Source of the DNA: Hygrocybe punicea
Lineage: Eukaryota > Basidiomycota > Agaricomycetes > Agaricales > Hygrophoraceae
Assembly: GCA_963556145.1 (NCBI GenBank)
Contig: OY744470.1
Span: 4,836,001 to 4,900,000, forward strand
Reading direction: 5' to 3'
DNA: 64,000 bases
Position numbers and translations under genes: made by a program. The notes beneath the pieces were generated by a model, which saw only the letters and a program-made list of their open reading frames with translations, did no database searches and was not told the origin of the DNA. Shown piece after piece: positions 1 through 64,000 of this stretch. Each line of letters begins with the position of its first letter. The stretch's first letter is position 1.

Positions 1-1
1 C

Positions 2-577
2 GTGAGCGGGATGTCACCGTTTGGGTGATGTCATGTGGTGCTTTGGTCAAAATGCCTGAGAGCTACCAGGACTTGGCTGGGGTGGTGAAACAGTACATTT
101 TTTCATCTTCGGTTTCAACTAAACTAAGTGCTTTATTTTAAGTTTTAAATTTAACAATTTGGTTGCCTTCACGGCAACCAAATTTCAACCGATTCTCACC
201 ATCAACTTGATCATCAGCGTGGCGCAAAGGAACCTTGTGGAGCAGTTCTCATTTGAACGGTGCCGACAGTTTTTTCAATTGGCCGCCATACGGATATCGT
301 ATATATTCAATATTCCGGTGACGTTCTCAAGGGTACTCGTTATACCTGGTGCCACCCCAAAATCCGCCCATGGGGACAACAACTCCCCACTCAATGCTCC
401 AAATGTGGCCGAATTCGATCTTGGTCTTTTTCTCGACAACGGTCGGATATAGTGGTGACGTGTGATAGGTGTCGATATCATTTAACTTTCGAACACCCAG
501 GGGGTGAGCTTAACTGGTTGGGGGGCGAATTCTTCGGTGGACGTTGGTTGATACGTGATATCCCATTTACCACGTAG
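2..577 (+). pseudogene. Remnant of an Agaricomycete multi-copy unknown protein ending in a zinc ribbon
   Basis: Three frame segments look like parts of one protein. Bases 2-150 encode a piece with DVTVWVMSCGALVKMPESYQ, about 159-290 (another frame) encode VAQRNLVEQFSFERC, and 260-577 (first frame again) encode GRHTDIVYIQY, RPWGQQLPTQCSKC and a second CxxC (CDRC). The two CxxC pairs suggest a C-terminal zinc ribbon. I recall similar multi-copy unknown proteins in mushroom genomes; that is memory, not a search. The frame changes could be mutations or unrecognised introns. The 5' end lies outside the window. It sits upstream of Helitron X1 and may be host sequence or cargo. Confidence 0.45.
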
Positions 578-1039
578 TTATATTTTCACCTTTCATGTGC
601 ATTTGTTTGTCTCAGCAACTTTGATAGTTGCTATGCCCAAATCCCAGATTCAAGCAAGTCAAGCAGAACTGCAGACAGGTGAGCCAGGTTCTGGGACTAA
701 AAAAAAATCATATGCATGTATGAAGAAATGAATCATTTCCACCCTATATACCTATTCTAGTAGTACGTTAATTCCATATTATACTTCACTGCATGACCTG
801 AACTAGCAAGAGATATCGGATAGAACCAAAGATATTTCATCACGTGATGTTCAAATTCTTTTTCTCTCCAAACCAAATTCCGATGCTGTCCAAACGTCTC
901 GTCTCAACATCACTGCTGCTGCTTCTTGCACTAACCATTCTATTCCAAATGAATAATCTAGAGGTCCTATTTGACTTGTATTCAACACATCTGAATTACT
1001 AAACTACTAAATTATGTTAGTTCTCGACCGCCAAAGTTC
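578..1039. other. No gene recognised
   Basis: AT-rich sequence between the zinc-ribbon remnant and the start of detectable similarity with the Helitron X3 leader. I see no convincing ORF, RNA gene or repeat. Confidence 0.4.
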
Positions 1040-1229
1040 ATACAGATGGAAAATTTGGTAAAATCTTGGCTGGAACTAGCCAATTGCTTTGGAAGGGTTT
1101 CGGTAAGTAAAGCCAACTACTTCTACATCTATTCAATCAATTGAGGCATTTCATCCTATGGAATGGTTAGGTATTACTTGTCAGGGTTGGAGCGGATTCA
1201 GCCTGTTCAAACCATTGGGTTTGTCCTTC

Positions 1230-1415
1230 TCTCAGCCCAGCCAGTTGGGTTTGTATTTTTCTCCGCCCAGACAGTTGGGTTTGTGTTTATCTCCACCCAG
1301 ACAGTTGGGTTTGTATTTTTCTCCGCCCAGACAGCTGGGTTTGTATTTTTCTCCACCCAGACAGTTGGGTTTGTATTTTTCTCTGCCCAGGCAGTTGGGT
1401 TTGTTATTATCTCAG
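1230..1415 (+). repeat. 30-bp minisatellite upstream of X1 Rep
   Basis: About six copies of a 30-bp unit containing CCCAGACAGTTGGGTTTGTA. The core CCCAGacagTTGGG can fold back on itself. X3 has about three copies of a related unit at 55600-55680 in the equivalent place, and the giant Y element has a different array at 38556-38965. The peptide it would encode (PRQLGLYFS repeated) is probably not real protein: a plausible intron (GT at 1525, AG at 1570) and an ATG at 1575 place the likely start downstream. Confidence 0.8.
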
Positions 1416-2801
1416 CATGAAATATTCTGTGCATTGTTCTCTTTACCCAGACCATCTAGTGTATTGTCTTCTCTGCCTCAACAGTTGAATCAATCTCCAT
1501 ACGTCTTGTTATGGATCTGCACAGGTATCCTAACCTGGCATTTTCCTACATTGATAATATTCCATCTCAGGAAGATGGTAATGTCATACAAGTTCCATGC
1601 TACAGCAGTATTACCACAAAATATTGATATAATCAAGGCTATGTATAGCACATGTGTAGGAGGTGGCAAGAAACCTATCTTTACTTTATCTGAACTTATC
1701 TCAAAAGATTCCCAATACAAACCAGGAAACTACACATTTAAATCATATGTATCTGAAAGGAATTTAATTCATCTGGATTTTTCAAACCCGTTTCTTGTGG
1801 CATTAGATGTCCCACTTCAAACCTTAGTAAGTAAATTAACCATTGCAGATCTAAAAATTATTGCCAGTTATCATTCTATTTATTTACCTGCAAAGATGAA
1901 GTATACCAATATTCAAACAAAAATTGTCAATCACAAATGCATTGATTGTTCCTCTTATCTTTCTATCTTTGAATTTATTGACGATATAGAAATAGCAAAT
2001 AAAAAGAGAATGGCTAACATTGAGGCTGTAAAGCTGTCACACAATAAAAATATAGACAAATACTGTAAAGAACATCTCCATGCAGTTAAAAAATACAATC
2101 AAAATAATATTGATAAACATCAGCAGACAAATCAAGCTGCTGTAAAAAGATATAATTTCCAACATCCACAGATTCGTCAGCAGCAAAATTTGACTGCTGT
2201 TAAAATTTATCATTCAAGACATACAGAGCAGCATAAGCAGCAAAATTTAGCTGCAGTTAAAAATTATCACTTGAAACATCTAGAAAGACATCAACACCAA
2301 AATTTAGCCACTGTTGAAAGAGATTTTTCTGATGATTCAGAGAACCATAAAATGTTTAATCAAAAAGCAGTTCAATCTTTTCATATCAGTAATCCAGACC
2401 AATGTAAACAGCAAAATCAAATTGCAGCACAGTCTTATAGGGACAACATAAAATTTCCGCCTATACCTCCTTCTCAATCCTTGCAACATACCATTATTTC
2501 AAATTTTTGCATGGAAAGTAGTCCTAATAAATTTTCAGAAGCTGGTTGTGCAGTTTGTGGACGACTAACAGCAATTCAAGGTTTATCACAACTATCTTCA
2601 CTTGATTTGGATTTAACTCTGTTACTACAAGCTTCTGCCACACAACAAGAACATTTTTCATCTGATGATCCAGTTCAAAGCATGGATAAGCCCATTTTGA
2701 TTGAAAACTTAGACAATATATGCAAAACATGTCACAAGTCATTAACCAAAGGAAAACAACCCCTGCATGCATTGGCAAATGGTCTGTGGATTGGTGATGT
2801 G

Positions 2802-2898
2802 AGACGATTTTTGGAGGATTTCGTTTCGGGTTCATGACATATGCGTAAGAAGCCTGCAGCGTTTAGGAAAATTCTTGTTGTTAAGATACCGACTTCAA
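2802..2898. other. 97-nt insertion or filler in Rep of X1
   Basis: X3 reads GGTGATGTG-CCAG-CAGCTTTAC at this point, while X1 has 97 nt in place of the 4-nt CCAG. The net gain is 93 nt (31 codons) with in-frame stops. A GT...AG pair (2799-2901) exists, but splicing it would shift the frame. Similarity between X1 and X3 is moderate to the left of this block and about 97% to the right, so it marks a recombination or repair junction. Confidence 0.7.
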
Positions 2899-4473
2899 CA
2901 GCTTTACAAAACCTATCATATGCTGAACAGTTGATGATTGCAAGGGTTAGACACAATAGATGCATTGTCAGAGTCTCTTCAGGCATGCACAAGATGAGAG
3001 CCAATGTAATTACATTTGCAAATCCAGTTCCCAAACTATATGATATTTTGCCACCTCCAGCTGATGAATTAGATGAAGTTCTTGCCTTTATTTACACAGG
3101 TCCATGCAAACCAACCAAGTCTGACTTTGAAAGAACACCTCTGCTTGTTAGGAGAAACAAAGTAGCCAATGCTTTGAATTGGCTAAAGTTAAACCACTGT
3201 GATTACTTTGACTTGAAAATATCACAAGAGAATTTGAATCAATATCCTGAAAATGATATACCAGTGGTTGTTGATTACTGCCAGTCATTCACCAACAAAA
3301 GTCAAGAATCAACTGCAGTCCATGATATGGAAACTGAAGAAGGAACGGAGACTGGCAAATGTCCATTTGTTGTTCACGGCTTGACTGGTGAGGAATATTC
3401 AACCAAGAGTGTCAAAGCATTAAAGGCTATTGCTTTGAAACATTTGAAGAGCAACCACATGGTGCTTGCTATCAGACATGACAAAGATCCACAGTCAATC
3501 TATGGCAACCCACAGTTATTTCCACAAATGATGCCTTGGCTGTTTCCATATGGACTTGGGGGTATTGGAAATAATATAAAGCAAGGATCTTTGTCTGATA
3601 TTGCACATAAAAGACATTTGTTAATGTATTATGACAAGCGCTTTCAGAGAGACCCACACTTTCCATTAATTGCATTTAATCATGAACAAATCAAGCAGGC
3701 AACTACTGGAGGCTACTTGTTGGCTGAGAAAGCAAAATTTGATCAGATATCCCAGAGACTAATGGATCTTGATGTTGGTGTTCTTAATTACATCTCCAGA
3801 AAGATGGAAGATGGTGAACATGTTAAACCTGACACTGATGAAGAAAAGCTTTGTTTCCAGCTGATCAAAGACATTGACCATGTTGGTAGTCATGTACAAG
3901 GATCATTGACAAATAAGAAATATATGAGAAATGAAATCTGGGCACTGATGTCATTCTGTGGGGCCCCATCTTGGTTTATCACCTTTTCACCTGCAGATAT
4001 CATGCATCCACTATGTTTATATTTTGCTGACACCAAAGAGGAGTTTTCCCCAAACTTGCGAGACTACAATGAGAGATACAGACTGATTTCCCAAAATCCT
4101 GTCGCTGGTGCAAGATTCTTTCATTTTATGGTCAAGTTGTTTATCAAACATGTACTTGGAGTTGGCTCAAATCACTCTGGATTTTATGGAGATACAAATG
4201 CATATTATGGTGCTGTTGAACAGCAAGGACGATTAACTCTTCATATGCATATGATGTTATGGCTCAAAGCATGCTTGTCACCACAAGAGATCCAAGATAG
4301 AATCATGGATCCTAACTCGGACTTCCAAAAAAGATTTGTTGAATATCTTGAAAGTGTTCATATTGGTGAATTTATGACTGGCACAATGGATGAAGTAACA
4401 GCCAAAGTCAATGCTCAATCCATGAAAAAGGATTAATGCTGAAAAAGTCAACAGAAAAGACAGACCCACCTGC

Positions 4474-5611
4474 ATGAACAAACATGGAAAATGCAAAGCT
4501 AGATTTCCAAGACCATTGTTTGAATCTACTCAAGTTGACCCAAAGACTGGTGCACTGAATGTGAAAAAGGGTGAAGCATGGATCAACACATTAACCCCAC
4601 TTGTAACATTTCTATTACGCTGCAACTCTGATATCACAAGTCTTCTATCTGGCACAGCCATCGAGGCCATTGTGGCATATATATATGACTATATAACTAA
4701 ACCAGGGCTGAAAACTTATAGCATATTTGATACTATCAGAAGTGTATTTGACAGAAATTCTGAGATGCTTGGTGGATCAATGCAGAGAAAAGAAAAAGCT
4801 AGAAAATTAATCACACAAATTATCAATACATTAACAGCCAAACTGGAAATAGGTGGACCCATGTCAGCTCTATATTTGCTGGGCAATCCTGATCATTACA
4901 CCAGCCACAAGTTTATTCCTGTGTATTGGAAAAATTATGTCAGAGAAGTGTTGAATGCTTGGAAAACAGACAGTGATATGGAAATGTCAAGTGAGCCAGA
5001 CAGAGTAGTCCTCCGAAATCAGCAAGGCACTTTTGTTGGAACATCAATGGTGCATGATTACATTTACAGACCTCAAAGGTTTGAGGATGTCAATCTATAT
5101 GAATGGATTCAATGTGCCAAAAAAGTTAAAATCCAAACAAAAATAGTTCATGATGAAATTCACAGTGAAGATGAATTACTTTTAGAGCCAACATTACAAG
5201 ATTCAGCTAATGCTTGCTTTTTTGGAGCACCAACTACTACTCATTGTGAAACTGAGGTTGATTCTGATGATCTCACTATTGATAAGGATAACATATTATT
5301 TGATCATGACAATGATGATTTCACAGATGAAACAGACAGTATGCATTCTGACAATGTAGAACACATATTGTTCCTGCAAGGTCATTCACTTTATGAAACA
5401 CATTGCATTGACTTCAATGAACAATATCATATCATTTGGTTCCAAATTTCATTGGTGGTTCACTTCCCAGACGTGACAGAGGAGATAGAGAATATTATTG
5501 CACAACTATGTTGACCTTGTTCAAACCATGGAGATCTGGTCATGACTTGAAATTAGGGGACCAATCTTGGGATGAAGTGTTTGATGCTCATGAATTTACA
5601 AAAAGACAAAT
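4474..5611 (+). pseudogene. Helitron Rep, C-terminal half with Y2 motif (X1)
   Basis: This continues Rep after the shared deletion: the MNKHGKCKARFPR segment, then the Y2 catalytic segment AYIYDYITKPG near 4675-4705 (two tyrosines for strand nicking and transfer), an acidic linker, and VPNFIGGSLPRRDRGDREYY in a second frame from 5436. The frame change near 5436 also occurs in the X2 and X3 copies. Coding stops at 5611, where miniature Ym1 interrupts it, and resumes at 9266. Position 4598/4599 is the undisrupted counterpart of the giant-Y insertion site in X2. Confidence 0.85.
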
Positions 5612-6042
5612 ACTTGGGGAAGTGGGCCATCGCAAGCGTGGCATGAACGAGTTCTTCTTGGTTCTATTCAATCATTTGATGTCCATTATTTATTCTACAT
5701 AATCTGCAGTTGTAATGTATAACAAGAATAATCATAGTATATGTGAACATTGTCGGAATTTGGAATCATACATTCTATGTTATCCTGTTCTGTTAGTAAC
5801 AATGTACTACTTGTCCTCAGTTGGGGCCTTTGATCAAGGGACTACTAATCTCTTGGACAATATTATTTACACTTGTTCTTGCCATAGTTGTATATCAACA
5901 GTCATCCAACATTGGAGTGGACTGAATGTCAGTTATACAACAGTTTATCCTGGCATTTACCACTACCACTGTTACCATTACTTATCAGTGCTCGGGCAAT
6001 AAGTAACAATAAGAACTTAAGTGTTTGACATCATGTAATGTA

Positions 6043-6511
6043 TGGCCAGTCAGGGGTACACCCGCGGTGCTCTGGGGCTGTACTCGGACCCGTACCCGTC
6101 ACAGGTACGTACCCGAGGCCAAAAGTACGGGTATGGCACGGGTTTTGCAGGGGTACAGGAAGAAACATGCAAAATACCCCATTTTTACCTGTTTTTGGTG
6201 GTTTTTATGGTTATTGTGGACGGAATACTGGTCGGATCCCTTTAGTGTAAAGGAGCACAATGTTCAGAATACTGTGGGGAGTGTTGAGAGCATTTTTACA
6301 TATTTTTACAAGCAATGATTCTCATTATATCCCTCAAAAATAGCGAAAAATACCCCAAAAATTGAGTTTTTGATGTTTCTTCTCCCAAAAAAAATACAGC
6401 CCATACCCGCGTGGGTACTGCGGGTATTCTGAGGCTGGACTCGTACCCTTAACCCGTGGTACCCGTACTCTTAACCCCTGGGGGTATTGCATACCCTTGA
6501 CCTGCCCTAAT
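6043..6511. mobile_element. hAT-like MITE inside Ym1
   Basis: 469 bp flanked by the 8-bp direct repeat GTAATGTA (6035-6042 and 6512-6519). It interrupts the 3' UTR relative to the giant Y element, which lacks it near 47010. The ends are imperfect inverted repeats (TGGCCAGTCAGGGGTA versus TTAGGGCAGGTCAAGGGTA). The interior is rich in GTACCCG/CGGGTAC palindromes. An 8-bp duplication fits the hAT superfamily; assignment beyond that is inference. Identical copies are at 21087-21555 and 50526-50994. Confidence 0.6.
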
Positions 6512-6657
6512 GTAATGTATTTATAACATTCCTATATTTAATGGCCCACTTTCCCACCCTGAAGATTTCCTTCAATTTTGATGTCCAATATGAATTTACA
6601 ATGGTGAAAATTTTGAATGTCCCACTTTCCCACCCAATAGTCCTCAATTATATTAAA

Positions 6658-6960
6658 TTACTGGTTTTGAGCATAAACTGCTAGCACAAGAATTTTATTT
6701 TCATATCTTTTAAAACCATCATCTGACATGATACCAATGTGACCATCTTGCTTACATGTTGCTCCAGTTGTCATACCATCATGATACCAAATTGTGCCAT
6801 CTTCTGATATGAATTGAGATGTAGAGTGATATCCTCCAACATATACAATACCTCTTAGATACAAATTTACTGACTTGTCATTTACATTTACAGTTATTTG
6901 ATGGCTGGTAATCATGTTTATGTTGGGATATTCTAATACCAGCAACTCAGGTGTTTTGTA
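6658..6960 (-). pseudogene. C-terminal fragment of Y-family USP-like protease (Ym1)
   Basis: The last ~95 residues match the giant Y element's final ORF (46570-46867) with a few substitutions. They include the region around IWYHDGMTTG, but the histidine of the GGYH-FTS box is followed by S instead of F (GGYHSTS). It has no catalytic-Cys half, so it is a deletion remnant carried along with the 3' end. Copies are at 20640-20940 and 50080-50379. Confidence 0.8.
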
Positions 6961-7050
6961 TAGTATATGGTACGGATAATTGAAACATTACATAGTGGAC
7001 CGAGCCGTGTACCATGTAAACAAGGCCACCGGAGATTTCTGGTGCTTCAA

Positions 7051-7269
7051 TCAATGGTCAGATAAACCAACCCGTCTTTGTGAAGAAATCACATATGCAA
7101 TGATGCATTGGCATTCACATTGGCCTGTCATGCAACACAAGTTAAATGAATGGTCAGAATGTGTCACTGACAACAAGAAAGGAACCGTAAAACAGACATG
7201 AGAACTGTTGAGACCAGAGGGAATGGGGAACAGCAGGAGTAGTAGGAACACAACACAGTAGAATAGCAT
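7051..7269 (-). CDS. Hydrophobic micro-ORF in Ym1
   Basis: A 72-residue ORF opening MLFYCVVFLLLLLFPIPSG, a signal-peptide-like or membrane segment, followed by a Cys-rich tail (CCMTGQCECQC). The leader aligns with a micro-ORF at 38220 in the giant Y element with mainly synonymous differences, and more loosely with one at 24599. All are in the element's own orientation. The antisense strand also has a 73-codon ORF (6980-7201), so the coding strand of the tail is uncertain. No function is known. Confidence 0.4.
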   Translation of the reverse strand: MLFYCVVFLLLLLFPIPSGLNSSHVCFTVPFLLSVTHSDHSFNLCCMTGQCECQCIIAYVISSQRRVGLSDH

Positions 7270-7396
7270 GTTATGCACTAGCAGATGATGTGTCACAAGT
7301 GTAGCATTTAAGATTTCAAAGATAAATTTGGAAATTGATTATATAATATTTAATTTCTATTTAATAATTAAATATAAGTAAATATATGAGTCAAAA

Positions 7397-8650
7397 ATGG
7401 AAGGCCGGACACCCCCAACTTCGCGTTTTCAAGAGAAACAGGGTACGGGGATCTAGATGAGGGGTGTGGGACAGGGTGACATGGTGAGTGAAAACGGGGG
7501 GGGGGTGGTTGGGCAGACAGCCGGAATGCGAGGGCCTGAGATCCCCCGACCCCTCGTTTTCGACGTGAACGAGGTGCGGGGGGTGTAACCTAGCCGGGGG
7601 TGATCGAAAACCGGACGGGATGGGGCGTCCCCGGGGGATGAAAAAAGGGGGGGTTGCTGGTTGGGCAGACAGCCGGAATGCGAGGGCCTGAGACCCCCCG
7701 ACCCCTCGTATTCAACTCAAACGAGGTGCGGGGGGTGCACAGTAGCCGGGGGTGATCGAAAACCGGACGTGGTGGGGCGTCCCAGGGGATGAAAAAAGGG
7801 GGTGTTGCTGGTTGGGCAGACAGCCGGAATGCGAGGGCCTGAGACCCCCCGACCCCTCGTATTCAACTCAAACGAGGTGCGGGGGGTGCACAGTAGCCGG
7901 GGGTGATCGAAAACCGGACGTGGTGGGGCGTCCCAGGGGATGAAAAAAGGGGGTGTTGCTGGTTGGGCAGACAGCCAGAATGCGAGGGCCGGAGACCCCC
8001 CGACCCCTCGTTTTCGACGCGAACGAGGTGCGGGGGGTGTAGCCTAGCTGGGGGTGGTCGAAAAAGTCGCGGGACGGGCTGTCCTGGGGGATGAAAAAGG
8101 GGGGGTGTTGCTGGCTGGGCAGACAGGCGGAATGCGAGGGCCGGAGACCCCCCGACTTCTCGTTTTCAACGGGAACGAGGTGCGGGGGATCTAGACTGGC
8201 CGGGGATGGTCGACAACGGGGCTGGACCGGGTGTCCTGTTGGTAGAAAAAGGGCGGGTGGTGGTGGTGGGGCAGACAGCCGGATCGCGAGGTTTTGAGAC
8301 CCCCCACTCGCGCGTTTTCAACGGGAACGAGGTGCGGGGGGTCTAGACTGGCCGGGGATGGTCGAAAACGCGGCGGGGTGGGGCGTCCTGGTGGTTGAAA
8401 AAGGGGGATGTTGGTCGTTGGGCAGATAGCTGGATCGCGAGGGCCTGGGACCCCCCGACTCCTCGTTTTCAACGAGAACGAGGTGCGGGGGGTCTAGACT
8501 GGCCAGGGATGGTCGAACATAGGGCTGGGTGGGGCGTCCTGGTGGTTGAAAACGTTGGGGGGCGCTGGTTGGGCACAAGGCGGGAATGTGAGGTCCTCAG
8601 ACCTCCCGACCCCTGGTTTTCGATGGAAACGGGTTGCGGGGGCTACAGAC
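7397..8650 (-). repeat. GC-rich hairpin minisatellite of Ym1 (unit about 151 bp)
   Basis: About eight units. Two consecutive units (7752-7902 and 7903-8053) are nearly identical at 151 bp. Each unit holds a strong stem-loop: ACCCCCCG pairs with CGGGGGGT and CCTCGTT with AACGAGG around a short loop. Many small ORFs here are by-products of the period. Ym2 is one unit shorter, which accounts for the shift in palindrome symmetry from sum 27750 to 27598. Relatives are at 19100-20200, 48400-49650 and 56745-57700. Confidence 0.85.
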
Positions 8651-9265
8651 ATCAGTACTAGACCAAGGACAATAAAACTACGTCCATACCTCTGTTACAC
8701 CACCCCCTCGACGATGTTGCTGTTGAGCAACAGAAGGTTTGTGCACTCATCTGAGCTCGAAAGCTCTCACTGTATATTTAAGACTCCGCTCTAATTTTAG
8801 CCACAACTCCGGACCACTCTTACTTGTTTGCATTCTAGAGACTCAGATATCACATTTTACAACTGCCTTCAGTGGACAAAAGTGACCCAGACATACACTA
8901 AAATACAGTTAGAAATTACCACATTTTTATTGGCAGTATAACATTAGTTATTGCATCTATACTCATTTCCTTGGCAAAGAATGGCTCACAGAGAGCCCAA
9001 ATCATACCAGATCCCCTCCATATTTTTTTTCCAGCAGGACAGTCCCCATGACATCCTCCTCATCAAATCTGGTGACAGTCTATGCAGTGTGCAAGTCAAT
9101 AGAGGCTCTGAATTCTGGAATGAAACCAGTCAAACGGGATTTTGAACTCAGTTGCCATATTGGGATGCAATTTTCCCTCAGTCCCTGAGATGAATGAATG
9201 AATCACCTCAATGGCTGAAAACCGGGTTTATAAGAACGAGTTTTCCATAAATGGAAGAACTCGTA
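8651..9265 (-). other. 5' leader and terminus of Ym1
   Basis: About 560-600 bp shared with Ym2 and Ym3 (nearly identical) and with the giant Y element at 23000-23555 (clearly diverged). It begins TACGAGTTCTTCC; its first 29 bases fold into a 13-bp hairpin with a bulged C and a TT loop. No ORF is conserved across copies, so it is probably a non-coding origin or terminus region. Confidence 0.7.
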
Positions 9266-11675
9266 ACAAATAATAGACCATTTTAATTTGAGATATGAAT
9301 GCAATGATGCCAGAGATGACTTTTCAGCACAACTCAAGAAGGGTGAAATGTTACCAGATGGCACATGCCCACAGTTTATGACTGGAGACATGATCTCACA
9401 TCTCGATGATGACTACAGTCAAAATGGTGAAGACATAGATTATGCAGCAGATGGTCAAGATGGTCAAGATGGAGAATATCATCTAAACAAATACACTGAC
9501 CTTGGAAGTCATGGCAGATTGATCAAAGCACAAATGGAATCTACAGAAAATGTTGTTAGAAATGTGGGTTGGTTGGATGCCTGTCCAGAAGGCAATGTAG
9601 CAGTGAACATAAATCCACTTGATGTGGAAGTGCATAAGTCAGCATCTCAATGGAAATCTGCAGTTCAAGACAAAAGACAACAAATTCTTGAAGAACGTAA
9701 CCAGAATATTCCTTCAAAGTCACATAAACATGGCAAACAATATTCAGACCCCAATGAAAATAATGTGATGGTTGTTGACCAATCATACTTTATGCACAAT
9801 TTCAAGGCAGAGAATGCACACAGACAGGTGTTGATTGACACTACTGTTCAAACATTTCACTTGAATACAGAACAAGATAGGGCATTTAGAATTATTGCAA
9901 ACCATGCTTCATCATGTAGTGAACAACTAAAAATGCATATTGGAGGCATGGCTGGCACTGGAAAATCACAAGTGATCAAAGCTGTTGTTGATTTTTTCAA
10001 AGCTGCAAATGAGTCTTACAAATTTGTTATCCTTGGTTCAACTGGAACATTGGCTGCATTACAGAATGGTTCCACATATCATTACTTCTTGGGTATTAAT
10101 CCAAACTCATCTGGCAAAAATGAAGCCACCAACATTGCTCAGCTCAAGGCCAGATTAGAAGGAGTTGACTACATATTCATTGATGAGGTTTCAATGATAT
10201 CTTGCCATGACTTGTATAAAATCAGTGCCAAACTTGCTAAAGCAACAAACATTCATGACCTGCCATTTGGTGGGATAAACATGATATTTGCTGGAAACTT
10301 TGCACAATTGCCACCAGTTGGAGGATCAGCATTGTATAGTGGAACAGTTGGCACACAAGCACATTCTGGATTAACACCATATGCTCAAGAAACCGCTGTT
10401 GGCAAAGCACTTTGGCATCAGGTAACCACTGTTGTTATTCTCAGAGAAAACATGAGACAAAAGACTCAAACTCCCCAAGATGCAATGTTCAGAACTGCAT
10501 TGGTCAATATGCGCTATGGAATGTGTACTCCAAATGATATTATATTTTTGAGAAGCAGAATTGCAGGAAAAAGACCTGATCAACCTAATGTTGCCTCTAA
10601 GAATTTCAGAAATGTGCCAATCATCTGTGGCATTCACTCTCAAAAGGATCAGATCAATTTGCTTGGCTGTGAAAGATTTGCAAAAGACATAAACCAGAAA
10701 TTAATCAACTTTTATTCCATTGATAGATGGGGAAAGGAAAAGGATGCATCTATAAGAAATAAATCAAAAGGCAAATCAAAAGCACTTCATGAATCTGGTG
10801 AGATAGACTTTGATACTCAAAGAGAAATATGGAAGGTGCACCATGGTGGAACAGAAAACTTTGCTGGTAAATTATCCTTGTGTGTTGGAATGCCAGTCAT
10901 GCTTAGAAACAATGATGCAACTGAACTTTGCATCACCAAGGGACAAGAAGGATTTGTTGTTGGTTGGCAGTCATCAAAAGCTGATCATGGAAAGCGTGTA
11001 CTGGACACAGTGTTTGTTGAGCTTCTGAATCCACCAAAGCTTGTGCAGATTCCTTCTCTGCCAGACAATGTTGTTCCGATTGTGAAAAACACCAAGACAG
11101 TTCAGTGTGTATTTCCAAGTGATTTAAAAGAAAGGATAGAAAGACAACAGGTTTGGGTTTTGCCAAACTTTGCAATGACTGCACATGCCGCTCAAGGCAA
11201 GACAAGACCATACAATGTTGTGCATCTAAACAGCTGCTTTTCACACATGGCATATTATTCATCATTGTCTAGAAGCGCTACTGCAGCTGGCACTGTAATA
11301 ATACAAGGATTTGACAATAGAATGATCACAAGAGGATGCTCTGGATATCTTAGACAAGAGTTTAGGGAACAAGAACTGCTTGATGACATCACTAGAATGA
11401 GATATGAAGGCACATTGCCAGAACATATTGCACAAGATGTCCGGTCATCAATGATTCAAAAGTTTCAACAATGGAAAGGCACTGGATATGTTGCATATAA
11501 AACTGATGCAGCTTTGAAGTGGTCAGACAGTGATCCCCTGGTGATTGCTCCCATGGAAGTCAGTCCATGGCACATCATTGAGAAGAACAAAAAAGCAAGC
11601 AATGACGTCAATTTCTACTCCTTTTATCCCTGCAAAAGGATCTGTTCCACTTTTGTCGAGGAAGCATTTAATTGA
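9266..11675 (+). pseudogene. Helitron Pif1-like helicase (X1)
   Basis: SF1B helicase portion of the Helitron RepHel protein. The open frame from ATG 9288 is 795 codons, but the true N-terminus is the Rep part before Ym1. Walker A GGMAGTGKSQVIK is at about residues 219-231, followed by FIDEVSMISCHDLYK (Walker B), GGINMIFAGNFAQLPPVGG, ILRENMRQK and the C-terminal NFAMTAHAAQGKTRPYNVV. It ends in a frameshifted tail; the USP-like domain continues in another frame from about 11604, as in X2. X2 carries an identical protein (16075-18462). The motifs are complete, but the joined protein is dead through upstream lesions. Confidence 0.9.
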
Positions 11676-12519
11676 AACTTCTGAACTGCCAGCAGCTAAG
11701 AGACAACGAACAGATATGTCAGCACCTCCAACAGGTTTGATATGGGATGAAAATAATTACAGTTGTGCATACGATTCTATCCTGGTTGTATTGTTTGATC
11801 TCTGGAAGGAAAATCATACAGCATGGTCTGAAGTATTTCATGATATGAATGATTATCTGGCTACTTTATCTGATGGCTTCTCAGATATATTGAAAGGCAA
11901 TATGACATTTGTGCAACTTAGAAATGAATTAAGGGCTGTTTTGCATGATGAGCATCCTGAGACATATCTATTGGGACCTGTTGGAATTAGTGTTGCAACT
12001 CTAGCCATGGAGCTTTTACATGTAGATACTGCAGTCACATCTTCTCAGCATCAATGTACGAAATGTAAATTTGCTGAAAAACCAGTGGATAATCAACTTG
12101 GTTATGTTTTACATGGAGAAACTTCAGTTCAAGGGTCTACTATGAATTGGATTGAAACATTGTCTCAACAAACACGTAGAAGGTGTTCTAAGTGTCAATC
12201 TGCTTTGCAACAAATCTTATTCTACAATAAAGTGCCACCTGTGCTTGTTTTGGAATATCCACTCATGGACATTGAGACCAGTCATACACTTGAGTTTGAA
12301 ACTGACAAAGGCATCAAGTTATTGAGGTTGAAAGGAATTGTTTATCATGGCCAATATCATTTCACCAGTAGAATCATAAGTGCAGACAAGAAGGTTTGGT
12401 TTCATGATGGTATGACTACTGGAAATACTTGTTCATATGATGGTATACTTGATAAATTATATGATGCTGATGTTAGACAATGCAGAGGCAAGAATCTTGT
12501 GATTGCAATATATGCTTAA
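11604..12519 (+). pseudogene. USP-like cysteine-protease domain (X1)
   Basis: C-terminal module of family X. A Cys box (GLIWDENNYSCAYDSILVVL), two CxxC pairs (CTKC, CSKC) and a His box (GIVYHGQYHFTSRII) followed by WFHDGMTTG occur in the order found in ubiquitin-specific proteases (peptidase C19 fold). This assignment rests on motif order, not a search; an OTU or other papain-like fold is the alternative. The frame is offset from the helicase by one base, so in X1 and X2 it would not be translated as a fusion. The stop is at 12519. Confidence 0.65.
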
Positions 12520-12759
12520 AGTTATATGTGGGTGGGTGGCCAAATCTTTCTTTAAATTTGTATGAGATATGAAATAAAAAGAGGTTGGGCTGAGCAAGTC
12601 TACAACAACAACTTTTGCACTAGAATACTGGGTGGGAGTGGTGGGCTTAGTCTTGCTCAATATTATTTATGAGGTGGCAGTGTATCAACTCAGAGCAAAG
12701 ATTGGAACTTTAGGAAGAACTCGTTCATGCCATGCGAAGCATTGGCCCTCTAAACAAGT
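12520..12759 (+). other. 3' terminal region of X1 with hairpin terminus
   Basis: Non-coding 3' end. AAGAACTCGTTCATGCC at about 12715-12731 is the inverted counterpart of the 5' tip. It is followed by the hairpin GCCATGCGAAGCATTGGC and CCTCTAAACAAGT. Sequence 3' of 12759 is copia coding frame, placing the end within one or two bases. Confidence 0.75.
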
Positions 12760-13601
12760 GAATCTGCACCAGAGAGAAAGTACTTCACTCAGCCTGTGCC
12801 CCCACCTCAAACTCCTCCCCCATCTGCAGCTACACCCACTCCTGATCCCTTGCTTATGCCTCCTGTAAATCCAGCTCCAGCTCTGGCTTTTGTCACAGAA
12901 GGCCAACATCATGCCTACTTGACTTGGGATTAAGCAGTTAAATATGCATTCAATACCTCTGAGTGAGCATGTAAGACAGTCAATCATGATGGAGAGCCAA
13001 ACTCCTATGCTGAAGCAATGTCTCGCCCAGAAGAGGAGAGGAAACTCTGGCACAAAGCTGCTCTAGATGAGATTCAGGCCTTGATTGAGAACAGCACCTT
13101 TGATGTGGTTCAGCTTCCACCTGGCCGCAAAGCTATTGGCAGCCGCTGGGTGTTCAAAGTCAAAAAGAATGCTGATGGATCTATTGAGCATCGAAAAGGG
13201 AGATTGGTGGCCCAAGGATATTCGCAACGTCCAGGCTTTGATTTCACTGAAACATTTGCTCCTACTCCAAAATGGGCTGCTTTACGCGTCATCCTGGCAT
13301 TGGCTGCACTTGAGGATCTCCATTTGGAGAGTGTAGACATTTCATCTGCATTTCTCAATGGAACCCTTGAAGAAGAAGTCTACATGCGCCAGCCAGAGGG
13401 ATTTGTTGAGAAGGGTAATGATTGGGTCTGGCATTTGCAGAAGTCACTCTATGGGCTCAAACAGGCTGGATGATGCTGGCACAAGAAGCTTGCTTAATGC
13501 TGTCTTGGAGTCTATGGGCTTCAGGAGGATTGTTTGTGAACACAGCATCTGGATTTATGGCAAGGAGGACATGCGCATCATCATCCCAGTCTTTATTGAT
13601 G
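12760..13601 (+). pseudogene. Ty1/copia Pol fragment (integrase tail to reverse transcriptase)
   Basis: The frame opens immediately after the X1 end (ESAPERKYF...) and runs to the RT core: ALDEIQALIENSTFDVV, GSRWVFKVKKNADGSIEHRK, RLVAQGYSQRPGFDFTETF, DISSAFLNG and LYGLKQAG. It ends near IIIPVFIDDL, before the catalytic YVDD-type motif, where Helitron Z begins. Stops and frame changes (for example near 12933, 12965 and 13472) show decay. The first residues continue, in frame, the copia piece that ends at 58193 on the other strand. Confidence 0.85.
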
Positions 13602-14990
13602 ACTTGTTTAGTGGGCCAGTGCTGCGCATGGCATGAACAAGTTCTTTTTTCCCCCTCCTCACTTCTTTATTGAATTAAGCAATAAGATGAAATTGCATAA
13701 AGCATATTACATATGGCATCAGATACATAGCATGTGTTGCATATTGCATATTATTCTAATAAGCCCACCTCCCACCTCTGCAACATCTAATTTAGCATAA
13801 AAGAAATCTACATAAGAGTGTCTTGAGTCTTCATCAACCTCCTCTCTACCTGCCATCTCCCCTGTGTTGCACCATCATGCAACACTCTCAGCCATGAAGA
13901 AATTGCTCAGGGAGCAACAGGTCAACTGCCAAACACAACTGCCCCCCAAACAGTGTGCTGACAATTAACTCACATTTACTCAACCCTACTTCTCCACAAC
14001 CTTGAATGTTGCACAACAGATGAACACATGAAGACAGCCGTGCTTGACCTCAAGGAGGATGCTCAAAGACTCTGAGCATAAATAGCTAGTACAAGGTTTC
14101 TATTTTTACAGTGTCTGATATCATGGTCTGAAAGTTGTGTAAGGACAGTGTCTCTGGAACAAGAGTTGCCTGTAATCATTCCATCATGATACCATACTCG
14201 TTTCTGTGCAGTAATAATGCGTGATGTGAAATGATATTGACCATGATATACAATGCCTCTAAGTTCTAATGTCTTTGTGCCAGTCTCTGAAACAAATTCC
14301 AGTCTATGACTGGTTTTAATATTTTTGAATGGATACTCTAGAATAAGAATATGTGGTGCTTCATTATAAAATACAAGTTGATTCATTCTGCTGTTGCAAT
14401 CAGGACATCTTCTATTGGTTTTCTGTGACAAGGTATCAACCCAATTCATGGTAGACTGTTTAATGGTGTCATCAGCATGTAACACATAGCCTAATCTGTC
14501 ATCAATAGGTTCTTCTGCAAAGTCACATTGAGAACATTCATGTTGAGAAGAGGCTACAATGTCATTGACTTTAAACAACTCCATAGCCAGATTTGCAACA
14601 CTGATGCCCACAGTGCCTTTAGGAAAGTCTGTAGGATTCATGTTATGTAGTGTAGTTCTAAGGTGATCTCTTAGCTGTTCAAATGCCACATTTTTGTGCA
14701 ACGCCTGTGAAAAACCATAAGACAATGTGCTCAAGTGATCATTCATGCTTCTGAATACTGTGGACCACTCTGCATGATTGTCTTTCCACAGATTGAATAG
14801 AATCACCAACAATGAGTCATATGCACAGCTGTAGTCATTTCTATCCCATATCAGTCCAGCTGGAGGGTTAATAATGATCTGTTGCTTGCTTGTTGATCCT
14901 TTGTTGACATGGTCTTTGGTGATCCGAGGCCTTTTAGCTACTGGTTCATTGTTTGTGTCAAGTGAATGTTTGTGGGTGGAAGCAATAGCA
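13602..14990 (-). mobile_element. 3' part of Helitron Z, inserted in copia
   Basis: A third Helitron lineage. On the minus strand it ends with AAGAACTTGTTCATGCC, hairpin GCCATGCGCAGCACTGGC, and CCCACTAAACAAGT at 13602, abutting the copia RT. The hairpin differs from the X and Y versions by pair-preserving changes. Its upstream part is cut off at 14990 by the 3' end of X2, which has inserted into it. Bases 13646-14062 are non-coding 3' region. Confidence 0.75.
14063..14990 (-). pseudogene. USP-like cysteine-protease domain of Helitron Z
   Basis: Homologue of the family X C-terminal module, about 55-60% similar by eye. The Cys box is GLIWDRNDYSCAYDSLLVIL; two CxxC pairs (CSQC, CPDC) follow, then GIVYHGQYHFTSRII and WYHDGMITG. 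It is open from the X2 junction to its stop. An apparent 351-codon ORF starting at 15118 is an artefact: its first ~42 codons are the X2 3' terminus. Helicase and Rep of Z are not in the window. Confidence 0.7.
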
Positions 14991-15230
14991 ACTTGGTTAG
15001 AGGGCCAATGCTTCGCATGGCATGAACGAGTTCTTCCTAAAGTTCCAATCTTTGCTCTGAGTTGATACACTGCCACCTCATAAATAATATTGAGCAAGAC
15101 TAAGCCCACCACTCCCACCCAGTATTCTAGTGCAAAAGTTGTTGTTGTAGACTTGCTCAGCCCAACCTCTTTTTATTTCATATCTCATACAAATTTAAAG
15201 AAAGATTTGGCCACCCACCCACATATAACT

Positions 15231-16146
15231 TTAAGCATATATTGCAATCACAAGATTCTTGCCTCTGCATTGTCTAACATCAGCATCATATAATTTATCA
15301 AGTATACCATCATATGAACAAGTATTTCCAGTAGTCATACCATCATGAAACCAAACCTTCTTGTCTGCACTTATGATTCTACTGGTGAAATGATATTGGC
15401 CATGATAAACAATTCCTTTCAACCTCAATAACTTGATGCCTTTGTCAGTTTCAAACTCAAGTGTATGACTGGTCTCAATGTCCATGAGTGGATATTCCAA
15501 AACAAGCACAGGTGGCACTTTATTGTAGAATAAGATTTGTTGCAAAGCAGATTGACACTTAGAACACCTTCTACGTGTTTGTTGAGACAATGTTTCAATC
15601 CAATTCATAGTAGACCCTTGAACTGAAGTTTCTCCATGTAAAACATAACCAAGTTGATTATCCACTGGTTTTTCAGCAAATTTACATTTCGTACATTGAT
15701 GCTGAGAAGATGTGACTGCAGTATCTACATGTAAAAGCTCCATGGCTAGAGTTGCAACACTAATTCCAACAGGTCCCAATAGATATGTCTCAGGATGCTC
15801 ATCATGCAAAACAGCCCTTAATTCATTTCTAAGTTGCACAAATGTCATATTGCCTTTCAATATATCTGAGAAGCCATCAGATAAAGTAGCCAGATAATCA
15901 TTCATATCATGAAATACTTCAGACCATGCTGTATGATTTTCCTTCCAGAGATCAAACAATACAACCAGGATAGAATCGTATGCACAACTGTAATTATTTT
16001 CATCCCATATCAAACCTGTTGGAGGTGCTGACATATCTGTTCGTTGTCTCTTAGCTGCTGGCAGTTCAGAAGTTTCAATTAAATGCTTCCTCGACAAAAG
16101 TGGAACAGATCCTTTTGCAGGGATAAAAGGAGTAGAAATTGACGTC
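15231..16146 (-). pseudogene. USP-like cysteine-protease domain (X2)
   Basis: Identical to the X1 module (Cys box ENNYSCAYDS, CTKC/CSKC pairs, GIVYHGQYHFTSR), with the same one-base frame offset from the helicase. The recent duplication predates any divergence here. Confidence 0.65.
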
Positions 16147-18484
16147 ATTGCTTGCTTTTTTGTTCTTCTCAATGATGTGCCATGGACTGACTTCCATGGG
16201 AGCAATCACCAGGGGATCACTGTCTGACCACTTCAAAGCTGCATCAGTTTTATATGCAACATATCCAGTGCCTTTCCATTGTTGAAACTTTTGAATCATT
16301 GATGACCGGACATCTTGTGCAATATGTTCTGGCAATGTGCCTTCATATCTCATTCTAGTGATGTCATCAAGCAGTTCTTGTTCCCTAAACTCTTGTCTAA
16401 GATATCCAGAGCATCCTCTTGTGATCATTCTATTGTCAAATCCTTGTATTATTACAGTGCCAGCTGCAGTAGCGCTTCTAGACAATGATGAATAATATGC
16501 CATGTGTGAAAAGCAGCTGTTTAGATGCACAACATTGTATGGTCTTGTCTTGCCTTGAGCGGCATGTGCAGTCATTGCAAAGTTTGGCAAAACCCAAACC
16601 TGTTGTCTTTCTATCCTTTCTTTTAAATCACTTGGAAATACACACTGAACTGTCTTGGTGTTTTTCACAATCGGAACAACATTGTCTGGCAGAGAAGGAA
16701 TCTGCACAAGCTTTGGTGGATTCAGAAGCTCAACAAACACTGTGTCCAGTACACGCTTTCCATGATCAGCTTTTGATGACTGCCAACCAACAACAAATCC
16801 TTCTTGTCCCTTGGTGATGCAAAGTTCAGTTGCATCATTGTTTCTAAGCATGACTGGCATTCCAACACACAAGGATAATTTACCAGCAAAGTTTTCTGTT
16901 CCACCATGGTGCACCTTCCATATTTCTCTTTGAGTATCAAAGTCTATCTCACCAGATTCATGAAGTGCTTTTGATTTGCCTTTTGATTTATTTCTTATAG
17001 ATGCATCCTTTTCCTTTCCCCATCTATCAATGGAATAAAAGTTGATTAATTTCTGGTTTATGTCTTTTGCAAATCTTTCACAGCCAAGCAAATTGATCTG
17101 ATCCTTTTGAGAGTGAATGCCACAGATGATTGGCACATTTCTGAAATTCTTAGAGGCAACATTAGGTTGATCAGGTCTTTTTCCTGCAATTCTGCTTCTC
17201 AAAAATATAATATCATTTGGAGTACACATTCCATAGCGCATATTGACCAATGCAGTTCTGAACATTGCATCTTGGGGAGTTTGAGTCTTTTGTCTCATGT
17301 TTTCTCTGAGAATAACAACAGTGGTTACCTGATGCCAAAGTGCTTTGCCAACAGCGGTTTCTTGAGCATATGGTGTTAATCCAGAATGTGCTTGTGTGCC
17401 AACTGTTCCACTATACAATGCTGATCCTCCAACTGGTGGCAATTGTGCAAAGTTTCCAGCAAATATCATGTTTATCCCACCAAATGGCAGGTCATGAATG
17501 TTTGTTGCTTTAGCAAGTTTGGCACTGATTTTATACAAGTCATGGCAAGATATCATTGAAACCTCATCAATGAATATGTAGTCAACTCCTTCTAATCTGG
17601 CCTTGAGCTGAGCAATGTTGGTGGCTTCATTTTTGCCAGATGAGTTTGGATTAATACCCAAGAAGTAATGATATGTGGAACCATTCTGTAATGCAGCCAA
17701 TGTTCCAGTTGAACCAAGGATAACAAATTTGTAAGACTCATTTGCAGCTTTGAAAAAATCAACAACAGCTTTGATCACTTGTGATTTTCCAGTGCCAGCC
17801 ATGCCTCCAATATGCATTTTTAGTTGTTCACTACATGATGAAGCATGGTTTGCAATAATTCTAAATGCCCTATCTTGTTCTGTATTCAAGTGAAATGTTT
17901 GAACAGTAGTGTCAATCAACACCTGTCTGTGTGCATTCTCTGCCTTGAAATTGTGCATAAAGTATGATTGGTCAACAACCATCACATTATTTTCATTGGG
18001 GTCTGAATATTGTTTGCCATGTTTATGTGACTTTGAAGGAATATTCTGGTTACGTTCTTCAAGAATTTGTTGTCTTTTGTCTTGAACTGCAGATTTCCAT
18101 TGAGATGCTGACTTATGCACTTCCACATCAAGTGGATTTATGTTCACTGCTACATTGCCTTCTGGACAGGCATCCAACCAACCCACATTTCTAACAACAT
18201 TTTCTGTAGATTCCATTTGTGCTTTGATCAATCTGCCATGACTTCCAAGGTCAGTGTATTTGTTTAGATGATATTCTCCATCTTGACCATCTTGACCATC
18301 TGCTGCATAATCTATGTCTTCACCATTTTGACTGTAGTCATCATCGAGATGTGAGATCATGTCTCCAGTCATAAACTGTGGGCATGTGCCATCTGGTAAC
18401 ATTTCACCCTTCTTGAGTTGTGCTGAAAAGTCATCTCTGGCATCATTGCATTCATATCTCAAATTAAAATGGTCTATTATTTGT
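16075..18484 (-). pseudogene. Helitron Pif1-like helicase (X2)
   Basis: Identical in protein sequence to the X1 helicase, with Walker A GGMAGTGKS, FIDEVSM, FAQLPPVGG and TAHAAQGKT. It is preceded in transcription order by Ym2, which separates it from the Rep domain. Helicase motifs are intact, but no continuous RepHel frame exists. Confidence 0.9.
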
Positions 18485-19099
18485 TACGAGTTCTTCCATT
18501 TATGGAAAACTCGTTCTTATAAACCCGGTTTTCAGCCATTGAGGTGATTCATTCATTCATCTCAGGGACTGAGGGAAAATTGCATCCCAATATGGCAACT
18601 GAGTTCAAAATCCCGTTTGACTGGTTTCATTCCAGAATTCAGAGCCTCTATTGACTTGCACACTGCATAGACTGTCACCAGATTTGATGAGGAGGATGTC
18701 ATGGGGACTGTCCTGCTGGAAAAAAAATATGGAGGGGATCTGGTATGATTTGGGCTCTCTGTGAGCCATTCTTTGCCAAGGAAATGAGTATAGATGCAAT
18801 AACTAATGTTATACTGCCAATAAAAATGTGGTAATTTCTAACTGTATTTTAGTGTATGTCTGGGTCACTTTTGTCCACTGAAGGCAGTTGTAAAATGTGA
18901 TATCTGAGTCTCTAGAATGCAAACAAGTAAGAGTGGTCCGGAGTTGTGGCTAAAATTAGAGCGGAGTCTTAAATATACAGTGAGAGCTTTCGAGCTCAGA
19001 TGAGTGCACAAACCTTCTGTTGCTCAACAGCAACATCGTCGAGGGGGTGGTGTAACAGAGGTATGGACGTAGTTTTATTGTCCTTGGTCTAGTACTGAT

Positions 19100-20200
19100 G
19101 TCTGTAGCCCCCGCAACCCTTTTCCATCGAAAACCAGGGGTCGGGAGGTCTGAGGACCTCACATTCCCGCCTTGTGCCCAACCAGCGCCCCCCAACGTTT
19201 TCAACCACCAGGACGCCCCACCCAGCCCTATGTTCGACCATCCCTGGCCAGTCTAGACCCCCCGCACCTCGTTCTCGTTGAAAACGAGGAGTCGGGGGGT
19301 CCCAGGCCCTCGCGATCCAGCTATCTGCCCAACAACCAACATCCCCCTTTTTCAACCACCAGGACAGCCCGTCCCACCGTGTTTTCGACCACCCCCGGCC
19401 AGGCTACACCCCCCGCACCTCGTTCCCGTTGAAAACGCGCGAGTGGGGGGTCTCAAAACCTCGCGATCCGGCTGTCTGCCCCACCACCACCACCCGCCCT
19501 TTTTCTACCAACAGGACACCCGGTCCAGCCCCGTTGTCGACCATCCCCGGCCAGTCTAGATCCCCCGCACCTCGTTCCCGTTGAAAACGAGAAGTCGGGG
19601 GGTCTCCGGCCCTCGCATTCCGCCTGTCTGCCCAGCCAGCAACACCCCCCCTTTTTCATCCCCCAGGACAGCCCGTCCCGCGACTTTTTCGACCACCCCC
19701 AGCTAGGCTACACCCCCCGCACCTCGTTCGCGTCGAAAACGAGGGGTCGGGGGGTCTCCGGCCCTCGCATTCTGGCTGTCTGCCCAACCAGCAACACCCC
19801 CTTTTTTCATCCCCTGGGACGCCCCACCACGTCCGGTTTTCGATCACCCCCGGCTACTGTGCACCCCCCGCACCTCGTTTGAGTTGAATACGAGGGGTCG
19901 GGGGGTCTCCGGCCCTCGCATTCTGGCTGTCTGCCCAACCAGCAACACCCCCTTTTTTCATCCCCTGGGACGCCCCATCCCGTCCGGTTTTCGATCACCC
20001 CCGGCTAGGTTACACCCCCCGCACCTCGTTCGCGTCGAAAACGAGGGGTCGGGGGATCTCAGGCCCTCGCATTCCGGCTGTCTGCCCAACCACCCCCCCC
20101 CCGTTTTCACTCACCATGTCACCCTGTCCCACACCCCTCATCTAGATCCCCGTACCCTGTTTCTCTTGAAAACGCGAAGTTGGGGGTGTCCGGCCTTCCA
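19100..20200 (+). repeat. GC-rich hairpin minisatellite of Ym2
   Basis: Same 151-bp family as in Ym1. The stem ACCCCCCG/CGGGGGGT enclosing CCTCGTT/AACGAGG is visible at 19257-19300 and recurs once per unit. ORFs here are repeat by-products. Confidence 0.8.
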
Positions 20201-20328
20201 TTTTTGACTCATATATTTACTTATATTTAATTATTAAATAGAAATTAAATATTATATAATCAATTTCCAAATTTATCTTTGAAATCTTAAATGCTACACT
20301 TGTGACACATCATCTGCTAGTGCATAAC

Positions 20329-20547
20329 ATGCTATTCTACTGTGTTGTGTTCCTACTACTCCTGCTGTTCCCCATTCCCTCTGGTCTCAACAGTTCTCAT
20401 GTCTGTTTTACGGTTCCTTTCTTGTTGTCAGTGACACATTCTGACCATTCATTTAACTTGTGTTGCATGACAGGCCAATGTGAATGCCAATGCATCATTG
20501 CATATGTGATTTCTTCACAAAGACGGGTTGGTTTATCTGACCATTGA
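20329..20547 (+). CDS. Hydrophobic micro-ORF in Ym2
   Basis: Same 72-residue ORF as in Ym1 (MLFYCVVFLLLLLFPIPSG plus a Cys-rich tail), here in the element's sense orientation. The leader is conserved in the giant Y element at 38220. Function is unknown and expression unproven. Confidence 0.4.
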   Translation: MLFYCVVFLLLLLFPIPSGLNSSHVCFTVPFLLSVTHSDHSFNLCCMTGQCECQCIIAYVISSQRRVGLSDH

Positions 20548-20639
20548 TTGAAGCACCAGAAATCTCCGGTGGCCTTGTTTACATGGTACACGGCTCAGTC
20601 CACTATGTAATGTTTCAATTATCCGTACCATATACTATA

Positions 20640-20940
20640 CAAAACACCTGAGTTGCTGGTATTAGAATATCCCAACATAAACATGATTACCAGCCATCAA
20701 ATAACTGTAAATGTAAATGACAAGTCAGTAAATTTGTATCTAAGAGGTATTGTATATGTTGGAGGATATCACTCTACATCTCAATTCATATCAGAAGATG
20801 GCACAATTTGGTATCATGATGGTATGACAACTGGAGCAACATGTAAGCAAGATGGTCACATTGGTATCATGTCAGATGATGGTTTTAAAAGATATGAAAA
20901 TAAAATTCTTGTGCTAGCAGTTTATGCTCAAAACCAGTAA
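20640..20940 (+). pseudogene. C-terminal fragment of Y-family USP-like protease (Ym2)
   Basis: Collinear with 46550-46867 of the giant Y element. The join to the upstream micro-ORF region at CGTACCATATACTATACAAA marks the internal deletion breakpoint that removed Rep, helicase and most of the protease. Confidence 0.8.
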
Positions 20941-21086
20941 TTTAATATAATTGAGGACTATTGGGTGGGAAAGTGGGACATTCAAAATTTTCACCATTGT
21001 AAATTCATATTGGACATCAAAATTGAAGGAAATCTTCAGGGTGGGAAAGTGGGCCATTAAATATAGGAATGTTATAAATACATTAC

Positions 21087-21555
21087 ATTAGGGCAGGTCA
21101 AGGGTATGCAATACCCCCAGGGGTTAAGAGTACGGGTACCACGGGTTAAGGGTACGAGTCCAGCCTCAGAATACCCGCAGTACCCACGCGGGTATGGGCT
21201 GTATTTTTTTTGGGAGAAGAAACATCAAAAACTCAATTTTTGGGGTATTTTTCGCTATTTTTGAGGGATATAATGAGAATCATTGCTTGTAAAAATATGT
21301 AAAAATGCTCTCAACACTCCCCACAGTATTCTGAACATTGTGCTCCTTTACACTAAAGGGATCCGACCAGTATTCCGTCCACAATAACCATAAAAACCAC
21401 CAAAAACAGGTAAAAATGGGGTATTTTGCATGTTTCTTCCTGTACCCCTGCAAAACCCGTGCCATACCCGTACTTTTGGCCTCGGGTACGTACCTGTGAC
21501 GGGTACGGGTCCGAGTACAGCCCCAGAGCACCGCGGGTGTACCCCTGACTGGCCA
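21087..21555. mobile_element. hAT-like MITE inside Ym2
   Basis: Same 469-bp insert as in Ym1, flanked by TACATTAC (21079-21086 and the matching copy after 21555), with imperfect terminal inverted repeats. Confidence 0.6.
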
Positions 21556-21986
21556 TACATTACATGATGTCAAACACTTAAGTTCTTATTGTTACTTATT
21601 GCCCGAGCACTGATAAGTAATGGTAACAGTGGTAGTGGTAAATGCCAGGATAAACTGTTGTATAACTGACATTCAGTCCACTCCAATGTTGGATGACTGT
21701 TGATATACAACTATGGCAAGAACAAGTGTAAATAATATTGTCCAAGAGATTAGTAGTCCCTTGATCAAAGGCCCCAACTGAGGACAAGTAGTACATTGTT
21801 ACTAACAGAACAGGATAACATAGAATGTATGATTCCAAATTCCGACAATGTTCACATATACTATGATTATTCTTGTTATACATTACAACTGCAGATTATG
21901 TAGAATAAATAATGGACATCAAATGATTGAATAGAACCAAGAAGAACTCGTTCATGCCACGCTTGCGATGGCCCACTTCCCCAAGT

Positions 21987-22999
21987 ATTTGTCTTTTTGT
22001 AAATTCATGAGCATCAAACACTTCATCCCAAGATTGGTCCCCTAATTTCAAGTCATGACCAGATCTCCATGGTTTGAACAAGGTCAACATAGTTGTGCAA
22101 TAATATTCTCTATCTCCTCTGTCACGTCTGGGAAGTGAACCACCAATGAAATTTGGAACCAAATGATATGATATTGTTCATTGAAGTCAATGCAATGTGT
22201 TTCATAAAGTGAATGACCTTGCAGGAACAATATGTGTTCTACATTGTCAGAATGCATACTGTCTGTTTCATCTGTGAAATCATCATTGTCATGATCAAAT
22301 AATATGTTATCCTTATCAATAGTGAGATCATCAGAATCAACCTCAGTTTCACAATGAGTAGTAGTTGGTGCTCCAAAAAAGCAAGCATTAGCTGAATCTT
22401 GTAATGTTGGCTCTAAAAGTAATTCATCTTCACTGTGAATTTCATCATGAACTATTTTTGTTTGGATTTTAACTTTTTTGGCACATTGAATCCATTCATA
22501 TAGATTGACATCCTCAAACCTTTGAGGTCTGTAAATGTAATCATGCACCATTGATGTTCCAACAAAAGTGCCTTGCTGATTTCGGAGGACTACTCTGTCT
22601 GGCTCACTTGACATTTCCATATCACTGTCTGTTTTCCAAGCATTCAACACTTCTCTGACATAATTTTTCCAATACACAGGAATAAACTTGTGGCTGGTGT
22701 AATGATCAGGATTGCCCAGCAAATATAGAGCTGACATGGGTCCACCTATTTCCAGTTTGGCTGTTAATGTATTGATAATTTGTGTGATTAATTTTCTAGC
22801 TTTTTCTTTTCTCTGCATTGATCCACCAAGCATCTCAGAATTTCTGTCAAATACACTTCTGATAGTATCAAATATGCTATAAGTTTTCAGCCCTGGTTTA
22901 GTTATATAGTCATATATATATGCCACAATGGCCTCGATGGCTGTGCCAGATAGAAGACTTGTGATATCAGAGTTGCAGCGTAATAGAAATGTTACAAGT
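21987..22999 (-). pseudogene. Helitron Rep C-terminal part with Y2 motif (X2)
   Basis: Same as X1 4599-5611, including AYIYDYITKPG and the frame change before VPNFIGGSLPRRDRG. Coding is cut at 22999 (GTTACAAGT) by the giant Y element and resumes at 47416 (GGGGTTAATG). Confidence 0.85.
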
Positions 23000-23555
23000 T
23001 ACGAGTTCTTCCATTTATGGAAAACTCGTTCTTATAAACCCGGTTTTCAGCCATTGAGGTGATTCATTCATTCATCTCAGGGACTGAGGGAAAAATGTGT
23101 CCAAATATAGCAACTGAGTTCTAAATCCCTTTTGACTGGTTTCATCCGAGAATCCAGAGCCTCTATTGACTTGCACACTGCATGGATCTTCACCAAATTT
23201 GACAATGAGTATGTGATGGGGACCATCCTGCTGGAAAAAAGTTATGGAGTGCATCTGGTATAATTTGGGCTACCTGTGAGCTATTCTTTGCAAGAGATAT
23301 GAGTATAGCTACAATAACTGGTGTAATATGGCAAAGTAAAAGATGGTACTTTCTAGCTACATTCTATTGTATGTCTGGGACACTTTTGTCCACTTAAGGC
23401 AGCTGGTAAATGTGATATCTGAGTCTCTAGAATGCAAATAAGTGAGGGTGGCCCGGAGTTGTGGCTAAAATTCAAGTGGAGTTTGAAATCCATGTTGAGA
23501 GCATTCGAGCTCAGATGAATCCAAAACCTTCTCTTGGTCAACAGCCTCATCCCCC
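23000..23555 (+). other. 5' leader of the giant Y element
   Basis: Aligns along about 540 bp with the miniature leaders, with substitutions and small indels, and starts with the same terminal hairpin. No conserved ORF is seen. Similarity ends near 23550. Confidence 0.7.
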
Positions 23556-24182
23556 TCCATTTCAGACTCTACTGCCAGCCCCCTGCTACACCTACTGCCC
23601 TACAACTTTCCCATCCTCCTCTACTGTCCCCTAACTCTCTCCAGGAAACTTTTTGGCCTCCAAAAGGTCACCGATGTCTAGCAATAGTGTCACCAGCAAC
23701 CCCAGCAACAGGAGCACATTCCGGCTGCTTTGGAGCACCATGGAGGGTTTCTGAGGGCAGCAGGGGATGTGGTGCACCCACCTCCTGCTATACTAGGTGA
23801 GTTTTCTGTTTTATTAGCTGTCCTGGATCTGAATTGACCATGGGGTGCTCACCCAGGTGTCACCTGCTCCTCCCAGCCTTTCCACCCTATTCAGCACCCT
23901 CCCAGCCTTCTTTCAGTCCCACTGTAGTCCCAGCACCCATTCGTCACCATCTCCACTGCTTCCTTTACCCCTCTTAGCCTGTTCTGCCCCTTTTTCACCC
24001 TTCTGCTCATTCCCCCTCTCCAATCCTTTCTTTGACCTTTATTGACTCTCTTATCATTCACTTATCACGACTATCTCTCATTCCCATCCATTGCCTTCAT
24101 TGTAGCCATATTGTAATACTTTGTAAATAATTTGACATTTAATGAAATTAATTAAATTACAGATAAGTCCCTATTTGTAGAA
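23556..24182. other. C/T-rich non-coding stretch
   Basis: Pyrimidine-rich sequence (about 23560-24050), then AT-rich sequence leading into a hairpin. No supported gene. Confidence 0.4.
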
Positions 24183-24238
24183 GAAAGTGGCTAGCAGGAG
24201 ATCATCGCAATGCCTGAGGCAATTTTGCTAACCACTTC
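24183..24238. repeat. Conserved hairpin, copy 1
   Basis: GAAAGTGGCTAGC at the left pairs with GCTAACCACTTC at the right. It is homologous to the hairpin at 25682-25738. The GTGG/CCAC pair here corresponds to GTGA/TCAC there, a pair-preserving change. AT-rich sequence precedes both copies. Confidence 0.6.
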
Positions 24239-24363
24239 AGCGACTCTGACTTTAATCCTCATGATCATCAGGGGTGTGCACATAGGTATTATACTATTAA
24301 TCATTAATATATTTGTAACAAACTATATGTCTTATTGGATACACTATGAGTACGTGGATTGAA

Positions 24364-24432
24364 AAAGAGCTTTCCACATAGCTGTCACTCAATGTGCAAT
24401 GGGTTGTTGTCCTTGCATCATGTAACGAGTAG
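24364..24432 (+). pseudogene. 3' end fragment of the many-exon cargo gene family
   Basis: Encodes KELST*LSLNVQWVVVLASC, matching the last ~22 codons of the gene ending at 37968, with one in-frame TAG (24379). It is followed by a micro-ORF, as is the intact gene. It looks like the residue of a duplicated unit whose body was deleted. Confidence 0.7.
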
Positions 24433-24598
24433 TATTTGATCATTCCTTGATATATAGATCTTTAAGATCGTTGATATCTACTTGGTTCAGACCGTTTATT
24501 CTGGTTATGTAAGGAAACATGTGCTTATCACGTGTTTGCTGGGGGTCATATGCCTGAATTCTCACGATCCGTCTTTTCTTTTCCTCTAGTCTTTCACC

Positions 24599-24802
24599 AT
24601 GGTCTTCTGGTGTCTACTCCTTTTATTGTTGCTTCTCTGTGCAATAAATTGTAATAAAAAACTATCCGATGCTATGAACAGGTCCTCTGTCCTCCCTCTA
24701 AGTACATTTTTCATTTACACTTTATTATTATTTTTATTTGATGATTGCATACAGAGCGCAAAGTCTGTGACTGGCCTTTTTGTGCCAATGTTTCTACCCT
24801 AA
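24599..24802 (+). CDS. Hydrophobic micro-ORF, divergent copy
   Basis: Opens MVFWCLLLLLLLLCAINC, similar in length and character to MLFHCVVFLLLLLFP at 38220. It lies about 165 bp after the cargo-gene 3' fragment, the same arrangement as at 37968-38220. Its tail is unrelated. The coding claim is weak on its own. Confidence 0.3.
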   Translation: MVFWCLLLLLLLLCAINCNKKLSDAMNRSSVLPLSTFFIYTLLLFLFDDCIQSAKSVTGLFVPMFLP

Positions 24803-25681
24803 ACAATCAACGCGTTGAACTATTCTGGAGGATGGATGGGCCTGAAGTCAATGCTTGACATTGACTTCTTTCTTTCTGGGGTGAACACTTTGTCTTTATT
24901 TGGGCGGGTCTTGGTTGCTGGTTAGCTGGGAACGGGAGGGTTAATGGTCGTTCGTCCTTTTCTTTATCTTTTCATACTCAATTTTTCATTTCATTATATT
25001 CGTTTCTGTTTTGTTATGTTGTGTTGTTCAATGCATTCATCATGTCATCATGAGTTCGTCAAATAGATGAGAGGGGTTGTATTATCACCATGTAGCTATA
25101 TACCATCATCCATATTTGCCATTCTTCGGCAAGTCATTTACATTTGTGAAAACAATCTGGATAATAATGAAGAAAGAATGCACAGCAGGAAATCATGTGC
25201 ACGAAATAAAAATAGTGTCCAATCACGTGATAAGGATCGTAAGAAAAGAGGGTGCAGCAGGAAGTCACATGCATGGATAAGGTGTGCAAAGCTGAGTGCT
25301 GTGACCTCATACATGACTTGTAATTTCTGATCAATAGGTATACCAGTTCCTGTACCGTATTCAAAATACTGTCATCCCCTCAGAATATATCAGTAAAAGC
25401 CCTAGAAACAGCTACTTCTATGATATATATCTCATGAAAATTCAAATGCCTATGTGTGGTGTAAACTCACTAGTGCCTGAATTTGGGCTCAAATCACTTA
25501 GTGCTGGTGACAAGCACCTCCATTTCATTTAGTACTATAACCTTTCCCATATAACCTTCAAAATCCATGGAGAATTGAGTGAGAAACAAATCAAATACTC
25601 TACCAAAAATGTCCATTTGGTAATGAATTAATTAATTATTAATAAAATATTTATTAAATAGATATGTCCATATTTGTAAGA
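24803..25681. other. No gene recognised
   Basis: AT-rich spacer with a degenerate repeat around 25170-25280 (CAGCAGGAAATCATGTGCAC / CAGCAGGAAGTCACATGCAT). No supported coding sequence. Confidence 0.4.
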
Positions 25682-25738
25682 GAAAGTGACAAGCAAGAGA
25701 TCGCCTCAATGCCCGAGGCGATTTTGCTAGTCACTTTC
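25682..25738. repeat. Conserved hairpin, copy 2
   Basis: GAAAGTGAC pairs perfectly with GTCACTTTC, and inner GATCGCCTC pairs with GAGGCGAT. It abuts the minisatellite. Homologous to 24183-24238. Confidence 0.65.
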
Positions 25739-25779
25739 GGCTTATTCAGCAGATGGCAACTTCAACAGCCCCACCATGA

Positions 25780-26830
25780 CCCGCACATGCAATCCGTGAG
25801 TTGGATATTTTTTGTTCACCTTCGCCCGGATACCACTGACTGATGTTCACACAGGCCGTGATCGATTCCGGCACCCCGTTTCCAACCGAAATGACGAGTC
25901 TGCGCGAGGGGAACGGCCGCACACACAATCCGTGAGTTGCCCCCCACTTGATTTTTTTTTGATCACCTTTGCTCGGATACCACTGACTTAAACTCACACA
26001 GGCCGTGGTCAGTTCCGGCACCGTGTTTCCACCCGAAACGATGTGTTTGCGCGAGGGGAACGGCCGCACACGCAATCCGTGAGTGGCCCCCCCCCTTGTT
26101 TTTTTTTGTGCACCGTCGTTCGGAAACCACTGACTCATGTTGTCACAGGCCGTGGTCGATTCCGGCACCCCGTTTCAGACCGAAACGACAAGTCTGGGTC
26201 AGGGAAACGGCTGCAAACGCAATCCGTGAGTTGCCCCCCCCCCTTGATTTTTTTTGTTCACCTTCGCTCGGATACCACTAACTTAAACTCACACAGGCCG
26301 TGGTCGATTCCGGCACCCTGTTTCCACCCGAAACGATGTGTTTGCGCGAGGGGAACGGCCGCACACGCAATCCGTGAGTTTCCCCCCCCCTTGTTTTTTT
26401 TTTGTTCACCATCGCTCGGATACCACTGACTTAGTTTGACACAGACCCTCATCCACTCCGGCACCCCGTTTCCGACCGAAACGACAAGTCTGGGTCAGGG
26501 GAACGGCTGCACACGCAATCCGTGAGTTTCCCCCCCCCCTTGTTTTCTTTTGTGCACCGTCGCTCGGAAACCATTGACTTAAGTTCACACAGGCCGTGGT
26601 CGATTCCGGCACCCTGTTTCCCCCCGAAGCGATGTGTTTGCGCGAGGGGAACGGCCGCACACGCAATCCGTGAGTGGCCCCCCCCCCTTGATTTTTCTTG
26701 TGCACCGTCGCTTGGATACCACTGAGTTAAGTTCACACAGACCCTCATCAATTCTGGTATCCTGTTTCCAACTGAAAGGATGAGTTTGGGCGAGGGGAAC
26801 AGCTGCGTACAGAATCATTCTGTCTCCACC
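25780..26830 (+). repeat. GC-rich hairpin minisatellite of the giant Y element (unit about 147 bp)
   Basis: About seven units, each containing CGCAATCCGTGAG, a C-run/T-run tract, GGATACCACTGACTTA and a CCCGTTTC/GAAACG stem. ORFs across it are repeat by-products. One to two inverted units of the same family occur at 57700-57895 in the X3 leader. Confidence 0.8.
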
Positions 26831-28057
26831 CACTTTTTTGTTTCTGTTTTTTTTTGTTGCTCCAGCATTGTTGGGAGACCCTTACCTTATGCCTACACTT
26901 AATCAATGCTCTACCTTTGTTTGCACTTGAATGAGCTCTCTCAGCCTTGTTGTATTACTTTAATAGTTGAAATGTTATATTTTTTGCGCAAACAATGTTG
27001 TTTGGTCACGGTGGTGCATTGCTTTTTGCTTTCTGCTATACCTACTAGCCCAACAATTGTTTTGGGAGTCCCAGACAATTTAAACTGCCTCTGTGCTTGT
27101 CCTAGCCTGATTCTTGGTGTTGTACACCAACAATCTTTGCTGTCAAAGCTCTCATAAACGACAAAGTACGTTGCTTTTTTGAAAGCTGGATTTCACTCAT
27201 CTTGTGTCTTCATCCTACACATCTAGAGCCATCTTGGAGATCTTTGCAAGGGTTTCCTTTCCGTAGCTCCAAATCTCCATTTGGTTCAGTGGTTGTGGAG
27301 CTATAACTGTTTTACTATTCAGGTACATTTGGTTGATATTACAGCAACCCCTAATCATAATTTTATTATCCTAGCAATTATTTTGAAGCCCTTGCTTCCC
27401 TCTATCCAACTACCACTAAATCAGCAGAATCCAACCGCTGGTTCACAAGGTATTTGACTTTTTCTATCCTCACACTCCTATCTCTTTGTCTCAGAGTATA
27501 CTCATCCAAATCTCTTGATTTTGTAGCCAATTTGGGACCTCTTGGCAACTTCTTTCTGCTGGTATCTTGGCCTTTCCAAGAGACCACCCTGGTCCCGTGA
27601 CAAGTCAATTTTTCATTGGCTTTTTCACTTGCGCTTGGCTTTTCGTCTCCGATTGATCTGGTACTTCTGGGACTAGTTCTGGACTCGCGTATTATCACTC
27701 TCATCAGTTCTTGCTGTGGCTGTAGTGCTGCACATTGGTTTATTAAAAGGAGACTAGAGCAAGGTGAATTACAGAGAAGTGCTACCTCCCTGGGCTCTCT
27801 CTACGAGTGTTACCCCAGTTGCTTGTGATCTAACCAATCACTGCACCGCTCTCTGTAATACAGTGTGTAGGGAGATTGGGCTGGCGGGTTTACAGTTGCC
27901 TCCCCTTCCAATTTGGAAGATTCTCTATTATCAACTACCACTGTTGACACCGATTTCGTCTCTTTGAGAATATACTGGTAGTGTGTACTAGATCCACAGA
28001 GAACTGATTTTCAACCTCGCATCTATCCCAAACTCCCCACTGTCCTTTGACGTACTC
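26831..28057. other. Upstream region of the dioxygenase-like gene
   Basis: No supported gene. Pyrimidine-rich segments near 27400-28000 precede the start codon at 28058 and may hold its promoter, but I cannot define elements. Confidence 0.3.
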
Positions 28058-29947
28058 ATGGATCTCTCTGACTTGATTAATGTGGAAATGTGTGAACAAA
28101 ATGCTCCGGTGAGTTCTGAGTACTCATTTTAATTTGAGTTGCTTGCTCAAGGTTCTCATAGGATGATGGCAACCAGTTTGATGCTCCTATGGGGTCAAAT
28201 ACTGATCAGATGGACTTGGATGTCGCAGTTGTCAACAGAAATCAGGACAATCTATCATGTTCGTTTCTATAACATTATATTTTCTTGCTTTTGTTTAATT
28301 CTCCTTCAATAGGCCACAATAATCCTGAATCAGACAATCCAGTTCTCTTTGGTATCAGGGATGTATACAGCATATCTCCTCTGGATCCCTATACAACAGA
28401 ACCGCCCTACGACTCATTTTGGTGTGAAGATCAGATATCCAGGACACCTGTATCGTCACCAGCTGTATTGGTTCCACCTCCCCCCACAAATCCTCCTGAG
28501 GGATCTGGATTCGTCTATCCTAATGCGCCATCTTATACGTTGGTTCAAGATAACCGTTATCAAAGGGGATACACATATGTAGCCAATTTCGACACGGCTA
28601 AGAAAAGCATGGTTCTGGAAACACTGCTCCATACCATTACCCCTCCAAACATAGGTCCTAGTTTGGTTGATGGGAAACTTGTACACGTTCCAGTTCCTGG
28701 CATGATCCTGATGCCTGTTGGCATACCATTCGTTAATCGTATAAATGGCTCCGATAAACATATCATCACCGTCGCCTGCATTCAAACCGTTTCCTCCATG
28801 CAACAGTATGCGTGCGGCCCAGAAGTCAGCAGACTCGCTGATGAAGTACTGGAAATAGCCTTTGGAAAACCACCTGTTATTGGCCAGCCTGCTGTTCCTG
28901 CCATATACGACCTTGGACTTAAGCACAATGACAGGTCCACAACAGACATTGGTGATCCTCGTAATGGTTCCTCCAGTTTGGCCACAACCAAGATTGAGGG
29001 TGATGGACGTGGCGTAATTGCACCTGCTGTTCAAGTTCAACATCCACAGATATCCCGCCTTCTTCGCATCTGTTACCAGCTGTTCCGACACATCATGCCA
29101 GCTTGCATCTCCAAGCTGGAGTGGGATATGTTTGAGTGGATCTTTTGGGATAACAATGTGCCTGGATTTGGTGGTCCTTTACCGAACAACACTGGTCTGC
29201 AAGTCAATGTATCATCTGATATCGGTGATCTGGCTTCCATGATTGGTCAGTTCCAGGGGAGATTGCACACCGATCGCAATGATTTTCATCCGGCATTTAC
29301 TCTTTTTATTCTGGCTATACGCTTACCTCCAGGTACATGTTCTTGTCATATTTCTTTTCTAAATGCATTTATTAACAATCACAATAGGCAGTGATTCTGG
29401 TCCCTTCTTCTTCCTGAGGCCTGCTTTATACTTCAGGGCAATAAATGTTGCCGTGTTTTTTTCAGTGTTCAAGGGACAGGATCTTCATGGTGGTGAGAAG
29501 CCAACTGTAAATCCAGATCCAGTTGTGGCAAAGGAGTGGCTGGCGCAGACTGGTCTTGGTCAGCTTGCGGATTTGGTCGGCATGCAAAATCGGGTCGGCA
29601 TGGTTGTATATCCTAATCATGCTGCATTTACACGGATTACCCCATTTCTCGTTACCCCAGTCACAGGCTTCGGAAACATGGGATCTCAGTCACATTTCAG
29701 CCGTGGATACCCTACCTTTGCTAGTGATGGCCTACAAATCTTTGGAGATATCGCAACACACAAGAATTTCCTTGCACGTGACCTTGTGTGTAACTCCTGG
29801 AATAGCGCCATTCTTGCTGGCATAGATTCCCCTGTGCATCCTTCTGTTATGCTGTCCAGCATGACTTATACCGATGAGAATGGGGAGATTTGTAGGATGG
29901 CACCTCTTCCATACGATCCAGTCAAAGACAGGTCTTTTGTGCGATGA
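28058..29947 (+). CDS. Fe(II)/2-oxoglutarate dioxygenase-like protein (TET/JBP-like), cargo gene 1, N-terminal part
   Basis: Exons 28058-28108, 28162-28258, 28313-29332 and from 29388 have GT-AG introns of 53-55 nt and consistent phases. The likely double-stranded beta-helix core has HTD at residues 368-370, the PPG-SDSGPFFFLRPALYFR strand region, and DLHGGEKP with a second histidine at 423: an HxD...H iron site. No clear 2OG-binding arginine is visible. In Agaricomycetes, TET/JBP-type dioxygenases are known to expand with transposons; membership here is inference from motifs. An in-frame TGA at 29945-29947 is followed directly by ATG in the same frame. A 39-nt intron (29939-29977) would remove it and fuse this part to the chromodomain part. 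Otherwise it ends here. Confidence 0.6.
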
Positions 29948-32900
29948 ATGAGAGGATACTACTCATGGTATGTGCAGAAGATATGTGATCCACATCATAT
30001 TCCTATTACGAAGACGGCATATGAAAATACCCAGCAGCATTTGCGAGAATCATACAAGAATTCATTGGAATCCTCTCGCCCACGACTTGCACCTCTCAAT
30101 GTCCGACTCCCCATCAAGCCACGACTTGCAGTTACTCCAGATCAGGATTCAGACGCTGCTCATTCTACTCTCTCAACACCTTTGTCATCCCCCCCAGCAT
30201 CGGTGATAGATATCAATTCTGAAGAGCCTATTGCAGCTGTTGCTGCTAATGTCCGACAGTCAGGATCAAAGCGAAAGGCTCTTTCTCCTGTGACCGAACA
30301 GTTGGATGACTCCCATCTTCCTAAAGCAGATGACACTGTAGAGATTGGGAATGATGATGGCTCAGAGTATGAGATTGAATCTATCCAGGAGGTTGCAATA
30401 ATTGATGTAAGTATCGTCTGGATTCTTTCACTTACTCATTACTATTTCCTTTTGTAACTGAAACTCTTTGTTTAGGGGATTCCCCAATGGCGTCTAAGAT
30501 TCAAGGGATACGGACCATCTGAGGACTTGTGGTATGAGCATAAGGGAATTGCGTATGTGTTTCTTTTATTCCATACCAATATCTTTGTAATCTTTTGGAT
30601 TTAGAAAATCTGCTCCCTGCCTTCTCAAGGAGTTTCATAGGAATCCCCAGAACAATGTTCGTCCCTTACATGAACTGGTGTCATCAGCTGGGTCCGATGA
30701 TGATAGCGACACTTCGGATGAGGATTGGGTTGACGACCAAGACCCAAAGCCAAAGAATACATCTTCTGCACGCCCTCAACCCGACATCATAACTGACCCA
30801 CCCACAAAGCAACCAAGTTCCTCTGTAACTACAGGCATGCTTGTTATGCCTGTGGTTTCACAGTTTCTCGGTCCTGTGCCTGATACGTCCTTCAAGATGC
30901 TCGATATACTTCTTGATGTGACCAGACTCCAAGAGGAAGCTATTGCGCTGGATGCTGGTCAGAACCTTGTTGGCAAGCCTATGGATTCCAATACCATTGT
31001 CAAGCTTCTTCGTGATCGTCTTGACCTTGACAATCAGGTCACAGCATTTATGGAACTTGCACCAGAATCAAAGTACACCAACGTATCACCAAATGATGAA
31101 GCCACCCTAATTTTGGAACAGATCGTTGGCTCAGTCGATATTCTCCCTGCCCTGATGGTGGAATCTGAAAAACTGCATTTTCTCCAAAGAGCTATCCAGT
31201 GGCAGATGTGTCATTCCTACTTGGTGTTCTTTCAGTGGTATGAAGAAAGTGGCCCACATCTGGCGCGACAGGTGGCTAACAGTCATCGAGAACACACAAT
31301 TAACGCTACTTTCCCGTCATGCAAACTGCCTCAACCATGTCGTACAATATGTCACATGTGTTCGTACTCAACAACAAAGTATTGTTAGTCATGGAACCAA
31401 ACGACGCAAGACCTCAGCAAAGACAACCAATTTACCGACTCCTCATCTCGAGTTCAATGACGATTTCACAAGACTTTCACTCATACCCTCCCATTTTGTT
31501 GACAATCGCATCAAGTCCAGTTCTTCTGCCATCACACCTCTGCCAATTGTGAATCGGACCATCAACAATGGTGATGCAGCACTTTATGCCATTGTTTCAG
31601 AAGTCCTCTTTGCGCTGTGGTGTGATGCACTTATCATCCCCTCACTTGATACAGCGGATAACCTGTTCAACACCTCTCGACGTCGTAAAATTCCTAACGA
31701 CTCAAAGACAACTCGGAACAAGAATGTAGTTGACCGCTCAATTGTTCGAGGTGGGATTGTTATGGCATTAGTTGATATTGTTGGAGAGGGCATACTGGCA
31801 TCCGATGGCATCCGCAATTTCCTATCCAGTCCAGCCAGGATGTTTACCAAAAACCTGCAGAAGGATGACGCATTCGCCAGTAAACTCATTCGGGATTACG
31901 CAAGTACTATGGAACCTCTCATTACTCATGTTGAGGATTTGCTGGCCGCTAAACCAAAGATAGCAGATTGGTGTGATTACATTGGAAAGTTGGTTAGTGG
32001 TGCTCTGGTGGATCTCGGTGATAGGAGTCTTTCTGCTCTGCCAGGTGGGGCGTCCAAGGGATCGAGATCCAAGAAGAAATGCGTTCCACGGTCCCCACTC
32101 AAGCCTGCTCTTCCCATCAAGAAATTGGAGGACATATTGACAGATTCCAAGGCGCCACATTTTGGTGCTCTTGCTTTAATCTGCCGTGAAGCTTTATCTG
32201 TGGATCATGGAAAGGGCATTCAAGACCTCCATCTCAATCGCGTTCTCTTAGGCCAAACGAAGCCGAAGTACCAACGGACACATACACTTAGTCAGACTTA
32301 CCCATTCCGTCATGCCAGCCCATATGCGATTCTGTTTGCAAAACACTTGCCAGCCAGGCAACTCACCGGACGACTAGGTTTGGCCAATGCATTGGTGTTT
32401 ATGGTTAGTTCTCAATGTGAGGACACCGTCAAGTTTTTGAACAGCGTCACATTCTGGTCCGATTCACTGGAGGAATGTATCTCTACTTTTGATCAAATTG
32501 TCAGGAAAAACTCGCATTTCTACACCGATCTACGCTATAATCCCATATCACCATCTTCATCCAAGACCAAGACGAGTAAAGCAGGCGATACAAAGAAGAA
32601 AACTGGCTTTTTTGCCCTGAACAGACGCGAGCAGGCAGCCTTAGGGTATATTCATTTTGACTCACCAACCATATGGGGTCAGCCTTCCAGTCAGCTCAGT
32701 CTATTCTCAAAAATCCCCCATCGAGATCCTCTGGTGAATCGTTTTACTGAACTCTTCAGTGATGATTTTCAGACCAGGTGGACGAACTTTCTTGGACCGC
32801 TTTTCAACCAAGACCCTGCTTCCTTCACAGGAAATAAACCGACATGGAACGATATGCATCAGTTTATTTGCAAGCTCAGTGTAGCTGGCTTAGGATCAAC

Positions 32901-33431
32901 AACACAATCCTCCCTTACTGCGTTTCAACTCACAAATAATCTCACACTTGCACGCCTCTGCACGCCTCCTCTTGTAGAAGACGTAACAGCCTGGATATGG
33001 AAGATGAAGAAGGCTGGTGCTTATCGCGGTCTACAGGAACTAGGATTCGATGTCACATCTCTCCACAGGACCCACACATCATTCAAATGTGTGTTCAAAC
33101 ACTTTGATGATAATCTGTCGCAGCGTGATCGGTCTTCAATGGGATTTGACATCGGTTGTGGTGTCATTTTTGTGGAGCATATACTGTGCAAAGTTGTTCG
33201 CTGGGATAAGCGCTTGGTGTACAATTGTGGTCAGGGTGCCAGTCTGGTTGGGCTTGGAGATGTAGCGGCTGGTAAGGTAACATGGGCAAAGGGTGCTAAT
33301 CATGACGATGCATCCCTTTTTCCAATTCCTCTTAAAATGAGTCAGGATCGTCTGACAGAGCTTTTGGTTGACGGTAAGATATCTCTTATATATTTGTTAT
33401 TGGTTCTCATATCACCTCTTCAGCTTCTTAG
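29948..33431 (+). CDS. Chromodomain plus large unknown C-terminal region, cargo gene 1 continued
   Basis: Introns at 30407-30475, 30553-30604 and 33374-33423. After splicing, YEIESIQEVAIID + GIPQWRLRFKGYGPSEDLWY + KSAPCLLKEFHRN match a chromodomain (histone-tail reader), at about residues 703-757 if fused to the upstream part. An acidic linker follows, then a large region (FTELFSDDFQTRWTNFLGPL, HTSFKCVFKHFDD, GCGVIFVEHILCKVVRWDKR) that I recall from multi-copy mushroom proteins without known function. A frame change near 31240 is resolved by a candidate 37-nt intron (31199-31235). With both mini-introns the gene would encode about 1,654 residues. Without them it is a pseudogene or two genes. 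Confidence 0.55.
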
Positions 33432-33667
33432 TTCCATTGCCCTAAATTCTGAATACGTCACTTGAACTTTTGACTTGGTTGTAACATTAATGTATCTTAC
33501 TGTACTTGTATGTGATGCGGTCCCATGATTTATATCGAGTTTCACATGTTTTGTTATGCATGTATTTTGTGCTACTAGTACTCAATTTGTCTGTTGGTGA
33601 TTAAACCGAAGATTTTATATGATTGAGTCTTTGATTAAACAGTGTTAAATATCTGAAATGTCTCATA

Positions 33668-34810
33668 CTACGTCTCTTGTTCATCCTCAGAAAAGTCCGC
33701 ATTCCTCTTTAATGTCTTTAAAACTTTGGGCTTCTGAAACAATGCTTGTGCTTGTGCAAGCGCAGCTTTCTGATAAGACATTAACAATTGGGATAACAAC
33801 GGACAATGAAATTTGATTTCCAACCTTTGTGAATGTATTGTCAATCAAGGCAAGCGATCGAAGCACAATCACAAGTCTAAAATCTTTGCTGACATTGTTT
33901 TTATCACCACTGGCAAGAGGGACTACCAAGAATGAAAGTCGTGCTTCCACAATATCTCCGACAGAAATATTGGTTGGATTCATGCAGGTATATCTAAGGT
34001 AGAGTATTTGACATGGGAAATTTCATATAACTGTAAACCTTACCGGAAGCTACCATCATCCTTTGTCGCCCTTTGAAAATAGCCAACTTCATTATCCACA
34101 GTATGGCGATACTTGGAATCTACAGATGCCAGAATTCCATCAGGATCAACAAGGTTGTTGAAAGGTACAACTTCAGCAGATGCCGCAATTGCACCAGTGC
34201 TGAAATATCGGTTGCCAGCTCCTACAACAATCCATTCCTCGAACATATCAGGCATCCAGTCTTTTAACGTGTCCGAACGCATATGCTTGGCAAAGGTCGA
34301 ACAAATTGCTGATATACCCTCCAAAGCCGCCTTGTACTTGTGGGTATCCAAACCAGTCAATTGTATTGCCTGCCTAATACGCATTGGATTCCTGAAATTT
34401 GAGTAAGTTCTTCATTCACGTCATTGTGCTGGAAATACCTGGGTAGCTTGAGAACTGGTGGTAGTTCATAGTGAGTGAGAATGCCTGTCAGACGTAATAC
34501 TACTTCTTCAGGTCCTTCTCCCAGTCCCCCCTTTACAAGTTGGTACTGATGATGGTCTTTCTTATAGCGGACTTGCAGTGAATCAAGAAGGCCATCAGCC
34601 TGTATGCAGCTAAGTTTTTGCTGTGTCGCAAAGATATTCAGGCTCTTACTTTAGTCAACGTGCAGAGATAGCTAGCTTGCTTGGAACTGTTATACTGTAT
34701 GGAGGCTTCAAGTTCCAGTTTTTCACCTGTAATTATATGATTGAATCAAGCTATGGCAGTATAAAATTCTTCTACTCACCAGCAGCTACCAGCTCATAAA
34801 ACTTATTCAT
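33668..34810 (-). CDS. Unknown 295-aa nuclear-type protein, cargo gene 2
   Basis: Six exons on the minus strand: 34810-34780, 34726-34650, 34599-34439, 34391-34044, 33993-33825 and 33769-33668. All have GT-AG introns and the phases sum to 296 codons including the stop. The protein has MNKFYELVAA at the start, RIRQAIQLTGLDTHKYKAAL in the middle, MNPTNISVGDIVEARLSFLV near residue 210, and a basic then acidic tail (KVLKTLKRNADFSEDEQET). That tail is familiar to me from multi-copy Agaricomycete proteins of unknown role. It is convergent with gene 1 (237 bp apart) and divergent from gene 3 (402 bp). Confidence 0.65.
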
Positions 34811-35212
34811 AGATTGCTATGGGAGGGAGGTACTTGCATATACAGACTATATATGCAGATTTTCGCACGTTGGATTATATTCATATTGGTATGTCTTGTA
34901 ACAAATAGCATTGATTAGGTCTCTGGCTGTTCTCCTCTAATATATACTTTAACCAGATAAAATCGCCTCATTAATGTGCAATCTGTATTTGTCGCACTAC
35001 ACATGAACATTCTGTACAGTTAACAATTTGTTGAGCACATGTCTTGTAGAATGTGCTGGAAAGACGATTACATTTCTGGTACACGTGATACATCACGTCT
35101 TGTAGAATATGCTGGAAAGACGATTACATTCCTGGTACACGTGATACATGTGTATCATTATTTGTAAAAAGAGGTTATTGAAAACAAACTTGTCCTTGTA
35201 TTTTACTGTATC
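34811..35212. promoter_or_regulatory. Divergent intergenic region between cargo genes 2 and 3
   Basis: 402 bp between two divergent starts, containing an exact-length 56-bp tandem duplication (35041-35096 and 35097-35152), each copy with ACACGTGAT (E-box-like CACGTG). A bidirectional promoter is inference. Confidence 0.4.
35041..35152. repeat. 56-bp tandem duplication with CACGTG
   Basis: Two copies beginning GTCTTGTAGAAT, differing at a few bases, each ending with GGTACACGTGATACAT. Confidence 0.8.
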
Positions 35213-37968
35213 ATGTCATCCATGTCCCGTCGTGCTGCAACAAAGCAAAGCTCCAAGTATGTTTTCATTTCTGATTTAGCATAACTATTCCACCTGGGAC
35301 TGATTGCTTTGAATTAGATCTATTTCTCGTAAAAAAGCAACCAAGCAAGTCAACGAGCGTGAATATGGTTCCAGGTATTCATTAAACTTCTACACGTCAC
35401 TACTTACTAAGATGTTTCTACAGTGACATGGATGTACTGTATGTTGTTCAGGACTTTACACATCAACTCACAACTTACATTAAATAGAGGGGAATCGGAC
35501 GGTGACAATGTCATCAAGTATCTACTTGTTCTTGCCTTAGTGACCGACCACTCATCCACTCATTTCTAAACAGAGATGTGTCATCAAAGATTAATCCGTC
35601 CACTCCTACAAGGGCTTCCCGATCCATCCAGCGTTCCAAGAAACGCGCTGTATCTGAGTCTGACTCTGAAGGTCAGCCTATTGCAAAGCTACCGTAAGTG
35701 CCACCTTTGTGTATTCTAGGTCATTGGTTTAGCACACAATAGGGTTAACAAACGCCAAAAGTCTTTGTATGCATGCGTAAATGACTTAGCCATTTTTATC
35801 ATGTGCTGACTTTGCAAATCTAGAAATAACAAGAAGTCCAAGTCCAAAGATGTTCCATTGGTTTATGAGGATGAGGATGAGGATGATGTATTTTTGTAAG
35901 CACCAACCGCTTTTGCATTATCTGTTAACATGAACATGCTGATGGGACATTTACTAGCGTTAAATCTAACACAAAGAAAGCAAAAGGGTATGTATCATAT
36001 GATTGCAAATACACTATATTAACCGTATATCTGTTACCATCTATCAGCCATCAGTCTGACTCTGCATTAATTGATGTTGACGCTGAAGAATCTGAAGGGT
36101 ATGCCACTTTACATTTGTGGATATGTGCTGAGGAGATCTTATCAATAGTCTTCCTGTACCGGATGATACGGCTACTGACAATATTTCTGAGGATAATCAG
36201 TCAGTGGCACGTACTAATCGTGCAAAGTAAGTTTGTGTTGATTCTGTGTGGTACTTCCCTTATAATCCTTCACAGGGTTGTGGACAGTGATAGCGATATT
36301 GAGTTGGTCAAGTTTGTCGCTCATATGTTACTGTATCCATGCATCAATACTAATATTCTGTAGTCCTCATGTCAAAGGAAGAAAGGAGCGGTGAGTTATT
36401 CAAACTGATGCTTCATAGGTATACTTGATTCACACCATACCAGAGTACGTGTACAAGAAACGTCAAACATCACCAATGAATCAAAGGGCTCAAACGATGA
36501 AGCTATGATACGTTCTTCAGGCAAGAATACCAAGTAGGAGCTGTCTTCATCTCTGGAGTTACGCTTATATTTCTGTAGGACTGTGGTCAAGAAGAGCAAA
36601 TTCAAACCAGCGACACCCAGTGAGAATATGGTTCCAGTATATCAGAGGACAACTGAGAACAAGTTTAGTTTTTCATCGTTGATCATGTTCACCATTTGAT
36701 TAGTTTCCAGGCCAGTATCCAAGGGCAAGAAGAAAGTCACTGACCAGGAGGAGAAACTTGTGTATATGGAGGATTTGCCTGAAGCGTACGTATTGCGTAT
36801 CTAATTCTATATGGCAGCTGATTAGGTAATAGTGATTCGTTTGTTAATCCTACTACTGAGAAGGCACCATTGGACTGTGAAGTCACTGACCCGGGTCTGT
36901 TTGATCCTTTCATTGCTGACACATATGGAAATCTTCCTCACCTCCGGTGTGTATGTTGTTTCTCAAGTCTTATTCTAACTCACATGTTCGATCAAGTGCT
37001 GGTACACTTGTCACATCAAACAATGGACCGAATCCCATGGGTCCCTTTTATTTGAGCTTAATTCCTGATGTTTGTCCAGGTGTCAATATCGAGTGAGATT
37101 TATTTTATTACATTGAAAAATATACTGATGTAGTTACTCACCAATATAATTAATAGTGTTATCATCAAGGCCATTACGTTCACGAGAGCTGGGATCTTTG
37201 TTAATCCTTCACGTGCATCACCCTCTATTGTCAAGTCCGCTGCATCTTCTGATTCTGTTCGGAGCACAAGATATGCCATTCAAGCGAACGCTCCCCACAA
37301 TTTTCTCTACACCGTTTTCACTTCCGTTCTTGCTGTCAACTCCTCCAATTTGCATGAGCGTGATCCTCAAGGGATGTTCCGCCAGATAACCGGCACTTTG
37401 TGCACCCAGGAGTGGGAACGCTTCTGTGCCTTCTTTTGTATGGTTTTTAAGGCCAAAGAACTTCATGCCCAGATCTATGAAGATGCGATATCCATCAGCA
37501 CCAGAGCCAAGCCTAAGGACGGTGGAGGTAAACCATGATTAACTTTGTTAATATGATTGCTGAGTTGTGTATAGACCGTTCTCAGCAAGGATTCAGCCGT
37601 TTGTTGGCTAAAGGCTCACCTGCCAAATCACCTGTTAAAGTAGCCGGATCATCGAGGACTGGAGCAGTGAAGGGTGCTCTCAATTTTGATGACCATGGTG
37701 AGTTGTCGTATTTCGTTAAATTGTGTTACCAATCATTAATATGTGCTATGTATGTAACTCAGTTCCAATTTACGATGGGAGAAAGGGCAACTTCAACACG
37801 AATCAACTGCAACTTCTAGATACAACGTTGAATCCTTGGACTGACGATTTATCTTGCAGCGTCTGTCTTGTTGGATACACCGCGAATACTTGGGTTGGCA
37901 AAGAGCTTTCCACGCAGTTGTCACTCAACGTGCAATGGGTTGTCGTCCTGGCATCATGCAATGAGTAG
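35213..37968 (+). CDS. Many-exon unknown protein with charged N-terminus, cargo gene 3
   Basis: Starts MSSMSRRAATKQSSK and is assembled from roughly 18 short exons with introns near 45-60 nt; traced joins include 35257/35320 and 35698/35824. The N-terminal half is Ser/Lys/Asp-rich with several basic clusters (possible nuclear localisation) and acidic runs (YEDEDEDDVF). The C-terminal half contains CEVTDPGLFDPFIADTY, GTLVTSNNGPNPMGPFYLSL, IIKAITFTRAGIFVNPSRAS, QIYEDAISISTRAK, VPIYDGRKGNFNTNQLQLLD and ends VQWVVVLASCNE. I recall this C-terminal architecture from multi-copy mushroom proteins of unknown function. A 3' fragment recurs at 24364. Exact exon borders in the first half are approximate. 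Confidence 0.6.
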
Positions 37969-38219
37969 TATTTGATTATCTCCAATATCTGTCGCTGAAT
38001 ACCTTGTATATACCTGTACCACCTCCACCCCCCTTTGGATTCGTCTTTGTCTGGAATTGTCTGTTGATACCCTAGCCTGTACATTTTTGTATTCATGTTT
38101 TAAATTATTGCCAGCCGGTCTGCATATTGTTCTTGTCTGATTACTAAGAGTTTTTCTTACTCTGAAAGCTAAACTCCGAAAATTAAACTCAACAGTTTCA
38201 ATACTCTTGCCTGCATACC
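37969..38219. other. 3' region of cargo gene 3
   Basis: Non-coding. No terminator-like signal is recognised beyond AT-rich stretches. Confidence 0.3.
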
Positions 38220-38333
38220 ATGTTGTTCCACTGTGTTGTGTTTCTATTATTGTTGCTTTTTCCTGCTCCATCTTGTCATTTGAACAGTGCTAAGGTGGGT
38301 GTCATAACTAGATTGCTGTCTTGCCGCAACTAA
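38220..38333 (+). CDS. Hydrophobic micro-ORF in the giant Y element
   Basis: 37 codons: MLFHCVVFLLLLLFPAPSC then HLNSAKVGVITRLLSCRN. Against the miniature copies (MLFYCVVFLLLLLFPIPSG...LNSSHV), about eight of the first 18 codons differ synonymously and only two to three change the residue, a pattern expected under protein-level constraint. It looks like a signal peptide or single membrane span. It may be a stand-alone peptide or a first exon. Confidence 0.45.
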   Translation: MLFHCVVFLLLLLFPAPSCHLNSAKVGVITRLLSCRN

Positions 38334-38503
38334 TATCTATCGAGAGTATAGGCTAGTTCAATTGACCCGTATCATATGGCATATACAGATGATGCGGACA
38401 TGTTTGCTGGTATATATTTCAAAATCCCATAGTCATTTGAAGCTGATAAGAATCATAGACACAAATGCATCATCGAGTATATAACTTCTGACCAATCGCA
38501 TTT

Positions 38504-40315
38504 GTGTTAGCTGACCTATTCATAACAACAGAAACATCTCATGGCCTTGTCCATAAGGTACAAGGCTGGGTGTTATACTATCGTCCTGATACACCCCAGG
38601 ATAGGGTGTTATACTATCGTCCTGACACACCCCAGGATAGGACACAAATATCTATTTATCGTCTTGCTGTGTCCCAAGACAGGGTGTTATACTATCGTCC
38701 TGAAACACCCCAGGATAGGACACAAATATTTTCTTATCATCTTGTTCATCTGTCCCAAGACTGGGTGTTATATCATTGTCCTGATACACCCCAGGATATG
38801 GTGCTTTTTTATCATCCTGTTTATGCACCGCAGAACTGGAGTGTAAAAACACAATCATCTTATCATCTTGCTCATGTGTCCCATAACATGCTCTTGAATT
38901 ATCAACCCGATGCACTCCAGGATATGGTGCTTTTTTATCATTCTGTTCATGCACTGCAGAACCTGAGTTTAACGACACAAATATCTCCTTATCATTTTGC
39001 TCATGTGTCCCAAGACAGGCTATTCAATTATCAAGCTAATGCATGCCAGGATATAGTGTTTTTCTATCATTCTATATATAGGTCTGCACCACAGAAATTA
39101 ATTTCAAGGACACAGACAATGTGTGATTATCTTGCTCATCATGTGCCCCACAGGAGAATATTAAACAATAGTGGAGATTATCATTTTTCTCATGATATCT
39201 CTCATATAACAGAAGAAACAGTACAATGTCTTCCTGACCTAGATCACCTTTGTTCAAACCATTGGATTTTAAAGCCCAACAAAGAACTACCATTTATTAT
39301 TGAATTCTATGTACGACTTCTTCTATATGTCAATGCATCCATGCATGACTCATTATTTGTGCATGAAATACTTCCCCAGAAGTGTCAAAGAATACATCTA
39401 AAGCTGCTACAAAACATGTATGTAGCACATGACTTTGCAGTATATATGCAAAAATATCAAACATTAATGATATATAGTTTATTGTTTATCTTTCAAGTAT
39501 TTCTGGTATATTATTCACAATATTTTATAGGTCTTAATGTCATATGTACCACTGCTTTGAAACATGAATCTGCATCAGATAATAAATATTGCTCTAATGA
39601 TAATACCAAGGAGAACGATACAAATATGCATAATATTGTTGGTGGTGGATCAAAGTTGTTCATATTTAATGAGCTGTCTCCTTATTTATCAAATTCCATA
39701 AGATATCCTACTCATGTGAAATTCAAATTCAGAGAATATATAAAACAATCAGATACAAGAACTGATACATTAAATACATTAACATGTTTTGTGCCATGGG
39801 ATGTGTTATTACCACAATTAACAACAGATCAACTAAAGTCCATTGCAGCAGCTCATAATATTGTCACATATGCTAGATCTCATAAGGCAGATATTCAAAC
39901 TTCAATCAAGAGCCATATATGTGCAAGTTGTGCTCAATATCTACCTGTATTTGATGTCATAGATATTGAAGTTTTAAATAAGGAATCAAAGGCATCTAAT
40001 GCAAGAGCAGTGAAACGATATCAAAGCCAAAATATAGAATACAAAGTAAAAAATATGCAATCAGTAACAAGATATCAACAAACAAAAGGTGTAGAATACA
40101 AAGTAAACAACTCACATTCTGTGACAAAATACCAACAAAAAAAAGGTGTAGAATATAAATTAAATCATGCAAAGTCAGAACAGAAATACAAAAATACATA
40201 TTTCCACCTCCACCTCTCACAGCTGCTCTACAACATACAATTATGGCTAACGCATGTCAAGATATGTCACCTGATCAGATATCAGAATCAGGATGTGCGA
40301 TATGTGGTCAATTGA
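38504..40315 (+). pseudogene. Rep N-terminal region of the giant Y Helitron
   Basis: Contains a tandem-repeat-encoded segment (YYRPDTPQDR repeats, 38556-38965, possibly upstream of the true start), then the GGGSKLFIFNEL segment homologous to the X-family N-terminus, and periodic lysine-rich repeats (VTKYQQKKGVEYKL). The homologous sequence changes frame at about 40190-40215 (FPPPPLTAALQHTI lies in the next frame), so a single-base frameshift separates it from the main Rep/helicase ORF. Probably one protein in an intact relative. Confidence 0.6.
38556..38965 (+). repeat. Tandem repeats upstream of Rep in the giant Y element
   Basis: Repeats of 45-95 bp built on ACACCCCAGGATA and GTGTTATACTATCGTCCTG. 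TATC-TCCTG and CAGGATA can pair as a hairpin. The position matches the unrelated 30-bp arrays in X1 and X3. Confidence 0.7.
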
Positions 40316-43300
40316 CTTCAATTAAAGATTTATTAAAGCTCTCTAATGTCAACGCAGACTTGAAGATATTAAGAAACCCAGATGTGACACAAGCAGAGCG
40401 GTTGACTGCTGAAGATCCCATCAAAGGCTTGGATGGCCCTGTCTTAATTAAACAGCTGCACAATATATGCATAAGTTGCCATAAATCTTTGACAAAAAAC
40501 AAAGTCCCATTGTTGTCATTAGCAAATGGAAAATGGTTAGGAGATGTTCCAGTACAGTTGATGGATTTATCATTTGCAGAACAGTTGCTGGTTGCAAGAG
40601 TACGACACAATCGTTGCATTGTAAGAGTGTCTTCAGGGATGCATAAAATGAGAGCAAATGCAATCACTTTTGCTAATCCTATTCCTAAAGTGTATGATAT
40701 TCTACCTCCACCCATTGAAGACTTGGATGAAGTTCTGGCATTTATTTATACAGGGCCATGTAAGCCCACTAAATCAGACTTTGAGAGAACACCTCTTCTT
40801 GTAAGAAGAAACAAGGTTAAAGCGGCATTGGAATGGTTGAAGTTGAATCATTGTAATTATTACGATCTGGAGATATCACAAAGAAATCTTGATCAGTATC
40901 CAGAAAATGGTCCTCCAGTTGTTGTAGATTATCATCAATCTTTTACAAATAAAAATCCAGAGTCAACAGCTGTTAATGACATTGAAGAGGAAGATGGTGT
41001 TGAATCAGGAAAATGTCCATTTGTTGTTCATGGTTTGACAGGTGAAGAATATTCCAACAAAAGTGCCAAAGCTCTCAAGGCCATTGCATTAAAGCATTTG
41101 ACTTTAAATGAAAAAGTTCTAGCCATAGGTCATGCAGCTCATCCTGAATCTATTTATGGCAATCCACAGTTATTTCCTCAAATGATGCCCTGGTTGTTTC
41201 CATATGGACTTGGTGGAAGTGGCAATGCCTATCAGCAGGGAGAATTATCAGATATTAGACACAAAAGACATTTGCTTATGTATCATGACAAAAGATTTCA
41301 AAAAGATCCATATTTTCCATTGATTGCATTCAATCACGAACAGATAAAACAATGCACTACAGCAGGATATTTATTAGCGGAAAAGTCAAAATTCCAGGAG
41401 ATTTCAAACAGATTGTTGGATGTCAACATTCATACACTAGCAGACATTTCTAAAAGAATGGAAAATGGTGATAAAGTAATACCAGAAACAGATGAGGAAA
41501 AATTGTGTTTTAAACTCATTAATGATATTGATCATGTTGGAGGTGGTGTAAAAGGATCTGTCACCAGCAAAAAATATATGCGCAATGAAATTTGGTCTTT
41601 AATTTCATTTGTTGGTGCACCCTCTTGGTTTATTACATTTGCTCCTGCCGACAACAAACATCCACTCTCATTATATTTTGCAGACACCAAAGAAACATTC
41701 AATCCTGTTCTAAGGGATTATAATGAAAGATATCGATTAATTGCCCACAATCCAGTAGCTGGTGCAATATTTTTTCATTTTATGACACAGTTATTCATTA
41801 AGCATGTACTTGGTGTTGGAGAAAATCATCCAGGAATATATGGCAATACAGAAGCATATTATGGAACAGTTGAACAACAAGGATGGTTGACATTGCATAT
41901 GCATATGCTCTTGTGGCTTAAAGGAGTATTATCACCGCAACAAATCAGAGACAGAATTATGGATCCAAATTCTGATTTTCAACAAAGATTGGTGGAGTAT
42001 CTTGAGAGTGTGCATATTGGAGAGTTTCTTACTGGATCCATGGCTGATGTAAAAGCCAACATTGAAGAAAACAGTCAATCTAAGGATTATCAGGATCCTA
42101 CTCAGACATTACCGGACACACCTCCACCAATGTGCAATAAGTCAAATCATGTTTGTAATGATCATTGTTCTAACAAGTCACAACTTAATTTGTGGTGGGA
42201 TAAATTTTCAAGTATAGTTGATGACTTGATTATGCGTTCTAATATACATAATTGTGGTAGAAATCAGTCAAGTAGCGAGAAGACCAACAAAAAAGATAGA
42301 CCGACGTGTATGAACAAGCATGGCAAATGCAAAGCCAGATTTCCAAGACAAACCTTTGAACAGACTCAAATTGATCCTAAATCAGGAGCTTTGAACATGA
42401 AAAAAGGTGAAGCTTGGATCAACACATTGACACCATGCATAACATATCTTCTTCGGTGCAACTCAGATGTGACAAGCCTCCTCTCAGGTACTGCTATCAA
42501 GGCTATAGTGGCATATGTCACTGATTATGTTACAAAACCTGGTCTGAAAACATACACTATCTTTGACTCTATTCGGAGTGTTTTTACTAAAAATTCTGAA
42601 ATGCTGGGAGGATCCATGAAACAAAAAGACAAAGCTAGACGTTTGATAACACAGATAATCAATTCATTGACATCAAAGATGGAAATAGGTGGTCCAATGG
42701 CATCTTTGTATCTGCTAGGTAATCCAGATCACTATACAAGCCACAAGTTTGTAACAGTGTATTGGAAAAGTTATGTGAGAGAAACAATGAAGGTGTTCAA
42801 ATCTGACCAGGATACTGTTGAAAACAGTGAGACAGACAAGGTTCTCTTGCAAAAAAACCAAAATCAATATGTTGGCTTTACAGCAGTCCATGATTACATG
42901 TATAGACCAAATACCTATAATGTTACATGCCTATATGAATGGATACAAATGGCAAGACGAGTAAAAATACCTACTCCAAAACAGAAAAATCATAATTCTC
43001 CAAACAGTGATGATGAACTGGACTTGATTGATTCAAATGCAAAAAATCAACAATATGAAGCAACAGCTGGATGTAATCTCAGGTCACTAGGTGATATTGA
43101 TGATGATGAGCTCAATTTGGGAAATAATGAGAATAGAGTTGACAGTTGCAATGAAAATAGTGATTACAGTGGTAGTTATGATAGCAACACTGATTCAAGT
43201 GGGTCTATTACTGCTGATGAAGATGGAAATGACATTTCTAAAGAGGACAGTGATAATGCCTGCAATATTAATGCAAATTCAGATTCAATTGGTTCTGATG

Positions 43301-45615
43301 GCACAGACAATAAACAGGCTCATAAATATTTTTTGTCAGCTCATCCATTACATGAAACACACTGGATAGAATATCATTCATCATATAAAAAAGTTGTGCC
43401 TAACTTTGTAGGTGGTTCACTTCCAAGAAGAGATCGAGGAGATAGAGAATATTACTGTGCCACCATGCTTACTTTATTCAAGCCCTGGAGAACAGGCCAA
43501 GATCTTAAGAATAACAATGAGTCGTGGGATGAGGCATTCACAGACTATAAATTTACATCACGACAAAGCCAAATAATGGATCATTTTAATATTAGATATG
43601 AATGCAATGATGCTCGAGATGATTATTCAGCTCAGCTCAAAAAGGGTGATGCTACAGCTGGTATATTTCATTCTTGGATGACATCAGAAGAAATGGATAA
43701 CATGGATGATATCAATGAGAATGGTCATGGTGATGATTTTGGTGATAATGAAGGAATTGATAATGAGGATTATGGATTAAATAAATACTCGACCCTTGGA
43801 TCAAAAGGAAGACTAATCAATGCACAAATGAATGCCACTGAAGATAGTGTCAGAAATGCTGGTTGGCTGGATTTCAGTCCTGATGGCATCAATACAATTG
43901 ATACTTCTCCACTTAAGCCTGAAATCATACAGCCTGGTGGTAAATGGAAAACAGCTGTTCAAGATAAAAGACAAGAAATCATTGCTGATAGAAATGCACG
44001 TGTCGCTAATGCTGAACACACCAGAAAAACTCATGCATCTGAAAATGACGTTAAAGTTGTTGACCAATCATATTTAAAACATGATTTCCAAGCAAAGATG
44101 CAAGTTGTTCAGGAATTGATAGATGGCACAGTTACTTTTTTCAAATTAAATACTGAACAACAAAGAGCATTTAGAATTGTTGCTAATCACACTGCGACTT
44201 TAAATTCAGATCAGCTAAAAATGTATCTAGGTGGCATGGGTGGAACTGGCAAAAGTCAAGTAATCAAAGCACTCAAGCATTTGTTTGAACATAGACATGA
44301 ATTACATCGTCTTGTTATACTGGGTCCAACTGGAACATCTGCAGCATTACTGGGTGGCTCAACTTACCACTCATTCCTAGGCATTCGCATGAATAATGAT
44401 ACCAGTAATCAAAGTGTAGCAATTGCTCAAGTGAGAGCAAGGCTAGAGGGAATTGATTATATTTTCATAGATGAAGTATCTATGTTGGCATGCCATGAAT
44501 TATACAAAATCAGCTCACAACTTGCCAAAGCTCTGAATGTATTTGATGTGCCATTTGGAGGCATTAATATTATTTTTGCGGGAGATTTTGCACAACTGCC
44601 ACCTGTTGGAGGTGCATCTTTGTATAGTGGTTCAGTAGGAACACAAATAGATTCTGGCCTGAAGCCACATTATCAAGAAGCAGCTATTGGCAAAGCACTC
44701 TGGCATCAGATCACAACAGTTGTCATTTTGAGAGAAAATATGCGTCAAAAGACACAAACACCTGATGATGCATCATTGCGATCAGCTTTAGTAAACATGC
44801 GATATGGTGCATGCACTCCTGAAGACATCAGATTTCTAAGAAAGAGAATTGCTGGCAAACGCTCAGATCAGCCAAATGTTGCTGCAAAAAATTTCAGAAA
44901 TGTTGCTATCATCTGTGGGGTGCACTCTCAAAAAGACAGAATCAATCAGCTTGGATGTGAGCGTTTTGCAGAGGATACAAATCAAAAGTTGACCCACTTC
45001 TACTCTATGGACAAATGGGGCAAAGAAAGTGATCCAGCTAATAAATCCAAATGGGGAAAATCGAAAGCAGCATCAAAGACAATTCACAAATCAAATCAGA
45101 TTGATTTTGATGAACAACTTGAGATTTGGAAACTCAACCATGGAGCAACTGAACACTTTCCTGGAAAGCTCCCATTGTGTCTTGGCATGCCTGTGATGAT
45201 CCGAAACAATGATGCAACTGAATTATGCATCACCAAAGGCCAGGAAGGCATTGTTGTTGGCTGGCAATCAATCAAAGGCCCTCATGATAAACGTGTTCTT
45301 GACACACTCTTTGTGAAATTGGATAATCCACCTCAATTGGTTCAAATACTTGGTCTACCAGATAATGTTGTTCCTATTGTGAAGAGCACAAAAACAATTC
45401 ACTGTCTATTTCCAAGTGACCTAAAAGAATCTGTTGAAAGACAACAAGTATGGGTGCTGCCCAACTTTGCTATGACAGCTCATGCATCTCAGGGAAAAAC
45501 CCGCCCTTACAATGTTGTACATTTAAACAGCTGTTTTTCACACATGTCATATTACACAGCTCTGTCTAGAAGTGCAAGTGCAGCAGGCACCATCATTATC
45601 CAAGGTTTTGACTAA
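40216..45615 (+). pseudogene. Helitron RepHel: HUH-Y2 nuclease and Pif1-like helicase (giant Y)
   Basis: Longest Helitron frame in the window (1,790 codons from ATG 40243). A C2C2 finger (CAICG...CISCHKSL) comes first. Then HUH LTLHMHMLLWLKG (H552, H554) and a Cys/His cluster (CNKSNHVCNDHC) missing from family X. The Y2 motif is AYVTDYVTKPG (Y758, Y762). An acidic linker and Walker A GGMGGTGKSQVIK (1330-1342) follow, then FIDEVSMLACHELYK, FAGDFAQLPPVGG, ILRENMRQK and TAHASQGKT. It ends at TAA 45613, where a 2-nt loss relative to family X (GFD-NRMITRG) shifts frame into the protease ORF. All catalytic motifs are intact. It is the best local candidate source of transposition proteins, subject to the upstream frameshift. 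Confidence 0.9.
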
Positions 45616-45617
45616 TG

Positions 45618-46867
45618 TTATTACAAGAGGTTGCAGTGGCTATCTCAGACAAGAATTCAGAGAACAAGAAATATTAGATGATATCACAAGGCTTAGATAT
45701 GAAGGACAACTACCTGATCACTTAACTGGGCAACTCCGCAATACATTGATTCGTCAATATCAATTATGGAAAGGCACTGATTATGTTCCTGCCAAAGTAG
45801 ATGCAGCATTAAGATGGTCTGCCAGAGATCCACTACCTATGCTTCCTGTGGTTGTTGACAGTTCATGGCAACTCATTGGAAAATCTACTGATGGAAAAGG
45901 TAAGAAAAATTTACTTCAACAGGCCAGTCTTGGTTTTGTGGCTGCAAAAGGAAGCTCACCAGTAAAGCAAAATTTGAAACGTACTTATGATGAACATGAT
46001 GAGACACCACTTTTGAGTAGGAAAAAGAGAATAATAACTCATGAAGGCAGTTGCACTATTCTTACTCCTCGTGGCATACATTGGGATGAAAACAACTGGA
46101 GTTGTGCATATGATTCACTCTTTGTTATTTTGTACAATATATGGGCAGAACATCCTGCAAGTTGGACAACAAGATTTCAGTCAATTGGAAACATTTATCT
46201 GTCAACACTTGTACATGGGTTTAACATGATGGCATCACAATTAAGCTTTGAAAATGTAAGAAATGCAGTGAGAATGAAACTCCATGCCAAGAATCCAGAA
46301 CAATTTCCCATGGGTGCTACTGGCATCAGTGTTGCTACACTATGTATGGAAATGCTGAAACCACGAGATTGTATTGCATCTTCACAGCTTATTTGTTCTC
46401 ACTGTGATTATGAAGGTCCAGAAAAAGATGACAATCTTACCTATGTATTGCATGCTGATTCATCTGTTTCTGGCTCAACATCTGATTGGGTGCAAACCAT
46501 TGCATATCATGTTAGAAATAAATGTCCACAATGTAATGTTTCAATGATGCGTACCATATACTATACAAAAACACCTGATTTGCTAGTATTAGAATATCCC
46601 AACATAAACATGATTACCAGCCATCAAATAACTGTAAATGTAAATGAAAAGTCCATAAATTTGCATCTAAGAGGTATTGTATATGCTGGAGGATATCACT
46701 TTACATCTCGATTCATATCAGAAGATGGAAAAATTTGGTATCATGATGGAATGACAATGGGAGCAACATGTAAGCGAGATGGCCACATTGGTATGATGTT
46801 GGATGATGATTTTAAAAGATATGAAAATAAAATTCTTGTGCTAGCAGTTTATGCACGAAACCAGTAA
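45618..46867 (+). CDS. RepHel C-terminus and USP-like cysteine-protease domain (giant Y)
   Basis: The frame opens at 45572; homology begins with VITRGCSGYLRQEFREQE, the end of the helicase. Then a linker (KKRIITHEG), Cys box GIHWDENNWSCAYDSLFVIL (Cys near codon 178), CxxC pairs (CSHC, CPQC), His box GGYHFTSRFI (His near 376) and WYHDGMTMG. The layout resembles peptidase C19 (ubiquitin-specific protease). A role in deubiquitylating host factors is speculation. In an intact relative it would be fused to RepHel. The stop is followed by the family 3' UTR. Confidence 0.65.
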
Positions 46868-47415
46868 TTTAATATCATTGAGGACTATTGGGTGGGAAAG
46901 TGGGACATTCAAAATTTTCACCAGCTGAAATTCATATTGGACATCAAAATTGGAGGAAATCTTCTGGGTGGGAAAGTGGGCCATTAAATATAGGAATGTT
47001 ATAAATCGATTACATGATGTCAAACACTTAAGTTCTTATTGTTACTTATTGCCCGAGCACTGATAAGTAAGGGTAACAGTGGTAGTAGTAAATGCCAGGA
47101 TAAACTGTTGTATAACTAGTAATATACAAGTATGGCAGGAACAAGTGTAAATAATATTGTCCAAGAGATTGGTAGTCTCTTGATCAAAGGCCCCAACTGC
47201 AGATAAATAGTACATTGTCACTAACAGAACAGGATAACATAGAATGTATGATTCCAAATTCCAACAATGTTCATATATACTACGATTATTCTTGTTATAC
47301 ATTACACAAACAAATTAGTGCAGCTTATGTAGAATAAATAATGTACATTAAATGATTGAATAGAACCCAGAAGAACTCGTTCATGCCACGCTTGGGATGG
47401 CCCACTTCCCCAAGT
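46868..47415 (+). other. 3' UTR and terminus of the giant Y element
   Basis: Contains two GGGTGGGAAAGTGGG repeats and ends AAGAACTCGTTCATGCC, hairpin GCCACGCTTGGGATGGC, CCCACTTCCCCAAGT. Miniatures share this region with the MITE added. Confidence 0.75.
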
Positions 47416-47778
47416 GGGGTTAATGTGTTGATCCATGCTTCACCCTTTTTCACATTCAGTGCCCCAGTCTTTGGGTCAACTTGAGTAGATTCAAACAATG
47501 GTCTTGGAAATCTAGCTTTGCATTTTCCATGTTTGTTCATGCAGGTGGGTCTGTCTTTTCTGTTGACTTTTTCAGCATTAATCCTTTTTCATGGATTGAG
47601 CATTGACTTTGGCTGTTACTTCATCCATTGTGCCAGTCATAAATTCACCAATATGAACACTTTCAAGATATTCAACAAATCTTTTTTGGAAGTCCGAGTT
47701 AGGATCCATGATTCTATCTTGGATCTCTTGTGGTGACAAGCATGCTTTGAGCCATAACATCATATGCATATGAAGAGT
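47416..47778 (-). pseudogene. Helitron Rep segment with HUH motif (X2)
   Basis: 363 bp continuing X2 beyond the giant element: LTLHMHMMLWLKA, the shared SMKKD stop, and MNKHGKCKARFPR up to WINTLTP. It ends at 47778 (GAAGAGT), where the Ym3 5' tip begins. The same spot is uninterrupted in X1 (near 4235) and X3 (52801). Confidence 0.85.
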
Positions 47779-48399
47779 TACGAGTTCTTCCATTTATGGA
47801 AAACTCGTTCTTATAAACCCGGTTTTCAGCCATTGAGGTGATTCATTCATTCATCTCAGGGACTGAGGGAAAATTGCATCCCAATATGGCAACTGAGTTC
47901 AAAATCCCGTTTGACTGGTTTCATTCCAGAATTCAGAACCTCTATTGACTTGCACACTGCATAGACTGTCACCAGATTTGATGAGGAGGATGTCATGGGG
48001 ACTGTCCTGCTGGAAAAAAAATATGGAGGGGATCTGGTATGATTTGGGCTCTCTGTGAGCCATTCTTTGCCAAGGAAATGAGTATAGATGCAATAACTAA
48101 TGTTATACTGCCAATAAAAATGTGGTAATTTCTAACTGTATTTTAGTGTATGTCTGGGTCACTTTTGTCCACTGAAGGCAGTTGTAAAATGTGATATCTG
48201 AGTCTCTAGAATGCAAACAAGTAAGAGTGGTCCGGAGTTGTGGCTAAAATTAGAGCGGAGTCTTAAATATACAGTGAGAGCTTTCGAGCTCAGATGAGTG
48301 CACAAACCTTCTGTTGCTCAACAGCAACATCGTCGAGGGGGTGGTGTAACAGAGGTATGGACGTAGTTTTATTGTCCTTGGTCTAGTACTGATGTCTGT

Positions 48400-49650
48400 A
48401 GCCCCCGCAACCCGTTTCCATCGAAAACCAGGGGTCGGGAGGTCTGAGGACCTCACATTCCCGCCTTGTGCCCAACCAGCGCCCCCCAACGTTTTCAACC
48501 ACCAGGACGCCCCACCCAGCCCTATGTTCGACCATCCCTGGCCAGTCTAGACCCCCCGCACCTCGTTCTCGTTGAAAACGAGGAGTCGGGGGGTCCCAGG
48601 CCCTCGCGATCCAGCTATCTGCCCAACGACCAACATCCCCCTTTTTCAACCACCAGGACGCCCCACCCCGCCGCGTTTTCGACCATCCCCGGCCAGTCTA
48701 GACCCCCCGCACCTCGTTCTCGTTGAAAACAAGGAGTCGGGGGGTCCCAGGCCCTCGCGATCCAGCTATCTGCCCAACAACCAACATCCCCCTTTTTCAA
48801 CCACCAGGACAGCCCGTCCCGCCGTGTTTTCGACCACCCCCGGCCAGGCTACACCCCCCGCACCTCGTTCCCGTTGAAAACGCGCGAGTGGGGGGTCTCA
48901 AAACCTCGTGATCCGGCTGTCTGCCCCACCACCACCACCCGCCCTTTTTCTACCAACAGGACACCCGGTCCAGCCCCGTTGTCGACCATCCCCGGCCAGT
49001 CTAGATCCCCCGCACCTCGTTCCCGTTGAAAACGAGAAGTCGGGGGGTCTCCGGCCCTCGCATTCCGCCTGTCTGCCCAGCCAGCAACACCCCCCCTTTT
49101 TCATCCCCCAGGACAACCCGTCCCACGGCTTTTATGACTACCCCCGGCTAGGTTACACCCCCCGCACCTCGTTCGCGTCGACAACGAGGGGTCGGGGGGT
49201 CTCCGGCCCTCGCATTCCGCCTGTCTGCTCAACCGGCAACCCTCCCCCCCCTTTTCATCCCCCGGGACGCCCCACCCTGTACGGTTTTCGATCACCCCCG
49301 ACCAGTGCACACCCCCCGCACCTCGTTCGCGTCGACCACGAGGGGTCGGGGGGTCTCAGGCCCTCGCGATCCGGCATTCTGCCCAACCACCACCACCCTC
49401 CCTTTTTCTACCTCCAGGACACCCGTTTTCGATCACCCCCGGCCAGTCTACACCCCCCGGACCTCGTTCGCGTTGAAAATGAGGGGTCGGGGGGGTCTCA
49501 GGCCCTCGGATTCCGGCTGTCTGCCCAACCACCCCCCCCCCGTTTTCACTCACCATGTCACCCTGTCCAACACCCCTCATCTAGATCCCCGTACCCTGTT
49601 TCTCTTGAAAACGCGAAGTTGGGGGTGTCCGGCCTTCCATTTTTGACTCA
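48400..49650 (+). repeat. GC-rich hairpin minisatellite of Ym3
   Basis: Same 151-bp family as Ym1 and Ym2 with some rearranged units. The recurring ACCCCCCG...CGGGGGGT stem encloses CCTCGTT/AACGAGG. Confidence 0.8.
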
Positions 49651-49767
49651 TATATTTACTTATATTTAATTATTAAATAGAAATTAAATATTATATAATC
49701 AATTTCCAAATTTATCTTTGAAATCTTAAATGCTACACTTGTGACACATCATCTGCTAGTGCATAAC

Positions 49768-49986
49768 ATGCTATTCTACTGTGTTGTGTTCCTACTACTC
49801 CTGCTGTTCCCCATTCCCTCTGGTCTCAACAGTTCTCATGTCTGTTTTACGGTTCCTTTCTTGTTGTCAGTGACACATTCTGACCATTCATTTAACTTGT
49901 GTTGCATGACAGGCCAATGTGAATGCCAATGCATCATTGCATATGTGATTTCTTCACAAAGACGGGTTGGTTTATCTGACCATTGA
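49768..49986 (+). CDS. Hydrophobic micro-ORF in Ym3
   Basis: Identical to the Ym2 micro-ORF (MLFYCVVFLLLLLFPIPSG plus Cys-rich tail). Listed because it is one of the shared backbone parts of family Y. Confidence 0.4.
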   Translation: MLFYCVVFLLLLLFPIPSGLNSSHVCFTVPFLLSVTHSDHSFNLCCMTGQCECQCIIAYVISSQRRVGLSDH

Positions 49987-50079
49987 TTGAAGCACCAGAA
50001 ATCTCCGGTGGCCTTGTTTACATGGTACACGGCTCGGTCCACTATGTAATGTTTCAATTATCCGTACCATATACTATAC

Positions 50080-50379
50080 AAAACACCTGAGTTGCTGGTA
50101 TTAGAATATCCCAACATAAACATGATTACCAGCCATCAAATAACTGTAAATGTAAATGACAAGTCAGTAAATTTGTATCTAAGAGGTATTGTATATGTTG
50201 GAGGATATCACTCTACATCTCAATTCATATCAGAAGATGGCACAATTTGGTATCATGATGGTATGACAACTGGAGCAACATGTAAGCAAGATGGTCACAT
50301 TGGTATCATGTCAGATGATGGTTTTAAAAGATATGAAAATAAAATTCTTGTGCTAGCAGTTTATGCTCAAAACCAGTAA
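50080..50379 (+). pseudogene. C-terminal fragment of Y-family USP-like protease (Ym3)
   Basis: Same fragment as in Ym1 and Ym2, lacking the catalytic-Cys half. Confidence 0.8.
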
Positions 50380-50525
50380 TTTAATATAATTGAGGACTAT
50401 TGGGTGGGAAAGTGGGACATTCAAAATTTTCACCATTGTAAATTCATATTGGACATCAAAATTGAAGGAAATCTTCAGGGTGGGAAAGTGGGCCATTAAA
50501 TATAGGAATGTTATAAATACATTAC

Positions 50526-50994
50526 ATTAGGGCAGGTCAAGGGTATGCAATACCCCCAGGGGTTAAGAGTACGGGTACCACGGGTTAAGGGTACGAGTCC
50601 AGCCTCAGAATACCCGCAGTACCCACGCGGGTATGGGCTGTATTTTTTTTGGGAGAAGAAACATCAAAAACTCAATTTTTGGGGTATTTTTCGCTATTTT
50701 TGAGGGATATAATGAGAATCATTGCTTGTAAAAATATGTAAAAATGCTCTCAACACTCCCCACAGTATTCTGAACATTGTGCTCCTTTACACTAAAGGGA
50801 TCCGACCAGTATTCCGTCCACAATAACCATAAAAACCACCAAAAACAGGTAAAAATGGGGTATTTTGCATGTTTCTTCCTGTACCCCTGCAAAACCCGTG
50901 CCATACCCGTACTTTTGGCCTCGGGTACGTACCTGTGACGGGTACGGGTCCGAGTACAGCCCCAGAGCACCGCGGGTGTACCCCTGACTGGCCA
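50526..50994. mobile_element. hAT-like MITE inside Ym3
   Basis: 469 bp flanked by TACATTAC, identical in placement to the copies in Ym1 and Ym2. Confidence 0.6.
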
Positions 50995-51425
50995 TACATT
51001 ACATGATGTCAAACACTTAAGTTCTTATTGTTACTTATTGCCCGAGCACTGATAAGTAATGGTAACAGTGGTAGTGGTAAATGCCAGGATAAACTGTTGT
51101 ATAACTGACATTCAGTCCACTCCAATGTTGGATGACTGTTGATATACAACTATGGCAAGAACAAGTGTAAATAATATTGTCCAAGAGATTAGTAGTCCCT
51201 TGATCAAAGGCCCCAACTGAGGACAAGTAGTACATTGTTACTAACAGAACAGGATAACATAGAATGTATGATTCCAAATTCCGACAATGTTCACATATAC
51301 TATGATTATTCTTGTTATACATTACAACTGCAGATTATGTAGAATAAATAATGGACATCAAATGATTGAATAGAACCAAGAAGAACTCGTTCATGCCACG
51401 CTTGCGATGGCCCACTTCCCCAAGT

Positions 51426-52600
51426 ATTTGTCTTTTTGTAAATTCATGAGCATCAAACACTTCATCCCAAGATTGGTCCCCTAATTTCAAGTCATGACCA
51501 GATCTCCATGGTTTGAACAAGGTCAACATAGTTGTGCAATAATATTCTCTATCTCCTCTGTCACGTCTGGGAAGTGAACCACCAATGAAATTTGGAACCA
51601 AATGATATGATATTGTTCATTGAAGTCAATGCAATGTGTTTCATAAAGTGAATGACCTTGCAGGAACAATATGTGTTCTACATTGTCAGAATGCATACTG
51701 TCTGTTTCATCTGTGAAATCATCATTGTCATGATCAAATAATATGTTATCCTTATCAATAGTGAGATCATCAGAATCAACCTCAGTTTCACAATGAGTAG
51801 TAGTTGGTGCTCCAAAAAAGCAAGCATTAGCTGAATCTTGTAATGTTGGCTCTAAAAGTAATTCATCTTCACTGTGAATTTCATCATGAACTATTTTTGT
51901 TTGGATTTTAACTTTTTTGGCACATTGAATCCATTCATATAGATTGACATCCTCAAACCTTTGAGGTCTGTAAATGTAATCATGCACCATTGATGTTCCA
52001 ACAAAAGTGCCTTGCTGATTTCGGAGGACTACTCTGTCTGGCTCACTTGACATTTCCATATCACTGTCTGTTTTCCAAGCATTCAACACTTCTCTGACAT
52101 AATTTTTCCAATACACAGGAATAAACTTGTGGCTGGTGTAATGATCAGGATTGCCCAGCAAATATAGAGCTGACATGGGTCCACCTATTTCCAGTTTGGC
52201 TGTTAATGTATTGATAATTTGTGTGATTAATTTTCTAGCTTTTTCTTTTCTCTGCATTGATCCACCAAGCATCTCAGAATTTCTGTCAAATACACTTCTG
52301 ATAGTATCAAATATGCTATAAGTTTTCAGCCCTGGTTTAGTTATATAGTCATATATATATGCCACAATGGCCTCGATGGCTGTGCCAGATAGAAGACTTG
52401 TGATATCAGAGTTGCAGCGTAATAGAAATGTTACAAGTGGGGTTAATGTGTTGATCCATGCTTCACCCTTTTTCACATTCAGTGCACCAGTCTTTGGGTC
52501 AACTTGAGTAGATTCAAACAATGGTCTTGGAAATCTAGCTTTGCATTTTCCATGTTTGTTCATGCAGGTGGGTCTGTCTTTTCTGTTGACTTTTTCAGCA
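51426..52600 (-). pseudogene. Helitron Rep C-terminal part with Y2 motif (X3)
   Basis: Same as X1 4434-5611: MNKHGKCKARFPR, AYIYDYITKPG and VPNFIGGSLPRRDRG, with the same frame change. Position 52438/52439 is intact, so it is an empty site for the giant Y insertion. Confidence 0.85.
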
Positions 52601-55600
52601 TTAATCCTTTTTCATGGATTGAGCATTGACTTTGGCTGTTACTTCATCCATTGTGCCAGTCATAAATTCACCAATATGAACACTTTCAAGATATTCAACA
52701 AATCTTTTTTGGAAGTCCGAGTTAGGATCCATGATTCTATCTTGGATCTCTTGTGGTGACAAGCATGCTTTGAGCCATAACATCATATGCATATGAAGAG
52801 TTAATCGTCCTTGCTGTTCAACAGCACCATAATATGCATTTGTATCTCCATAAAATCCAGAGTGATTTGAGCCAACTCCAAGTACATGTTTGATAAACAA
52901 CTTGACCATAAAATGAAAGAATCTTGCACCAGCGACAGGATTTTGGGAAATCAGTCTGTATCTCTCATTGTAGTCTCACAAGTTTGGGGAAAACTCCTCT
53001 TTGGTGTCAGCAAAATATAAACATAGTGGATGCATGATATCTGCAGGTGAAAAGGTGATAAACCAAGATGGGGCCCCACAGAATGACATCAGTGCCCAGA
53101 TTTCATTTCTCATATATTTCTTATTTGTCAATGATCCTTGTACATGACTACCAACATGGTCAATGTCTTTGATCAGCTGGAAACAAAGCTTTTCTTCATC
53201 AGTGTCAGGTTTAACATGTTCACCATCTTCCATCTTTCTGGAGATGTAATTAAGAACACCAACATCAAGATCCATTAGTCTCTGGGATATCTGATCAAAT
53301 TTTGCTTTCTCAGCCAACAAGTAGCCTCCAGTAGTTGCCTGCTTGATTTGTTCATGATTAAATGCAATTAATGGAAAGTGTGGGTCTCTCTGAAAGCGCT
53401 TGTCATAATACATTAACAAATGTCTTTTATGTGCAATATCAGACAAAGATCCTTGCTTTATATTATTTCCAATACCCCCAAGTCCATATGGAAACAGCCA
53501 AGGCATCATTTGTGGAAATAACTGTGGGTTGCCATAGATTGACTGTGGATCTTTGTCATGTCTGATAGCAAGCACCATGTGGTTGCTCTTCAAATGTTTC
53601 AAAGCAATAGCCTTTAATGCTTTGACACTCTTGGCTGAATATTCCTCACCAGTCAAGCCATGAACAACAAATGGACATTTGCCAGTCTCTGTTCCTTCTT
53701 CAGTTTCCATATCATGGACTGCAGTTGATTCTGGACTTTTGTTGGTGAATGACTGACAATAATCAACAACCACTGGTATATCATTTTCAGGATATTGATT
53801 TAAATTCTCTTGTGATATTTCCAGGTCAAAGTAATCACAGTGGTTTAACTTTAGCCAATTCAACGCTATTGCTACTTTGTTTCTCCTAACAAGCAGAGGT
53901 GTTCTTTCAAAGTCAGACTTGGTTGGTTTGCATGGACCTGTGTAAATAAAGGCCAGAACTTCATCTAATTCATCAACTGGAGGTGACAAAATATCATATA
54001 GTTTGGGAACTGGATTCGCAAATGTGATTACATTGGCCCTTATCTTGTGCATGCCTGAAGAAACTCTGACAATGCATCTATTGTGTCTAACCCTTGCAAT
54101 CATCAACTGTTCAGCATATGATAGATTTTGTAAAGCTGCTGGCACATCACCAATCCACAGACCATTTGCAAGTGCATGAAGAGGTTGTTTTCCTTTTGTC
54201 AATGACTTGTGACATGATTTGCATATATTATATAAATTATCAATCAAAATGGGCTTATCAATGCATTGCACTGGATCATCATCTGAAAATCTTTCTTGTT
54301 GAGTAGCTGAAGCTTGTATTAACAAATTCAAATCCAATTCACGTGAAGAAAGTCTTGTTAATTCCTGAACGGCTGTTAATCGTCCACAGACTGCACAACC
54401 TGCTTCTGTAAATCTGTTAGGGCTGCTTTCTCTACAAAAATTTGATACAATAGTGTGTTGTAAGGATTGAGATGGAGGTAAAGGAGGAAATTCTACTTTG
54501 TCTCTGTATGACTGGGCTGCAATTTGATTTTGCTGTTTGCATCTGTCAGAATTGTTACCACGAAAATTTTGAACTGCTTTATGATTAAAATGTTTATATT
54601 TTTCTGAATCTTTAGAAAAAGATCTTTGAACAGCTGCTAGGTTTTTTTGCTGATGCTTTTCTGGATGATCTAACTGATATTTTTGAACTGCTGCAAGATT
54701 CTGTTGTTGGTATTCATTTGGATGTTCTGACTTATATCTGTTCACAGCTACAATATTTTGTTGCTGATGTTTCTCAGGATGTTCCAATTTATATTTTTGA
54801 ACAGCTGCATTATTTTGTTGCTGATGCTTCTTGGGATGTCCCAAGTTATATCTTTGAACAGCTGCAATATGTTGTTGCTGGTGCTTCTCAATGTTTTTTT
54901 TATTGTATTTCTGAACAGCACAAATATTTTGCTGGTGATATTTGTTAATGTTTTTATTATGTGATCGTTTTACAGCTTCAATGTTAGCTGTATTCTTTTT
55001 ACCTGCTATCTCTAGCTCATCTGTAAACTCAAATACTGAAACATAAGAAGAACAGTCGATGCACTTGTGGTTTACAATTTCAGTTTGAATATCTGCATGC
55101 TTCATGTTTGCTGTCAAATAGATGGAATGACATGCAGCAATTGATTTGAGATTTGCAATGGTTAATTTGCTGACTAAGGTTGCTAGTGAAATGTCTAACG
55201 ATATAAGAGGACCATTGGAAAAATCCTGAAGAGTCAGGTTCTGCTTAGAGATGTATGATTTAAATGTATAGCTTCCTTCTTTGTCTTGACCAAGTGGAAA
55301 TGACTTTAATCCAAGTTCAGACATGGTAAAAACAGCTTTTTTGCCACCACCTACATATGTCTCGGATATATTATTGTTTTTATCAATATTTTGAGATGAT
55401 ATAGCCATATTATAGGAATTAAATAACTTCACTACTTGGCTCAGCCATAATATCAAAGTACCAACATGCCAGGATAAGATACCTATACCAACACATAAGG
55501 TGGCATAGAAACATTTATTGTACTGCAAGAATAGTATAGTTGATGTACAATACATTGACTGGTAAAACAATGAACATATTATGGCCTTGTATTGCCAGAC

Positions 55601-55720
55601 AGAGAAAACAATACACCCAACTGTCTGGGCAGAGAGGACAATACACCCAACTGTCTGGGCAGAGAGGACAATAAACTCAACAAATTGGGCGGGCAGATTC
55701 CGGTTGAATATGCCCAACAA
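52601..55720 (-). pseudogene. Helitron Rep N-terminal part through HUH motif (X3)
   Basis: The 914-codon frame ends at a TGA (52976-52978) where X1 has CGA (SPNL-RDYNERYR); the same frame then runs on to 52601. The likely start is near 55408 (MAISSQNIDK) rather than 55720. It carries nine or so 18-residue repeats (AAVQKY...HPEKHQQQN), the C2C2 finger (CAVCG, CKSCHKSL) and HUH LTLHMHMMLWLKA. It lacks the 97-nt block seen in X1, so it preserves the ancestral GDVPAALQNLSYAEQL junction. Confidence 0.85.
55600..55680 (-). repeat. 30-bp minisatellite upstream of X3 Rep
   Basis: About three units containing CCCAACTGTCTGGGCAGAGA. Counterpart of the X1 array at 1230-1415. Confidence 0.75.
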
Positions 55721-55840
55721 GTAATACTAAACCAATCTGCTGGACCCGGTGATTCAGTAGATTCGGTAGATATAGAGGTAGTTGGATTTACTGACCGCAG
55801 CCCTCCCAAAGCAATTGGCTAACTCCATAAATATTGTTAC

Positions 55841-56744
55841 TGGGTTTGCCATTGATGTGAGCATCGGTGGATGACCACTAATATAAATCAATTTAGCAAT
55901 TTAAATATGTTGAATGTGAAGACAAATTGGACCTTTGGGCTGTTCAGGTGTGATAAAATGGTGAGTGACAGAAGCAGCAGTAGGATGAGGTGTTTGAAAG
56001 TCATTGGGATGTAGTTGAAGTTGAGAAAAAAAGTTTTTCAATCTTCGTGAGCCGTGGGAAAATATTACTAATCATTGTTTGACATGTCGACTTATTTTAT
56101 GGTTTGTTCTTAGCTGTTTAAACATCACACAGATGCTCCTCCCATGCACCTATTGACAACACCTGGCTAGTACACACACCATCTCATCTGTTGTATATAT
56201 GCATGTCCTGATTTAACAATAAAAAAGATTATTTACACAAATACAGCCAGTCTCAAGGGACATCCGACAACATCGTAGTGTCACATCCTCAAAGGGTCCA
56301 GAAAGACCACCCTTATTTAATTTTACTGTGTGTCCTTCTGGACAAGTCTCAAGGGAGGTCCAACGAAGTCCCGGTCTCGAGTCATCAAAGGGTCCAGTGA
56401 GACCATCCTCAAAAGCACACATCCAGAGGGTGGAAGTGAATAGTGCACAGACTGCACAATTACAACTCCCATGGCACAGATTGCCCCCTCTGGTGACTCA
56501 TATTGGAGACTGAAGGAGGGCCATGCACAGACTGCACAACCACACCCTCCACGGCCCAGACAGCCATCCCCCTCCATTGATTTCAGAAGGGTGGAAGGGC
56601 ATCATGCACAGACTGCACAATCACACCTTCCATGGCCCAGACGGCCACCCTTCTTTGCTATGCAACGAGGACAACTAAAAGAAACTAAAGAAACTACATG
56701 TCAATACTCTGGTTGTGACAAAGTTGGCGGCGGTGCACGAGGCA
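55841..56744. other. X3 leader with short direct repeats
   Basis: Non-coding. Contains three spaced copies of GCACAGACTGCACAA near 56446, 56525 and 56609, each followed by a CCATGG/CCACGG-CCCAGAC tract, and two related TCAAAGGGTCCAG segments. No gene is supported. Confidence 0.5.
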
Positions 56745-57700
56745 TGAACACAAGGGACTGGGGGTGTGTACTGGCCAGAGGGTGGTCGAAAACGGGGCGG
56801 AAGAGGTCATCCTGGTGGTCAAAAAGGTGGGGGGGGCGCTGGTGAGGCAGAAGGCGGACACGTGAGGGATTCGGACTCCCCATCCACTCATATTCTATGG
56901 AAACGAGTCGCGGGGGGCATGTACCAGCCAGGGGTGGTTGAAAACGGGGCAGGAGCTCATCCTGGTGGTCCAAAAAAGTGGGGGGGGGGGCTAAAGCCGG
57001 AAATGTGAGGGATTACAAACCCCCGTCCTCTCATATTCTGCAGCAATGAGGCAAGGTGAGTACACTGGCCGGGGGTGGTCAAAAACAGCAGGGGAGACGG
57101 TGTCCTGGAGGCGGAAAAGAGGGGGGTGAGGCTTTGGGCAGATGACGGGAATGCGAGGTCCTGAGACCCCCTGGGCACTCGTTTTCAATGGAAACAGAGT
57201 GTGGGGGGTGTAGACTGGCCGGGGATGGTCGAAAACGGGGCGGGACGGGGTGATTTGGTGGATGAAAACGGGGGGTGGCGCTGGCTGGGCAGACCGCCGG
57301 AACGCGTGGTCTTGAGACCCCCCGGTTGCTCGTTCTCAACGGGAACGAGGTGCGGGGGGTGTAGACTGGCCGGGGATGGTCGAAAACGGGGCGGGACGGG
57401 GTGTCCTGGTGAGTGAAAACGGGGTGGTGGTGGTGGTTGCGCAGACCGCTAGAACGCGAGGTCTTGAGACCCCCTGGTTGCTCGTTCTCAACGAGGTGCG
57501 GGGGGTGTAGGCTGGCCAGGGGTGGTCGAAAATGGGCCAGGAGGGGATGTCTTGGTGGTTGAAAAAAGGGGGGTGGATGGGCAGACGGCCGGAATGCGAG
57601 GGCTTGAGACCCCCCGGTTGCTCGTTCTCAACGGAAACGAGGTGCGGGGGGTGTAGACTGGCCGGGGGTGGTCGAAAACGGGGCGAGACGGGCTGTATTC
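56745..57700 (-). repeat. GC-rich hairpin minisatellite of X3 (Ym-type units)
   Basis: About six to seven degenerate units of the ~150-bp family seen in the miniatures (GGTGCGGGGGGTGTAGACTG and CTCGTTCTCAACGGGAACGA are diagnostic). It lies between the X3 5' terminus and Rep. Confidence 0.75.
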
Positions 57701-57895
57701 CGGTGAAGGTGAACAAAAAAATATCAAGGGGGGGCGACTTACCGATTCCGTGTGTGGCCGTTCCCCTCGCCCAGACTCGTCGTTTTGGTCGGAAACGGGG
57801 TGCCGGAATCGTTGGGAGCCTGCCCCTACCTAAGTCAGTGGTATCTGACCGAAGGTGAACCAAAAAAATTCGAGGAGGGGGGGGACAACTCACCT
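57701..57895 (-). repeat. Units of the giant-Y minisatellite family in X3
   Basis: One to two units reverse-complementary to the 25780-26830 array (AAGTCAGTGGTATC, GGTCGGAAACGGGGTGCCGG). They are directly fused to the Ym-type array, so the two satellite families meet in one element. Confidence 0.7.
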
Positions 57896-58192
57896 GTTAC
57901 TCAGTGTGACACCTGCCCTTTTTGGTGAAATTTCGCGTCATACAAATTCTTTTTCTCATCCATTGGAGCGGTTTGTGAGTGCTTATGACCTCAAGATAAA
58001 TCCTATATTCCTGACAATATTTGAGGACAAAATTGAAAAAATCTAGTTTATTCATGAATTTTTTCAAAAAGAATGGGTCAGAAATGCAGAATTTGGCTCT
58101 ATGGTTGATTTCAAACATTAATTAATTACTGACGAACTGCCATATATCCTGGACTCATAACAACGAGTCTTCCATAAATGGAAGAACTCGTA
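57896..58192 (-). other. 5' terminal region of X3
   Basis: Starts at 58192 with TACGAGTTCTTCCATTTATG and closes the hairpin with GGAAGACTCGT. Beyond the first ~27 bases it is unrelated to the Y leader. Confidence 0.7.
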
Positions 58193-58702
58193 ATTGAGGG
58201 AGCCTTGAGGACGACTGGACCTGGGGGGATTTGTGCCTTTGGGAGGTGAAAGAACAGGTGCTGGATTGCGAACAGGACCTACTGGAGGAGCAGCAGGAAG
58301 TGGAACACCAGGTGCAGGATCATTTTCATCAGCAGGAGCAGGTGCTTCATCACCATTGTCATCATCTCCCTCTGGATGGAGCACCACTCCAGGATGTTTG
58401 GGAGGAGCCTCCACAACAGGTGGCTCAGAGACAAGGTTAATGGCAGTGGGAGAGTTCCCAGGGAAACACCGCTCATCAAATACTGCATGACTACTGATTA
58501 TAATCCGCTTTTCTACTGGGTCCCAGAATTTCCATGCTTTGACACCTTCTGGATAGCCAACAAAGATACACTTCTTTGAGTGTGGTTGCAGTGCTTTCCT
58601 CTTTTCCTTGCGAATTAGCACATAGGCTAAGCAACCAAACACTCGAAAGTAAGAAATGTCAGGCCGTTTACGTTTCCAGACATAGTAGGGTGTCTCTCCA
58701 TC
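58193..58702 (-). pseudogene. Ty1/copia integrase C-terminal fragment
   Basis: Reads TPYYVWKRKRPDISYFRVFG then CLAYVLIRKEKRKALQPHSK, KCIFVGYPEGVKAWKFWDP and a Pro/Ala-rich linker to PQGSLN, where X3 begins. It is cut on its other side by the gypsy LTR at 58703. PQGSLN joins in frame with ESAPERKY after 12759, so the two copia pieces are complementary halves of one site. Confidence 0.85.
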
Positions 58703-59268
58703 TGTTACGTTTTACCCCGATTTAACCCCCGCTTCCGACCCCGACGTCCCTGACTCAACGTCACAAGACAACATCATAACCTGGGTCCGGAACATCGTCG
58801 AAGACAACCAACGACGGTATCCCAATCCCCGTGATTACCCTCATCAACCGATCACCGCCGATACATCATACACGTTGATTCAAGCACTCAATAACACCGC
58901 GCAACACAATCATCGGATCAGCTGTCTGCTGACACCGGACCTGCAACACAGCCGTTGGCCACCTCGTTGGCACCCCAAAACGCATAGACCACGAAGCCAA
59001 GCAAGACGCCGTTCATCCCGGAGCTTATCCTCCACGCAGCCACGCATGACGAAGAAGCCGGCCCTGAAGTTGTTCACTAGTATATAATCATTGACATTCG
59101 TAGTCAATAACTTTAAGTTTAGTATAGCTACTCTTCCCCCGATTGCTACCACGAAATCCAGATACCTCTCCTCTCCTATCCGTTTGTACTTGCTTTTCTC
59201 TATACACGCATCCTCGTTTGGTTTATTGTTGCCGGAGTTCGCCGCTATACGAACAGCGATCCGTAACA
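58703..59268 (+). repeat. 5' LTR of the gypsy element (566 bp)
   Basis: Begins TGTTACG and ends CGTAACA (7-bp inverted ends, TG...CA). The left flank is copia coding sequence; the 5 bp before it are CCATC, the expected target duplication, which cannot be checked without the 3' side. Confidence 0.8.
59081..59115 (+). promoter_or_regulatory. Putative LTR TATA box and transcription start
   Basis: TATATAA at 59081 lies 34 bp upstream of 59115, the first base of the 11-mer that matches the PBS. If self-priming operates, the RNA should start at 59115. Inference. Confidence 0.5.
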
Positions 59269-59270
59269 TA

Positions 59271-59281
59271 ATACTAAACTT
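59271..59281 (+). other. Self-complementary primer-binding site
   Basis: ATACTAAACTT, starting 2 nt after the LTR, is the exact reverse complement of AAGTTTAGTAT at 59115-59125 within the LTR. This is the arrangement used for self-primed reverse transcription in Tf1/sushi-type elements. Confidence 0.6.
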
Positions 59282-59520
59282 TCTCTACTCCCTCGACAAT
59301 AAACCAAGACGTCCTGGAACCCCGACGATACCAAACCCCAGACTCAGAACGCGACGACGAATATCATCTCGCGCCCGAAACGTCAGATTCCTCTGACGAT
59401 GACTTCGACCAATACGTCGCAACACAGACAAGTGTCCGAACCGCGCCTTTCCCCTCGTCATCATTTCCTCCTCCAACATCTACTTCTCACTATCAATCTC
59501 AATTCCACACCCAAACCAGA

Positions 59521-60534
59521 ATGTCAGACACCGAAGAGAACCACGAAACCCGAGACACCACCACTGTTGCACCCGCAGCCCCGTCGCCTCCAAAATCTCA
59601 TATTGCTCCGCCGACTAAGTACGATGGGAACAAAGAAGGATTCAAAACATTCTTCCGCAGTGCCTTCATCTACATCCGCGCAAACAGGATTGCATTCGAC
59701 AGTGAAGAAAAACAAATCCTTTTTATCCTCTCGTACCTGCAAGGCGGACTCGCTGGACGATGGGCAGACGAGTACGTCGACATTGCCCTACAGCACTCCC
59801 CCATCAACTTCGGATCCCTGGAGGACTTCACCAAGGAATTTAAGCGGCACTTTGAGAAACCGGATCAGAAGAAAGACGCATTGACAAAGTTGAACGACCT
59901 ACGCCAAGGAAAAATGACAGCCGATGAATTTTGGATTGAGTTTGACACTCTCCGACGCATCGCTGGACTTGGCGAACTCTTGAACGACGAATATCTCATT
60001 CAACTCGTCGAATTACATATGAACAAACCACTGATCGACCAGATCTACACCGGTATGAAGATCCCAACCACCGTCGACGAATGGCGTACGCAAACGGTGC
60101 AATTGGAACAACAATGGCGACGTCGTCAGAACCAGATACGATCCATGAGTTCACCCACAAAAACACGATATAATCCAAACACACCAACCGTATCGACAAC
60201 CCCCCGACCACAACAAACATCAACACCTCGTCCACAGTCAGAATCTGTCCCGATGGACGTCGATACACGACAAACGACACCCCGACAGCAAACGTTTACT
60301 CGTTTAACGGACGAGCAACGGTTGGATTTCATGAAAAAAGGAATCTGTTTCAAATGTCGACAACCCGGACACATCTCACGCAATTGTCCGGAACAACAAG
60401 GACGGCAACAGATTCGTTCCATGGAAACCGTTCAACAAACGCCGAGACAACAACAAGACGATGGCAAAGACGCTCGAATTGCCGCATTAATGGATGAGTT
60501 GGCAGCGATGAAGTTGAAGCAAGAGGGTTTTTGA
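59521..60534 (+). CDS. gag: Gag polyprotein of the gypsy element
   Basis: 337 codons forming virus-like-particle capsid and nucleocapsid. The capsid-like core has KYDGNKEGFKTFFRSAFIYI and ILSYLQGGLAGRWADEYVD; a Gln/Thr-rich linker follows, and one zinc knuckle, CFKCRQPGHISRNC (C276, C279, H284, C289), then a charged tail. The frame is open upstream without ATG from 59278 (81 codons), so a non-AUG start is possible, but ATG 59521 is the simplest. The stop TGA at 60532 directly follows a slippery heptamer leading to pol. Confidence 0.9.
   Translation: MSDTEENHETRDTTTVAPAAPSPPKSHIAPPTKYDGNKEGFKTFFRSAFIYIRANRIAFDSEEKQILFILSYLQGGLAGRWADEYVDIALQHSPINFGSLEDFTKEFKRHFEKPDQKKDALTKLNDLRQGKMTADEFWIEFDTLRRIAGLGELLNDEYLIQLVELHMNKPLIDQIYTGMKIPTTVDEWRTQTVQLEQQWRRRQNQIRSMSSPTKTRYNPNTPTVSTTPRPQQTSTPRPQSESVPMDVDTRQTTPRQQTFTRLTDEQRLDFMKKGICFKCRQPGHISRNCPEQQGRQQIRSMETVQQTPRQQQDDGKDARIAALMDELAAMKLKQEGF
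60525..60531 (+). promoter_or_regulatory. Candidate -1 ribosomal frameshift site
   Basis: G-GGT-TTT (GGGTTTT) fits the X-XXY-YYZ pattern in the gag frame and is followed immediately by the gag stop. A -1 shift enters the pol frame at 60531. I did not identify a downstream pseudoknot. Confidence 0.6.
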
Positions 60535-63500
60535 GAAAGCGACGTGAAGCGCAGGAGGCCACGATCGCACAACTCGAGAAAGATGTACACGTATGCAAAC
60601 AATTTAATGGTGTATTTTCGAAACTCAAAGACCTCCGCAATGACCTAAGACAACAACCAAAAGAACAACCAGAAACAAAACCGAAACAGGAAAGTAACAC
60701 GTGGCAAGATACCCATGTTACAGCTGATGAAGACAAAACAACGAAGAAGAAAACAACGGTCGAATCTGAATTCAATGCCATGGAAACGATTGTGGCTATC
60801 CGATCGACCACAATGGGTTTTGCCCTCGACCTCTTGCTTGATTATGATGTATACGGTCGATGGACCGAGAAGATTTCACCAGGTTTGGTGCTTTCTCTCA
60901 ATCGTCATACAATTGACGAAGCAGTTCAATGGTTGGTACAAAACATGCCGCAAGAATCGCCACATGAACCACGAACTCTTGAACCAATACGAGCAGTAAC
61001 ACAGAAAGATTCTGAACTTCGTATGGCATTACTCGTCCATGGTTTCGTCTCGGTCACTCAAGATGGTCGTCAATATCCCATGACCGGTTTGATCGATTGT
61101 GGTTGTACGATCTGTGCAATCGATATCGGTTACGTTAAAGCACATAACATTCCCACGAAGCCATACGTAAACCCGTTTAATTCGTATATGAGCGATGGGA
61201 CGCAACCGAAAACAGGACAGATCACTGAATATTGCGAGTTGCAAATGCGACTTGGGGATCATCAAGAATTACTTCGTTTCGCGGTAACAACGTTAGCGAA
61301 AATGGACATCTTCCTCGGATACGACTGGCTCAAAAAACATAACCCAGAAATTGATTGGCGCGAAAAAGAGGTCAAGTTCTCGCGATGTCTTTCGGGTTGT
61401 GGCAAACCATCGACAATACGGTCAACCGAATTCAATACTGTGGTCTGGGAACGACCACTTTGGTTCGATCAAGTAATGGAAGAAACGATGAGCCCAGCGC
61501 ATTTTTGTTCATTCATGACCAAATCAACAGAACTCGCGATCAATGCACAGAAACAACAGAAAGAGAAATCGTTCGAAGAACTAATCCCCGAAACGTATCA
61601 TGAATATCGCGATGTCTTCGAACCCTCTGGTTTTGACGAGTTACCTGCACGGAAACCTTGGGATCATGCAATTACCCTGAAACCGGATGCGCCAGACCAC
61701 CACGACTGCAAGCTATATCCGTTGTCTCCCATCGAACAACAAGACCTCGACAAGTTTCTCGATGATAATCTCAAAACAGGACGAATTCGACCATCGAAAT
61801 CACCTTATGCATCCCCTTTCTTCTTTGTATCGAAGAAGGACGCTGCCGAACGACGACCAATACAGGATTACCGCTGGTTAAATTCATGGACGGTCGATGA
61901 CAAGTATCCGTTACCGTTGATTAACGACATCATCAATCAACTTGCTGAAGCAAAATTCTTCACAAAACTCGATGTTCGGTGGGGTTTCAATAATGTCCGG
62001 ATCAAAGAAGGCGATGAACACAAAGCTGCTTTCCTAACCCCGAAAGGTCTTTTTGAGCCAACTGTGATGTTCTTCGGGTTGAAGAATTCACCACCAACGT
62101 TCCAACGGTTGATGAACCATGTCTTTCGATATGAAATTCGCGAAGGCTGGCTTTTGGTGTACATGGATGACATCTTGATCTTCTCAAAATCACTGGAAGA
62201 AAATCAACGACGTACGAAACAAGTCCTGAAGATCTTTCGGGAAAACAACTTGTTCCTGAAACCCAAGAAATGTACATTCGATAAACCAAAAGTCGATTAT
62301 CTCGGCCTTATCGTCGGTGAAGGACAAGTCCAAATGGATCCCGTTAAAACCAACGCAATTATGGATTGGCCAGTTCCTACTAATCTCACCGAATTGCAAC
62401 GGTTTATCGGTTTTCTGAATTTCTATCGTCGTTTCGTTGAAAACTTTTCCCAAATCGCTGCTCCTCTACATAGGTTAACAGGAAAAGCAAAATGGGATTG
62501 GACGGAAGAACAACAGAACGCATTCGATCGATTGAAGACAATCATCACAACTGATCCTATCCTTGTCCTACCTACACCCGATAAAAAATTCATCATCGAA
62601 TGTGATGCCTCTGATTATGCCATAGGTGCTATTTTGTCACAAGAACAATCCGATGGGCTTTTCCGACCTGTCGCGTATATGTCGACAACAATGTCACCAG
62701 CAGAACGTAACTATCAAATCTTCGACAAAGAATTGCTCGCGATTATACGAAGTTTTGAGGAATGGCGTCATTTCCTACTCGGAGCAAAAGAACAGGTTGA
62801 TGTTTTCACCGATCATCGAAATCTTGAATATTACCGAAAACCACAAGACCTCACAAGACGACAAGCACGATGGATTGCATTCCTACAAGATTACAATTTC
62901 CGCTTGTTGTATAGAAAAGGATCACAAAACAAAAAAGCCGACCTCCTTTCCCGACGTGTCGATCACAAGCCAAAAGAAATAGACAATACAGGTATGGTTG
63001 GTCTTCCTAACTCATTGTTCATCCCACCAGAACAAGCGATCCGTCAAATATTGCATACTTCTCCTACAAACGATAACATTATTGCCCTTCATCATGACAA
63101 TCCCACCGCCGGTCATCCCGGCCGTGACAAAACAATCGAGTTGATTTCACGGACAACAACATGGCCAACTATACGCGAAGATGTAGAACGTTATATCAAT
63201 GGTTGTACAGGATGTCAACAGAATAAACCACGACGTGGAAAACAACTTGGACAACTTTTCCCACATGACGTACCACCCTATAACTGGCATACAATTTCCG
63301 TCGACATGATTGGTCCCCTACCGGAGTCACATGGTTTTGACGCCATTCTAGTTGTTGTCGATAAGCGGTCGAAACATCCCATATTTGTTGCCACAAATAC
63401 GACATTGACTTCGGAAGGATGGGCACGACTATTCCGTGATCATGTCTTCAAGCGTTTCGGCATGCCACGCTTTGTCATCTCCGATCGCGGTTCTGTTTTC

Positions 63501-63803
63501 GTCTCACGGTTTATCACCGAATTATATTCCCTGATCGGTATCAAAGGACGCCCAACGACAGCATATCATCCACGTGCTGATGGACAAACGGAACGGATGA
63601 ACCAAGAACTCGAAATTTTCCTTCGATTTTTCACCAATTATCGACAAGACGATTGGCATGAATGGCTTGCCCTCGCAGAATTTGCATTAGCCAATCGCGA
63701 ATCTTCTGCCATCAAAACTTCCCCCTTCTTTGCAACACAAGGACAACATCCATGGACAGGTCTCATGCCTGACAAACACACACCCATCGCAAACGAGGCT
63801 TAG
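60531..63803 (+). CDS. pol: Pol polyprotein (protease, RT, RNase H, integrase)
   Basis: Translated by frameshifting from gag, with no ATG of its own at the frame start. The retropepsin-like site is LIDCGCT (D189, DCG instead of the usual DSG/DTG). RT contains YRWLNSWTVDDKYPLPLI, FTKLDVRWGFNNVRI and YMDD (544-547). RNase H has ECDASDYAIGA (D692) and FTDHRNLEYY. The integrase HHCC zinc region is H...H near 854-860 and CTGCQQ, and the catalytic DDE is D925, D985 and E1021 with 35 residues between the last two (DD35E). The frame stops at TAG 63801, but homologous coding continues in another frame, consistent with a 1-nt deletion. The inactive C-terminus is probably a recent lesion or an assembly error. 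Confidence 0.9.
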   Translation: MRKRREAQEATIAQLEKDVHVCKQFNGVFSKLKDLRNDLRQQPKEQPETKPKQESNTWQDTHVTADEDKTTKKKTTVESEFNAMETIVAIRSTTMGFALDLLLDYDVYGRWTEKISPGLVLSLNRHTIDEAVQWLVQNMPQESPHEPRTLEPIRAVTQKDSELRMALLVHGFVSVTQDGRQYPMTGLIDCGCTICAIDIGYVKAHNIPTKPYVNPFNSYMSDGTQPKTGQITEYCELQMRLGDHQELLRFAVTTLAKMDIFLGYDWLKKHNPEIDWREKEVKFSRCLSGCGKPSTIRSTEFNTVVWERPLWFDQVMEETMSPAHFCSFMTKSTELAINAQKQQKEKSFEELIPETYHEYRDVFEPSGFDELPARKPWDHAITLKPDAPDHHDCKLYPLSPIEQQDLDKFLDDNLKTGRIRPSKSPYASPFFFVSKKDAAERRPIQDYRWLNSWTVDDKYPLPLINDIINQLAEAKFFTKLDVRWGFNNVRIKEGDEHKAAFLTPKGLFEPTVMFFGLKNSPPTFQRLMNHVFRYEIREGWLLVYMDDILIFSKSLEENQRRTKQVLKIFRENNLFLKPKKCTFDKPKVDYLGLIVGEGQVQMDPVKTNAIMDWPVPTNLTELQRFIGFLNFYRRFVENFSQIAAPLHRLTGKAKWDWTEEQQNAFDRLKTIITTDPILVLPTPDKKFIIECDASDYAIGAILSQEQSDGLFRPVAYMSTTMSPAERNYQIFDKELLAIIRSFEEWRHFLLGAKEQVDVFTDHRNLEYYRKPQDLTRRQARWIAFLQDYNFRLLYRKGSQNKKADLLSRRVDHKPKEIDNTGMVGLPNSLFIPPEQAIRQILHTSPTNDNIIALHHDNPTAGHPGRDKTIELISRTTTWPTIREDVERYINGCTGCQQNKPRRGKQLGQLFPHDVPPYNWHTISVDMIGPLPESHGFDAILVVVDKRSKHPIFVATNTTLTSEGWARLFRDHVFKRFGMPRFVISDRGSVFVSRFITELYSLIGIKGRPTTAYHPRADGQTERMNQELEIFLRFFTNYRQDDWHEWLALAEFALANRESSAIKTSPFFATQGQHPWTGLMPDKHTPIANEA

Positions 63804-64000
63804 CCGTTCATGATTTCATTACACGAATGAAAACGATACAACAAAAGATCGGCGAAATAGCGGATGTCACGAAGCAAACAATGAAGGATAAGTATGACAG
63901 TCATGTCAAGAAATTTGTCTTTTCCCCTGGTGACAAAGTCTGGCTAAACGGAAAGAATTTAACCACAGATCGACCTAGCAAGAAGCTCGATAATCAACAA
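63804..64000 (+). pseudogene. Frame-shifted continuation of integrase
   Basis: In the shifted frame it reads AVHDFITRMKTIQQKIGEI, QTMKDKYDSHVKKFVFSPGD and KVWLNGKNLTTDRPSKKL, a typical gypsy integrase C-terminus (GPY/F-proximal region). It continues beyond the window. Confidence 0.8.

Follow-up and report, generated by a model that had tools for sequence, protein, structure and literature searches.

A 24.4-kb Helitron2-like element with a multi-gene segment in probable centromeric zones of the Hygrocybe punicea genome

Among mobile elements of fungi, Starships are large, carry cargo and use a tyrosine recombinase. Gene-carrying fungal Helitrons are also already in print. HELPO1 of Pleurotus ostreatus is described at sizes up to 13.7 kb, with captured genes downstream of RepHel (Castanera 2014, PMC4289320). 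A Helitron2 of Agaricus bisporus bears a TET/JBP-like dioxygenase gene, and a use against DNA methylation has been proposed (Kojima 2025, PMC12730594). By the lists in the abstract of that paper, this TET must be of the "PE type", defined in section 3.4 by HxE in place of HxD. The word "chromodomain" has no match in its main text. Asymmetric terminal inverted repeats are described as a mark of Helitron2/Helentron elements (PMC4067079, PMC5148889). Helentrons also encode a C-terminal AP endonuclease (PMC4067079), and other Helitrons encode deubiquitinases of the VTD and OTU kinds (PMC9741609).

Here we describe element Y, found in a window of 64,000 nucleotides from Hygrocybe punicea (Table 1). 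Y is likely to be a rolling-circle transposon of the Helitron2-like type, about 24.4 kb long, which transposes as a unit together with a fixed three-gene segment; this judgement takes in the mechanism proposed below and the assignment of its zones to centromeres. Like the TET-bearing element of A. bisporus, Y appears to be an agaric Helitron2 with a dioxygenase-like gene. However, gene A of Y has HxD, a probable chromodomain and a product of 1,708 aa, and is accompanied by two further genes. Y also differs from HELPO1 in its length and in having its cargo upstream of RepHel. With FoHeli, a Helitron2 of Fusarium oxysporum, it has in common asymmetric terminal inverted repeats, a 5' hairpin and Helitrons inside Helitrons; unlike Y, FoHeli has no such cargo or chromosomal confinement in the published passages that describe it (PMC5148889). 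Helentrons and HINEs resemble Y in the placing of their SubTIRs, close to the 5' end and some tens of bases away from the 3' end, and in their short, tandem-repeat-bearing partners (PMC4067079). Where Helentrons have the endonuclease, Y has a USP domain. Y, like the elements with VTD or OTU, puts a deubiquitinase-type domain on a rolling-circle transposon, but the domain in Y has a USP-like fold and is encoded after RepHel in a single ORF. Y is large and cargo-bearing, as Starships are, but its ends are Helitron2-like and a Pfam search of 10 ORFs, gene B and part of gene C gave no match to a Starship tyrosine-recombinase captain. The literature searched, chiefly titles and abstracts, yielded no 24-kb Helitron2 with a fusion of the gene A type or a RepHel-USP fusion, and no Helitron confined to one zone per chromosome in an agaric.

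Table 1. Features of element Y and its surroundings (window coordinates).
Feature	Position	Strand	Remarks
Empty site X1	4598..4599	.	Inverted copy
Element Y, complete giant Helitron2-like element	23000..47415	+	24,416 bp; ends common to 15 both-ended copies; empty sites
5' terminal hairpin (ACGAGTT...AACTCGT)	23001..23030	+	DNA fold -9.2 kcal/mol, z -5.9; 0 of 200 shuffles as good
5' arm of asymmetric (sub)terminal inverted repeat, ACGAGTTCTTC	23001..23011	+	11-nt inverted match to 47370-47380
Tandem array, units of ~148 bp	25781..26806	+	Length varies between copies
Cargo segment, approximate limits	26900..38500	+	Absent from 13-kb sibling
Gene A: dioxygenase-like (HxD...H), probable chromodomain, large C-terminal region	28058..33465	+	Interrupted in window copy
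Gene B	33687..34810	-	307 aa; five exons, 4 introns of 47-53 nt; no Pfam match
Gene C, many short exons	35200..37968	+	C-terminal part (~37.0-37.97 kb) plausible; no Pfam match there
RepHel: DUF6570, Helitron_like_N (HUH), Y2 motif, PIF1 helicase	40243..45615	+	1790 aa
USP-fold cysteine protease domain	45572..46867	+	Split from RepHel frame in window copy
3' arm of subterminal inverted repeat	47370..47380	+	35 nt from 3' end
Conserved 3' end, GCTTGGGATGGCCCACTTCCCCAAGT	47390..47415	+	Possible hairpin no better than chance; 116 genomic matches
Interrupted host Helitron, continuation 3' of Y	47416..47776	-	Duplicated-segment alignment, joined flanks
Empty site X3	52438..52439	.	Within RepHel gene of another Helitron

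A preliminary description of the window had given the tips of Y as 23000 and 47415. Both junctions read as described and the genomic copies support the ends. On the left, flank GTTACAAGT gives way to TACGAGTTC, starting at 23000. On the right, CCCCAAGT ends at 47415 and is followed by flank GGGGTTAATG. The insertion boundary is uncertain by one T. The outer flanks had also been said to lie side by side at X1 and X3, and this is correct. Joined flanks of Y (150 + 150 bp) match window positions 4748-4449 and 52289-52588 with 99.7% identity over 300 bp, and both sites read straight through. X3 is uninterrupted at the insertion point (GTTACAAGTGGGGTTAATG), and X1 is its reverse complement. The host sequence that Y interrupts is the RepHel gene of another Helitron. 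One host segment has been duplicated in the window, and X1, X2 and X3 are its copies. Hence X1 and X3, put forward earlier as two proofs, are genuine empty sites but, being paralogous duplicates, count as a single line of evidence.

Copies of Y were sought in its own genome (92.2 Mb, 42 contigs). The left 301 bp has at least 41 genomic matches and the right 311 bp also at least 41, with 40 candidates scored in each case. Ends were paired by contig and strand. Among the matches listed, this gave 15 both-ended copies, of 24.2 to 35 kb. All 15 have different left flanks. All contain the cargo in the same gene order and orientation, with the gene A 5' exons, the large gene A exon and the gene B/C region. 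The RepHel stretch is at least partly present in every one, and partial in C1, C3 and one C33 copy. Seven copies, the window's and 6 of the other 14, were aligned in full. They measure 24.2-25.6 kb, are 99.1-99.8% identical at aligned positions and differ mostly in the 148-bp repeat array. The copies with the same tips and gene order that the preliminary description suggested looking for are thus present. The cargo is a fixed trait of the Y family. The spread of Y is recent and has occurred as a whole unit with exact ends.

In the sequence examined, 3 of the 15 joined flanks have a convincing spanning empty site. These belong to the window's copy (C36), to C34 (98% over 160 bp, window 47580-47421) and to C35a (94% over 226 bp, gapless, inside the left flank of copy C40a). 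For 11 of the 15, the same sequence held no spanning empty site. A match to the joined flanks of C33a was not counted; it spans only Helitron tips. Between empty and filled sites of the three copies only a T is common. Hence there is no target-site duplication beyond one base.

The ends of Y point to its class. The 11-nt inverted repeat is a length reached by 6 of 5000 random stretch pairs. The 3'-end pattern, with up to 3 mismatches allowed, has 116 matches in the genome, and the 5'-tip pattern has 278; controls gave 0 in each case, the pattern being reversed for the 3' end. Left flanks of Y-type and related tips end in T in 39 of 39 distinct cases (24 GT, 11 AT, 4 TT), and the base that follows the 3' end is not constrained (29 distinct flanks). 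A longer run of T, as in the T-rich target published for Helitron2 (TTTT|T or C), is not needed at these sites. The canonical Helitron1 ends, 5'-TC...CTRR-3' between A and T, are absent: Y ends TACGAG...CCCAAGT after T. The 3' hairpin of the preliminary description can be drawn in the sequence, but its fold is no better than that of shuffles (window copy z -0.9, 37 of 200 shuffles at least as good). When the C found in most listed copies is put in, the hairpin is disrupted and weaker still (z +0.4). Hairpins at both termini are a criterion for Helitron2, and many Helitrons would be expected to have one at the 3' end; this result counts against our reading of Y. One FoHeli group is likewise described without a 3' hairpin (PMC5148889).

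The protein-coding content agrees with the ends. In Pfam searches the RepHel ORF matches Helitron_like_N (2.9e-33) and PIF1 (2.9e-24), and it has the motifs HMHMLLW, Y2 and Walker. The adjoining domain has a USP fold with Cys, His and Asp present. Searched against PDB sequences, the protease ORF gave one chance match (E 1.9). RepHel and USP form a single ORF of 2,208 aa, open in three of the seven whole copies (C40a, C40b, C35b). The RepHel, USP-like domain and introns previously placed inside Y are all real. Pfam detected no AP endonuclease in the 1818-aa RepHel ORF or the 446-aa C-terminal ORF. Judged from its subterminal inverted repeat, 5' hairpin, HUH-Y2 Rep with PIF1 helicase and insertion after T, Y is a Helitron2-like element. 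The "Helitron2/helentron-type giant element" proposed earlier is therefore upheld as to Helitron2-like class, multi-gene segment and exact ends at 15 sites, but Y is not a strict Helentron.

In copy C35a the 1,708 codons of gene A are joined through five GT-AG introns of 52-69 nt. The three large exons are all open in two of the seven whole copies (C35a and C40a); in the other five, the window's included, at least one is broken. Given these breaks and a RepHel-USP frame open in only three of seven, many copies could not supply their own proteins. The search for full-length homologues gave just two, one from Marasmius tenuissimus (28% over 42% of the query) and one from M. crinis-equi (23% over 85%). 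Another 11 proteins, at exon level, came from a profile search; they cover 40-57% of the query at 64-100% identity and are open exon by exon.

The preliminary description had called the cargo a dioxygenase-chromodomain cluster. Gene A reads HTD...H, as in Fe(II)/2OG oxygenases, and so is without the PE-type hallmark HxE. HxD is kept in the 7 exon-level relatives that cover the site (P0003-P0007, P0009, P0010), and homologue P0001 has HVD; homologue P0002 has HVN. Tet_JBP of Pfam matched none of 3 members of A2, the gene A set, and none of the 142 genomic Tet_JBP matches is gene A. The A2 profile had 0 matches among PDB sequences up to E 10. An AlphaFold model of the dioxygenase-like region of P0001, built from a 15-row alignment, was unusable (mean pLDDT 40.6). 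Pfam Chromo matched P0001 (E 3.1e-4) and P0002 (1.5e-4), both below the curated cut-off, and these matches align with YEIESIQEVAIID...WRLRFKGYGPSEDLWYEH of gene A; the separate gene A exons of the window had no Chromo match. The dioxygenase identity is thus inferred from the HxD...H pattern, and the chromodomain is probable from the two homologues. The negative Tet_JBP result, the unusable model and the HVN of P0002 weigh against our reading of Y.

Pfam searches of gene B and part of gene C gave no match. Splicing of gene C was modelled under two settings. The stricter gave no model; the looser gave three, all unconvincing in the 5' half. Of three intron-containing genes reported earlier, two have clean splice models, gene A from a sister copy and gene B from the window itself; gene C is without a convincing model.

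A sibling at C1:4927782-4940813 helps to delimit the cargo. It is 13.0 kb long and has the same kinds of ends, and the cargo is absent. Its RepHel is 96% identical to that of Y over the stretch compared. One part of the sibling, L078, aligns to Y 22998-24155 (85%), continues with 151-bp repeats and then aligns to 38579-40758 (85%). These breaks put the cargo at about 26.9-38.5 kb, after the tandem repeats and before the region that lies upstream of RepHel. The 151-bp repeats resemble those of short elements in the window.

The seven whole copies also inform on base changes. We scored changes from a consensus (at least 5 of 7 copies), with repeat regions left out. There were 92 transitions at 804 CpG positions (0.114 per position) and 84 transitions at 8,166 other C/G positions (0.0103), an 11-fold difference; the transition rate at A/T was 0.0054. 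We read this pattern as ongoing methyl-CpG decay, which suggests that the cargo does not fully protect the copies. The RepHel of Y has a CpG observed/expected ratio of 0.23 and other RepHel stretches in the window 0.13-0.17; the ratio is 0.57 for the cargo and 1.3 for an LTR element. This contrast would fit a later arrival of the cargo in a Helitron lineage that had long been methylated.

Nearly all copies are confined to one part of each chromosome. For each of 13 contigs we took one 1-Mb interval centred on the median gene A match, together 14.1% of the genome. Inside these intervals lie 98 of 100 listed 3' ends (of 116 matches) and 96 of 100 listed 5' tips (of 278 matches; those listed reach contig C33). 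So do 38 of 41 gene A matches, a partly circular count given how the intervals were placed. The remaining three, at 83-89% identity, are diverged or partial. Pfam Tet_JBP matches over the cut-off, which served as a control dispersed through the same genome, fall inside in 8 of 96 cases. The clusters are interior, with one on every contig that has listed copies. Cargo-less and short relatives are also confined to these zones. Hence the cargo alone does not explain targeting, and gene A is not established as its cause. In A. bisporus the putative centromere of each chromosome is a single methylated repeat cluster, described as mainly retrotransposons (PMC7473861). From their position and this parallel, the Helitron zones are most likely centromeres.

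The proposed mechanism draws on known Helitrons. RepHel would nick Y at the 5' tip, T|TACGAG, unwind one strand through the cargo and stop at the conserved 3' end. The displaced strand would then insert beside a T, often inside other Helitrons. Less surely, the cargo, chiefly the gene A product, may read histone marks and oxidise methylated bases and in this way help Y to work in chromatin with CpG methylation; the USP domain may shield RepHel from degradation. A more speculative extension, which we think rather unlikely, is that such a transposon has assembled a chromatin kit of its own: a chromodomain-fused base dioxygenase that falls outside the PE type and perhaps also outside PU and AG, the USP protease, and the products of two more genes. 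Shorter relatives would share this kit in trans, and it would allow the whole Helitron group to inhabit and to build methylated centromeres on all 13 chromosomes.

Whether the cargo does anything for Y is a separate matter. It could be an independent transposon or a host gene cluster that entered the Helitron once and is now a useless passenger. This is possible, though we doubt it. In its favour, some RepHel siblings have no cargo, five of seven copies have a damaged gene A, and the higher CpG ratio of the cargo is as for a later arrival. Against these points, the segment is present in all 15 both-ended copies, gene A is open in C35a and its 11 relatives are open exon by exon. Nor did another transposon's inverted repeats stand out around the cargo: the best pair was a 13-nt, 92% match, among 25 of 27 pairs listed. 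No transposase matched in 7 cargo ORFs, gene B and part of gene C. The preliminary description had held that a backbone never bearing the cargo, with the cargo inside the ends of another transposon, would count against it. Of these, the cargo-less backbone occurs, in siblings, but the foreign ends were not seen. Segmental duplication of centromere-like regions, in place of transposition, might be held to account for most copies instead, given the large inverted duplications in the window and the mirrored cargo copies with identical breaks in C41 and C39. It is very improbable. The 15 different left flanks with exact ends contradict it for those copies, and three copies have spanning empty sites.

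The zones themselves might be repeat-rich regions other than centromeres, with Helitrons merely purged elsewhere. Housekeeping RRM exons are not clearly depleted there (4 of 44 inside the intervals, about 6 expected, too few to demonstrate gene depletion). We nevertheless judge this account unlikely. There is one interior zone on each of 13 large contigs, and Tet_JBP, another transposon-linked gene family, is dispersed. The recent both-ended copies lie inside in 15 of 15 cases, in intervals that are centred on gene A. The methylated cluster on each A. bisporus chromosome, a putative centromere (PMC7473861), also speaks for centromeres.

Y shows that a multi-gene segment of 11 to 12 kb, with introns, can remain stable in a Helitron2-like element while the element transposes again and again. 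In fungi, multi-gene transport is a role usually ascribed to Starships. If the gene A product acts on methylated DNA, Y would be a natural test of transposon-borne anti-silencing enzymes. Confinement to one zone per chromosome offers a concrete candidate for the composition of agaric centromeres.

Individual copies vary in structure. The copy on C39 is 35 kb, and in one of the C33 copies gene A contains an additional stretch of about 4 kb. The gene B/C region has a short gap in copy C41 and is in two pieces in copy C39. An apparent head-to-tail tandem at C33 was dropped; the piece after the 3' end is a sibling Helitron, 83.7% identical to window 23000-24155. Copies C41 and C33a are inserted 8 bp apart within one host repeat. 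C41 and C39 have mirrored cargo copies with the same breaks.

The giant Helitron2-like element Y lies within a duplicated segment of its host. Without Y, positions 18485-47778 form one unit of a direct repeat, and the next unit starts at 47779. Each unit of ~4.9 kb comprises a short Helitron and a stretch of ~1.4 kb from the RepHel gene of the host. An inverted copy of the same segment occupies 2896-9267. Only one copy of the segment contains the Y insertion.

Each of the three short Helitrons in the window is 3.5-3.65 kb long. Their non-autonomous nature, ends of the same kinds as Y and GC-rich array of 151-bp units much resemble animal HINE/DINE elements. Another Helitron2-like 5' tip, at 58192 (minus strand), adjoins a diverged 151-bp repeat array (56760-57696); no corresponding 3' end was found within the window.

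Short Helitrons and the LTR element in the window
Feature	Position	Strand	Remarks
Short non-autonomous Helitron, copy 1	18485-21986	+	Y-type ends, 151-bp tandem array
Short non-autonomous Helitron, copy 2	47779-51425	+	Y-type ends, 151-bp tandem array
Short non-autonomous Helitron, copy 3	9265-5612	-	Y-type ends, 151-bp tandem array
Ty3-like gag-pol	59399-63803		CpG observed/expected 1.3

Across the whole genome, 96 Tet_JBP exon matches exceeded the Pfam cut-off, scattered across chromosomes. None of 142 Pfam Tet_JBP matches fell on cargo gene A. Outside the Helitron-rich clusters, relatives of gene A are diverged or partial (83-89%). These occur at C1:7387483-7389660, where similarity to the window ends at 31359, C8:2070156 and C40:4384251.

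At C33:3597010-3597011 (L015), the junction AAGT|TACGAG joins a giant Y-type copy exactly to a sibling Helitron at its 5' tip. The tandem arrangement is only apparent; the giant copy is an insertion at that tip. Elsewhere, cargo copies occur in mirror orientation (C41, 2.344-2.391 Mb; C39, 2.50-2.58 Mb). These mirrored copies, which have identical breaks, suggest large inverted duplications (palindromes) within the clusters.

CpG decay is strongly unequal between adjoining elements of one zone. The observed/expected ratio is 1.3 for the Ty3-like gag-pol but 0.13-0.23 for the RepHel genes.
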